From Beroe forskalii (lineage: Eukaryota; Ctenophora; Nuda; Beroida; Beroidae): a stretch of 64,000 bases of DNA. The DNA is taken from NCBI GenBank assembly GCA_011033025.1, contig WFMF01000001.1:2464057-2528056 (forward strand), given 5' to 3'. Positions 1 through 64,000 of the stretch are shown here, piece by piece. Every line of letters begins with the position of its first letter. Within the stretch, counting starts at the first letter, position 1. The translations under genes were made by a program, and so were the position numbers. Below the pieces are notes generated by a model, which saw only the letters and a list, made by a program, of their open reading frames with translations, searched no databases and was not told where the DNA came from.

Positions 1-180
1 ATTGCCTACCTCTGAAATTATCACTTTTTTATGTGCGACAGATTCCTTTAGCAGGAGCGCGGAGAGCGCACGGGCAATGGCCGGACACGACCCTTTGCCC
101 GGGAGATTTGATCACGTTGTATGAGCGATTCTCACACTCACCCGGCCACGCCACGGAGATTAGACACGATCCTCGTCACT

Positions 181-214
181 AACTCACCACTCTAAACCCT
201 GATAATGACGTCAT
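181..214 (-). repeat. CRE/GATA bipartite motif, copy A
   Basis: Read on the minus strand, this is ATGACGTCATTATCAGGG, then TTTAGAGTGGTGAGTTAGT. It is one of the best matches to the consensus built from the copies in the first 22 kb. Confidence 0.75.
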
Positions 215-1098
215 AATCACCCGCCATTTGCCGCGTGTTTTGCAGAGGACACAGCTTCGCGGCGGCGGCTGGTTCTGTAGTGTCACCAGGAAGATCTGGC
301 TTGCTCAATAGTCATGTTGATGATATGATAACCCTCTAGGGGAGGAAGGAGGTGGTGCAGAACATGATGAAGAGCTTGGTGTGAGATAATACACCTCTTG
401 TTACCAGTAATGGGCGGAAATTAACACGATAACTAGAGAGGATGATTTGTGGAGTTTTTTCAAAGGGCGTTCCCGTTCCTACTACACCACGGAGAGGAGA
501 GAATAGTGGATTATTTGACTCTTCCTGATCAGTGAATTGTCTAGCTGAGATTGAACATGTGAGTAAAGCCATATACTCCGGTGATATTATATATTATTTT
601 CCTAACATGTGAGAATATGAAGAAGAAGAAGTATAAAGGCCTTAAAGCCTTAATTTGCAGGTTTTCACACCACAGCAACTCTAATCACCATCATGAATTG
701 AAGGGGGAAAAGAGCGTTGCTTAGCGAATAATAGCTGGAGGGAAAAAGCTTTTAAAACATTTTAACTTTTTTATTAATAGTCTGATAAGGAGCTGTTCAT
801 TTTTCATTGGATCTGCGTAAATGAACATGACTGATGAGCAACAATGAGCATTTGCAATTTGCCCAAAATCTTATTCCTGGCCATTGATATACTTTCAAAG
901 TTGTGATTAACCATTATAAAATGAGGGTTTTGGATGGCCCACTATATCACCGCATCTCAATCCTGTAGAATGAAACTTGCAGACATCGTATCTCAGCGAT
1001 AAACATCTCTAGAAATAATATCTAAGAACTGCATATTCGATCATATTTTTGTCTTGTTTTTGCTTTTCCCGGACAACACACCGAAGTACGTTCCCTCT

Positions 1099-1127
1099 CT
1101 CCTCCTCCTCCTCCTCCTCCTCCTCCT
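1099..1127. repeat. (CTC)n microsatellite
   Basis: About nine uninterrupted CTC triplets. The frame read through it is poly-arginine on the minus strand and is not a gene. Confidence 0.9.
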
Positions 1128-1710
1128 GCTACATGTTTTCGAGACCCAATTCTTGGTCGGATAGACAACATACCCACATGCAGATGGGCCACGTCTTTCG
1201 TTCACCAAATCCTTCCACCAGAACATAATCCCAGCCTTCCAATGCTGCGTTCCGAGGTCATTTGCATCTCCTTCGGAGGGAGTATAAGCGAGGGGAAAGC
1301 CAATAACAGATATACCCTATCAGATCTGATATATATATTATATATCTCTTTTATCTATCAGTTCTAGCTATATATTTCTAATGTTTTATGAAAATGCTGT
1401 GATTTGAGACCGGAATGATAATTTGCCGGACAGCGAACCCCTGCTGTCGCCCGTCGCATCCCCAATGGAAAGCAATATTTTCCCTATATCTCCTGTATAA
1501 TTACAGACCTATATTTAGGCCTATATATATCTATGTAGGTATATATCGACATTCAGATATAAACCTAACTATCTCTGGCGGGATATAATCGAGAGATAGA
1601 TCAGGAAATGTTGTGAGATTCAGAGGCAGTTCCGTAATCTCAGATCCTGGGGCCCGGTCATATCTCAGATCACAAGTCTATGCAGGTTGCAAACAAACAG
1701 CAGATGACTG

Positions 1711-1757
1711 ATGGTGACGTCATTATCATAGCTGACAGTAGGGCTCTGATGACGTAG
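1711..1757 (+). repeat. CRE/GATA bipartite motif, copy B
   Basis: TGACGTCATTATCATAGC is intact. The right half is diverged, but a second GATGACGT follows about 25 bp later. Confidence 0.65.
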
Positions 1758-1954
1758 AGCTTACTCCTTGCCCGAGGATATGGCTTTTAACATTTGTCTT
1801 TTTCTGATAATATCCCGAATGAACAGTAATTGTTTTTCAAGGATCTATAATTATTATATCTATATACTCACAGGAACAAATTTCTCAAGAATGATGTCAC
1901 ATATTATCCTGCACGATCAATCATTGGCGACCAATGAGTCAATCGCAGGCGATG

Positions 1955-1998
1955 TTTAGATGTCATTATCATAGCGCAACATGATAAGTTGATGATGA
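1955..1998 (+). repeat. CRE/GATA bipartite motif, copy C
   Basis: ATGTCATTATCATAGC is followed by AAGTTGATGATGAGG. The CRE core has lost one half-site (GATGTCAT), but the spacing to the right half is kept. It lies about 240 bp from copy B in the same orientation. Confidence 0.65.
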
Positions 1999-3253
1999 GG
2001 GATTGCCTGCTTTTTACGACATGCGTTTAGAGATCTCTGAAGTGAGCCGGTATCAGGTGCTTGATTTAACAGCAGGTATTATATAATTTATGTGGTCGCA
2101 GAAACAATCATAATGTTAGCAGCTGCTAAACCTACGGAAAATAACCCGTTAAAATTCAAAGCGAAATCTGCACTTTATAAATCAAACCGGAAGTCGATAA
2201 GCATAAACGGAAAACGAACGCGGCTCAGACGTAAGGACTGCAAGATATTTGAAACAAAGCTCAAATATGTTCATTGTTCTTAAAATAGGGAATAATAAGG
2301 AGTTTGTGATTATGCAATTTGCAGACGTTTTGGCCATGCACATAGTAAACATAAGGAATGTAGTTGCCATGGTAACATATCCATAGTGAAGATAGTGACG
2401 TCATCAGTTACCAAATATGGGCAATAGATCGTACTGGGAAACACTCGTATAACTCGTAAGGTATGACAATTATTCAGTATATATTCGTGATGCCAATGTT
2501 TATATTTTCTTCTGTGTTTGGAGGAGCTAATACGCTATACACACAATGAGAGAATGAGGGAGGAGGTATCTGGATAACATCTGGAATAGCTTTCCAATAA
2601 CAGATGTGAACAAGATCTGGAAAGACCTTTCTACAAGATCTGGATGGATCTTTCGTGACAGTTTCACAATAAAACTACGACGAAAACGTTAATTTATCAG
2701 GGTTCTAGGCCATACCTTACATCTTATTCCATATACCAAGTGAACCATATCCAAATAACAGCATTGTAGCCCTACATTCCTCAAGGGGAAGCCGAATGTC
2801 CCAAAAATCTCTTGATTCTAGAACTGTTCATTATATCCATTTCACGAATGATTTAATAATACCCCCATGCGTCAAAAATGGAAAATATTCCAAATTTCAG
2901 CTACCCATTTTCAGAAGTTTAATCTTCACACCTTATTAAGTGCAGCTAACCTTTGTCTCGGACAACTTTGTGCCTGCCGTACTTTCCATCATTTTCAAAT
3001 ATTTGAGCTATTTTTCAAGGAATATAATATTATATATTTTTTAAAGAATTTTAAGGGAATAATAGTTCAATGAACTTTAATATACGATATGTTTTGTATG
3101 CGTATTATATACAAAACATTGAATAAAACAATGTTCCGGGAAGCCGGTCAAGCATTACATGCACTGTTCAATAGATTATCTGTAAAGAACCATTTAATAC
3201 GTGCCATAAACTTGTCAACCACTCGACCGTCCACGTGCACTAGACCTGTTCAA

Positions 3254-3296
3254 ATGACGTCATTATCATAGATTAAAATGGCTCATTGTTGACATC
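3254..3296 (+). repeat. CRE/GATA bipartite motif, copy D
   Basis: ATGACGTCATTATCATAG is followed by AATGGCTCATTGTTGACATC. A weaker relative, ending in CTAGAGTGGTGATGTTGTCAC, lies just downstream at 3318-3358. Confidence 0.65.
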
Positions 3297-3317
3297 ACAC
3301 CGTCTACCCTATTTTTG

Positions 3318-3358
3318 AGACATCATATTTTCTTTATCTAGAGTGGTGATGTTGTCAC
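3318..3358 (+). repeat. degenerate CRE/GATA motif
   Basis: The left half is eroded (GACATCATATTTTC). The right half TAGAGTGGTGATGTTG is recognisable at the correct distance. Confidence 0.4.
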
Positions 3359-3532
3359 TACCCTGCCTATATAAAACATGATAAGACATAGAAATTACAT
3401 AGTCCGTGGTATTAATAATTTGACCCGAATTTGGTGGTCGTGTAACTATCTTTAAAAGACTCCACCCGACTAAAATTTGTAAATTATCTCACTGCTAATA
3501 ATTTCGGAGTGAGAGAGGTGGTAACAGCTGCT

Positions 3533-3598
3533 CACGTGACTGTTCAAAAGGGTGACGTGACAGTTCAAACAGGTCACGCGACTGTTCTAGCAATTCAA
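3533..3598. repeat. 22-bp tandem repeat with E-box-like cores, three copies
   Basis: Three imperfect units read TCACGTGACTGTTC, TGACGTGACAGTTC and TCACGCGACTGTTC. The first contains a canonical CACGTG E-box. The third overlaps the end of the proposed terminal exon at 3587-3638, which weakens that exon call. Confidence 0.6.
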
Positions 3599-3638
3599 GT
3601 CATGCGAGTTTGTTTCCGGCCAATGATTTCCCGAAATT
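3587..3638 (-). CDS. candidate terminal coding exon of the PB1/zinc-finger gene model
   Basis: The exon follows a TTTTGTAG acceptor at 3639-3641 on the minus strand. It completes the split codon AG|A (Arg) left by the exon at 3879-3978, then reads ISGNHWPETNSHDLNC and stops at TAG (3587-3589). Phase agreement is the main support. The sequence is short, matches no family I know, and partly overlaps a small tandem repeat. I saw no AATAAA polyadenylation signal close downstream. Confidence 0.4.
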
Positions 3639-3878
3639 CTACAAAAGTTCACTGATCTGCGTCCTTTATTACGCGATTTAATAAAGTCATACCCCAAAAA
3701 ACATATTATGCATGTAAAAAGGTCAATTTGATAAAAATGAGATTTTATAAAGAAATAAGGGGTAAAAAGGTCGATCTGCGAAAAAAGTTGAAAAAAGTCA
3801 AGCTGCGATTTGGAGAAGCGTAATAAAAACTTGAAGCAAACAGTAATAAAATTTTCGAAAACTAAGAAAACCACTGAC

Positions 3879-3978
3879 CTTTGGCCCACAGTTTTGTTGA
3901 TGTGAGTGTTGTATTTGGCAGCCAGTAACTGAGCGGCTGTGTTATCTAAGCTCCTCCACGGCTTCACCAGATCAGCCC
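3879..3978 (-). CDS. coding exon, tail of the PB1/zinc-finger gene model
   Basis: This is a 100-nt exon on the minus strand, with acceptor ATTCCAG at its high-coordinate end and donor AAAG|GTCAGT at its low end. It reads GADLVKPWRSLDNTAAQLLA and continues AKYNTHINKTVGQ. The first two bases complete a Gly codon with the exon at 4128-4203, and the last two bases are carried over. The composition is clearly protein-like, with an amphipathic helical stretch rich in Ala, Leu and Asn. I do not recognise the family. It is probably the C-terminal region of a protein whose N-terminal parts lie at higher coordinates. Confidence 0.6.
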
Positions 3979-4127
3979 CTGGAATTATATTCTATTGGGA
4001 TTTTAAAATATTTCTATTGATTAGAAACTTAAATCAAGGAATCGGCCAAAATGACTTTCAGACAGAATTCAATGAAGCGAAGTTTACTGATAAAAACTAT
4101 GCAAGACGAATACCACTCATCTCATAC

Positions 4128-4203
4128 CTGAAGTGGCTGCTGCTGTACCAGCCACAGCTGCACCAGCCCCAGCACCACTCTTACTGGTACTGGTGCACGT
4201 GCT
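4128..4203 (-). CDS. coding exon, Ser/Thr- then Gly/Ala-rich linker
   Basis: This is a 76-nt minus-strand exon with acceptor TTCAAACAG and donor TTCAG|GTATGA. It starts in phase 0 and ends in phase 1. It reads STCTSTSKSGAGAGAAVAGT followed by AAATS, a low-complexity flexible linker. It joins in frame to the exon at 3879-3978. Its phase-0 start also fits the phase-0 end of the zinc-finger exon at 15935-16060, although that would need an intron of about 11.7 kb. Further exons may therefore exist in between. Confidence 0.6.
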
Positions 4204-5401
4204 CTGTTTGAAGGGAGGGAGAGAGGGAGGCAGGCCACTCTCCTAAAACCTGTAAGAGGGGAGTGGGTGAGAGCCTAAAACCTAGAGCCGAAAATGGGAG
4301 GGTTTAAGTCGGGGAAGATTCCTCAAGATTTGATGTTATGGCTATGAAAATAGTATAGGATTTTCTGATTTTTAGGCAATTAAAGATAGTGAAAATAAGG
4401 TGACTACGAAGAGTATTGGGTCTATTAGCAGGCTTAATAATAAAGTTTATGGACAAAAAGGCCACTATTATTATAGGTACACTTTCAGTTGGCTTATTTG
4501 AATCTGACAATATGACTTTCAAGCGGACTCCATTGATGAGCGACCTTTACCAATACTACTACACTACTATCTGCTCGGTAAGTTAAGAAGTTAGGCTCCA
4601 GTAATCGACCACTTCCCTTTCCCTATCTACCACTTCCTTCACAATACTCAAAATTAAGGGTGATTACTTGTTAATCAAGTCAGTAAATCTGTATTATAAT
4701 TTACCGATGGTCAAAATCACTGGACGTACTTCCGCCTGCTAATACACAACAATATTGTGCTTAATTGGAAAATTAAATGCACTTTAAACTGCAATTAGGC
4801 AGCTACCAAACAATCAATATATAATTACCGATAAAAGCGCTTTGGTTTTATGATCCGTTCCGTGGGGGACTTATCTATCGGAACGCTAATATCATTAAAT
4901 TACACCGATTATCGAAAGCTAAATCAACTCTTTATCTCCTCCATTGAGCCCAAACCTAGCAGTGGTTGAAAGTAAGCTGTATTGACGCTTTGTTAAGGAA
5001 CTTTAGAGAATTTTCATAACATCCAGATGACGCTAAATTAGGAAATTTATAAATTTTACTGTGATCAGGGACTCAAATTTTACTTTATTTGGGGTTGAAA
5101 AATCAGCACTTACAAATTTTTTCCTGAGCCCATACTTGTACTTTTGAATGCCATAATGATTTAGAATTATTCAAATATGCTGGTTTCATTTTCCAGGTAT
5201 TCGAGCATCACGTAGGTCGTAGAATAAAGAATTATTAATGACAAAAGTTTTAATGACTATGGTTATGACAAATGGGTAATATATGCAGGAAATTGACGTT
5301 TTGATTGCTGGAAAAAATATTGAGTAAAGAAATTTGAATAATTGCTGTTAAACTGACGATTGGGAAGTAAAGTTGTGCATAGAAAATAAGCGAGTGAGTT
5401 T

Positions 5402-5439
5402 GAGGTCATTATTATGATTTAGAGTGGTGGATTGATGAT
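5402..5439 (+). repeat. degenerate CRE/GATA motif, copy R
   Basis: GAGGTCATTATTATG is followed immediately by TTTAGAGTGGTGGATTGAT. The right half is almost consensus, while the CRE palindrome is broken. Confidence 0.5.
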
Positions 5440-6487
5440 TTCAAATCGCATACTTTTCATTCGAGACTTGAAATAATGCATTAACTATAACAGAATTACT
5501 CGGTTATTTGTCATCTTCAATAGGGCCTTGGATTATAGAGGGATATTCGAAAAATAGAGAAATAGGTGTCAAGGCAAAACTTTGACAATTCCTCGCATAA
5601 ATGTATATAATTTGCAAAATATATCAAAGATTTTTTGAAGGTGACAGATTATTATTGTGATTCATTATACGTGGCCGGTTTGACAAAGAAAATCGAAATA
5701 ATCACATTAACCAAAATTAATTTGAATATTTTGGTTACTGTATATAAAATATCAGTCTCTTGGCTGATATAGCATAAAATGTGCTCAAAAACGTTCGTTT
5801 ACAGTGAATTAGTGAGCGAGATTAAGATTGTCAACGCCTGAAAATTTTTGTTTGACATGAAAATAATAGTAAACAAAGTGGTGGTATCCCATTGGTCAAG
5901 CCCAGAGCTGAAGTTATTTGAACAATTTTCTTGCTCATTTCAAAATATCTACCTGTTTCGAAGGAAAATAATTTTTGCTCATGTTAGCTCGCTTCAACTA
6001 AATTCTCCTCGATTCGATCATCGAAAGCGAGGTTATATCACCATCAGCTCAAAATATGCCGCATCACAAAAATTCTGAATCACTAATAATGTTACCGTAC
6101 ACATAACTAATCTACCCGTGTGGTTTTTTATATATATATTCTAAATTCAAGGTATATATTTTATATATTTCTCGATATATATATTTTATATATTAAGTTA
6201 TAGTTACGATCCGCATTTATATATATATAACGTAAAACAACGTATTCTTACAATACCACCGGGTAGGCTTCAAATTGATTTTTAACGACAAAACAACGAT
6301 CCTTTTCCTCCATTTGCCCTCTCCCCCTCCGTCTCTCTCCATCTCTCGGATCAGACATTTCGCTACTCTTTTTATTATATAGCACAGATTAACAATTGTC
6401 GGGTGATAGCGGGCGAGTTTACGGAAATCCGTAAGTGTCACCGTAAATCTGAGTGCGAACAAGGAAAAAACGCGCCAGTAATATGCT

Positions 6488-6532
6488 GACACGTCATCAA
6501 CTCACCACGCTAAACCCTGATAATGACGTCAC
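6488..6532 (-). repeat. CRE/GATA bipartite motif, copy E
   Basis: Near-perfect consensus on the minus strand: GTGACGTCATTATCAGGG, then TTTAGCGTGGTGAGTTGATG, continuing into ACGTGTC. It lies about 190 bp from copy F in divergent arrangement. Confidence 0.75.
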
Positions 6533-6720
6533 TCTCAACTATCTACATGCTTCACGCGAGAGAGTTCATGTGATCGATGGTAAATGAGCGTCCCGTCAAA
6601 GTGTCGTGCCTACATAGTTTCTAGATAGACCCCACGCCACGGACATTCCCATCATCTCCCACTCCCAATTACTCATCTACTCTCCTCCACTTATATCAAC
6701 ATGGATTAGGCGGGTTACAG

Positions 6721-6765
6721 TGACATCATTATCAGGAGTAGGAATGGGGAATAGTGCCATGTCAC
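6721..6765 (+). repeat. CRE/GATA bipartite motif, copy F
   Basis: TGACATCATTATCAGG is followed by AGTAGGAATGGGGAATAG. The CRE has one substitution. Confidence 0.6.
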
Positions 6766-7549
6766 GGATCAGGGTGTTTTTCACTCTGCGCGCGCGCGTT
6801 CAATCTATCAGTTCTTGAGTACCTATATATATATATTGAATAACAAAAAAAATATATATTCAAGTGTACGGAGTATAATATAAAGCTAAAGGTCAAATTT
6901 GGTCGCTGCGCTCTGTTCCAAAAGATGTTATGAGGATTTGTCGGTTAATTATTTTGTATCAGTGTTGAGATGGTACCCTCGAAAATGGGCAGTTCTTTAT
7001 ACTTCAGCTGACGGTGCTGACAAGGTGTACCATTCGTACGTAACTGTGTCAATTTAATTTCATTAAATTTATAGCCAGCTACAATATATTTAGCTCAGAT
7101 GCGCCCGGATCTTTTGCTAATATATATTTTATACGTTTTTTTACAATATATACCAAAAAATAGTATATATATGGAAGATGTAACGCGCGCACAAGCGAAT
7201 CGTTTAAATTCTGTATATTTCCGAAAGTGGCAGGGAATCTTGTAAAGTTGTAAGGGATGCATATCCGTGATAACTGCACAAGCAATTTGCGAGATCGGCC
7301 GAAACACGTTACACGATATTGTGCAGTTTAGGAAAAGTACGGTATTTTTTGTATTCAGTTCAAAGCACTATAGGCATGACATCACTTTCAAATATTCTGT
7401 TCGCGATTTAGTAAATTTTATATTATTTGAGTCAAAGATTAGAGTTAAAACGGCCGTGACTCTGAACGCATGCAGTCAAGGTGGCTCTGTATCTCTGACT
7501 GGCGTGGGTTTCTAATCTGTTACTCGACAAATAGGCGTTTCAACCTCAT

Positions 7550-7586
7550 CTTCTCACTACTTTGAGGTATGATAATGGCGTCATCA
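7550..7586 (-). repeat. CRE/GATA bipartite motif, copy V
   Basis: The minus strand reads GTGATGACGCCATTATCATA, then CCTCAAAGTAGTGAGA. It has one change in the CRE core, and the right half is shortened. Confidence 0.55.
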
Positions 7587-8307
7587 CAACATGGAATATC
7601 ATTGAGCTGTGACCGTTACTATAATTTTCCATGAACGTTATATTTCAAAATCAAAGCAAAATGTAGCAGCTGTCAGCGGTAACACCTATAAAATTTGTAA
7701 AATTGATTTAAAAATCTGTCCGATAAAGTAAAAGCTTGTGCGATATCAGCTGAAGACTGACGATATACTGATATATATTTGAACTTTATCATATTTATCT
7801 ATCTTTTTATATATTCCTTGTCAAAGCAGTTGAGCGAGGCCTTGACCATATCACGATTGAACGATAGCGGTTTTTCTATGAGGAAGCTGCTTGAGTGTGC
7901 GTGTTTTCGTGTCCGAAGGGTTTTGGCAATGCTTGAGACTTGAGTATATAAAAGATATGCAAAGAAAAAAAGAAAGAATTTGATTTTCCGAAACATTTTG
8001 GTTTCAGTCCAAGTTTATATACTGAGACCAACTCTACGAACAAAACATGGGCCATAATATTATATGGTTTTGGTACTTGAACAGTGTGCTCAATAGTAAT
8101 TTCCCTGTTTTCGTAGCTAGTATAAAACATATACTTGTGTTTAAATACATACACCCTGTATATATTTATGTGTATATAATTTCCATCTGATATCTGGATC
8201 CTGGAAATGAAGATAGTCCGAAGTGACAGTAGCTGTGAAGTGTGGCATCGAACTCGAAACTGAGCTGCTCGAACTACTGGGTGCTCAGAAATCCAGCAGA
8301 CGAAGGA

Positions 8308-8348
8308 GATGACGTCATTATCATGGCACAATGTGGTGAGTTGATGAG
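8308..8348 (+). repeat. CRE/GATA bipartite motif, copy G
   Basis: GATGACGTCATTATCATGGC is followed by ACAATGTGGTGAGTTGATGA, close to consensus. It faces copy H across about 310 bp. Confidence 0.75.
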
Positions 8349-8655
8349 TTTTATAAACCTTTTCATGCGAGCAGGGGGTTTAATTGGTAGAGCAGATAGG
8401 CCAGATGTCGGATATATGATATATATTCTCCCTCATATATTTTGTACGGAATTGTATTTTAACCGGTAAGAACGAAATTTTAAACCAACTCTTTTGCTCT
8501 ATTGATTATCTCTATCGATTCAGGGAGATTTCCAGCCCTTAATAAAGACCGTTAGATCCTGCTTCTGGCTCTCTTGCAGTGGTGAGGTAATAAATAACGT
8601 ATGAAAACCCTGGCCTCCGTCTAAACCACCCAACGCGATAAAAGCAGGCGGTTAT

Positions 8656-8700
8656 CAACGTCATCAACTCACCATTCTAAGCCATGATAATGACATCATC
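8656..8700 (-). repeat. CRE/GATA bipartite motif, copy H
   Basis: The minus strand reads GATGATGTCATTATCATGGC, then TTAGAATGGTGAGTTGATGA, then CGTTG. It forms an inward-facing pair with copy G. Confidence 0.75.
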
Positions 8701-9332
8701 ACCACCATCTATATTTACCTGGCGAGCATTTTATCAGTGGATCAAAACATGGAACTAAGTGCCAGTATATGTACAAATATATATATACCATATCTTACAT
8801 AATTCATAAATGTCTCAACATCAGCTTTCAAGGTATGCCTGGCTCGCTGCCTGTTGGACCACAGTGCGCCAGCTAACCAGTCGCGGCCTACATAGATTTA
8901 TATATATTCAATCATTATCATATACACATATCATATATAATATATCACATAATAACATGTATAATATATTCGGCCTGAAGATCAGAGATATATCTAGCGT
9001 ATATATATTTTCTATAAATTCTGGGATTGGGAACAGCCTGGTTATATAAATATTACCTCTTCTCCACACGGCGTATGTTCCGAGATGTTTGGGAGACCTC
9101 CCTCCACACAGAACGTTATTGGTTCTGATATTTCCGATACAGATTATGCAATGTCGAATAAAAGCAGTGCACGGGAGGGGAAATTACTCCCAGTTATCCT
9201 ATATATAACGTACGGGTTTCACGTCTTTTGTCTGGTCAATCAATGATAATTAACGGTAACTCTTGGCAGTGACCGAGACAGAGAGAAAGAGCCATATTAT
9301 GGAGGAGTGGACGGAAGACTAGGCGAGTGGAC

Positions 9333-9378
9333 GATGACGTCATTATCATAGCTTAATTTGGTGAATTGCTGATATCAG
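9333..9378 (+). repeat. CRE/GATA bipartite motif, copy I
   Basis: GATGACGTCATTATCATAGC is followed by TTAATTTGGTGAATTGCTGA and TATC. Both halves are well conserved. Confidence 0.75.
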
Positions 9379-9489
9379 ACAGTCTGTTGGTATGGTACGC
9401 CAGACATGTATATGTATGTATGTTGCTGTTGTTGGAAAGATGTTCATTGGGTCGCCTGCACGTGGCCAAGGGATCTCAGGCAGATCTAG

Positions 9490-9666
9490 TGGGAGCTGGT
9501 CGTCCCTAACGGTACCGAGTACAGGAAAGGAAACTGGAAAGTCCGTGGTGGGGTTATATTCTCTGATGTCCGAGTGGCAGCCAAGTGGAACTTAGCCAAG
9601 GCTCAAAGTATGGTTACAGCACATGGTAGGAAAGGGGATGTGGTTACAGTCGACAAAACCCCTTGA
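9490..9666 (+). CDS. weak candidate terminal exon, unknown product
   Basis: After a possible GCAGATCTAG acceptor there is an open frame of 58 codons ending in TGA. It begins WELVVPNGTEYRKGNWKV and ends RKGDVVTVDKTP. The residue pattern and locally higher GC look more coding than the surroundings. No upstream partner exon was found, the acceptor lacks a strong pyrimidine tract, and I recognise no family. It could be a pseudogene fragment or chance. Confidence 0.22.
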   Translation, partial: WELVVPNGTEYRKGNWKVRGGVIFSDVRVAAKWNLAKAQSMVTAHGRKGDVVTVDKTP

Positions 9667-9756
9667 GAAGTTGCAGTTGCAGTAGCTACTATGGAGCTAT
9701 TATCAGTGTACTGAGCGTCTGCAGTCTAGAGACCGTGCAGAGTGTGTTTCGATATA

Positions 9757-9819
9757 AAATCTACAGGACTTAGGCAGGAAATGTCCTGTAGGAAATCTAC
9801 AGGACTTAGGCAGGAAATG
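9757..9819. repeat. 36-bp direct repeat, 1.75 copies
   Basis: The block beginning AAATCTACAGGACTTAGGC at 9757 recurs exactly at 9793 over 27 bp. Confidence 0.85.
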
Positions 9820-10577
9820 GCATGGATAAAACTCCTGGCTATGCAGGAATACTAAATATTTCTGCGAAGAACTAGGAAAAGTGAAAGCCTGACGTTAAGG
9901 CTTCATAGACTCGCGCCTGTCGGATCCATTTTGGGATGTATCTAGTTTAGACCCAAAGTCCGAAGAGTGAAGGTTTTAACCAACATAGCAATATGGATTA
10001 TGGACCCAATAAGACGCCGTAGAGGCGTCCAGATTATTTTATTGTCTAAGTACATTTCCTCTTCATCATGTTCCATGAAGTAAATAAAGAAATTCGCTAG
10101 ATGCAGAACTGGCAGCAACAGCAAGAGCTTTCCCTCTTCAGAGTTTTACTACAAAAAGTTTCAGTGTTATGTTGTTGTTATAAAGTCATGCTACCATAAC
10201 TTCCATCATCATAGTAGAGTAGTAGACACTGAGAGCTATTTTCAATATTTGGGTATTCCTCTTGCAGCGTGCAATATGCCGGAATATATGAGCCCTGCCC
10301 CGGAAATAAATAGGCGGTTCAAGGCCCAACAAATCACTTCTCCCAGGTATGAAAATGACATAACTCTCTCCTGAAATACCATCCGGAGGAAGCCTCCAGC
10401 AAGACAAAGGTGAGGCCGAGCGTCATTTAAATTTATATTGAATTTCCAAATTTTCATGCTAATGGCGTTCCAAATTCAGGTACATAATTCAACGGTCCGT
10501 CATGCAATTGAACCTTATTAGTTGGAGAAAACATCGCAAGTTGAAAGTGACAGTATGAATAATTTATTGAGGATTAA

Positions 10578-10650
10578 GTCACGTGGGCTGAAAAGGGTCA
10601 CGTGATAAATTGGAAAACCAATAGCAACGCTCCATGGTGACCCACGTGAG
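10578..10650. promoter_or_regulatory. cluster of three CACGTG E-boxes
   Basis: GTCACGTGGG (10578), GTCACGTGAT (10597) and CCCACGTGAG (10641) lie within 73 bp. CACGTG is the known binding core of bHLH-Zip factors of the USF/MITF/TFE type. Function at this site is inferred only from the clustering. Confidence 0.4.
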
Positions 10651-13269
10651 GTGTTTCAAGAAAACTCGCAATGTGTCGACCATATCGAATCTATTTCTTA
10701 CCGTGATTCCTGACCCGGGCGGAAGATTGCGTATTATGCTAATTAAGCGTAAGCTGGATTAATATATACATTTCCTAATGGAAAGCTACTTAGTAAAAAG
10801 TTCATTTTCCACGTAGTATAATGGTGTGATCAGAAAGTTCATATAGATGTGATGATAATGGATTAATGGGACATATACTATCATATATGGGCTGGGTTAG
10901 GCCCGCCTCTTATATGTGTTAAATGAAAACTCCGCTAATGAGCATAAAATATACTTAGATACTTGAATAAACATAATAATAAGAAATGAAAATAATAGTG
11001 CATTCGGAAAAGATTGTCACTTGCGATTTTCTGGAGAAACGGCTGCCGGGAATCACTTTTTGATATGAAATTCGTTTTTTTCAGACATTTTTGGATTTAG
11101 ATAATCGGGTTTTACCGATAAGTAAATTTTCTTAGCCCATTCTACAGCGTATCTAAATTTTTAATTATTTGCTCCGCTGTACGAAACTGACCACAAATTT
11201 CGTTGTCAAAGAAAACGCGCTATCAACGGACCCAAGAAGTGAGAGATAATGAAAATGAGGATGTTGCAGCACACGTGGATGCTAACCGGAACAAATGGAC
11301 TGTTTTTCGTCGAGAAGAAATAATCCTAAGGGGTGCTTTGACCTCAAAAAGGATATGGTCCAGATAGGGCAGTTGCAACTTTTGCTCTGGCAATTGTCCA
11401 GAAATACAACATTTAAATTACTTGAAATCTTCGGTTATCGTGTTAGGCTATTAGTTCAGACCCTTCCGTACACGAGACAACCATTTTTAAGATTTTGACT
11501 AATTTTCTAAACATCAGAAACGTGTGTGCTAGCTGTGTACTGCATTATCGGTTACTGAACTGTTAAATTTGCCACTTTTTAGCTCTACTCATTATCAATA
11601 ATGCAGGGTTAAATTGTACAGAAATTTGCCCCGGATGTCAACCAATCATCCTATTCTTTAGTTATGGACCTGAAGGCCCTGAATATGTCCTGAATAGGAA
11701 AATCGGGCCATAAAAACATGGTCTAGAAGAAGAAGAATTCGCCATACAGCGGAGCACCTGAAAACAATAAAAAAACAGGCTAGATGACCCACTCAAAAAT
11801 CTTCGTTAACACTGAAAATTTGCAATTCAGTCTGGTAGAGACCCTAGTACTCGACTATGTTGAAATTTTGATATTTTTGGTCATATTTCTCATTTTATGC
11901 CTGTAGTGACAATCATTTCCGAACGCCCTAGTACATGTTTCGGTAGTGAAACCGGTATTTTGAATAGGATGTTATATATTAAAGCTCGTAAATCATTGCA
12001 TATAATATTCAATAATTGTCTACAAATGGTTTATTTCCATTGAGCGATCGTAATGAATAATTAGAGCACATAATAAGGTATAGGAAGACCTGCAAATGCG
12101 GTAAGAAAGCTCTGAAATCCCAATACCAATCTACATCTCAAGCCCTACAAGCCTGTGTAAGGCACTCACCAAAAAAGCTTTAAAACATGGGCACACGTAA
12201 CTCATTCTTTTAAATCGTATACTTTTACTATTTCGCGTTATTCCCAGAACTATACTTGATTTACATTTTTAAGTTCATTTATTAGTCTTCTTGGGTATAA
12301 AATACTCATAAATATTTAGAATTATCTTGAAAGCATAATATTTTGACGGACAATTCAATCCTTGAGTCTACCCAATAATATATACGTTCAATATATCGAC
12401 GCAAACTCAAAGAATTCTGAATTGGAAACTAATTCTTTGATCCTTGTTTATACGCTCCGCGTAACTACGACAGTGCGATCATGTTTTGGATTTTCTGGAT
12501 GCCTTGAATTCTTAGGCTTGGTTACTCTATAGTTGCACTTAATAACATCTACAGAAGCATTTACTGTTTTACAGGAGAAATATTATCATTATATATATCG
12601 CGCGAGAATTAGCATGAAAAAATACCAATTTTCGCAAGAAATGTATTGACATTTTTCATCCCCAACGTTCTATGCTCTACTTGCAAGGGCATTTAACATA
12701 CTATGAACTACGTGCGCGTTTACTCACATATATAATATATATATATGTATATATAGGCCAAGATAACCAAATTAGCGTAAAATTACGATGATAAGCCTCG
12801 GATTGGTCGAAATATACGAGAGGTCATGTCATCACATGCATACGGTCTAAATCCTTTAACTGACCTTTTTACCAAGTCAACTATTTATATAAACATATGA
12901 ACGATTTATACTTCAACACACCCTCTCAAAGTGGCACTTGGTTGGTATATTATTATTCATATACGAACGATTTAAAAAGAATCTGAGAAACTTTGCATGA
13001 AAAATATTTGTTATCATCTGCGTCCACCGCCTAGCACAGAAATTTCGCGCGCGCGTGTTTTTTGTGATCTCCGACCAGCCTTATTATTAGTAGAAATATT
13101 TCGTGTTTGATACCGAGTTATATGATTTCAACATCTTCTGTATAGAAATTCTGCGCTTCGAAAATAAGAAATATCTTAAAATTTGTTTAAAACCGCGCAG
13201 GCGGGCGGGGGAGCGTGGAGACGTACGATTTATTAATCTGGATCCGCCAATGAACGCAGGCGATTAAAA

Positions 13270-13309
13270 TGACGTCATTATCAGGACCGAAAGTGGTAAA
13301 AGGGTGACG
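13270..13309 (+). repeat. CRE/GATA bipartite motif, copy J
   Basis: TGACGTCATTATCAGGACC is followed by GAAAGTGGTAAAAGGGTGAC. It faces copy K across about 210 bp, so the two look like terminal inverted repeats of a 290-bp unit. Confidence 0.7.
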
Positions 13310-13520
13310 TTTTTCCAGCAGATGTAAGTATATTTTCTAATGGTTCTAATGAAATTAGTTGGGTGTCGTTATGCAGCCGATATGGGTTAAACCAGCCTGG
13401 GGCACAGAGCGAAGAGCGTCGTGTTAAATTGCACTTGGCTCCAGTATAGAGGTTAATCAAATGATTGAGTAAAACTATAAAGGCCCAGCACATACTACTG
13501 GTTCTGAGTGACGTTGGCCA

Positions 13521-13562
13521 GGTCATCAATTCACCATTCTAAACCCTGATAGTGACGTCATC
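13521..13562 (-). repeat. CRE/GATA bipartite motif, copy K
   Basis: The minus strand reads GATGACGTCACTATCAGGG, then TTTAGAATGGTGAATTGATG. It is near consensus and is the partner of copy J. Confidence 0.75.
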
Positions 13563-15192
13563 TGCTTACTATCCTCACACCACCAATGATGTACCAGATG
13601 GATATGTTTATCATTTCATATAGCCTGAACTCACGTTAAATGTGTCCCTAAAGATGAAAATAGCCGGCCTCGGGCATCTACTTGTATAACCGAATGTGAT
13701 ATGACCAAGATGTACTTTGACAAAGGAAGTAGCTGACTTTCAAGCGCATTTTTGAATTTTCCCAATTTCTAAGTAATCTATTTTTGCAAGATACCACGTT
13801 ATAAAATATCTTAAGTCATTTCCACTCGACAGTCCAATCGTGGGAAGGATTATAATCTGCAAGTCAAATCATATGCGGAAATTAATTATTTCTCCAGCTT
13901 ATACCACTAAAACTGGAGCATATGGAATTAATATTATTATTAATTATGATATTAGCTTTGATATTAAATCTTATTTCGCCAACCTACCACTGAGATGTTG
14001 ATTTAAATTATGATTTCCACTTCTATCTAAAATATATGTTAATATGGAACTTCCAGGGGATTATTATAACTCTAAGAAAATATAAAATGTTGATTGGTTT
14101 TTTGGCTCAGCATGACTGGACCAATGGAGCTACAGGATTACATTTTTTCGTGCATCACACAATGTCTTGGTGTCGTAACTTTAGCAAAGTGTTATGCTTA
14201 TTTACTTATTTAACACCAGATCGTTATATTGATATATACTACCCAAACCTGACATAAGCTCAAAGACTTGTGATTTGTATAACGCAATGTCATTGATTTA
14301 TTAACGTCTGATTTAACCAGCTCGGTTATATCAACGCTTATAAGCTTATATACTATTCGAGTTGCTGATATAATGCTTATATACTAATCCTCCAAGAGTG
14401 ATTTACAACATTACATCATGTCAAGCATGTCGGTAATTTTGACAGTGGATGGAAATTGAAACTTTCTCCGGAAACCGAAATGTTAGCAGCAAAGCTGAAA
14501 GTTTTCCTCATCAAAATTTGTCAACTTTTTTTTTTATTAATTAACGTCTATGTAAAATTTCCTCTGACTCATTTTATTCTTTGAGGAAAGCATCCCAACT
14601 TTTCCCAATAGTAAAAACTCAACAGATGGAAACCGTAATTTCGAAATTTCCTCTAAAGACTATTCTAATGAAGAATTTCCAGACAATTTTCTAAAATAAT
14701 TGGGCAATTATTCCTCCAATTTCTCCGATACTTCCATAAAATTATTTTCAATATCGGCGTAGTATATGATCATCAAAAGCCTACAAATTAATATAAAACG
14801 GAGGCCCTGTCCCTCCACGTTACACCGTCAAATTCCTCCCTCTCACATACTTACACATAATATTATAGGTGTACCTAGTGAAAATAATTAATCTCACCTG
14901 CCTCGGATCATTGGCTAATCCATCGGATAAATTATTGACCATCGATGTACGCAAGGGGGGAATCAACGAAAATTGCATCGGACTCGATGATATTATTAAA
15001 GTAACAGGTAGTCCTAAAGTTGATTAATTATGCTCGGCAGCATAATAATACTGCTGGGGGAATATTATAACCTTTGGTATATCTCTGGAGGTAGAATTGT
15101 AGCTCAGCAGAGAGAGGATTATAGGGAGGCATATCCAATCAAAATGCCGATATAAACACATGCACATATATACTCCGCTTATAAAAATACCC

Positions 15193-15240
15193 TCGTCAAC
15201 GTCCACAAAACACTATGTTAAGCCATGATAATGACGTCAC
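15193..15240 (-). repeat. CRE/GATA bipartite motif, copy L
   Basis: The minus strand reads GTGACGTCATTATCATGGC, then TTAACATAGTGTTTTGTGG and ACGTTGACG. The left half is exact and the right half is diverged. Confidence 0.65.
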
Positions 15241-15391
15241 TCTTCTCAGCCAATCACAGGCGGAGCATGTACCGCCAATCCAATATATATAGGTATCAGT
15301 ATTCTGAGCGAGATAGGGAGCTCCTTATAGATAGGGTTCAGTGGTTTGGTATCCGGTCAAGGGAATAGCCATTTAAAAGTAATGTTCTGAG

Positions 15392-15434
15392 AATGACGTC
15401 ATTATCAGGACGTCACACGCTCAACTGATGACTC
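15392..15434 (+). repeat. CRE/GATA bipartite motif, copy M
   Basis: AATGACGTCATTATCAGGAC is followed by GTCACACGCTCAACTGATGAC. It is divergent to copy L, 150 bp away. Confidence 0.65.
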
Positions 15435-15934
15435 AAGAATGTCTATTTTCTCTGAATCTCTGAAGATGCTCTTGTGAATTAATTTAAAAACTCTTCGAGG
15501 GATGTATTAATACTTGCACATGTCATGGTGGAGGCTGTGGCCGCAAATTTTAATTAACTGAAAGACCGGGGAGAAATTCTTAGTTTTAGGGTGGTCAGAA
15601 AAGTTATAATGAATTAAAAAGGGTTTAGGAGTAGCTGTAGCTCTAATAAAGCACAGATCTAAGATCATGCAACTTGATGGGATTTGTGTCGTGGTTTCAG
15701 AAAGGGTGATTGGATCTTATAGCGATACAACCTTGGAAATTATAGAATGACAAACTCATAAAGATTATTTGGGATAAAAATTTGAAGTCGACGGGATTCG
15801 ATGTCTTACATGTATGGTACGCTAAAACTGACAAAATATCCTATATTGCTTTGTGTACTTACATGGTAACTCAAGATATATTAAGCGCTATATTTATTGA
15901 TAAATTGAGAGGAAATTGAGAAATAAGTACTCAC

Positions 15935-16060
15935 ATGGTAAGTCAGGGCCATAATGTGGATGTCGGACTTGGTATGAGATTTGATAATGTTCAGGTCGAT
16001 GGTCGGGCACATGGTCCGACCACTGGGGCACAGCCGACACACAACGACACCGTCTTCTAT
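15935..16060 (-). CDS. coding exon with U1/matrin-like C2H2 zinc finger
   Basis: This is a 126-nt minus-strand exon of exactly 42 codons, phase 0 at both ends. The acceptor is CTATTTCACTATTTCAG and the donor is TACCAT|GTGAGT. It begins IEDGVVVCRLCPSGRTMCPT and ends IMALTYH. The residues C-x2-C, then 17 residues, then H-x5-H (KSHTKSDIHI) match the spacing style of U1-like/matrin zinc fingers, which bind double-stranded or structured RNA, or DNA. A third Cys (TMC) sits inside the loop. It follows in phase from the exon at 17914. The function of the whole protein is unknown. The finger assignment rests on the visible Cys/His pattern only. Confidence 0.65.
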
Positions 16061-17913
16061 CTGAAATAGTGAAATAGTGACATAGTGAAATAGAATTACC
16101 TTCATAGTCATATCACAAAGATAATGTAACGCCAGACCAAAACTCAGTTCCAATTTATCTCTGAAATAGTGGAAAAGTTAATGCCATTGCACCAAAATAG
16201 TAATAATTCGTTAATAATTTTCAATCATGAAAATTATGCCAAGTTTGGCCAACAATGTAGCTGTTTCATACACATTCTAAGGTTCTATACCGCCCTCAAT
16301 TTGAAATAACAAATAATTTAAATTTAATTTAATTGATTTAGACCTATGGCATTGCAATGAATTCATAGTTCTCAACAATATTCTGAAACAATAATGGGAA
16401 ACCAATGCAAATCACCAACAGGAAAATTTGCAAAAAGCTCTTTCATCCGTAGGTGACTAAACGCGCGCGCAATGTAGTACCAAGTTACACAGAAATTTTG
16501 GCACTTGTAGGTCTGTGAAACACATTTTGAAATATTTGGATGTGTATTTTTGTATTTTTAAGTGAATATATACACATATTACAGTCCATTGTACGACTGA
16601 TTGATTGTATAGGCTTATGCACTCTTATTTTCATTCTTCCTCTGTGCTTGGTATGTGTTTATGCAGTGAACTATGCCATCAACGAACCACGATCTCGTTT
16701 ATGTTATACTTATAGCATAAATGTTTAAGTATAACATATGATTTCACGTTTACAAAAGTAACAAAGATGTCCATCTGTAATCGTTGATAGAATAAATAAA
16801 GTCAACAGGCTGTATTGCAAAGATTCGTTAATTTGACTGCGTGTGATGGCCCTACCAAAAGCAGAATTTCACGTAGAAATTAAAAATGGCATTCCAAATA
16901 CCGTACGATGAAGGTTTTAACTAATATTGTCCAATGCTCAACCAACCAAATTCATTTGGGTGTGCAGGACAGCTGGAATTCGCCCAGTTCGAGGTTTGGA
17001 CTCTCAATCAATGAACAATTTAACTTGTTATAGATTGGTCCTAAAGTCCACCCATTCCAAGGAGTACCAGTTGCATTGACACGTGCCCAGGATGGTTTAC
17101 ACAGGAGGAGAGAGATACCTACGTATATATTCGTTCCTATTAGAAGGCAAAGGATATAATATAAAACGTAAAGATTTATTATATTATCATAGCTGGCACG
17201 CAGCTGCTCTTTTTTGTCGATTTCACTGAACGCCGATTTTGGTGTACGCACGAACAAATGCAGAGCGCGTATGATGATTAATTGGTCTAACTATATAATT
17301 ATTATGTAAATATACAAGTTATTCATAGGATCCTGTATAACTCCCTGCAAACCTCACCGATTATCAGCGGAGGAATGCGCGCGCGTTTTCCTGCACCGCG
17401 CGTAAAATATGGGCGGTGCTCGAATGCAGTCCGATTATATTATGTGTAATAATTTATCATTTAATTCAACACATCATTCTGAAGACATTGGTGATATAGT
17501 CATTATATCTAAGGTCTGTTAGTCTTTTTATCGCTCGGATTTAAAAATCCTCTCCACCCAAGAGACTCACCACTACTGACATCATAGTTCATATTCATCG
17601 GCCAGCCAACAAAAAACGGCAATTTGATAATTGTAATCATCAAAATATGTTCATTTTTTGCAACAAACTTCTATAATGATTTTGATCCAATCTACACCCC
17701 TTTTAAAATTTAAATTACTCCGGTGCATTTCTCCCCATTTTGTCCACTGCGTGTCCCCTCGGACAAAAGAGAAAACGGGGACTTGATGGGGCAGTCAATG
17801 AACAATTAAACATTAGTTATCAATTTCCCAGTTCAAAGCTGAAATAACTGCGTCATCAAACCTCCTTCTCTCTTAAAATTCACCTTGAAACCTCCTTTTC
17901 TCCTAAAACTTAC

Positions 17914-18003
17914 CTCGAACTGTCGCTTTGGCTTCCCGTCGAAGGAGGTGAAGATGTTGGGCACCACCACCGGCTCCTCACCAACGTTCTTACTGCCTCG
18001 TGA
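17914..18003 (-). CDS. coding exon preceding the zinc-finger exon
   Basis: This minus-strand exon ends at a strong donor, TTCGAG|GTAAGT (phase 0). It reads SKNVGEEPVVVPNIFTSFDG then KPKRQFE, and it joins in frame to IEDGVVV of the next exon. Two acceptors are possible. CCTTATAG at 18004 gives a 90-nt exon in phase 0, starting Ser-Arg-Gly. The AG seven bases further in gives an 83-nt exon (17914-17996) starting in phase 1. Only the second choice is compatible with direct splicing from the phase-1 exon at 25356-25431; with the first, that junction would hit a stop. An intermediate exon would remove this conflict. Confidence 0.65.
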
Positions 18004-18294
18004 CTATAAGGGGTAAAAGTGGGGTTTCATGATTTCACTTCAAGGGAAGCTGTCACATATTATTACGTCATCAACCAGAGGGGGAGGGGGTTTCCAAATG
18101 ATGACAGATGATTACAGAGGGGAGGGAGGGGTAAAAATGGTAGAAATTAATGATGATGTAATATTTGCTTATTTGATGTGATAGGGCTGCCCTGGCCTCA
18201 GACCCCTGCTGCACTAGGGAGAGGTGCAGCACTTAAACCATGTGATATTCTGCATGGCAGATCGGAGGTTATGTGGGTAGGGTGAGTGGGGCCG

Positions 18295-18330
18295 ATGACG
18301 TCATCATCAGGGCCTGGAGTGGGCATGTGG
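18295..18330 (+). repeat. CRE/GATA bipartite motif, copy N
   Basis: TGACGTCATCATCAGGGC is followed by CTGGAGTGGGCATG. It is a tandem neighbour of copy O, 240 bp away. Confidence 0.6.
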
Positions 18331-18534
18331 ACCACCGTGGATGCCTATTTTTGTGTGGACGACAATTATTTACTACCCTTCGGATATAATTGCTTAGAAA
18401 TAATTGCCCTGAAATAAAGGCTAGTTGGACAAGCCAGAAGAATAAATAGGCTATGGGCTACAACACAAATTTCCCCATCCGCAAATCAGCTGAGTAGTAT
18501 TAATATGCGCTCAAAACAAGTCAGGCAGTTACCC

Positions 18535-18572
18535 ATGACGTCATTATCAAAGCTTAACATGGGGCGTTTTGG
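18535..18572 (+). repeat. CRE/GATA bipartite motif, copy O
   Basis: TGACGTCATTATCAAAGC is followed by TTAACATGGGGCG. The left half is exact and the right half is weak. Confidence 0.65.
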
Positions 18573-21146
18573 CAACGCAGGAGCGCCTACCCAGGGAGGC
18601 CGGGCTGTATTAGACGTTGGCATACGCCCGCTAATGGAGCCGATAATAAAATCATGATATATTTAGAAGATATAATCACGGTGGAAGACAAATATATTCG
18701 ACCCACTTAAGTTCGGAGAAGCACGCATAATCATGGCAAAGTAATAGGTTCATCTTTTCTTCAGGGCTAAAACTGAAAACAGTAATTTTATCATTATCTA
18801 TAGGAAGTAGGGGTAATTATGAGGAATAGAACTAATCCATTATATTATCATATATATATCATCAATAATGGGAGCTCTATATTAGCTGCCTGCGTGCCAC
18901 TGGTGGTCCAATAGACATTTACCAATTACTAATGCAAGACTGTAGCATTGTTTTATACTCGGCTCCAATAAACTCCTCCAACTCCATAGAGCTAACGTAT
19001 ATAAATATATATATAAAAATATATATTATATAGAACCTTATAATATTATAGGCGGAGCAATCAAAAATGATCTCGTTAATAATGAATACACCAAGACTGC
19101 TGCTGCAGCAAACGTAAAACACACGATCCTTAGGTAATATTATATTTAGTTTGAACCGTCGGAGAAAATTCGGCGTATATATTTCGCTATAATAGAATAT
19201 ATTTTATGAAGGAGTAGGCTGGTGGATGAGGGTAAGATGAGAGAGAGAAATAGCGAGGCCTTTTCTCATAACATCTAGCATATCAGAGACCACCAATATT
19301 ATAAAATGTGCAATTTCGGAAATTTAGAATATACATTTATAGGAAATATATATTTATATCATTTAAATTGCATCATATTCATAGGTATATGTTGGATCGA
19401 ATAAGGGGAAGAATAGGGGGAAGAGAATTATGAATTGGCTGATATATTAGACAAAGCGAACTTTCCGTCGCTTCCCCTCAAAACGATGCAGCGATTCCCT
19501 ATATCCACGGAATATATATATAACATAATACGAGTATTTAAAGATTTAATATCGGTAATATAGATTTTCTATATATACGCCGGGTGAAGGGCAATCAGAC
19601 CATTAATAACTCCTCCAACAATTACTGTAGATTATAGATGGGGTTTGATGGGAAATTCTCTCGTATATTATGATATGTTGAAATATAGCAATAAATAAAT
19701 ATCAGCTAATACGTAACACTGCGCGCGCGGCAAGGGATCATGTGATTGTAGAAGCTGTAAACGCTTCACAATATCGAGGTGGCATGGCATGGCACAGTAT
19801 AGATATAAAATAAAGGTACAGTATCTGATAATAGGATAATATATAGGATATATGTTAGACCAGCCTGAAAGTTGATAAAATCGCGTCTAAGTTGGAGATC
19901 ATGGCAACCAATTAAAATATTGTACTCTTATAAGAATTTAATTAGTTCTTCTCGTCAAGTACTACAACGAAAATATAATAGAGCAAGAAAGAAATTGGAA
20001 GAATGAAGTTTATAGACAATTATCACTATGTAGCCAGAAAGTCTGAAATTTGCCCTATCATAGGACTCTGTCTATTCTTTACACCATTGATATATTTCAA
20101 GTACTATTTTTCTCTTTTGGGGAGATATGTGTTTTTCTCAACCTCTCCAGCCACTTATTCAGAAAAGAATCCTTTATCAAAAATTTTACGCAAGAACTGG
20201 TTAAGCTCCCTAAACCTGTTCATTGAGGAGATCGCTATCGACATTCCAATCTTGGTATTTAATTAGTGACCGCTCTCTCTCTCTCTCTCCCCAAAAAAGA
20301 CTCCGCAAAGTTTTTCCTACAAAGCCAAAATCACAAATGAGTACCTGTGAGCCACATGGTATGTGTCACGTGATGGGTGAGAGGGAAGCTGATTGGCTCA
20401 TAACTTGGTCATCCAGCGCCATTATTGGCCTAATCCTGAGCATCACATAGGTATATATATATATAGGTAAGAATTTATATTACAAGTAAAAATTGTTGAA
20501 TGTTGTAGAACTTGTTACAAATATATAAATGGCATCCACACACTCATTCGTATATAAAAAATATAAATGTGGTTTCGGGAGATCGAGTGAAAAACAGGGT
20601 AAATTGAAAATATAGTAATCTAAACTCAGCTAAACGAGGGAAATTCGGGGTTATTGGTGTTCTGTGGTAAAATTCATGAGAAAATTTTTGTTTTCCTCGG
20701 TATTAGGGACCCGAACAACACAGTGTAATAAGTATTTATTATTTACATCAAACCCTACTCAACAGTCAACAAGAACGCATTTCAGCAGTTTTAGAAGTGA
20801 AAAAGCAGCAGAACCGGTCACTATTTATTGTGAGTCTCAGGATTTCATTACCAGCAATAGATTCTTATAATAATGCTCAAATGACAGCGATAACGAATAA
20901 AGACGAAACTAATTTTATCCTTTACCTCCCTACTCATCTGAAATGCCTGCGAGAGCAACGAATATAATATCAATGATAATAAAAGTTTATTACACCAAAA
21001 TCCATTCTAATAAATTTGACGGTATCATTGATGTGCCAAGATTACAACCAATAGTCCTCGTGAATATAAGAATATGGCACCATGCTGGGAGATGAATTCG
21101 GATTTCTGACACAATCATATGAAGGACTAAAAGACTAGCCAAAGAG

Positions 21147-21188
21147 ACGCCATTGACATGGTTTAGAATGGCAAACCGATGAGATCAC
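21147..21188 (+). repeat. degenerate CRE/GATA motif, copy T
   Basis: GACGCCATTGACATGG is followed by TTTAGAATGGCAAACCGATG. The order and spacing of both halves are kept, but the CRE palindrome is lost. Confidence 0.4.
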
Positions 21189-21718
21189 AACAAGGAATAT
21201 ATGCTATCACCAGCCACGAAATATAGTGAGAGGAAATTAAGTTATTGGATTTTACTGGTAAGACCAGTGGAGAGGACACAAAGAAATAAAGGAATGTTAT
21301 AATGGCTTTGAGGAGTGAAATCATATGAAGAGAGTCAGAGCTAAGCGAGGGTTATGATAGTATGGTTTTCCGAATTAACGGATAACCGATAACGGAATCG
21401 AGTATGAAAGTATGAAGCTAGGAATTTGAAGGTTGCCATTCAATTTATTAGATAGGACCGGTTTCTATAATCTACCATTTTGTCCAAACAACATCTCTTT
21501 TGCGATTGCTCTGACAGATGACCTTGAAAGGCACATCTTCAAATTATCGTAAAAAATCCGTGATTTAACCTTTTAAATCAATCTACTGTGTATTGAGAAT
21601 TAGCTCATGGGTGATTGAATCTGCTTGTCGCCACACCCTCATTAATAAGATAATACCCACATGGTATAACATATTCCGATACCAGATGAGTGAACAACCG
21701 CCCACCATTTCACCGTCT

Positions 21719-21763
21719 TACGTCACCAATATTCCGACTCTAAGCCCTGATAATGACGTCATC
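21719..21763 (-). repeat. CRE/GATA bipartite motif, copy P
   Basis: The minus strand reads GATGACGTCATTATCAGGGC, then TTAGAGTCGGAATATTGGTG. It forms a divergent pair with copy Q, 70 bp away. Confidence 0.7.
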
Positions 21764-21833
21764 CAATGCCTACTCATGTATATGCTCGACCTATATAACA
21801 TTCCCACCCGAGGAATTATAAGCGGTTATAAAA

Positions 21834-21876
21834 TTACGTCATTTTCATGTGGGAATGTGGTAAGTTTATGACGTTG
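21834..21876 (+). repeat. CRE/GATA bipartite motif, copy Q
   Basis: TTACGTCATTTTCATGTGGG is followed by AATGTGGTAAGTTTATGACG. This is the rightmost recognisable copy of the family. Confidence 0.6.
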
Positions 21877-22053
21877 AACCGCCTATTTTTCTTTTCTCCC
21901 CCAAGTGAGCCTCCCACCGGGGAGGCAATGTGACATTTTGAGAACTAAACAATTTGTTACACAATATATATAATTAATTAAAGATAATTTGAAGTCGGTA
22001 GGGGGTATTTTATTAAGCTTCAATTTTCCCACCCAATCGGTGGAGGGCTGCGT

Positions 22054-22121
22054 GTCACGTGACCGGATTGCTCTAGCAACAAGAGTAATGTCACGTGGGG
22101 CACGTTAAGTTGTCACGTGAC
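22054..22121. promoter_or_regulatory. triple GTCACGTGAC/GG E-box cluster
   Basis: GTCACGTGAC at 22054 and 22112, and GTCACGTGGG at 22090, fall within 68 bp. The ten-base palindrome matches the published TFEB/TFE3 CLEAR-type element. There is no exon directly adjacent, so a role as promoter or enhancer is inference. Confidence 0.45.
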
Positions 22122-22250
22122 CACCCTTCACACGAGATATTATATGTGCAGAGAACGAAGTTTTCTTGATTTGATATTAAATCTATAGTGAGGAGTCGTC
22201 CTGAGAAAGAATGGTCATGAGCATTTTCTCTCCCTCCCGTCACGCTATAA

Positions 22251-22345
22251 AAGTATAAACAAGGCTGTGAATAATCCTGTGTCAAGATACGTTATAAACA
22301 AGACTGTGAAATGCTGTGTCAAGATAGGTACGTTATAAACATAAT
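22251..22345. repeat. roughly 45-bp tandem repeat, about two copies
   Basis: The string CTGTGTCAAGATA, followed by ACGTTATAAACA, recurs twice with a partial third copy ending CTGTGTAATCCTGG. Confidence 0.7.
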
Positions 22346-25300
22346 GCTGTGTAATCCTGGTCCTTGACGGTGAAATAAAAAACAGCAGTGATATCGATCA
22401 ATGGAAATTGGAAATTCTTGACACACGGCCAGTGTTCAACGCCCTCACATTAAACCTCTAAGAACGAATTTTTGACTTCGTTAGTTAAGAATATAAAGGA
22501 AAAATGTAAGTTTTGGCTTGTACCAAATAATGGCACTGCGAATTTGATACTCAAAAACGTAACAAATGAAAAAAAATGAAAACTTGTGAAAATGGATTAA
22601 CTAATAAAGCCTGTCAAAACGGAACGAATAAATTGACTTTCATTAAAAATTTTAAAACGGAGCAACAGCAGTCAGCAGAGAATATCTTAAACAGTATACG
22701 TGTGGGGCAATGTTTGATAGAAAATGAGAAAATGATGCATTTGCAAATCTGTGTTGTTCACATACATTAAGATGGCAACTATCTTCAGAGCTTTCCCAAT
22801 AAATTAGACGGTTAAGATCATTATTAATTTCTCATATTACTCCCCGACTCAAGGGTGGATTTCAGAGATCACATCATAAACCATATCCTGTATAACTGTA
22901 TGAGTTAAGAAGTTTTGTTGACATGTAATGTTTTACAATAGGTCTTGGTAAAACCTATGTAGGTACTGATGTAACTGAGTAGAATTCAGTTTATTATATG
23001 GAAGAATTCCAAAACTCGAAAGCGCAAATCAGAAGACGAGAAGACTAGTGAGGAATGGAGAACTAAACTTGTTCCTCTGTATATGTTCTAACTGTAAGGG
23101 AGAGAAAGATAATACGCTATTTAAAGGAAGGTTATTATTAAAGATCTATTTTTAATGGGGAATATATCGTCGGTTCTGGAGCTATTTTAAGGGATGATAT
23201 TTCAAATAGGATAGCAATTAAGAAAAGCCGAACAATAGGAATTAGGAATATCATTAGAAATATCTGAACAATTTAGCCTAATAATTCATTTAGCTTCACT
23301 TTTATCATACCCAAGTCACTTAGATATCTTACAAATTTACAATCACCTTTTTTGAAAGTTAAAAGTCCCTCAAATAGTATCCCTTTATATTTGGAAGTTT
23401 TGATCACCCCATAATTGTTGGTTCTCCAATCTCCGCTAACATTTCTATTGAAAGTCGTTAGGGAAGTTAATTCAAAGAATGTTAGTAATGTTCGGAAAGA
23501 TAGAATAGATTCCTCCTAAAAGAGTGTCCGGAAAAAGAAGGAAATAAAAGTGAAACGTTCCTGCACATACGGTTCTGGAGTTCTGAAGAGCTGCAATCCT
23601 TACATATGATACTGAAGTAGAGAGGGAATGGGAAGAAAAGACAACAAATTGCAAAGCAGAGCGATGGAGATATTAAAGTTCTATTTTTCATAAAGAATGT
23701 GAAAATCATTAGACTTCTGTGATCAATGATTAGTGAAACATTTTGAAAGCCTTGAGTTTTGATGTTTCTATCAACCTATTAAGCAGGAGAAATTTTTGTT
23801 CGATTGAGCAATGCTTCAACTTTCTCATTTCAACATTTTGTGTTAGATTATGACGAATGGGGTGCAATAAATTGACACCCCGAGTTTTGCGTCAAGCACT
23901 CGAGTTTGTGTATATTTTCTCATTGTCCAATTTGAAATTTCTTTTCAATCCATGCAAAGTATAAGGGTTTGAGGAGGTGTCAACTTTTTATCGAACAATC
24001 AAACATCTTAACACCTTACAGCACATATTGATGGCAAATTCTTTGTGTATTTTTAATGTCAATTGATATTCGTGCTCTGCAAGCATCTAATCAATTAGTA
24101 CCTTCCCAAGATACCAAGAATTCTTTTGTTCGGTTTTTTAACGTACTGCATTATTAATGCAAATACATGCTGTTACTTGTTATAGGGGCCCAAAATAACG
24201 TAATCTATCTTGAAAATTTCCAAAGAGAAACCTAAAAATTTGAAACAAGTCTCAATGAAAATTGAATATTCTGACTTAACTCAGATCTACCAATATTTTC
24301 ATCATTTAATCTTCTGGAAAATTGTTAGTTGCGTAACTGTAAGTGAAACGCATTTGGATTCCGGTTTTCGACTGGCCTCTCTTTCAGGAGAAGCTCTAAC
24401 TCTTATAAATCAAACAGTGGAAGGTACCAATATATTCATATGATCTTTTGTAATCGTACTGTTGAATTTTCAAATTTTCAAAATTACAACAAGATTGAAA
24501 ATTACTATATATCAGTTTCGTCTTATTCTCGATACATAATGAGATTACCATTACGCTAATTGAGTTTCCCGTTGCCGCTAACAATCTAATTAATAAGTTA
24601 CTGGTATTATTATGATTGGAATATACGCCTCTTGTTGTAATACTGTTGAGCTATCCACAACGCGATTTTCCTAAAAGCCCACAAATGGATGGCCAGGTGG
24701 TAAGGTGTTAAAAACGACAATTTCGTTGAGGAAAAAACTGTAACAAATTGCTTCATAAAATCAATAAATAAAACATAAATCAGGCAAGATGGGCAATTGA
24801 TACATGGATAGTTATTTGATATATATGTAAGAGAATGACACCTCCGCTTTAATTTGATCTCTGTGTGAAATGGTGAGAAATCTACCATGAAGTATGATAG
24901 TGTGAATATTGGGCAGGTTACATGGGATGAAAGATACCGAACTCTTTAAGTTTTAAGGCAGGTTTTCTGGGTAATTAGTAAGACATTTCCGAATAAAACT
25001 CAAGAGAATAAGCAACTATATCCAGAGATGGGGATTCTAATAACGTAGAGAGGCCTTTCATGAAATGACTTGATAGTGAGACTATTGTTCTTAACCCGTA
25101 TATCCCCGTGCAAAGCATTTTGATATGAGTGAAGCCTTTCCAAAAATAATCCTAAATTAAAACTTAAGTGAAATAATTTTTGCGAGAATCAATATTAAAT
25201 CACTGCATGATGATTTCATAATAATCATAATTGTAGCGCCTAGGTATTCTGACTTTCATTAATACTTAAATACGTAAATATAGCCATTTAGTCATTTAAC

Positions 25301-25355
25301 ATGAGTAAAAGAAAAACTCGATTCACTTACTATTTAATAAGGTATTCGTATTTAC

Positions 25356-25431
25356 CTGCAATGACGTTATCGATTTCAGCTTGTAAGTCAGACGGCTCAG
25401 TCACTTCCATTTTAGTGGGTGTTTCAGTAGC
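25356..25431 (-). CDS. coding exon, acidic linker after the PB1 domain
   Basis: This is a 76-nt minus-strand exon between acceptor AATCCCGCAG and donor ATTGCAG|GTAAAT. It starts in phase 0 and ends in phase 1. It reads ATETPTKMEVTEPSDLQAEI then DNVIA, a short acidic, probably disordered or helical segment. It follows directly in phase from the exon at 25766-25927. The next exon must start with two bases completing a Gly-type codon. The alternative acceptor of the exon at 17914-17996 satisfies this. Confidence 0.65.
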
Positions 25432-25765
25432 CTGCGGGATTGGTTCAAAACGATAGTATTTATTTAGAGTTCATCTATAATGGGCATTTAATATCGTATC
25501 TCGAACATATTTTAGCATTTCATATCTCGATCGAAAAAATCGGAAAAGAACAAGAATCTGTTTGGTTCATGTTGGATATATTATCCATGGATGATGGAGA
25601 TTTTATTCGTTGAGGATTACAAAAAACAGACAGATCATTTTGTGCAGAAGCTTGATTCAAATTAGACTAAGCTGAAAAGCGATGGACTTGGTGACTGGTT
25701 GAGAGGAATATATGCTGTTTCAGCGACTAATAAATTGCTGAACAATGAAATCACTTGGTACCAAC

Positions 25766-25927
25766 CTGAATGATTGATTCCTGTGCTTCGTTCTGCTGCT
25801 CACCACTATCTGAGCCACTTTCATCGGCCAGATTCTTAATCTTCAGCTTGATACAGCAACCGTTTTTACTCAAACTGTTCAGAGCATCAACAACTTCTCT
25901 GTTTGAGCTTACCTGGATGATAGGTGC
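25766..25927 (-). CDS. PB1 domain exon 2 plus acidic linker
   Basis: This is a 162-nt minus-strand exon (54 codons, phase 0-0), with acceptor TTCTTACAAG and donor ATTCAG|GTTGGT. It begins APIIQVSSNREVVDALNSLS and continues KNGCCIKLKIKNL. This is the last helix and final strand expected of a PB1 domain, directly following the OPCA-like acidic stretch of the previous exon. The remainder (DESGSDSGEQQNEAQES) is an acidic linker. A second, stronger-looking donor, CAG|GTAAGC, sits 15 nt into the exon at 25912/25913. If used, it would delete the end of the PB1 fold. Confidence 0.72.
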
Positions 25928-26097
25928 CTTGTAAGAATATATCTTACTTATAAAGTTATAATTAGATATTGCTCAACAAATATAATTACATGTGTCAAAT
26001 CAGATGTTTGTCAAAATTGAAGTCTTCATTAAAAATCACAAGCACTCATGATATGATTCAATTTAATTTATTTGCAAAAATTAAATATCTGACTCAC

Positions 26098-26316
26098 AGT
26101 GATTTCATCTTCATCGTCATCTATGTAGCTCAAACGAACATTACCATTTGAATACCCATCAAAGTCATATTGTCGAGACAGGACATTCAAGATATCATCA
26201 TAAGGTTTTTCATGGTCAAGAATCTTGAACTTCCTTATTTCATCTTTGTAAGATACCTTCACATAGATTCCATTGCCAAAGTTATCAACGATTCTATCAA
26301 CGTCATTCATTTTCAT
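26098..26316 (-). CDS. PB1 domain protein, first coding exon
   Basis: ATG at 26316 starts a 73-codon exon that ends at donor ATCACT|GTGAGT in phase 0. It reads MKMNDVDRIVDNFGNGIYVK, then VSYKDEIRKFKILDHEKPYD, and ends RLSYIDDDEDEIT. The strand-1 lysine (YVKVSYKDEIRKF) and the acidic OPCA motif (YIDDDEDEIT) are both present. It is therefore a type I/II PB1 domain, able in principle to bind basic or acidic PB1 partners and form chains, as p62, NBR1, TFG and aPKC/Par6 do. I cannot assign it to one of these families, and no ZZ or UBA domain is visible. A pyrimidine-AG (CTCTTCCATAG) lies just 5' of the ATG, so a 5' UTR intron or a further upstream exon is possible. Confidence 0.75.
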
Positions 26317-27678
26317 TCTATGGAAGAGTTGTCATATCAACTGAGTTTGCAATTCATCTTTTTTAAACTTTTACCACTGATGCCATAAAATATTGGCAAC
26401 TATCTAACCAATTACAATTAGGTAATCAAAAACAAAATATTACTGTAATAATATGAGTGCATGTCCTATTAAGCAAAACCAGTCTTTTCACTTGGGTTAT
26501 AATGAACATTGGAAAATTTTAATTGAGGCTGGGGCCATTTGATACCAAATGTGCAATATTTTCATCTACAAACCATAGTACTGAAGTTCTGTCCTGTAAT
26601 CAACCATGTCTCTATTGTTAGTAGATTAAATATACATTAAGAAAGGAATAATTTGATATCATGCTCATATAGTGGTCATAAAATGCTCATAGATCTATGC
26701 AGCTGTCATAATCGCATCCATACTACAAGCAGGAACTAGCTAAACCAAGATGAAACAAGCAGAACAACCCCAAACCACCCCAAAAAACCTCCCTGAACAA
26801 GCCAAATCGAGCCAAAACAAGGAAAACAACAAGTGAACCAAACCAAATCAACTTAGGTGAGGGTTAGGGTGTAGGTTGATTTGCTTGTTTTGAGTATTAT
26901 GTAATGTGAATGACTTAAATTCAAACAGACTAGAGATCCTTGAGACAGAATCATGATTCTTAAACTGTCCGATCATTGCAGTAAACACTGAGTTCATTAT
27001 CTGGCCAAATAAACACAACATGACTATTCTGTCAGAGGGTGTGCACTGTGCACACTTTGAACTGTATTCAAATTTGGGAATGTATTGAATCATAAGTAAT
27101 GAGGTTACTTTTCCTGTCAACTTTGAAAATTCACCTTGAACTATTTTGAATCCCAGGGATCAAAAATCAGGAACATAACAAGGGTAAGAGAATGTAAAAG
27201 GGAGGATCACATTTTTGATTATTGCATATAATATTACATAGAGCCATTTTGGATGACAGTACCTCATTTTTTCTAATAATCAATTTAAGTACTATTCATT
27301 AACATTGTTAGTAATCCACACAATAAAAAAGATTTTGCTAAGACCTCAATCTGCAAGTCTTTTCATTCATTCATAAAATTAACAATACCCTTAGCTAATT
27401 ATTGACAATATAGTTATAGTTATTGGATTCATGGAATTTATTCAAGAGAAAGAAATCATACACTTCATTCTTCAGCAAATGTTCTTGAAATCAAGTTTTA
27501 TAATCAAGTTTCTACTGTCGATAACTAGGGTTGTCAAGAGGAGGCAAATCAGTGACAATTGGTGCTGAACCCCAGTTTCCTAGATATGCTCAAAAATTTT
27601 TCATTGTAGCATTTTTGAATTTCAGCTGTTGTTATTTCTTGGCACTTGTCAAATTTTGATAATGACCTAACTCTCAAG
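26317..27678. other. non-coding flank of the PB1 gene
   Basis: This is AT-rich sequence upstream of the PB1 start codon with no recognised exon. An A/C-rich patch near 26.75-26.84 kb precedes a short GGGTTAGGGTG string at 26.86 kb. Confidence 0.4.
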
Positions 27679-27949
27679 CCCACCCAACAATTTTGGTTGC
27701 CAACGTTGCAGTAACGTTGCAAGACATTTTACCAAGGTTGCAAAAGGTTGCAACGGGGTTGCAACGTTGGCAACCTATTGCAACGTATACTAAACGTTTC
27801 AATTGTTACCTTTTGGAACGTTGCCTAGGCAACGTTGTGAAACGACATTTAAACGTTTCTTTTGAAAAGTTACAAAATAATTCCAATGGAACGTTTTAGC
27901 AACTTCAAAAATCCAACGTTAAGGAACGTTGCATATGGAACGATATTTT

Positions 27950-28557
27950 AAACGTTTCCGGCAACTTGTATGCAACGTTACTTTGATACGTTTGAAATAC
28001 GTTGTTTCAACGTCTCCGGCTAACTTGTATGCAACGTTACTTTGAAACTTTTGAAATCCGTTGTTTTAACGTTTCCAAGTAACTTGCATGCAACGTTACT
28101 TTGATACGTTTGAAATACGTTGTTTTAACGTTTCCAAGTAACTTGTATACAACGTTACTTTGATACGTTTGAAATACGTTGTTTTAACGTTTCCAAGTAA
28201 CTTGTATGCAACGTCATTTTGAAACTTTTGAAATACGTTGTTTTAACGTTTCAAAGTAACTTGTATACAACGTTACTTTGATAAGATTGTAATACGTTGT
28301 TTTAACGTTTGCAAATAACATAACTTGTATGTAACGTTACTTTGAAACGTCTGAACTACGTTGTTTTAACGTTTCCAAGTAACTTGTATGCAACGTTACT
28401 TTGATACGTTTGAAATACGTTGTTTTAACGTTTCCAATTAATTTGTATGCAACGTTACTTTGAAACGTCTGAACTACGCTGTTTAAACGTTTAGAGGTAA
28501 CTTGTACGCAACGTTACTTTGATACGTTTGAAATACGTTGTTTTAACGTTTCCAAGC
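27950..28557. repeat. 59-60 bp tandem array, about 10 copies
   Basis: Each unit contains GCAACGTTACTTTGATACG, TTGAAATACGTTGTTTTAAC and GTTTCCAAGTAACTTGTAT, with scattered substitutions. It is internal to the TIR element. Confidence 0.85.
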
Positions 28558-28669
28558 GCTTCCCCTGTTCTAAATCTAAATCTGGGAAGCGTGCTGCGCA
28601 TCGCGAACTGATGTTATACATTTTTAGCAAAGACGCGGCCGGTCAATGTCAGACGTTGTCTGAATTGGC

Positions 28670-28980
28670 CGTAGGATGTTACCCCCACCTCACGCGGGCG
28701 CAACGTTCCACATTTGGACGACTGGACGTCACTTTGCGCTCTCGCCATCCAGTCAGAAGAAATTTAGACGGGCAACGTCCGTCGACTGAATTGGTTGCGC
28801 CGTACTCGAAGAAATGAAGAATGATAATACCCTACCACCGCGGCACCGCGCTCGTAGGATGTTAATTGTTACCCCACCCTCGCCACAGCGCGCAACATTC
28901 CACATTTCGACTTCCTGTGATGCAGAAGCGCGGCGTGAGAGCCACACAGGGTTATTTGTGTTTTAGCAAGGGTCTGCCGA
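28670..28980. repeat. GC-rich module with two related GTAGGATGTTA blocks
   Basis: GTAGGATGTTACCC (28674) and GTAGGATGTTAATTG (28855) are each followed by a C-rich run, GCGCAACGTTCCACATTT or GCGCGCAACATTCCACATTT. A third relative with the same order starts near 31.33 kb, outside this element. Confidence 0.6.
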
Positions 28981-29489
28981 TGGGGTCAGACAACTTCGAC
29001 AAGCCGCGGCCATGCCACTTTGTCAAAGAAATACTGTAGATTGTGGTAGAAATTATAACGAGTAACAAAGTTTTTGAAACGTTTTGAAAACATCACAACA
29101 ACGTTTTTCTGCAATTTTGTTTCACGAAATAAGTTGATAAAGAAGCCCAATTACAGTCATGAATGATTGTTTGAGTGAAAATTTTGCTTCGGTATTAAAG
29201 AACAAGAAAATTGTAATTTAAGGACGTTGAGATGACATCAATTCAAATTATATCAAAATGAATTTTCAAACGCAAGAAAATTTTTTATCGTGAGAGATAT
29301 ATTCGAAGGGTAACTAAATGACGCAATGCAACCTCTTTGCAACGTGTTGTTCAGCGTGATAACATCGTTACTGAAGTAATAAGTATGGTGAGTATTCGAC
29401 TTCTCATGTAACCTCCTCTGGGGGTTAATGAGGCCTTCTCGATGCTGATGGGTATCCATCACATCCTCTCTTTCTTTGTACTCGAGAGT

Positions 29490-29654
29490 GCAATGAAAGG
29501 ACTTTTGAAGACCTTGGTCAAGAGCCTGCAGCTCCTGAACAAGGTCTTGGCTGAAGCAGCGCCAAATCCATTACAGCTGCTTCAGCCACAAACACAAATC
29601 GGAACAATATTGCTCTTCAATATTATTGTTGTTGACGTGGGGTTCGCCTTGGGT
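29490..29654 (+). pseudogene. possible captured exon fragment inside the TIR element
   Basis: The frame AMKGLLKTLVKSLQLLNKVL followed by AEAAPNPLQLLQPQTQ ends near a GTAAGT donor-like site. Its composition is more protein-like than the surrounding AACGTT repeats. No acceptor or homology is certain. It may be chance. Confidence 0.2.
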
Positions 29655-29760
29655 AAGTTGCAGCAACGTTGCAGCAACGTTATTTTCAACATTGTAGCAA
29701 CAATGTGCCAACGTTTTAAAACGTTGCATTTACAACCTTACAATGGTTGCTTGAAGGTTG

Positions 29761-29902
29761 CATAGGGGGTAAATTGTCGTCCGCAAATAGGTTGCAGAAA
29801 CGGTGGAATTACGTTTCAAGTGAAACGTTTCGCAACGTTTCATGAGGAACGTTTCACTTAAGTGTAAGCAACCTCCCTGCACACGACAATTTACCCCCTA
29901 TG
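29761..29902. repeat. 142-bp stem-loop with perfect 20-bp arms
   Basis: CATAGGGGGTAAATTGTCGT at 29761-29780 is exactly reverse-complemented at 29883-29902. Imperfect pairing extends about 5 bp on either side. The loop contains further AACGTTTC palindromes. Confidence 0.85.
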
Positions 29903-29976
29903 AAACCTCCCTGAGACGTTGTAGGTTGCATATGAAACGTTGTGCAACTCCTGTGCAACCAAAAATGTTGGGTGGG

Positions 29977-30803
29977 AGCTGAAAAGTGGAATCTACACAG
30001 GCACAATGTATTAAGTAACCGAATAATCCAAAAATGTCAGTATTTGTGGTTAATTCTAAGATCAGCCTTATCTTGTAAACTGAGAAAAATTACTTAAATT
30101 GACAAGTAAAATGATAATATGCTCTCTACAGAACTGGAAATTCTCTTGATGGCACTGCCTGAAAAATAGTTAATAGGTATGTGCATTAAACAATGGTCAA
30201 GTTCGATACATTATCAAATATGAAATATGAAAGATAGACCTTACAAATGCAAATGGAGAAATGAGTAAGGATTCAATGGAGTGTTTTAGCAGTAAAAACT
30301 AACCAAGGTGAAGTGAAAAATAAGGCTGTTTCATTTGTTACTTGAGACTAAACAAGTTAGTTCAAAAGTTTTCACCATGTTAACTAGGACATCAAATTCA
30401 GACCACCAGTCTGCCAATTGACTACAAAAAAACAGACAATTATGAAGTGGCGATGTATCAAAAGCAAAATGCAAATGCTGACAAGCTAAGGCAAGACAAA
30501 AAGCTCTTTTGCTAAACTATATTTAAAATTGCTATGTTAATGCAAAATTGCAATGACCAAATGAATGAAAATAAATAAATGATAATCAGAACAACAGCAA
30601 GCAAATGAAAATGCAAACTGATGAATGACGAGTGATGACCACATACCAACAATGTTAAACATGTAGCATGTGGAGACTTGTGATGATAAATGATTGAAAG
30701 AAATAATGATATGTCACGTAGTAGATAAATATGTCACGTAAAGCGATCTAGCTTAGTACAAGTTCTAAAAATATTTTGATAAACACGTGTACGCCATTTT
30801 CGC
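29977..30803. other. AT-rich spacer, nothing recognised
   Basis: No exon, RNA gene or repeat family was identified. Two GTCACGTA strings occur near 30.71 and 30.73 kb. Confidence 0.4.
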
Positions 30804-30872
30804 TTGCCAGGCGTTGCCTGCCCCCTCGCGCGCGCCCCGACTCGCAGAGTCGGGGCAGGCAACGTCTGGCAA
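30804..30872. repeat. GC-rich nested hairpin
   Basis: Outer arms starting TTGCCAGGCGTTGCCTGCC (30804-30824) pair with 30852-30872 with one mismatch. An inner perfect stem, CCCCGACTC-GCA-GAGTCGGGG, occupies 30835-30855. Confidence 0.85.
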
Positions 30873-30995
30873 CTACACGCCGCGCACTTCCAATTCCTTC
30901 CTAATCCCGCATAGGTGTGAACGCGCGCGCGGCGCTTCCCTGAGGAAGCCCGAAGCGCGAGTCACACAGGGATATACGTGTTTAGCAACGCGCGG

Positions 30996-31315
30996 TGTAG
31001 AGAAGTGCGCGGCGCGTAGAGAAGTGCGCGGCGCGTAGAGAAGCGCGCGGCGCGTAGAGAAGCGCGCGGCGCGTAGAGAAGCGGGCAGCGCGTAGAGAAG
31101 CGCGCAGCGCATAGAAGCGCGCAGCGCGTAGAGAAGCGCGCAGCGCGTAGAGAAGCGCGCGGCGCGTAGGGCCAGGGCCCTACGCGCATCCAATTCCCTA
31201 CCACCTACGCGTCACGCGCTTCCCTAGACGCGCCGCGCGCGCTTCAAATTCCCTACGCGTCACGCGCTTCCCTACCACCTACGCGCCGCGCGCTTCCCTA
31301 CGCGCCACGCAACGC
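30996..31315. repeat. 19-bp GC-rich array with internal strand inversion
   Basis: About ten units of GCGCGTAGAGAAGCGCGCG run rightward. At 31162-31187 there is a palindrome of two perfect 12-bp arms (GCGCGTAGGGCC) around AG. Beyond it the units appear in reverse orientation as GCGCGCTTCCCTACGCG. Open frames across it are repeat translations. Confidence 0.85.
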
Positions 31316-31321
31316 TAACAG

Positions 31322-31460
31322 GGATATTGTAGGATGTTACCCTACCCTCCGCCGCGCACGCAAGGTTTTCCGGGTGAGTCTCCCATATAAACGGGAGCCT
31401 TCATTATTTATGACAATGACGTCACCCAGAAAAATATAATTAAGCGCACCTAGCCCAGCA
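31322..31460 (+). repeat. repeat module with CCCATATAAACGG box and CRE
   Basis: GTAGGATGTTACCC is followed by CTCCCATATAAACGGGAGCC, then ATGACAATGACGTCACCCAG and AATTAAGCGCACCTAGC. The second half reappears at 57.28-57.35 kb, and the CCCATATAAACGG box also appears at 60.32 kb. Confidence 0.65.
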
Positions 31461-32159
31461 AAACGTTTCAACTTTTTAGCTGATCTCAGCTTCCAGTGGT
31501 CCGATTTGTGCGCGGTTTTTTGCATTTGAACGGTAATTGTCCCATTAGAACAGCGCATAATGCGCTACTTCCTATGTTAACTAGAAGTGCATGCAAATGC
31601 ATAAAATGCATAAAAATGCACTCCGACTGTTATCCTCTCGGTGAGTTGCTTGCGCAGGTCCTGTTCTGACCAATCCGCGCTCTTCTACGCGTCACGTGAC
31701 TTATGCTCTCCTCCTCCTGTGCGTGTTGATGATTGAATAATTGATATCGATACGGCGCGATGTTTCGGTTTAAAGTTACCGCCGTATCTGATTTTGTTAC
31801 CTTCCAAGCTGTGAGATTCACGAGTGAATGTAATTAACCCGGCTAGGCTAACATTCGAAAATATTCACTTTTAACGTAATATTATCGTGACGTAGTATGC
31901 CATGGTGTATCCTTCATAGCTTCATCATCATGATAACATAATCCAGTTGCCGGTGTATACTACTTTTAGTACTGATAACTTTGTAATACTACCTTAACAT
32001 ACTATTACTACCAGACACGCAATACTAACTACTGAACTACTAACAAAATCAAGCAAAACACTTCAAGCAAAACTTCAACCCAAAAAGGTACCGCAATTTC
32101 AAAGTGAGCAACATCTGCCCAATGATTGATGAATGATCAGTACGGTTAACTTTATTTTT
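31461..32159. other. spacer, nothing recognised
   Basis: Mixed-composition DNA with one GTCACGTGAC E-box at 31691. No exon or repeat family was identified. Confidence 0.35.
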
Positions 32160-32743
32160 CTTTTAATTTTAAAAGGTTTTTAAAAAGCTTTTTAAAAATT
32201 TTTTTTGTTTAAACAAAAAATTTTTCCTTAAAGGGGGCCAAAATTGAAAATTTTTTCCCCGGAAAAAAGGTAAATTTTGGAGAGTTTAAAATTTTAAATT
32301 TTTGGGGCATCCCGTGACCTTTTAAAAAAATTGCGGTTTTGGGGAAAAAAAATTAAAAAAAATTCCTTTTAGGGGGTTTTTAAGTTTTTGTTTTTTGGGG
32401 CCAAAAATTTTTCCATTTAAAAGGACTTGAAAAAAAGCCTTGGAAAAAAATTTTTGAAAAGGGGAAGTTTTATATTTTTTGTTAAACAAAAAACCAAAAC
32501 CAATTTTCTTTGAATTGTAAAAGTTTTTTGGCCCCCTTTTTCTTAACCATGGAAAAACTTTTTGGGGAAAATTTTAAAATAATTTATGATACTAAAAGCC
32601 AAAAAAGGAAGCCCCTTACGTTGGGATTTTTTTTTGGATGGCAAACCTAGGAAATCCTTTTGGTTAAAAGGTTTTTGGGGCTTTTATCCTAAGGAAAAAA
32701 CCTTAAAATTTTAAAAGGGGAAACCCGCTTTTTTAAAAATTTT
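32160..32743. other. probable low-quality, homopolymer-inflated sequence
   Basis: Nearly every base sits in a run of three to nine identical bases, for example TTTAAAAAGCTTTTTAAAAA. This differs abruptly from the flanks. It looks like unpolished long-read consensus at the satellite border, so no annotation is reliable here. Confidence 0.6.
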
Positions 32744-34549
32744 AGTTCATAGGGGTTTGTAAAGAGTCCAAAAGGGTATGTTTAGAGTTCATAGGGGTAT
32801 GTTTAGAGTTCATAGGGTATGTTTTCATAGGGGTTTGTAAAGAGTTCAAAAGGGTATGCTACGAGTTCATAGGGGTTTGTAAAAAGAGTCCAAAAGGGTA
32901 TGTTTAGAGTTCATAGGGGTATGTTTAGAGTTCATAGGGGTATGTTTAGAGTTCATAGGGGTTTGTAAAGAGTCCAAAAGGGTATGTTTAGAGTTCATAG
33001 GGGTATGTTTAGAGTTCATAGGGGTATGTTTAGAGTTCATAGGGGTTTGTAAAGAGTCCAAAAGGGTATGTTTAGAGTTCATAGGGGTATGTAAAGAGTC
33101 CAAAAGGGTATGTTTAGAGTTCATAGGGGTATGTTTAGAGTTCATAGGGGTATGTTTAAGAGTTCATAGGGTTTGTAAAGAGTCCAAAAGGGTATGTTTA
33201 GAGTTCATAGGGGTATGTTTAGAGTTCATAGGGGTATGTTTAGAGTTCATAGGGGTTTGTGCGAGTCCAAAAGGGTATGTTTAGAGTTCATAGGGGTATG
33301 TTTAGAGTTCATAGGGGTATGCTTAGAGTTCATAGGGGTTTGTAAAGAGTCCAAAAGGGTATGTTTAGAGTTCATAGGGGTATGTTTAGAGTTCATAGGG
33401 GTTTGTAAAGAGTCCAAAAGGGTATGTTTTAGGAGTTCATAGGGTATGTTTAGAGTTCATAGGGGTATGTTTAGAGTTCATAGGGGGTTTGTAAAGAGTC
33501 CAAAAGGGTATGTTTAGAGTTCAGGGTATACGAGTTCATAGGGGTATGTTTAGAGTTCATAGGGGTATGTTTAGAGTTCATAGGGGTATGTTTAGAGTTC
33601 AAGGGGTTTATGTTTAAGTTCATAGGGGTATGTTTAGAGTTCATAGGGGTTTGTAAAGAGTCCAAAAGGGTATGTTTAGAGTTCATAGGGGTATGTTTAG
33701 AGTTCATAGGGGTATGTTAAGAGTCCAAAGGGGTATGTTCAGAGTTCATAGGGGTATGTTTAGAGTTCATAGGGGTATGTTTAGAGTTCATAGGGGTTTG
33801 TTTAGAGTCCAAAGGGTATGTTTAGAGTTCATAGGGGTATGTTTAGAGTTCAAAGGTTTGTTTAGAGTTCATAGGGGTATGTTTAGAGTTCAAAAGGGTA
33901 TGTTTAGAGTTCATAGGGGTATGTTTAGAGTTCATAGGGGTATGTTAAGAGTCCAAAGGGGTATGTTCAGAGTTCATAGGGGTATGTTTAGAGTTCATAG
34001 GGGTATGTTTAGAGTTCATAGGGGTTTGTAAAGAGTCCAAAAGGGTATGTTTAGAGTTCATAGGGGTATGTTTAGAGTTCATAGGGGTATGTTTAGAGTT
34101 CATAGGGGTTTGTAAAGAGTCCAAAAGGGTATGTTTAGAGTTCATAGGGGTATGTTTAGAGTTCATAGGGGTATGTTGTTATCCAAAGGGGTATGTTCAG
34201 AGTTCATAGGGGTATGTTTTAGAGTTCATAGGGGTTTAAAGAGTCCAAAGGGTATGTTTAGAGTTCATAGGGGTATGTTTAGAGTTCATAGGGGTATGTT
34301 TAGAGTTCATAGGGGTTTGTAAAGAGTCCAAAGGGTTTGTTTAGAGTTCATAGGGGTATGTTTAGAGTTCATAGGGTATGTTAAGAGTCCAAAGGGGTAT
34401 GTTCAAATAGGGGTATGTTTAGAGTTCATAGGGGTATGTTTAAGGTCCAAAGGGTATGTTTAGAGTTCATAGGGGTATGTTTAGAGTTCATAGGGGTTTG
34501 TAAAGAGTCCAAAAGGGTATGTTTAGAGTTCATAGGGGTATGTTTAGAG
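32744..34549 (+). repeat. 21-bp satellite, left arm
   Basis: The unit core TTCATAGGGGTATGTTTAGA repeats every 21 bp. A variant dimer of 42 bp contains GTTTGTAAAGAGTCCAAAAG. Because 21 is a multiple of three, the array stays open in several frames (heptads MFRVHRG or MNSKHTP). These are not genes. Confidence 0.95.
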
Positions 34550-36607
34550 CCAACTCATAACACACCCCAGTCAACTCATAACACACCCAAGTCAACTCAT
34601 AACATACCCAAATCAACTCATAACACACCCCTATCAACTCATAACATACCCCAGTCAACTCATAACACACCCATATCAACTCATAACACACCCCTATCAA
34701 CTCATAACACACCCCTATCAACTCATAACATACCCCTATCAACTCATAACACACCCCAGTCAACTCATAACATACCCAAATCAACTCATAACATACCCCT
34801 ATCAACTCATAACATACCCCAGTCAACTCATAACACACCCATATCAACTCATAACACACCCCTATCAACTCATAACATACCCCTATCAACTCATAACATA
34901 CCCCTATCAACTCATAACATACCCCAGCCAACTCATAACACACCCCAGTCAACTCATAACACACCCAAGTCAACTCATAACATACCCCTTTCAACTCATA
35001 ACATACCCCATTCAACTCATAACATACCCCTATCAACTCATAACATACCCCAGTCAACTCATAACATACCCCTATCAACTCATAACACACCCCAGTCAAC
35101 TCATAACATACCCCTATCAACTCATAACATATCCCTTTCAACTCATAACACACCCCTATCAACTCATAAAATACCCCAGTCAACTCATAACATATCCCTT
35201 TCAACTCATAACACACCCCTATCAACTCATAAAATACCCCAGTCAACTCGTAACATACCCCAGTCAACTCATAACATACCCCTATCAACTCATAACATAC
35301 CCCAGTCAACTCATAACACACCCATATCAACTCATAACACACCCCTATCAACTCATAACACACCCCTATCAACTCATAACATACCCCTATCAACTCATAA
35401 CACACCCCAGTCAACTCATAACATACCCAAATCAACTCATAACACACCCCTATCAACTCATAACATACCCCAGTCAACTCATAACACACCCATATCAACT
35501 CATAACACACCCCTATCAACTCATAACATACCCCTATCAACTCATAACACACCCTATCAACTCATAACATACCCCAGCCAACTCATAACACACCCCAGTC
35601 AACTCATAACACACCCAAGTCAACTCATAACATACCCCTTTCAACTCATAACATACCCCATTCAACTCATAACATACCCCTATCAACTCATAACATACCC
35701 CAGTCAACTCATAACATACCCCTATCAACTCATAACACACCCCAGTCAACTCATAACATACCCCTATCAACTCATAACATATCCCTTTCAACTCATAACA
35801 CACCCCTATCAACTCATAAAATACCCCAGTCAACTCATAACATATCCCTTTCAACTCATAACACACCCCTATCAACTCATAAAATACCCCAGTCAACTCG
35901 TAACATACCCCAGTCAACTCATAACATACCCCTATCAACTCATAACACACCCTATCAACTCATAACATACCCCTATCAACTCATAACATACCCCAGTCAA
36001 CTCATAACACACCCCTATCAACTCATAACATACCCCCAGTCAACTCATAGCACACCTATCAACTCATAACACACCCCTATCAACTCATAACATACCCCTA
36101 TCAACTCATAACACACCCCAGTCAACTCATAACATACCCAAATCAACTCATAACACACCCCTATCAACTCATAACATACCCCAGTCAACTCATAACACAC
36201 CCATATCAACTCATAACATATCCCTTTCAACTCATAACACACCCCTATCAACTCATAAAATACCCCAGTCAACTCGTAACATGCCCCAGTCAACTCATAA
36301 CATACCCCTATCAACTCATAACACACCCTATCAACTCATAACATACCCCTATCAACTCATAACATACCCCAGTCAACTCATAACACACCCCTATCAACTC
36401 ATAACATACCCCAGTCAACTCATAGCACACCCCTATCAACTCATAACACACCCCTATCAACTCATAACATACCCCTATCAACTCATAACACACCCCAGTC
36501 AACTCATAACATACCCAAATCAACTCATAACACACCCCTATCAACTCATAACATACCCCAGTCAACTCATAACACACCCATATCAACTCATAACACACCC
36601 CTATCAA
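34550..36607 (-). repeat. 21-bp satellite, right arm (inverted)
   Basis: The plus strand reads CAACTCATAACACACCCCTA repeatedly. The reverse complement, GAGTTGATAGGGGTATGTTA, matches the left-arm unit at about 18 of 21 positions, so this is the same satellite in opposite orientation. A 650-bp higher-order repeat is present: landmarks at 35.01 kb recur at 35.66 kb. That is 31 units minus a one-base deletion. A frame of more than 500 codons (heptad THNTPQS) is a repeat artefact. Confidence 0.93.
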
Positions 36608-36644
36608 CGTACTTTGGTCAATCAAATATGAATTCGCACTGTTT

Positions 36645-36742
36645 CCCTTATACATAAAGCAATTGCCTTAGGCATAAAGCAAAGCCCTTATCGATAAGGA
36701 AAATGCCTTATGCGTAAGGACTTTGCCTTATAAGTTTAGAGT
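36645..36742. repeat. 20-bp tandem repeat of palindromic CCTTAT..ATAAGG units
   Basis: Four units of exactly 20 bp start at 36645, 36665, 36685 and 36705, with a partial fifth. Each has a core such as CCCTTATCGATAAGG or GCCTTATGCGTAAGG, and the third core is perfectly palindromic (CCTTATCGATAAGG). The array directly flanks the satellite. Confidence 0.85.
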
Positions 36743-37546
36743 TTCTCTTAAATAAGAGATTCCCTAGTTATGCATACCACCCATTCTCACGATGAACTAT
36801 CTACAATAGTTAAGAAATTTGACAAGTTATGCTTATTGATTTCTGGCCCGTATTTTCGCTAGTTCCTTTTTTCCCAAAATCAGGAACTCAAAAAGCAAAT
36901 AAGAACAAAACGGACATTGAAACTTATCTTAATACTTCAAAATAGTACCGTAAGACTGAGGAGTGTGGATACGGGATATCATGAAAAGGATCAATGATTT
37001 TGTGATGATGCAGTAGGCGAATTCTATTTCATATGAGTACCATGGTAGACAAAGAAAGAGAGAATTTTTCAAAATACGTGCAATTATATGAATTAGTATC
37101 AAAGCAACATACAAATATTAAAATATAAAACGTTGATAAGAAGAAGTGATTATGATTAAAGAATACTCTTGCTATCAAAGTAAAGAATGCACCACGACTA
37201 TCGTTTCACGCTTCTAGCACTAGCTGTAAACTGAGAAATAATGATAAACTTCGTTTAGAAGAAATACACTCTCTCCCACTGTACCATGTACATGACAAAA
37301 GCAAAGAAGCAAATTTGACGGCGAATAATCTAACAAAGCAATGATATCAGTCCTAACTAAATAAATTTTGTAACAAGATTGATGTTAATACGTACCCATA
37401 ATAACCTAAATTCCTATATGCACTTATGTCTTTGTGTATGTGAACTATTGTCTAGCAAACTTCATACAACACTCTATGTAAATACAGTAAATTTGGAGTA
37501 GAGCAAGTCTTATCTGTCTAAAAATAAAAATCTCTTTGATGTCATT
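36743..37546. other. 3' flank of the seven-exon gene
   Basis: No exon was identified. No AATAAA on the minus strand was seen within the first 150 bp after the stop codon. Confidence 0.4.
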
Positions 37547-37681
37547 TCAGTAGGGGACAGGGCTTGGAAAGTGAGTTACACCGGAGTCTCTAAGGACAGA
37601 GGATATCTCTGTCAGCTGTTTCGATACTTCAGACAGATGGTCGGAGAAAACAACTATTTCCTCCATCAACGTTGTCGTTAC
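37547..37681 (-). CDS. terminal exon of 255-residue unknown protein
   Basis: Acceptor GAATCTTTTCAG leads into a 44-codon frame, VTTTLMEEIVVFSDHLSEVS then KQLTEISSVLRD, ending in PSPVPY and TGA (37547-37549). It has heptad-like hydrophobic spacing consistent with a helix or coiled coil. It begins in phase 0, as required by the previous exon. Confidence 0.7.
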   Translation of the reverse strand, partial: VTTTLMEEIVVFSDHLSEVSKQLTEISSVLRDSGVTHFPSPVPY

Positions 37682-37864
37682 CTGAAAAGATTCAAATCAT
37701 ATGGGATTGGGTGATTTGGCTGGTTCTTTTAAGAAATTACTAATCTAATTCAAATTTTGGTGATTTTAGGTGCCTTCCTTTCGTCATTATAATCATGAAG
37801 AGCATTATTTTTCATTATTTAACTACCATAAATGACTAAATTAAAGAGTTTGACATTAACTCAC

Positions 37865-37959
37865 CAGTTTAACTCCAGTGGAATGATCCTGAACTGCTTC
37901 CTCATTTAAACTACTAGAACTACTGAGAGCTTTGCTGGTGTTCGGGCTCACCAAATAAC
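37865..37959 (-). CDS. sixth exon of unknown protein, Ser-rich linker
   Basis: This is a 95-nt exon with acceptor GTATAATCAG and donor AAACTG|GTGAGT. It reads YLVSPNTSKALSSSSSLNEE then AVQDHSTGVKL. The first two bases (GT) complete the Ser codon begun by the A of the upstream exon. It is a low-complexity linker. Confidence 0.7.
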
Positions 37960-38061
37960 CTGATTATACGCAATTGTTGATCATGATGTAACCAAAAGTT
38001 AACTCAAAAAACTGTTGATGCGTCTCAAAAACCGGTACATTTCGTCAGGATAGAGACTTAC

Positions 38062-38185
38062 TGTCGATGGTGAATGAGCCGCCAGGTTTATTAGCCATTA
38101 GCTCCATCCATATCTTGGGCTTCTGGATACAGTAAAGCGACAGCAAGACGCCACAGATCCACGTTGTGAACTCACTCCAGTTGCT
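38062..38185 (-). CDS. fifth exon of unknown protein, hydrophobic segment
   Basis: This is a 124-nt exon with donor ATCGACA|GTAAGT. It reads SNWSEFTTWICGVLLSLYCI then QKPKIWMELMANKPGGSFTI. The hydrophobic run FTTWICGVLLSLYCI could be a membrane or buried helix. The acceptor TCACCTCAG was chosen because only it gives the phase 0 needed from the previous exon. Its pyrimidine tract is poor and the frame stays open further upstream, so this boundary is the least certain in the gene. Confidence 0.55.
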
Positions 38186-38976
38186 CTGAGGTGATTTCTC
38201 GGCGTTAAATTTTCCCACGCGTACGCGCACATGCGGTTCTGAGCATGCGCGGCTCGAAAAGCCGCGCGAAATACAAATATGATTTACGACTTACATTATT
38301 AAAATGTTAAAATATTCCGCGTCTTCCTGCAAATTGCAATTACCGCGTGTGTGTAAGGTCTGATGATTTTCATAGTTGAAATTTGAGTAACGTACAGTTT
38401 AAGTTGCAATTACAGATTTTATAACAAGCACATCAGAGCTACAATGAGTGTTCGTCACGCATTTATGCTTTTATGGACTCCAGAGTCCAACCTGCACAGA
38501 TTTACAAATACGCTGATAATCAAGAAACGTCAAACACCACCTTACACTAGAAGAATTAGAGACATACATGAGCTGCAATGTGTCCATGACAACGTGGTAA
38601 ATGTGAGTGTAACAATGGACCCCACCTGACCATTACTAAAGCGTATACAGCTGATGGTCTGCACACATACACAACACATTATCAGGATCATATATTATAG
38701 GTTGAAGATGCCCAGGGGGCCCCACGTCACTTCCAATGTGTCAATTTCCACTGCTCTATTAGCAGTATGGCAATCACCCAGCCAGATGATTGGATTGCCA
38801 GTGCGTCAAACATTCAATAACACATGACTACGACTTGAAAAAGTGATCAACATGGCCCGGCGCCATATAATCAAATGATCAGAAACGTAACAGAAAATCT
38901 GGAACTATGAGCTCACAAGAGTGTGAAAGATCAATGTGACACTAGTGAAGTAAATGTCTTGGGAATAAACAATAAC

Positions 38977-39087
38977 CTGTAAAGATGAAGTGTCAGGATG
39001 GAATAGTTGGAGGGACTGAACGAGAGAATCCATCTTACACTGGGCTGTGATAGCGAGGGATTGCAGGGAGCCAATACACAGGTCCAC
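38977..39087 (-). CDS. fourth exon of unknown protein
   Basis: This is a 111-nt exon of 37 codons, phase 0-0, with acceptor CATAACCTACAG. It reads VDLCIGSLQSLAITAQCKMD then SLVQSLQLFHPDTSSLQ. The donor CAG|GTTATT is weak at +3 to +5. Helical, Leu/Ser-rich. Confidence 0.65.
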
Positions 39088-39300
39088 CTGTAGGTTATGC
39101 AGATTAGGATCAACAAGAGGGAAATGTGAACTCAGTTAACATAGTAGTTCACTGGGAACCTGATTCTTACAATATTTAGAATTTGAAGCCTTTCAAGGGA
39201 TGGGAAAAATTAAAAAAGAAGAAAATGATGCAATGAATTGATAAGCTATTCAGCGGTAGGTATCCATTGCAATTATCGTAAATCGTAATGATATACCTAC

Positions 39301-39382
39301 CTCCTTCAGCCTCGCTCTGTTACCCCTCACTGCCAAATCGTTAACATTTGCCAGCATGTCGTCCAGTTGCCGTAACACTTCT
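39301..39382 (-). CDS. third exon of unknown protein
   Basis: This is an 82-nt exon with acceptor CATTTCCAG and donor AAGGAG|GTAGGT. The first base completes a Gly codon, followed by EVLRQLDDMLANVNDLAVRG then NRARLKE. Strong helical and coiled-coil character. Confidence 0.7.
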
Positions 39383-40159
39383 CTGGAAATGATGAATATG
39401 TTTAAAACAATGAGCGAATTACCTAATTACTGCAGCAGCCCGCAAACCAGCTGCAGTCCACTGGCCTACAGAAGAAATAAACGTGTATGACTGTATGACC
39501 GTTACTGTGAGTTGTTTTCAAATAACAGCTACAAATGCTGTCAGAGTGTCTGGAATTGTTCCCGGAGTCCACTGTGCAGATTCTCATACTACCACGAACA
39601 AGAATGCGAATGTTTAAACGACAATTCACACGACCACATGCAAGAGAAGGACAAATATTTACGTATGTTGCAACGACAGTGGTCATCCAAGTACATCTTA
39701 TTTCATCTTAGTAACCATGAGTTGGCGTGAATCTAGCATTGATATAATACTCCGACACTTCGTCATGATCACGTACAATGCTACCCCTTCACTAGTTCCA
39801 TCTGAATTCCAAATGCTGAACCGGTTCAGCAGTAGGAAGTCAGATGGAACTATAACGAGATTCAGTACAAAATAATGCTATCAAATTCCAATGAGTAATA
39901 GGAGCACATTATCTTATTGTCTGACACACTTATTGTCAATATAACAACCCTCCATAATCAGCACCAATGTTAGTGAGTGAATTAGTGAATATTACATCAA
40001 GAGATAACTAGGTACCTACATTCATTCCAATATTAGTGCTGATTAGCATGTAAATTGTTGTGATATTGACCCCCTTGGTCAACTTTTAATCACTTTTAAT
40101 CACAAATTGCTAATTATTTGTTGAATAAAATGTTTTCTTAACATCCCGAATATATTTAC

Positions 40160-40237
40160 CCCATGACCAGGCAGGTTCCCGCTGCAGCGCGAGCCTCTAT
40201 TATCTCTTCAGGGTCGCTCAACACTCTCTTCTCAATC
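40160..40237 (-). CDS. second exon of unknown protein
   Basis: This is a 78-nt exon with acceptor CTCTTTTCAG and donor ATGGG|GTAAAT. It reads IEKRVLSDPEEIIEARAAAG then TCLVM. Both split codons (AC|G Thr upstream, GG|A Gly downstream) match the neighbours. Confidence 0.72.
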
Positions 40238-40401
40238 CTGAAAAGAGGGTGCTTGGTTGCTAATAATTACAACAATCTCTAAATAAAAGTTCTGTTTACA
40301 GAACGTTCTGTTTCGGAACAAGCATGATCCTTTAACACATTTCATTGTGAATTTCATTTCATATTTTAATTCAATAGATCAACTTCACAGATGTGACTAA
40401 C

Positions 40402-40544
40402 GTTTCAAGTAGAGCTCTTAATCCCGAGCAGAGGGGGCACAACACCACAGCTTTGAGGGGAGCGTATGTTTCCAGGCTGAGATGCCACAGGATCTCAGTA
40501 GCAGTGGATACGTGGTCTGGCGTTACTTGCACGAACTTGGGCAT
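40402..40544 (-). CDS. first coding exon of unknown protein
   Basis: ATG at 40544 begins MPKFVQVTPDHVSTATEILW, then HLSLETYAPLKAVVLCPLCS, and the exon ends at donor GAAAC|GTTAGT. ATGCCCAAGTT is the sixth and last copy of a repeated start context in the 5' side array. This frame, unlike the other copies, runs on into the gene. The whole protein is 255 residues, mostly helical, with a CPLC motif in this exon and no domain I recognise. Confidence 0.7.
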
Positions 40545-40800
40545 GCTCAACAACGTTACTAAACTTTAGAGTGGTAGGAGCAACTTGGGCATCCTAAACA
40601 AGTTACTTTAGAGTGGTGAGAGCAACTTGGGCATCCTAAACAAGTTACTTTAGAGTGGTGAGAGCAAATTGGGCATCCTAAACAACGTTACTTTAGAGTG
40701 GTGACAGCAACTTGGGCATCCTAAACAACGTTACTTTGGAGTGGTGACAGCAACTTGGGCATCCTAAACATCGTTACTAAACTTTAGAGTGGTGAGAGCT
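40545..40800 (-). repeat. 43-bp tandem repeat carrying a ladder of start codons
   Basis: Five units on the minus strand each contain GGATGCCCAAGTTGCTCTCA or a close variant, with ATGs at 40762, 40719, 40676, 40634 and 40592. Four of them encode an 8-residue peptide such as MPKLLSPL followed by TAA; the most distal reads on to 13 codons. The repeat is clearly related to the start of the first coding exon (ATG 40544). Confidence 0.85.
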
Positions 40801-40895
40801 ACATTCATGATAGTGACTAAATTTTAGTGTGGTGAAAATTACGTTCATGATAGTTACAAAATTTTAGAGTGGTGAAAGCTTCATTCATGTTAGTG
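40800..40895. repeat. roughly 52-bp diverged tandem repeat
   Basis: TTTTAGAGTGGTGAAAGCTTC, with ATTCATGATAGT blocks, repeats about twice. It appears to be an older relative of the 43-bp array and shares TTTAGAGTGGTGA with it. Confidence 0.6.
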
Positions 40896-41744
40896 GGTGA
40901 AACTTGTACTCTTACAAGTTATAGTAATGTACTAAGTAGCAAGTAGGATATAAAAGTACTGATACAGCCCACATCCACTGGGAATGGAAAGAGAGGCAGG
41001 GACAATCTGAGTAAATGATGTACTGATAAACACAGAAGGCAAAATGTCCTTTCACTGATTTGATATAGAATTGTCTATGTAATATACCAATATTTAAACG
41101 CTATACGGCAAAGTTATAACACGATGCTCGTAATTCTGTCAAACCCTGCAAAAACATCTTCATTTCTGGTGCACTTCTTGTTTTTAAAAGCGAGGAAGAA
41201 CGGGCAGTTATAAACAAAGCTATAACTCATATGATGATCATAATATCATATTTTCAAGTTATGAGATTGGTGAGCAATTATCATATGAAACAAATTATGT
41301 TAAAATCCTGCCACGTCATTAATAAAAACATCTTAATTTCTACCACTACGGTAAACGATACCACCTTTCTAGTTCAAATTAAGAATAAACAAGAGTCAAG
41401 AGAAGGACAATGGCACATGATTGCTAATTAATTAACAATTCAGTTTCAATCGGTTTAACAAACAAATTGTCACCCTTAGAACTGGTTTACTTTGCCTCTA
41501 ATTGTCTCCTTAACGGAAGAATGAAGGCGACCATTGCTTAACCACACTTTTCTGACAAGAGAAACCTAATTATGAAAACACGTAGAGAATTAAGTAATAA
41601 TTTATTACTTTATTCACAACGTGGAAGACATATCTTTGTTTGTATAATTAGGTTTTTCTTGTCACAAAAGTGTGGAGTCTTTTGAGTTTAAATTTAACTC
41701 CTTTCGTTTCTATCGCATTTTATTCGTTCCACGATCTATGGGGC
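40896..41744. other. spacer, nothing recognised
   Basis: AT-rich upstream flank of the seven-exon gene. A core promoter could not be identified. Confidence 0.35.
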
Positions 41745-42060
41745 TGGCAATTAGGGGGAGTCCATGTATCCGTTTCGGTTATATGGGCTCCCCCGATTCC
41801 AGGTATCACAAATAACAGAGTTCACCGTACCCAGGCTTCTCCTATGGGATCACCTCTTATGAAGGCTCCCCTTAATCTAGGGCTCACCCGATTGTCCGGG
41901 GCTCCCTTCTATACACGGTCTCGCCCATACCAGACTCACCTAATTGCCGGGTTTCACCATACCAGTCCCCACCATTGGGCTTCACCAATGCCCCGGGAAA
42001 ACTCCGGGGCTCACCCGTACCAGACTCACCTCAATGCCGGGCTTCACCATACCAAGTTCC
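41745..42060 (-). repeat. diverged, inverted left arm of the 19-bp array
   Basis: The plus strand shows GGCTCACCCGTACCAGACTC and related blocks (period about 86 bp), which resemble the right-arm unit in reverse complement. The arm ends at GCTTCACCATACCA, opposite TGGTATGGGGAGC. Confidence 0.65.
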
Positions 42061-43338
42061 ACCTGGTATGGGGAGCCCGAGTTGGTATGGGGAAGCCCGA
42101 GTTGAAAGGGGAGCCCAAGTAGTATGGGGGAGCCCGAGTAAGTATTGGGGTGCCCAAATATAATGGGGAAGCCCGAGTTGAAAGGGGAACCCATGTAGTA
42201 TGGGGGAGCCTGAGTAAGTATTGGGGTGCCCAAATATAATGGGGGAGCCTGAGTTGGTAGGGAAGCCCAAGTAGTGTGGGGGAGCCCGAGTAAGTATGGG
42301 GTGCCCAAATATAATGGGGGAGCCTGAGTTGGTAGGGAAGCCCAAGTAGTGTGGGGGAGCCCGAGTAAGTATTGGGGTGCCCAAATATAATGGGGGAGCC
42401 TGAGTTGGTAGGGGAGCCCGAGGTAGTATGGGGGAGCCCAAGTAAGTATTGGGGTGCCCAAATATAATGGGGGAGCCTGAGTTGGTAGGGAGCCCAAGTA
42501 GTGTGGGGGAGCCCGAGTAAGTATTGGGGTGCTAATATAATGGGGAAGCCCGAGTTGGTATGGGAGCCCAAGTAGTGTGGGGGAGCCCGAGTAAGTATTG
42601 GGGTGCCCTAATATAATGGGGGAGCCTGAGTTGGTATGGGGGAGCCCGAGTAAGTATGGGGTGCCCAAATATAATGGGGGAGCCTGAGTTGGTATGGGGA
42701 GCCCAAGTAGTGTGGGGGAGCCCGAGTAAGTATGGGGTGCCCAAATATAATGGGGGAGCCTGAGTTGGTAGGGAAGCCCAAGTAGCGTGGAGGAGCCCGA
42801 GTAAGTATGGAGGTGCCCAAATATAATGGGGGAGCCTGAGTTGGTATGGGGGAGCCTGAGTAAGTATTGGGGTGCCCGAATATAATGGGGGAGCCTGAGT
42901 TGGTAGGGGAGCCCAAGTAGTGTGGGGGAGCCCGAGTAAGTATGGGGGTGCCCAAATATAATGGGGGAGCCTGAGTTGGTAGGGAGCCCAAGCAGTGTGG
43001 GGGAGCCCGAGTAAGTATGGGGTGGCCTAATATAATGGGGGAGCCTGAGTTGGTATGGGGGAGCCTGAGTAAGTATTGGGGTGCCCGAATATAATGGGGG
43101 AGCCTGAGTTGGTAGGGGAGCCCAAGTAGTGTGGGGGAGCCCGAGTAAGTATGGGGGTGCCCAAATATAATGGGGGAGCCTGAGTTGGTAGGGAGCCCAA
43201 GTAGTGTGGGGGAGCCTGAGTGAGTATTGGGGTGGCCTAATATAATGGGGGAGCCTGAGTTGGTATGGGGGAGCCTGAGTAAGTATTGGGGTGCCCTAAT
43301 ATAATGGGGGAGCCTGAGTTGGTATGGGGAAGCCTGAG
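42061..43338 (+). repeat. 19-bp minisatellite in 75-77 bp four-unit blocks
   Basis: Each block holds GGAGCCTGAGTTGGTAGG, GGAGCCCAAGTAGTGTGG, GGAGCCCGAGTAAGTATTGG and GGTGCCCAAATATAATGG in fixed order, about 17 times. Frames through it are not genes. Confidence 0.93.
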
Positions 43339-44653
43339 TCTCATGAACACTGAACAGTGATAACTGTTATTTTGGTCATGTTCAATTATGCAGTTAATTT
43401 TCATACAACGAGTACATTATTGATCCTGTGTTCGTGCTGTTAACATAAAGTTTTGAGAATATGTTTGATGTAGGCAAGAACAGTTCTAGCACTGATATTT
43501 TTTCCCTCCCCATTGGCCTATTTGTGAATACAAAAAGGCAAATGAGAGGGTTGGCAGAGATCGTGGTTTGGGAAGGTGAGAAATAGGATATGTGTATATC
43601 AGGTCCAGTTTTGCAATACAACTACTGTAATTTCTGGAAAGTGCCCGGATTGCTCCTTTATAATATCAGTCGCGAAAATGTCCTCCTCCCTCCGTCCCTC
43701 CGTCCCTCCGTCCTCCGTCCCCATGTCACATAAATCTTCAAAATAACGAATTTCTTAATTCATGGAGCTGTCAGTTGTCAAAAATATAAATCTTGTAGGT
43801 TGATCTGGCCCATCCGTGCCGCATGCTCGAACTCCAAAATTAAATTGTAAGAATTTCTTAATTTGATTAGGCTGTTGAAGAATTCGTGTCTTAAAAATTG
43901 AAAATCTTAGGTGTGAGTTGGGCGGTAGATTTGAGGAAAAGGCTTCGGTTTTGTTCTAGAATTAGTACCAAATGCATAACCTTTAGAGTTTCTGCTGGAT
44001 TCGACTAAGTTTGAGAAATACTTTTCACTGTGAAAGAAAAATATTGCTTTTTGGAACAAGTGACAGCATTGAAACAGAAAACACAAGCACGAAATTTGAA
44101 AGTCAGATAAAAAGTGATATCAACTTAGTATAAACATTCAAGAAAATACATTGCGTGAATAAACGCTGACACAATTTGATACGAAACGTAAACCAATTCA
44201 ACAAAATGGCGCGAAATCTACAACGAACTGAGTGCAACAACGAACGCGCGCGCAAGAATTTTAGAAGAAATGGCACGTGCCAATAAGTGTTCTCGATGGT
44301 TGCACGCAGCACGTGCATCGGAACAGTATTTATACTTTTACTACGACAGACGACTGCGTTTTGTATTATGATGCTAAGGTTACATCAAGCATCGCGGGGG
44401 AGGGAAATTAAGCGCCTGCATATAACGGCCTACGGGAACAACAACAATTGTGTCGGTGCAGGCGCAATTCTTGTTGATAAACAAAACTGAACTGCTTTTC
44501 TTTCAATTTTATCTTTGCTGCAAGCTCAATTCCTTGTTAATTTGGGAGGAACATATTTTCATTTTAAGTGTCAGGCGCTACATTGTCGACATGAATTTAT
44601 TTGCTGATTGTATTTCGAAGAAGTATATATTTTCTATAGATACATATCATATA
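43339..44653. other. spacer with one GT-rich minisatellite
   Basis: A short CCTCCGTC-type tandem repeat lies at 43682-43722. No exon was identified in the remainder. Confidence 0.4.
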
Positions 44654-45238
44654 TGTAGTGTTCATGAAGTACTAACTCTCGTTCCACCGCTCTCAATTTC
44701 ACCACTTTGGTTCCGGGTTCTTTGGCATCACCGTTAGAAACAATTGAGACTATTTGTATGGTCAAAAGTAATAAAAGTTTAGCATAGAACCGCAAGAGTC
44801 ACAATACACAGACCAAGACGTACATCAGTCTCTGCCACCTCTTACACTGCCAGAGTAAAAAACTCTATCCGGAAATCTGAGAAAGTCTTCTAAAATCTTC
44901 TGAGCTCTCGATCATAAAGCTCGTTCTTAAACCTTCGAGATAATCATCTCATTATTTGATAACTAGATCGAATTAGCCGTAAAAAAACCAAAACAAGAAT
45001 CTTAACAATAATATCAGTGTCCTGATTGGTTGATCCTCACTCAGGGATAGATTGGTAATTAGATAAGGGCTTTGCAACCGTGAAGAATTAATTGCTACGA
45101 ACAAATCAATTTGTTATTGGATCAGGGAGCGAATCCTAAGTTTAATCTATTAAAATAAATAATACATTTTAAGGCACTCTCGAATAATTATGAAGTCTTG
45201 CCAAAAATGAAAGGTTTTTAGAAATCATGCACCGTACA
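44654..45238 (-). repeat. 3' LTR
   Basis: 585-bp direct repeat beginning TGTACGGTGC and ending CACTACA in element orientation, with TG..CA ends. Confidence 0.85.
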
Positions 45239-45256
45239 ACACTTCCCTCCTCCCGA
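45239..45256 (-). other. polypurine tract
   Basis: The minus strand reads TCGGGAGGAGGGAAGTGT immediately before the 3' LTR. This is the expected primer for plus-strand DNA synthesis. Confidence 0.7.
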
Positions 45257-46791
45257 CAAACTGTTATGAAGCTTGAAAAACTACCTTACTATTTAAGTAT
45301 GCTAACTCTATTTTCCATTATGCAAGAGTGATGTACTATAAACCCTAAAAAGTTGCCATGCAAACCCTAAAAATCATCTTAATGTCCCATTCTGCTTAAG
45401 TTTAAAAAGGGATTTTTTAAATTAATCGAGGAGATATAAGTTCAAACGGCCCATCCTAATAAATAACAAAAATTTAACCTTAAACTTAATATAGTATCTA
45501 CTAATTGACATCTAAGTATGTAATGCTTTAATAATAATTTTAAGATTCAGCCAATCATCCCTGTTTATGAACTATAAGATATCTCAGTTGATCCGAATGC
45601 CCAGTAACGAGACTTCAGGAATCTCCTGTCCATGTGAGGCACCGTGTCTGATACTTGTCCGCTGCTGTAGACGGTTCGACGTAATTCGGAATCATCTTGA
45701 TTCGGTTTAATTCGATTGGATTCAATCCGGTTTTATTCGAGATCCAAATCTCAGGTTTAATTCGTGGATTTTATACGAGAAAGGTTCGCCTCTAGAAGCA
45801 CATATCATACCATTGACTTAGAACGCATCACCTGTTATCAGCCAATCAATGACAACCCATCTAAATCAATCAAAAATAGCGTCACACATATCGATCCCCG
45901 ACATTCCCAGCAAAGATACAATTGTTAACACACTGTCACTGCATCAGGAAAACTACATAAGGTGCTTGCCAGCACCCTTATCACTGTTGTCCAGATAAGC
46001 CGTGGTAGTGAAAGAAATAGACCACGAGCTACTTCCTCCACACTCACCTTTACAAATCAGTGCTAGCCAGATTAGGCGGACCCGTCAGCTTATTCAGTTG
46101 ATCACACAAAATCTCATAAACACAAAATCTCGTATTACGCACCAACAAAATCAAACAGCCTTATAGGATCCTCATCTAGAATAAGAGCTCAAACTGCTGG
46201 CTTCAATTTGAGTTTATCTAGGTTGTCCCGTTCCAAAATTCACTACAAAACCAAAACCATTTCAAACCTCGAAATAACATCTGACACCATCACATTATAC
46301 CAACATACCTTTTCTCTACTGCAATCTCCTGAACTTTTGAGCAGAAAACCAAATGGGTGCCAAACCATCTAGATTCTAGACTCAAAAGTACGTCGAAAAT
46401 CGATATCACTATTCTATAATCAGCTGTCACTGACTCACTAGTCACTAAACTCAATACACCAAACAACCATCAATAACCTTTCTCGTTAAATCCATTATCC
46501 ACGATCCCCAGAACTGTTTATAAAGTCCACGCTGTGTTGGTCTGAGCACTCCATGATGTCCGTCGTATTTTCTGTTTGAGAGGCTCAACCTCACTGGTAG
46601 TCAAGTCCTTGGATTGAGCTCGAAACTGATCCTGACAGAATCCTTTTGCATATAGGTTGGCATGAAAACCGAGTCGCATTTTATGTTGCCTCCTGATGGT
46701 ATCTTCGTCGCATCTGAACGTGACAATGACATTTCGGTCGCGTTTGATCGTGACATGCCTTTTGTATCTGAAGGTGACATTTTGGCTGCGT

Positions 46792-47157
46792 CGTCTGATG
46801 GTGGCATCTCTGTCGCATCTGAAGGTGGCATCTCTGTCGCATCTGGAGGTCGCATCTCTGTCCCATCTGGAGGTGACATCTTTGTCGCATCTGGTGGTGA
46901 CTTCTCTGTCGCATCTGGTGGTGACATCCTTGTCGCATCTGGTGGTGACATCCTTGTCCGTGTCGCATCGGGTGGTGACTTCTTTGTCGCATCTGGTGGT
47001 GACATCTCTGTCGCATCTGGAGGTGACACCCTTGTTGCATCTGGTGGTGACATCTCTGTCGCATCTGGAGGTGACATCCTTGTCGCATCTGGTGGTGACT
47101 TCTCTGTTGCGTCTGGATGTGACATCCTTGTCGCATCTGGTGGTGACTTCTCTGTCG
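46792..47157. repeat. 24-bp tandem array inside the LTR element
   Basis: About 15 units with the core CTGTCGCATCTGGTGGTGAC. It translates to octapeptide repeats on either strand (MSPPDATE on the minus strand). A real product cannot be excluded, but all frames are open simply because 24 is divisible by three. Confidence 0.9.
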
Positions 47158-47219
47158 GTGGAATATGATCTTTGTCGTACTTTCTTGCTGCAACTGGTGC
47201 GTATCTGGCTGATTCTGTT

Positions 47220-47239
47220 GGTTCCCGGCCGACGCACCA
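47220..47239 (-). other. primer binding site, tRNA-Gly-like
   Basis: TGGTGCGTCGGCCGGGAA follows the 5' LTR after four T/A bases. Its complement ends in CCGACGCACCA, as in the 3' end of a tRNA with a CCGACGC acceptor strand. Glycine tRNA is my best guess. Confidence 0.75.
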
Positions 47240-47243
47240 TTTT

Positions 47244-47834
47244 TGTAGTGTTCATGAAGTAAAAACTCTCGTTGTTCCACCGCTCTCAATTTCACCACTT
47301 TGGTTCCGGGTTCTTTGGCATCACCGTTAGACACAATTGAGACTATAGGTATGGTCAAAAGTAACAAAAGTTAAGAATAGAACCACTGAAGAGTCACAAT
47401 ACATAGACCAAGACGTACATCAGTCTCTGCCACCTCTTACACTGCCAGAGTAAAAAAACTCTATCCGGAAATCTGAGAAAGTCTTCTAAAATCTTCTGAG
47501 CTCTCGATCATAAAGCTCGTTCTTAAACCTTCGAGATAATCATCTCATTATTTGATAACTAGATCGAATTAGCCGTAAAATAACCAAAACAAGAATCTTA
47601 ACAATAATATCAGTGTCCTGATTGGCTGATCCTCACTCAGGGATAGATTGGTAATTAGATAAGGGCTTTGCAACCGTGAAGAATTAATTGCTACGAACAA
47701 ATCAATAAGTTATTGGATCAGGGAGCGAATCCTAAGTTTAATCTATTAAAATAAATATTACATTTAAAGGCGCTCTCGAATAATTATGAAGTCTTGCCAA
47801 AAATGAAAGGTTTTTAGAAATCATGCACCGTACA
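47244..47834 (-). repeat. 5' LTR
   Basis: 591 bp, direct repeat of 44654-45238 with a few small indels. The transcription start and polyadenylation site should lie within it. Confidence 0.85.
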
Positions 47835-47895
47835 TATATTTAGAAGCCCATTGCGGTGCCCTCACGAGGGTTTTCAATCAATCAGTAACTTCAGT

Positions 47896-47985
47896 AAGTA
47901 TGGAGGTGCCCGATTAATAGTAAGGGGGTGCCCAAATATAATGGGGGACCCTGAGTTGGTAGGGGAGCCCAAGTTGGTAAGTTGT
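47896..47985 (+). repeat. isolated fragment of the 19-bp minisatellite
   Basis: GGAGGTGCCCGATTAATAG, GGGTGCCCAAATATAATGG and GAGTTGGTAGGGGAGCCC match the 42-43 kb array, 4.5 kb away from it. Confidence 0.8.
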
Positions 47986-49525
47986 CACCTTTTTGGAGCT
48001 GTTTCCTCACTTGAAGTGGACTAAGTATACTAAGGCAAATCAAGCTTTTGGCCAAAACAATACCCCAAATCAGCATTGTTATGGGGCTCAATGGGTTACT
48101 CAGCATCCTAAGGCATTGCAGTACATTATTCTTTCTCAAGTTAGACGTTTCAAACCAACAGAAACCATGCAAAACCAGTAAACCATAAGTGATACAATAT
48201 TCTTTAGTGTCTCAGCAACGCCTCGCATCAACTCTGGCCTGCTTGTGGTAATCAGTTGATTTTTTGAAACTTTTCATATCTAGTGATTTTAGTGATGATT
48301 AGCGCTGTTCTCACTCTCTCCGAATGATTTGACTAAATGACAGTTTTCTTGCCCTTCCATAGGTTTGAAAATAAGCTATGGGCCTCAAGTTTGTTCAACA
48401 CATTCCTAAGAGTCAAAATATGGTCTAAGTTTTCATCGGGGAAGAACGAAATGTGTCGCCACGGCCGTCTTACTGCTATCAGGGAAAATGGTAAAGCAAC
48501 CTCACTGATATCCTCTTTTTTCCTACATAAAATTAAAATCTTCACAACTACAGAACCATTTTGAAATTCATGAAATGAACTTTTGAACATCAAATGTTCA
48601 TCTATTGAGCGATATCATTCGACATCAAAACTAAGAGCATATCCCTGTTAAAGATCTCTCAAATTTGCCATGATAAACGAAACAGGCTATAATTATCAGC
48701 AAAATAATATCTATAAAAGTATAAAGTATAACTGGTGTAAGTAAGTGATGAAATTATTCTACACAGCCAATATTGACCATATTTATCTTGTAACTCAACC
48801 TTTTGTAGAACTTCAAGGAATCCATTGTGGTGAATTGTTAGTTTAATACTTTAATAAGCTAATTTAAGTAAAAAATGTACTAAACTACAAATTATCAAAT
48901 TTCATTTTCATGAAGATCATTCAATAGGATTTTGTAAGATAGTTGTACTGATTTTTCTTGACAGAAGAATCCTACTTACTTTTTAAACATTTAGCTAATG
49001 ATGGCTATTAAAATTTCAACCCGCTTTTCTGCTCCCCACCACAGTGGCAAAACATGACAGGTTTGTGGGGTCGATTTATACGACAGCGTTCCATTTTTGC
49101 TATTCTCCTTTGTATGGCAGACCAAGCTCAAGAGTTATCTATTCAAACATTATATGTCAAGCCATGATCTATTCAAATAGACCTAAATTGGTCTGATGAA
49201 TTATAACGGTGCCTATTGACACAATACAGATAATGCAACAGCCTCCAGATATAGTGATTGAAACTACTTGAAGCTTACTTAAGATTTACAAATCTTACCT
49301 GGATAATGATATCACTGTAAACCATTCTTAGATTATTAAATTATCTGTATCTATCTGATGGATCCTAGTCTTAGATGCCTAATACGAAAGATAGTACCTT
49401 CCTTAAATATTAATATGAATAGTAGAATTGGGTAGCGTTATGCCCTCATCATTCTTTTGCGTGTGTTTTTGATTGTAAGTTGTGGAGATCAATAAAAAAC
49501 TTTGTTTACCTAAAACTTTGTTTAC
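47986..49525. other. spacer, no supported gene
   Basis: A frame of 86 codons on the minus strand (48333-48593, containing PFSLIAVRRPWRHISFFPDE) is open, but it has no partner exon or known motif. It may be an old transposon remnant. Confidence 0.3.
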
Positions 49526-50523
49526 CTCTAGAAGCACACACCATACCATTGACTTAGAACACATCACCTGTTATCAGCCAATCAATGACAACCCATCAAA
49601 ATCAATCAAAAATAGCGTCACACATATCGATCCCCGACATTCCCAGCAAAGATACAACACACTGTCACAGCATCAGAAAAACTAAATAAGGTGCTTACCA
49701 GCACCCTCATCACCACTGCAGTCCAGATAAGCCGTGGTAGTGAAAGAAATAGACCACGAGCTACTTCCTCCACACTCACCTGTACAAATCAGTGCTAGCC
49801 AGATTAGGCGGACCCGTCAGCTCATTCAGTTGATCACACAAAATCTCATAAACACAAAATCTCGTATTACGCACCAACCAAATCAAACAGCCTTATAGGA
49901 TCCTCATCTAGAATAAGAGCTCAAACTGCTGGCTTCAATTTGAGTTTATCTAGGTTGTCCCGTTCCAAAATTCACTTCAAGACTCATATAATAATTTCAA
50001 ACCTCAAAATAACATCTGACACCATCACATAATATCGACATACTTTATCTCTACTGCAATCTCCTGAACTTTTGAGTAGAAAACCAAATGGGTGCCAAAC
50101 CATCTAGTTTCTAGACTCAAAAGTACGTCGAAAATCAATATCACTATTCTACAATCAGCTGTCACTGACTCACTAAACTCAATTCACCACACAACCATCA
50201 ATAACCTTTCTCGTAAAATCCATTATCCACGATCCCCAGAACTGTTTAGAAAGCCCACGCTGTGTTGGTCTTCGCGCTCCATGATGTCCGTCGTATTTTC
50301 TGTTGGAGAGGCTCAACTTCACTGGTGGTCAAATCCTTGGTTTGGGCTCGAAACTGATCCCGACAGAATTCTTTGCTATGTACGTTCACATGAAAACCGA
50401 GTCGCATTTCGCCCAATTAGCCTGATAGTATCTTCGTCACATCTGAACGTGACAATGACATTTCGGTCGCGTTTGATCGTGACATGTCTCTTGTATCTGG
50501 AGGTGGCATTTTGGTTGCGTCGT

Positions 50524-50815
50524 CTGATGGTGACATCTCTGTAGCATCTGGTGGTGGCATCTCTGTCGCATCTGGTGGTGACATCTCTGTCGCATCTGGT
50601 GGTGACATCTTTGTCGCATCTGGTGGTGACTTCTCTGTCGCATCTGGAGGTGACAACTCTATCGCATCTGGAGGTGACATCCTTGTCGCATCTGGTGGTG
50701 GCATCTCTGTCGCATCTGGTGGTGGCATCTCTGTCGCATCTGGTGGTGGCATCTCTGTCGCATCTGATGGTGACTTCTCTGTCGCATCTGGAGGTGACAT
50801 CTTTGTGGGTGGAAT
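50524..50815. repeat. 24-bp tandem array, second element copy
   Basis: About 12 units, fewer than in the complete copy, showing copy-number change since divergence. Confidence 0.88.
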
Positions 50816-50864
50816 CTGATCTTTGTCGTACTTTCTTGCTGGTTCCCGGCCGACGCACCATTTT

Positions 50865-51449
50865 TGTAGTGTTCATGAAGTAAAAACTCTCGTTCCACCG
50901 CTCTCAATTTCACCACTTTGGTCCCGGGTTCTTTGGCATCACCGTTAGACACAATTGAGACTATTCGTATGGTCAAAAGTAATAAAAGTTTAGCATAGAA
51001 CCGCAAGAGTCACAATACACAGACCAAGACGTACATCAGTCTCTGCCACCTCTTACACTGCCAGAGTAAAAAACTCTATCCGGAAATCTGAGAAAGTCTT
51101 CTAAAATCTTCTGAGCTCTCGATCATAAAGCTCGTTCTTAAACCTTCGAGATAATCATCTCATTATTTGATAACTAGATCGAATTAGCCGTAAAATAACC
51201 AAAACAAGAATCTTAACAATAATATCAGTGTCCTGATTGGTTGATCCTCACTCAGGGATAGATTGGTAATTAGATAAGGGCTTTGCATCCGTGAAGAATT
51301 AATTGCTATGGACAAATCAATAAGTTATTGGATCAGGGAGCGAATCCTAAGTTTAATCTATTAAAATAAATATTATATTTAAAGGCACTCTCGGATAATC
51401 ATGAAGTCTTGCCAAAAATAAAAGGTTTTTAGAAATCATGCACCGTACA
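50865..51449 (-). repeat. 5' LTR of truncated element
   Basis: 585 bp, very similar to both LTRs of the complete copy. Confidence 0.85.
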
Positions 51450-53699
51450 GTGATAAGAGTCGCTAAATTCCTAGCCTTTACAGAATACATAGTAAGAGAC
51501 CTATATTGTTAAGAGAAATCAGTTAACAGACCATAAAGAGAACCACTGCAAAGACCCCTCATCCTTGCAAAAGACTCTTGTTACTTTGTCAAAGATGTGT
51601 GTAAAAGACCTATGCAAAGGACGTTTTGAAAGAATCTTCAAAAAAGACTGAAAGAAAACACTCGTACAAGACATGTTTCATTTTAAGCTTTAGTAACATT
51701 GATGGGACACTTATATAATAGAAGTGAAAATTATGTAATTTTAAGTTTATTCATATTGCAACTGGAGTTTGGCACCTCCATGTAAACTGCATCCTGCGAA
51801 ATGCATTATCAGCCAATTAACTGCATAAAATCAACTAGCTTTCCTGGTTTAATAGTTTTACTATTTTTGCAAGTGGATGTTATCCCTACGTGAAGAGGCT
51901 TGATAGTATAAACTTCTATGCTATTGTCAGATTTAATAATAATAATAATTATTATTTTGGAAATGCTGTTACAGATTTTGCATGATGAGACCATGAATGC
52001 CAGTAATTGAAAGTGGCCGTTTGACCCCAGGTTCTAGCGAACGTGTCCTTATAAAAAATAAACAGTGTGGATGTTTGCCTCAAGGCCTGGGCCTTGAAAA
52101 CCAATTTTGATTCATTATTATGAGGAGGTAGGTAGGTAGGTAAGTAAAATGCGCTTCCGCGGAGGCGCTGTGCCGTACGACATGGCCCCTCATAGTCTGA
52201 GAGGCAACGGTCGCGGTTTGGCTGATAATATGTTGGCATAACTAATAATCTATATAGTAGAGGACAGATATCTATACAGAGTATTGTTCGCTTATCTATA
52301 TTCTCCAATTGGGTAATAGACCCCCAATGGCCCCAGCTCAAGCAGTTATCTGTCTGTTCAACTTGAGCCGAATACATACAGTTTGTTTCTTTTTGAGGCG
52401 ATGAAGCAACCAAATCTTCTCCTCCCATTCTTCTTTATTTCTAGGACAAGTAATGGGAAAGAATGTCCGGTGTCATGTTCCTCATTATTGGGCGAACAGA
52501 GTGAATAACCCTTTTTGGTTTGTTTCTATTTCTTGGTATGTTTTTTTGTATATTCCTGCAGGTAAAGCTCTTGTCCTTAAGGTCCTTTTTGCAATCGAAA
52601 AGTGTGTTTTGTTCAGGCTCAAGAATGAGGCAGTTTACTATGTTATTACTAAAGTGTCTCTGAGCAGTGTTCTCTGGTCGACTATCATTAGCATCCACGT
52701 GCTTAGATTATTTTGCCTACTTTTCACATAACTTTGATGGTTTAACAATTTAGTTATTTCTTGTTTCATTTTCGTTTTATCCATTGTTTACCTTAAAAAG
52801 GATGGATTTTCTGTCAGTACTTCCATATTTTATAGCTGATGTTTAGTATATAATACTGTATTATGAGTTACCTTGCTTTTCTCTGTTAATTTATGATTAG
52901 TGCAGTTCTGCAGATTACCTTGACGGTAGGGTGTGGTTAGTTGCATTAGATTCATGAATTCTTGTCATAGTTATCCATGGTGTTACTACTGCATGTGATG
53001 AGGTATCCACTATCAAAGTCCTTTTTCATATCTTTTTTTGGCGTGTATGAAAAGCTTTTTGTGTTTCATTGATGAACTCTCAAGTAGGTTTCATCGCAAC
53101 ATTTATGTCTGATATCTATCAGAATGGCTTTTGGTTGACTTTAATGCTCGGACAGCTTAAAATTGTGTGGTTTTTCTATAAGTGATGGCGTGTTATTCGT
53201 TTCTAAAAACTGCATTTTTCATTATCCACTGGATACAAGGGAATAATTAGTCTAAAACTTCCCAGTTTAACGAAGTTGGTGTGCAATGATTTTTTGTTAT
53301 ATCAATAAAGTTTGTGGTCTTTTCCATTGACAAAGTTGTTATAGTATTCATGTTGATTAGGTAAATTGGTTTATTTGGTAAATTTGTAATGTATTTTTAA
53401 TTTTGTACTACTACTAGGTTGGAAGCAAATTTTGGTGCAAGCATTTTTGTTAAATGCATGAATTTACCACGTAAATTTCATATGGTGTAACAGTGTTGCA
53501 TTCAGTACATATTGTTCATGTGCCCACTGGAAACAGCTGTGTTTGGAGCAAACGGCTTCCAGGTCTTGGTTCTTGGGGCAGAGAACAACACTGTTATTCT
53601 CCACCCACCCCCACTTTGAAAGGAAAGTAGAGTGTTGCCAAAAACTGTGACCTGATATAGGTAGATTATAACTGGCAGCAGTTTTGTAATAGTGAGAGT
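51450..53699. other. spacer with weak frames only
   Basis: A 158-codon minus-strand frame at 51952-52428 (contains YYQPNRDRCLSDYEGPCRTA) is the longest non-repetitive frame in the window. It has no recognisable motif, splice partner or homology that I can name. A GTAG run occurs at 52.13 kb. No gene is supported. Confidence 0.3.
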
Positions 53700-55012
53700 T
53701 ATTAGATTGCTTGGGAGTTGCTTTGGTTGTTGAGCTCATATGGAACTATTTGGCTCACATAGAGCTGTTGGGTTGTTAGGCTAAATGTAGATATGGAGCT
53801 ATTTGGTTTGATGGAGCTATAATGTTTTTGGGCTCACATGGAGCTATTGGGTTGTTGGGCTCCCATGCCATGGTTCTTGGGGAGGAGGATAACACTGTTA
53901 TTCTCCACCCACCCCACTACAAAAGAGAGTGGGGTGTTGCCAATAGCCAATGACCATGGTGATTTGCTTGGGTTGATGGGCTCACATGGAGCTATTGGGT
54001 TGCTGGGCTCCCCTGGAGCTATTTGGTTGATGGGCTCACATGGAGCTTTTGGGTTGTTGGGCTCCCCTGGAGCTATTGGGTTGTTGGGCTCTCCTGGAGC
54101 TATTGGGTTGTTGGAATTTCCTGTAGCTATTGGGTTGTTGGGCTACCCTGAAGCTATTAGGTTGTTGGGCTCCCTTGGAGCTATTGGGTTGTTGGGCTCC
54201 CTTGGAGCTATTGGGTTGTTGGGCTCCCTTGGAGCTATTGGATTGTTGGTCTCCCCTGGAGCTATTGGGTTGTTGGGCTCCCCTGGAGCTATTGGGTTGT
54301 TGGGCTCCCCTGGAGCTATTGGGTTGTTGGGCTCCCATGCCATGGTTCTTGGGGAGGAGGATAACACTGTTATTCTCCACCCACCCCACTTACAAAAGAG
54401 AGTGGGGTGTTGCCAATAGCCAATGACCATGGTGATTTGCTTGGGTTGATGGGCTCACATGGAGCTATTGGGTTGCTGGGCTCCCCTGGAGCTATTGGGT
54501 TGATGGGCTCACATGAAGCTATTGGGTTGTTGGGCTCCCCTGGAGCTATTGGGTTGTTGGGCTCTCCTGGAGCTATTGGGTTGTTGGGCTCCCTGGAGCT
54601 ATTGGGTTGTTGGGCTCCCCTGGAGCTATTGGGTTGTTGGGCTCCCCTGGAGCTATTGGGTTGTTGGGCTCCCCTGGAGCTATTGGGTTGTTGGGCTCCC
54701 CTGGAGCTATTGGGTTGTTGGGCTCCCCTGGGCTATTGGGTTGTTGGGCTCCCCTGGAGCTATTGGGTTGTTGGGCTCCCCTGAGCTATTGGGTTGTTGG
54801 GCTCCCCTGGAGCTATTGGGTTGTTGGGCTCCCCTGGAGCTATTGGGTTGTTGGGCTCCCCTGGAGCTATTGGGTTGTTGGGCTCCCCTGGAGCTATTGG
54901 GTTGTTGGGCTCCCCTGGAGCTATTGGGTTGTTGGGCTCCCCTGGAGCTATTGGGTTGTTGGGCTCCCCTGGAGCTATTGGGATGTTAGGCTCACAAGGA
55001 GCTTTTGAGTTA
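53700..55012 (+). repeat. 27-bp minisatellite with roughly 0.47-kb higher-order copy
   Basis: The unit contains TTGGGTTGTTGGGCTCCC and TGGAGCTA. A non-satellite block starting CCCATGCCATGGTTCTTGGG (53862) is repeated at 54334 with its flanking units, and a diverged third copy lies near 53.57 kb. Frames through it are repeat translations. Confidence 0.93.
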
Positions 55013-55864
55013 TTGGGTACATGGAGATACCTACTAAGTTGTTGAGCTCACATGCAGACACATATTGTGGTCGAATGTAGCTGTTGGGATACATTCAAGA
55101 TAATGTGGTTCCTGCAATAGTGGTGGTTATTTGGTATATAGAAAGGTAGTAATTATATTCATATTGATCCCTTACTGGTTTTGCTGCACTAGTGATGATG
55201 TAACTTGTATGACATATCATAGAGGCTCTTGACACATCAAAATACTCACACAAGTTACAAAACCAATAGAACGCGTTGGGATGCGTTCCACTACTGGTGA
55301 GTTCAGTAGTGGAATTTGCTAGCATAGTGCAATGCTAGCGACTCGTCAGCTCAGACCTAACTGTCAGGGATAAAGCAGTTAAGGACAGTCTCCAGGGCAA
55401 CCGACTAGGAGGTGAGCCATAGCCCCTATTATGAGGAGGTTAATTAATAAGCTCTTTCTTTCCAGCATACCTTGTCTGGCGTAATGACGCCTGTCCGGTG
55501 TAACGGTAAAGCAGAGGGTTAGCAACGGACAATGAAAACTAATTAATTCTTTAATAAAAATGATTTCAATCAACGGAGCTTATTATCAATCACAACTGTT
55601 CATCAATATTGTTCATTGCTACAAGAAGATGTCCGTCTCAAGGTGTGGGAGCTAAGACTTGATTCAAAAACTTAGGGGCTTTCATTGCTTACAATCATAA
55701 TGTATAAACTATATTAATTAATTACTAGAAGGCCTGTTGGGCCTTCTATTTCACAGGACCACCTATCCATTGAAAACTGGCAACAGAGTACCACCATACC
55801 AGATATCATTACAATTAGGTAACACCCACTGTGTGCTCGAGGTATAAATGAATTATAATGCCTA
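55013..55864. other. spacer, nothing recognised
   Basis: No exon or repeat was identified. Confidence 0.35.
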
Positions 55865-56263
55865 AAAACCTGGCGGAATCAACTTAAAAGTAAAATTTTC
55901 AGCAAAATTTCGCAAAACTTTCCTCAATATTTTCACAAAATTTTCCAAACGTGAAGCATAATCAGTACTCAAGCATCTACATCATCATTTTCTTCATTGT
56001 GTACTCAACTAGATAAGCCATGATTACGTTATATTCTCCTCAAGAGGGAGGCGGTTGGGCTTTGAATACGTTTGATTACGAGGGGAAGGGAGCCGTTTAT
56101 ATATGGGAGACTTGCCAAAACTAGGCTGCTTAAGGTCATGAATCCGTCGTGGACTTCACTCCACCATTTAAGTCCGCCAGTTGAATTGACTCTGCCAGCA
56201 GAGTCCGCTGGCGGATTTTACTGGCGGACTAAGACTCCACGGCGGAAGTCTAACGCGGACTTC

Positions 56264-56506
56264 GGCTAAAAAATGGGTGGACTTAACTCCGCTGCGGACC
56301 CGCTGCGGACCCGGTGGACCCGCTGCGGGTCCGCCGCGGACTCCACTAAAGTCCACCAGAAAATTTTTTTGGTGGACTTTGGTGGACCCGCAGCGGACTT
56401 TTCGAAACTCCGCCGCGGAGTGGTGGGTCCGCTGCGGGTCCGCTCGGGCTCCGCCGCGCACTGGTGGACAGTCCACCGAAAAAGTCCACCAAAAAAGTCC
56501 ACCGTG
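56264..56506 (+). repeat. inverted arm, left
   Basis: Starts GGCTAAAAAATGGGTGGAC and is GC-rich with GCTGCGGACCCGCTGCGG. Near-identical to the right arm. Confidence 0.9.
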
Positions 56507-57274
56507 GACTAAAATAATTGTGGAGGTAAGTCCGCCGCGGAGTCAGTGGACTCCACCGGCGGAGCTGGAGTCCACTGGCGGAGTCGAGTCCACTGGCGGA
56601 CTCCACCAGTGGAGTCCACTGGTGGACTCCACTCCGCCAGTGGACTCGAATCCGCCAGTGGACTCGACTCCGCCAGTGGACTCGACTCCGCCAGTGGAGT
56701 CCGCCGGTGGAGTCTTCCGGCGGACTCCACTGGTGGACTCCACAAGCGGATTGACTCCACTGGCACAGTCCACCAGTGGACTCTGCCAGTGGACTCCGCC
56801 ATTAGGGCTGTATGGTTTTTGGAAAGGAGTGCCATGTGTACACATAGCTCTCTCAGATTCGATCGATATTTCAAAGGGACCGTCCATAAAGGGCGTCCGC
56901 AATGAAGGGGGAGGGGGGAGTAGACCCTCGCATTCAATTGGCAACTTAAAAGCGCCATAACTCGGCTTCTGAACAATTTTTGACCTATTTTCTTCTTCCA
57001 TACCATTCTCTAGGGTGGGAAAACCGATAAAGGCCATATAAAGACTCCAAAAATTTTGTTTGTCCCAAAAATTCTAATAATTAGTTGTCGGCGTTAATTC
57101 CAATGCTTTTCCAGCTGGAAAAGGGTGTGTCCAGTGCGAACGTGAAATTAATGATTTGACCAAAAATAAACATGTCACACCTCTTTTTAAGACAAATGGG
57201 GGATAATTAGATTACCAACAAAAAGTTGATATTAGCCCAAATCTGAGAGGGTCCTGAGGGAGACTCATGCCCAA

Positions 57275-57455
57275 TACGTCCCCCATGTAAACAGGGCCTT
57301 CATTTCCATGACAATGACGTCACTCAGAAAAATGTAATTAAGCGCATCTAGCACTTTGAAGGTTATGGTCGGGATTAGGGTCAGGATTTGTTAGGTTTAG
57401 GGTCAGGATTAAGGTTAGGGTTTTGGTTAAAGTCTCGGTTAGGTTTAGGATAGAG
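57275..57455 (+). repeat. CRE module followed by TTAGGG-like tract
   Basis: CCCCCATGTAAACAGGGCC, ATGACAATGACGTCACTCAG and AATTAAGCGCATCTAGC match the module at 31.38 kb. They are followed by degenerate TTAGGGT repeats (57360-57450). It lies inside the foldback-like element. Confidence 0.65.
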
Positions 57456-58346
57456 AAAAATTGACCTTTGAATCTGTGACGTCACTCAGCCCCGTTAATA
57501 TCGGAGACCTACCACATAGAGGGAGGGGGTGTTTGGCCAAATGCGGACGTCCGCAATTCATGGAAATTTTGAGCGATTTGACAGCTATTTCAGAAAATCA
57601 TGAAATTTCGGGGCCAAAAATGTTGTCCGCGAGAGGACTCTGCTGGTGTCAAGCGAACACATGACACTTTGTTGGCAACCGTGCTGGAGAAATCAGCTTG
57701 AATCAACGACCAGAAAAGTTAAGATACTGTATCGAAATAAATGGGCGTGGTCGAAAGTCGGGTTGGGCGTGGTCAATGAATTTCAGGACCTAAAATATAC
57801 GAAATGCTTTCCTACGGTTTATATTCGACTAACCACAATCCAAGATGTATCAGGGCCAAAAATCAGGGCCAAAAATCGATTTTTCGTGTTTTTACCTGTA
57901 TAAGAAAGTCAAAAAACAGGGCGTGGCCATGTGCAGGGGTCGAATTTTCGACTTTCGACCTGAAATTTTTTTGGTGGCTATTGAGCCCCTTGGTCAACAT
58001 ATAATCAGTGTCTGAAATTAATTTGAGTAAAAAATTGGCTTTTGAACCTCCCTAGTGCAGTTGTACTCCACCTGTGGACTCTGCAGGTGGACTCCACCTG
58101 TGGACTCCGCTGGTGGACTCCACCTGTGGACTCCGCTGGTGGACTCCACCTGTGGACTCCGCTGATGGACTCCACTAGTGGACTCCACCTGTGGACTCCG
58201 CTGGTGGACTCCGCTGGTGGACTCCGCTGGTGGACTCCACCTGTGGACTCCGCAGGTGGACCAAAGTCCGCTGGTGGAGTCCACCTGCGGAGTCCACCGG
58301 TGGACAAAAACTCCGCGGTGGACTCCAATCCGCGGCGGACTTTTTT

Positions 58347-58589
58347 CCCTGGTGGACTTCTTTGGTGGACTTTTTCGGTGGACTGTCCACCAGTGCGCGG
58401 CGGAGCCCGAGCGGACCCGCAGCGGACCCACCACTCCGCGGCGGAGTTTCGAAAAGTCCGCTGCGGGTCCACCAAAGTCCACCAAAAAAATTTCTGGTGG
58501 ACTTTAGTGGAGTCCGCGGCGGACCCGCAGCGGGTCCACCGGGTCCGCAGCGGGTCCGCGGCGGAGTTAAGTCCACCCATTTTTTAGCC
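58347..58589 (-). repeat. inverted arm, right
   Basis: Reverse complement of the left arm with only a few differences over about 243 bp. Confidence 0.9.
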
Positions 58590-58906
58590 CGGACTTCGAA
58601 ACTCCATGGCGGAATTTTGCCTTGGACCTCGAGAACTCCGTGGCTATCGTTTTAGGCTAAATTTTTAACAATTCCGCTGCGGGAGTTTTGCCAGATTGCA
58701 GAAAATCCACCACGAATCCGCAGCGGAATTTCTAAAAGTCCGCTGTGGGTCCACTAAATTCTGCCAGAATTTTTTTGGTGGAATTTATCAGCGTCCACGT
58801 CGGGGTCGATTACGCCAGGTTTTCAGCCATGAAATGCATCATGAGCTGAAGAATAGTGTGAAATTATAGGGAATTAGGAGGTCTGTTGCTCTCAGCGGGC
58901 ACCTAC

Positions 58907-58965
58907 CTACTGCACCTGCTGATGCAATCTCATTTTCAACCGACTGTAGAGTCGCCTGGGCATGC
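58907..58965 (-). CDS. weak candidate exon, unknown product
   Basis: The minus-strand frame HAQATLQSVENEIASAGA runs into a GTAGGTAG donor-like site. An in-frame stop lies just upstream, so a nearby acceptor would be required, and none is strong. It could belong to a gene entering from the right, but the sequence there is poor. Confidence 0.22.
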
Positions 58966-59558
58966 TTCAGGCATTCATATTAATTGAACAATACTATGCA
59001 CGTAGCTTTAGATGTTTTTATATATGGCCAGTGTACTTTGATATTAGTTGATCGCCCTGCAGTACCTCTTTGGACAGAGGTCCCAACGATATACAGTTAT
59101 ATCGATCGAAATGAAACCAATTCATTAGAAATAAAGGTGGCTTCAAATTGGCTTACTTCCAAAAATCTTGTGCAATAGTGAAATCCTTCTTTTTGCCAAC
59201 TGCTTTTTAGTGTTTTTAACATATTTTGCGATATTCGTCACCGACCCTTCTTACATCTCACCCCATCATCTCACTACATAAAACTATAAAACCCCTCACA
59301 TCATTACACCCTAGCAAATGCTATTCTAAAGCTTCTGATTTTCAAACTTTCCCATTTTCAATTCTTCCTGAAACATCCGTATTTTGGTATTATGCTTTAA
59401 TCATGCCCCCTCTTTGCAGTAGGAACGGTGAATACTGAATAGCAGATAATATTGACATGTATATCAGTAGATCAGATAATATCTTATATATGATAACTGA
59501 TAATTTCAGAGCAGTTTGTAGTCGATAATATGTTGCGTGAGGGGTACACTTCTCACGA
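58966..59558. other. spacer, nothing recognised
   Basis: No supported feature. Confidence 0.35.
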
Positions 59559-59574
59559 TCTCTTATTGCTTTAC

Positions 59575-59756
59575 TGCTTCAACTTATCATACTGCTACAA
59601 CTTATCATACTGCTTCAACTTATCATAGTATCATTATACTGCTTCAACTTATCATACTGCTTCAACTTATCATACTGCTTCAACTTATCATACTGCTTCA
59701 ACTTATCATACTGCTTCAACTTATCATCCTGCTTCAACTTATCATACTGCTTATCA
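59575..59756 (+). repeat. 18-bp minisatellite
   Basis: About ten copies of ACTGCTTCAACTTATCAT, which give a hexapeptide repeat (LQLIIL) when translated. Confidence 0.92.
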
Positions 59757-60315
59757 TAAAAATAGAAATAAACTGTTGCTTCACAATTTTAGTAGTTATG
59801 AAGTTGCCAGATAAGAGCATAAGATTATCTATCTCTTGATCGGTATCTTAAGTTGTTAATGTTATACATACAAATATTTATAGTAGTCACATGATTTTCG
59901 AATCACATGATTTTCTAAAGCTCCTGATTTTAAAGCTTATCGTATCATTTGACGTTTTAAACTAAAAAATATTATTTGCTTTGCTTCTTGAATCTTAACT
60001 TATTAAGTCAAAAAACCGATTAAGGTAAAAAAAGTAATTGCAAAAGTAATTGTAACAATGCAGTTTTGACTTAAGTCCATTTTTACCTTAAGTCTGTCTC
60101 TGAAAAGACCCCTGAGCGGCAAAATCCCACTTCTAGAAATCGTCAATTCGGCAGCGATAAGCGCTGATGAATGAAGACCATCCTTAATTGGCAAGTATGA
60201 GTTTTATTAACTGCTTCAAGTAAATTATCGGCCAATGAACTAAATTCATTGGCCTAAATTCTATAGGCTGAATCAAAGCAGTCCTCAATTTGCGTGTGCA
60301 ATCGTTACACACCAT
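59757..60315. other. spacer, nothing recognised
   Basis: AT-rich, no supported feature. Confidence 0.35.
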
Positions 60316-60330
60316 GTCTCCCATATAAAC
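60316..60330 (+). repeat. CTCCCATATAAACGG box, third occurrence
   Basis: The same 15-mer as at 31.38 kb, here directly followed by TTTGGGTTTGGGTTAGGG. Confidence 0.7.
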
Positions 60331-61640
60331 GGATTTGGGTTTGGGTTAGGGTTTGGCTTAAAGTTAACCCTAACCCTAACCATAACCTTATAAGGTTATA
60401 ACCCTAACCTTAATAACAAACACCCTAACCCTTACCCTTACCCAAGGCCAAAACCCTGACCCTAACCCTAACCCCAACCCTAACCCTGACCCAAACCCTT
60501 AGCCTAACCCTAACCCCAACCCTAACCCAAACCCTAACCCAAACCCTAACCCAAACCCTAACCCAAACCCTAACCCAAACCCTTATCCTTAGCCTAACCC
60601 AAACCCTAACCCTAACCCAGACCCTTATCCTTAGCTTAACCCTAACCCTAACCCAAACCCTTATCTTTAGCTAACCCTAACCCAAACCCTTATCCTTAGC
60701 CTAACCCCAACCCTAACCCCAACCTTAACCTAACCCAAACCCTTATCCTTAGCCTAACCTTAACCAAAACCCTTAAGCCTAACCCCTAACCCCAAAACCC
60801 ATCCTTAGCTCCTTAGCCTAACCCAAACCCAATCTTTAGCTAAAAACCTTATCCTTAGCCTAACCCTAACCCCCCAAACCCTTATCATAGCTAACCTAAC
60901 TAAACCCTAACCAACCTTATTCTTAGCTAACCTAACCTTAACCCCAACCCCTAACTAACCCTTATCCTTAGCCTAACCCCAACCCTAACCCCAACCCTAA
61001 CCCCAACCCTAACCCAAACCCTTATCCTTAGCCCTAACCCTAACCCTAACCCCTAACCCCAACCTAACCCAAACCCTTATCCTTAGCCTAACCTAGCAAA
61101 ACCCTTATCCTTAGCCTAACCCTAACCCCCTCAACTTTAAACCTAACCTTATCATAGCCTAACCTAACCTAACCCAAACCCTTATCTAGCCTAACCCAAA
61201 CCCAAACCTTATCCTTAGCTAACCCTCACCCAAAACCCTTATCAGCCACAACCCTAACCTAACTAACCCTTATCCTTAGCCTAACCTCAACCGTAACCCC
61301 AATCCTAACCCAAACCTTATCCTTAGCCTAACCCCAACCTAACTCTAACCTAACAAAACCTTATCATAGCCTAACTAACCCCAACCCCAAGCCCTTATCC
61401 CAAACCACCTTTTCCCAGCCCCAACCCAACCTTAACCCCCAACCCCAAAACCCCATATCCTTCCCCAACCCTTTCCCTTCCCAAACCCTTATCATGGGCC
61501 CCCTTTAAACCCAACCTAACCCAAACCCTTAACCCTTAAAAACCCAAAAAAACCCCAAACCCCAATCTTAGCCTAACCCTAACCCCCTAACCCTTTTAAC
61601 CCCAACCTAACCCAAACCCCTTACCCCCAACCTAAAACCC
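60331..61640. repeat. degenerate telomere-like (CCCTAA)n tract
   Basis: A short TTAGGG-strand block (to about 60356) flips to CCCTAACCCTAACC, which then extends more than 1.2 kb. Variants such as CCCAAACCCTTATCCTTAGC recur. The metazoan telomere unit is TTAGGG. The tract is interstitial or subterminal here, and its right half is increasingly noisy. Confidence 0.85.
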
Positions 61641-64000
61641 CCCTTCCTTTTTTTTGGGGAAAATAGGACCAAAACCGTGAAACTTTAGTGCGTGCCAAAA
61701 ATATGACTGTTTGGGCATAGATCCGTTTCCCTTTTTTCCCGGGGCTAGACCTGCATTAAGTGGCACAGGACCGCCCTTAGACCCCTTTTTCCCCGCGCAA
61801 AACCGGGGCTAAACCTGCAAAAACCCGGGGCCAAACCTGCCTTGGGCGGCGTTGGGGCCTGCTTAAACCGGCGCTAGACCTGCCTTAAACTTGGGGCCTT
61901 TGGGCAAAGTGGCAAAAAAGGGGCCATGCCCGACTGTTTTTTTAAATTTATTGGCGCCTGGGGGCTGAAAGGGCGCTGAAAAAAGGAAGAACACAAAAAT
62001 TTCTAGAAATCCCCAAAAAGGGGCGATTTGAAAAACCAAAAATTATCCGGGGGGCCGATGGGGGGATGAAAACGTAGGGGGCCGATAAAATGGTCAAAAG
62101 CGCTGAAAACCCAAAAAGCAATGGCCCCGGGCTTACGGCGCCTTTTACACCGATGATCGCCGTTTGGAAAAAGGCGCCAATCAGCCGGGGACAAAATCCA
62201 CCAAAACGGTTTCTGAAAAAGTTTTACTTATAGGCGTATTAATTTTCCCATTTCATATTTTTTTTTTATAAAAGGGAAATTACTCAGCCCTCAGATTTTC
62301 AATCCAAACCCCCGATTTTCCGATGGGTTTTTATTTTTTAACGGGTTTTATCACTATGTTTCCTTTTGAATTTGCCCACATTTCCCCTTCTCAAAAAATG
62401 TTTAAAAAATCCCAGGTTGACCTCTCTTTTTAAAATGTTAATTGAAATCGATTTCAGTCGTTTCCCATCAAAAATCAAAACTCGATTGGAAATTTGTTGT
62501 TGATGTTTCTATTTGATTCCCACAGTCCGGGCTTGTTTGAGGCACGTATGAAAATGTTTATCTTCCAATTCACCCCCCCCTTGCCCTCAAAATGACGCGT
62601 TTCTCCTTTTTATATTGTTATTTATATCAGCTCTATCCCTGTAATAAAAATCGCTTTTTTCCCTCCCACTTTTCAACACCCGGTTTCAAGTGGTGTCTGG
62701 GGAAGGTGATGGGTTTAAACCCTGCATAGGCAGGGAAAAAAAAGTCTTTACTTTTTTTAAAAGCAGCTGGGGGAATCACAACGCCACTTCCCCGGGTTTT
62801 GGTATTCCCTTGCGGGAAATTTTTCCCCACAATTTAAGTTGGTAAACCGTTCCTTTGGGGGGCTCTGATTATATCCCCCTAAAACCGGTTTTTCAATCTA
62901 AAATAGGAAAAGATGACGTCTCACAGGCCTCTATACCTTGAAACAAAAATAACTTTTTACCTTGCGCACAGATGGGGTTTTAAAATTGCCGTGTTTAACA
63001 GGCGGGGTGGTTTAGCCATCCCATACCTCCCCTGCAAAATTTCCCTTTAACCGTAAATTTTTCTCACTTTAAGCCCTTTTTTGCTTCTTGCTCCAAAACA
63101 GCTTACTTTAACCCTTCTTCCCTTTCTCTACCTTAACTCTTAAAATTTTCAACCCTTAAAAAATTGCTCATTACTCAACCTTGGGTGACATTTTCTCAAA
63201 CCTTTGCTAAAAATTTCTCCCCCTTCAAAATTGCTCAAGCGGGTTCAAAAATTTCTACCTAGCTGACATTCCATTGCTCCTTTTTTTAAAATTGCTCACC
63301 CAATAAAATGCTCCCTTCCCCAAACTGAAAGGGTAACCATTGCTTTAGGCTAAAAATCTGGGTTCCCTGCCTAAGAAATTTTAAAAGTACATTTTAGTGA
63401 AAGTCAATGTTCAAAAGGGGTTCAGGTTTTTCTGAGGGGACCCCCGATAATCCTCTAGGAATTTAAATTCAACCTTTATGGGTTTTTACGCCTTTTTAGA
63501 TGATGATTTTGGTTAAATTTTCCCCTTTGTTTAAAAATTTTTTAATTGGGAAAAAAAGTCCGGTTTAAACAGTGCTAAGTTAATTGATTCCCAACAATTT
63601 GTTTGTCCTCTGGTTTGGAAAACCAGGCTCTAAAGGGTTGTGTTATCTCTGAGCTACTGGACGGTTTCTAAAAACTCTTCCCCAAAAATTAGAACATCCC
63701 AAAAAAATAAAAATTTTTGTCGTGGGCCAGACGGTGAAATTCCCGATGATCAGGCAGACTTCTGTTTGGGAAGATCAAAGGGTGAGCCCCCAAAAGGGGA
63801 AAGAGAGGGGGCAGGAGTATTTCATGGTAAAATTTTGCGGCCAAAAAAACCCTGATAAATTTCCTCCGGGGAAAAATTTAAAATTATAGGGGTTGACGTT
63901 TACTGCTGATGTTTCCGGGTCAAATTTTAAAACTTTTTTGATGGCTTTAATTCCGGGGGTGCCTTGGCTGTTTACCAAAAAAAATTATGGCACTGGTTTC
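61390..64000. other. probable low-quality contig end
   Basis: Runs of identical bases are greatly over-represented (CCCC, TTTTT, AAAAAA, GGGG). Telomere-like units become irregular, and a repeat around GGGGCTAGACCTGC (61.74-61.9 kb) and AAATTGCTCA strings (63.1-63.3 kb) are only roughly periodic. This fits unpolished long-read consensus. No gene call is reliable. Confidence 0.65.

What the first reader, a model, noticed from the sequence alone, without database searches (positions are those of the whole stretch)
181..21876. A dispersed, paired 45-bp CRE/GATA bipartite motif confined to the first 22 kb
About 17 good and several degraded copies share TGACGTCATTATCA, then about 8 bp, then (T)TAGAGTGGTGAGTTGATGA. 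They occur on both strands and mostly in pairs 60-400 bp apart (8308/8700 inward, 13270/13562 inward, 6488/6721 divergent, 15193/15392 divergent, 21719/21834 divergent). Flanking DNA is not conserved, which is unlike ordinary transposon copies. The left half is a perfect CRE palindrome fused to a GATA site. I found none between 22 and 64 kb apart from unrelated CREs. It could be a regulatory element repeated across long introns, a set of small-RNA promoters, or tiny TIR elements.
Basis: partly seen in the sequence, partly recalled or inferred. Interest (0 to 1): 0.78.

Follow-up and report, generated by a model that had tools for sequence, protein, structure and literature searches.

The report
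Comb-jelly mini-transposon with conserved CRE-like core
The repeated motif is the middle of a tiny, very numerous transposon in what is most probably a comb-jelly genome; in old copies its ends have decayed while its CRE/GATA-like middle is kept better, which hints, without proving it, that a DNA-binding protein uses it.

Summary
The motif is real but not special to this window. The window is the last 64 kb of a contig in a 216-Mb genome, most probably a ctenophore's. The exact 14-mer TGACGTCATTATCA occurs 7,719 times there (reversed control 3). Young copies keep both arms. The window's ~20 copies are old; their arms survive only as traces, so the flanks looked unconserved. Some cores have become 35-bp tandem arrays.

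Pairing in the window is not significant (7 gaps of 400 bp or less, 5.8 expected). Absence from 22-64 kb is unremarkable (1.5 exact copies expected). Local density is not: on contig C1 exact 14-mers cluster (16 in 25 kb), and the window's first 22 kb holds 11.

The unusual part is unequal decay. In 50 old copies, a core block not used for selection beats the right arm in 35 and loses in 8 (p=1e-6), CpG sites excluded. This fits a preserved protein-binding site (CRE plus GATA-like), but no binding, chromatin or expression data were available. Regulatory function is inferred; transposon origin is well supported.

The parts
153..237 (-). old copy of the ~105-bp element; core with 0 mismatches in the 30-bp pattern
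   Evidence: full-element HMM match E 1.8e-4; core
1711..1774 (+). old copy, exact 14-mer, diverged middle
   Evidence: HMM E 1.8e-5
1958..2029 (+). old copy, diverged
   Evidence: HMM E 5e-4
2390..2403 (-). degraded left half (2 mismatches)
   Evidence: could be chance on its own
3255..3295 (+). old core copy, exact 14-mer
5401..5441 (+). old core copy
6471..6560 (-). old copy with near-consensus 41-bp core (1 mismatch)
   Evidence: HMM E 2.7e-5
6721..6761 (+). old core copy with an ATTAGGCGGG left-arm trace
7523..7588 (-). old copy with a good right arm (AAACGCCTATTTGTCG)
   Evidence: HMM E 1.9e-9
8301..8369 (+). old copy
   Evidence: HMM E 9.8e-7
8634..8722 (-). old copy; core 2 mismatches; right-arm trace AACCGCCTGC
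   Evidence: HMM E 2.1e-7
9317..9388 (+). old copy
   Evidence: HMM E 3e-6
13270..13310 (+). old core copy, left-arm trace GCAGGCG
13520..13560 (-). old core copy
15185..15265 (-). old copy
   Evidence: HMM E 4.1e-5
15394..15434 (+). exact 14-mer, right part decayed
18296..18336 (+). degraded core copy (1 mismatch in the 14-mer)
18536..18576 (+). exact 14-mer, right part decayed
21721..21761 (-). old core copy, exact 14-mer
21807..21891 (+). old copy with traces of both arms (AAGCGGTTATAAAA ... GAACCGCCTATTTTTC)
   Evidence: HMM E 2e-7
10308..10375 (-). possible copy seen from the arm side: intact arm AAATAGGCGGTTCA, decayed core
   Evidence: arm-selected list, judged by eye

Best explanation
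What it is (well supported): a MITE-like family of non-coding, ~105-bp imperfect palindromes in a genome that is most probably a ctenophore's. Left arm WACGCCGCGCGCGAGAAATAGGCGG, a short link, then a 41-bp core TGACGTCATTATCA-NNNN-(old TTARARTGGTGA or young TCAATGTAGTGA)-RTTGATGACGT, then the inverted arm, flanked by TA. It presumably spread by cut-and-paste with a transposase supplied in trans (inferred). Young copies keep both arms; the window's copies are old, with arms nearly gone and the core better kept. Unequal recombination between the two TGACGT boxes 35 bp apart would explain the 35-bp tandem arrays (inferred). How it most likely works (inferred, about even odds): the core is a composite protein-binding site, a perfect CRE (bZIP) fused to a GATA-like TTATCA with a second CRE half-site 35 bp on, and is held back from decay because a host factor uses it, or because losing it is harmful. 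Islands of ~25 kb may be regulatory or insertion-prone regions where copies accumulated.
For: Arm 17-mer: 843 places with up to 1 mismatch, control 0; arm plus core 1,657, control 0. 17 distinct near-full-length copies with TA at both ends in 13. Ten window stretches match the full-element model at E 1.9e-9 to 5e-4. Arm traces in 54 old-lineage copies, p=1e-14 and 5e-13. Unequal decay: copies picked by the right block with up to 2 mismatches (n=44) have a perfect CRE in 24, perfect arm 8-mers in 7 and 7; 79 genome-wide exact right cores have perfect TTATCA in 44, left-arm 8-mer in 2, right-arm 8-mer in 3; 50 lineage-pure old copies, CpG-free 7-mers: core better in 35, right arm better in 8, p=1.4e-6. 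35-bp array junctions: 613, control 0.
Against: No transposase, empty site or certain target duplication was found; TTA (8 of 17) is not excluded. No binding, chromatin or expression data. The decay test fades in the smallest set (n=7: p=0.125 and 0.06; n=17: p=0.08 and 0.013). Some arm-bearing copies have lost the core, so it is not kept everywhere. Indels between core and arms could lower arm identity, only partly allowed for. Tandem arrays could feed core sequence back by gene conversion.
Confidence: 0.6

Rival explanations
1. A purely neutral MITE family; the core only looks better kept because of how copies were found, of indels, or of subfamily structure.
For: Many copies were fetched by core patterns; two lineages differ in the middle and in the link next to the CRE; small subsets do not reach significance (n=7 and left arm at n=17); some arm-selected copies have lost the core.
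Against: The compared blocks were not used for selection; the effect holds in a lineage-pure, CpG-free, equal-length paired test (35 against 8) and genome-wide (44 against 2 and 3 of 79, the first a 6-mer, the others 8-mers).
Confidence: 0.25
2. The core spreads or is homogenised apart from the arms: 35-bp tandem arrays act as donors by gene conversion or re-insertion, so that many core copies never had arms or were refreshed.
For: 613 array junctions; array units share the old-lineage sequence; perfect cores without visible arms exist, e.g. L030, L032, L034.
Against: Old-lineage copies as a group keep traces of both arms (p=1e-14, 5e-13), and old cores with an intact ATAGGCGG arm exist (C186, C408).
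Confidence: 0.12
3. The core is the ctenophore chromatin-loop motif bound by CTEP1/CTEP2 (Kim et al. 2025).
For: Most probably a ctenophore; thousands of copies; the core has two CpGs, as that motif has.
Against: The paper calls its motif GC-rich; TGACGTCATTATCA is not. The logo is a figure and could not be read.
Confidence: 0.03
4. Promoters of small RNAs, or hairpin precursors of small RNAs.
For: Young copies fold as near-perfect hairpins (z -8.45 and -8.78), and copies form dense islands.
Against: 2 of 3 old window copies fold no better than shuffles; no Rfam match in the window. No small-RNA data were available.
Confidence: 0.03

Closest known systems
[quoted passage not shown]
   Same: Short, non-coding, long inverted repeats, high copy number, TA at the ends
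   Different: The centre is better kept than the inverted repeats in old copies; superfamily unknown
Placozoan Mutator TIRs at chromatin-loop anchors (Kim et al. 2025, PMC12221973; abstract, section 9 and passages seen)
   Same: A transposon sequence that is also a recurrent, possibly used DNA motif in a non-bilaterian animal
   Different: There the motif lies in the TIR and loops were measured; here it lies in the centre and nothing was measured
Ctenophore loop-anchor motif bound by CTEP1/CTEP2 (PMC12221973)
   Same: Two CpGs, thousands of sites, ctenophore
   Different: Described as GC-rich; the present core is not; the logo could not be read
Tandem repeats born inside MITEs or other non-autonomous elements (Porphyromonas MITE minisatellite PMC4596501; oyster Helentron satellite-like repeats PMC7492417; listing and start of abstract seen)
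   Same: A short segment carried by a mobile element also exists as a tandem array
   Different: Here the 35-bp unit equals the distance between two TGACGT boxes in the core, and arrays look like a minority (613 junctions against 4,308 cores, different patterns)
Transcription-factor sites derived from repeats in mammals (PMC2397414; listing and start of abstract seen)
   Same: Regulatory-looking sites carried by repeats
   Different: Other phylum, other element class, no binding data here

Membership tests
MITE | Terminal inverted repeats | tested here: met
   ~26-bp arms; 843 arm 17-mers, control 0; about 20 of 24 arm-selected loci show both arms by eye, some right arms shortened
MITE | Short, without coding capacity | tested here: met
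   17 near-full-length copies of 107-114 bp
MITE | High copy number | tested here: met
   1,657 arm-plus-core places; 7,719 exact 14-mers
MITE | Target-site duplication | tested here: inconclusive
   TA at both ends in 13 of 17, TTA in 8 of 17, best of the offsets scanned; L061 and L067 share flanks, so 16 independent insertions; no empty site looked for
MITE | An autonomous relative with the same ends | not tested
   No search for a transposase between such ends was made
Minisatellite | Head-to-tail array of one unit | tested here: met
   35-bp unit, 20.1 copies in L020; 613 junctions genome-wide; only part of the family
CRE/bZIP-bound regulatory element | Protein binding and effect on transcription | not testable with these tools
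   Only the site sequence (CRE and GATA names are from recall) and its slower decay are seen
Ctenophore CTEP loop-anchor motif | GC-rich motif with two CpGs | tested here: inconclusive
   Two CpGs are present; the core is not GC-rich; the published logo was not readable
Clustered small-RNA promoters | A small RNA starts at a fixed distance from each motif | not testable with these tools
   No small-RNA data

The most novel reading that the evidence does not exclude
A MITE carried a composite CRE-GATA binding site to thousands of places in a ctenophore genome, and selection has kept the site after the transposon ends died, most densely in ~25-kb islands that would then be transposon-built regulatory or architectural hubs in a lineage branching near the base of animals.
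Probability: 0.2. Interest if true: 0.8.

Novelty: new variant of a known kind. Interest (0 to 1): 0.45.

Why it matters
If the core is a used binding site, this is a transposon-wired regulatory network in an early-branching animal, where chromatin loops and transposable elements have already been linked (PMC12221973). It is directly testable with the ATAC-seq, methylation and Micro-C data which that paper made for M. leidyi. If it is not used, it is still a good case of a MITE whose interior turns into minisatellites and whose decayed copies look like isolated regulatory motifs.

Tried and rejected
Rejected: (1) A feature special to the window (7,719 exact 14-mers genome-wide). (2) Pairing as a design feature (p=0.34). 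(3) An RNA gene or known RNA family in the window (0 Rfam matches at gathering scores, 0 tRNAs). (4) Viral contigs: 0 exact matches of the core pattern (the tool may leave out near relatives of this genome). (5) A first guess from recall that this was the ctenophore CTEP motif: the paper calls that motif GC-rich, so it is kept only as a low rival. (6) A 5-base spacer: 48 places against 4,308 with 4 bases. (7) Species: ctenophore is supported but the species is open. Four iGluR queries were searched; the two alignments-bearing comparisons to ML032222a are not near identity, and for L047 no ctenophore entry was among the 60 shown. (8) Literature: searches (ctenophore with MITE/TIR words; 20 of 1,163 papers listed; ctenophore with transposon/GATA/CREB/enhancer; 12 of 139 listed, all 12 with no mention of ctenophore) showed no paper on such an element; some searches were read as listings. 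This does not prove absence from print.

Weak points: one search's 50 'single' copies and one search's 102 mix lineages and include loci chosen by the core; the left arm sits one base further out in the old lineage, so fixed-position profiles understate it. One search's 53 copies include some opposite-strand readings of the palindromic CRE. assumes that one search's list (first 100 of 7,719 places) is complete on both strands to 2.04 Mb of C1, because its minus rows stop there. My notebook says 8 sites at C1:514-538 kb; a recount gives 7.
Full report
WHAT WAS CHECKED. The left half TGACGTCATTATCA, allowing 3 mismatches, occurs 39 times in the window against 6.7 expected in shuffles; the right half with up to 3 mismatches occurs 6 times against 0.02. 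About 20 distinct copies lie in the first 22 kb. The window is the last 64 kb of contig C1 (2,528,056 bp) of a 216,145,372-bp genome in 1,134 contigs; large tandem arrays and telomere-like ACCCTA repeats lie between 28 and 61 kb.

GENOME-WIDE COUNTS. Exact 14-mer: 7,719 places, reversed control 3. Core TGACGTCATTATCA-N4-TTAGAGTGGTGA with up to 3 mismatches: 4,308 places, control 0; with a 5-base spacer only 48, control 0. The tool calls such counts lower bounds. The motif is not confined to 22 kb. At one exact copy per 28 kb the empty 42 kb of the window is unremarkable (1.5 expected), while 11 exact copies in 22 kb is about 14 times the average (0.79 expected).

ORGANISM. Contig C1134 (13,339 bp) carries a very divergent COX1 with TGA codons in frame and AGA where arginine is usual (my reading), fitting code 4. 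The ligand domain of one intronless iGluR gene (L048) has ML032222a iGluR, a Mnemiopsis protein by its name (recalled), as its best solved relative (211 bits), then 4zdm (163 bits; to my recollection from Pleurobrachia), then kainate 5 and NMDA 1 receptors (159 and 157 bits). For two full-length queries kainate 2 scores higher in total (241 and 209 bits), with ML032222a at 216 and 195 bits over 256 residues; a fourth query, L047, had AMPA and kainate receptors on top and no ctenophore entry among the 60 shown. Most probably a ctenophore; species open.

ANATOMY. In L041 and L002 the core sits between inverted arms GCGCGCGAGAAATAGGCGG and CCGCCTATTTCTCGCGCGC or close variants. The arm 17-mer alone occurs 843 times with up to 1 mismatch (control 0), arm plus core 1,657 times with up to 3 mismatches (control 0). 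Of 24 loci fetched by the arm, about 20 show both arms around the core by eye; L062, L065, L066 and L073 do not. 17 distinct near-full-length copies measure 107-114 bp (ends extrapolated from the seed model); among the offsets scanned the best shared flank is TA, at both ends in 13 of 17, with TTA in 8 of 17. Two of the 17 (L061, L067) share their flanks. Two young copies fold as near-perfect hairpins (z -8.45 and -8.78). The element is a MITE-like palindrome. Ten stretches of the window match the full model (E 1.9e-9 to 5e-4): the window's copies are old members.

TWO LINEAGES AND ARRAYS. Young copies read GTAGGA-TGACGTCATTATCATAGCTCAATGTAGTGAGTTGATGACGTTGAA in the middle; old ones read ATAGGCGGTTGAGAG-TGACGTCATTATCA-NNNN-TTARARTGGTGARTTGATGACGT. 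The core holds TGACGT twice, 35 bp apart; array junctions of this period occur 613 times with up to 3 mismatches (control 0), and L020 holds 20 copies in a row. Unequal crossing-over between the two boxes would make such arrays (inference).

UNEQUAL DECAY. Each test compares parts not used to find the copies. (1) 53 non-array copies chosen by the left half only: right core identity 0.68 (control 0.38), middle 0.59 (0.35), left arm 0.51 (0.35), right arm 0.46 (0.32). (2) Copies chosen by the right block only: with up to 2 mismatches, n=44, perfect CRE 8-mer in 24, left-arm 8-mer in 7, right-arm 8-mer in 7, p=0.003 and 0.0002; up to 1 mismatch, n=17, p=0.08 and 0.013; none, n=7, p=0.125 and 0.06. 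(3) Genome-wide, 79 places have an exact right core not followed by an array unit: TTATCA is perfect in 44, ATAGGCGG of the left arm in 2, CCGCCTAT of the right arm in 3, with some slack in spacing for the arms. Per position that is about 0.91 against 0.63 and 0.66. (4) In 54 copies nearest the old lineage the excess over control is 0.36 and 0.35 for the two arms and 0.68 for the right core block; in 23 young copies 0.70, 0.76 and 0.86. (5) In 50 lineage-pure old copies, with CpG-free pieces: left arm 0.34, right arm 0.19, link next to the CRE 0.30, right core 0.57 excess; paired 7-mers with equal slack favour the core over the right arm in 35, the arm in 8, ties 7, p=1.4e-6. So neither CpG decay nor lineage mixing explains it. 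Against this, some arm-selected copies have lost the core, so it is not kept everywhere.

CLUSTERS, NOT PAIRS. In the window 7 of 19 gaps are 400 bp or less, 5.8 expected, p=0.34. On C1, 75 exact sites lie in the first 2.04 Mb (69 after collapsing a tandem array); 16 fall within 25 kb, while 10,000 uniform simulations never exceed 9. The cluster at C1:326-352 kb shows 24 14-mer matches with up to 1 mismatch (two of them opposite-strand readings of the same CRE), from young copies with both arms to old ones. Only C1 was examined in this way. Whether clusters are insertion hot spots, gene-poor refuges or regulatory regions is unknown.

HOW IT MOST LIKELY WORKS. Shown: a palindromic repeat family with old and young copies and array offshoots, whose centre outlives its ends. 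Inferred: transposition in trans; a host protein binding the CRE (bZIP) and perhaps the GATA-like box; selection against loss of that site. 2 of 3 old window copies have lost the hairpin, which speaks against an RNA-hairpin role. About even odds for the binding-site step; the MITE step about 0.9.

COMPARISON WITH THE KNOWN. Kim et al. 2025 (PMC12221973; abstract, section 9 and passages seen) report M. leidyi loop anchors with a GC-rich motif with two CpGs, bound by CTEP1 and CTEP2, and placozoan loop anchors whose motif lies in Mutator TIRs. The present core has two CpGs but is not GC-rich; identity could not be tested because the logo is a figure. Two ctenophore papers were seen in passages only and added nothing on this element (PMC6991124; PMC11184263).

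Noticed in passing
window 32744-36608: A 21-bp satellite runs ~87 copies one way and then ~98 copies as its reverse complement: a nearly 4-kb inverted repeat.
   Followed up: no
window 40563-40895: A 40- to 43-bp tandem array carries the right half TTTAGAGTGGTGA (8 matches with up to 2 mismatches) without the CRE half; relation to the element unexplained.
   Followed up: partly
window 31411-31424 and 57309-57322: Two copies of another repeat with similar flanks both carry TGACGTCATTGTCA, one mismatch from the 14-mer.
   Followed up: no
window 26071-26331 (-): An exon-like ORF with a PB1 domain (Pfam PF00564, E 2.3e-6).
   Followed up: partly
window 60422-61354: Degenerate ACCCTA (telomere-like) repeats about 3 kb before the end of contig C1.
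   Followed up: no
C161:90,442 (L061) and C161:443,836 (L067): The same element insertion with matching flanks at two places of one contig: a duplication or an assembly fold.
   Followed up: no
L046, L048, L049: Ionotropic glutamate receptor genes open over 961-979 codons without introns.
   Followed up: partly
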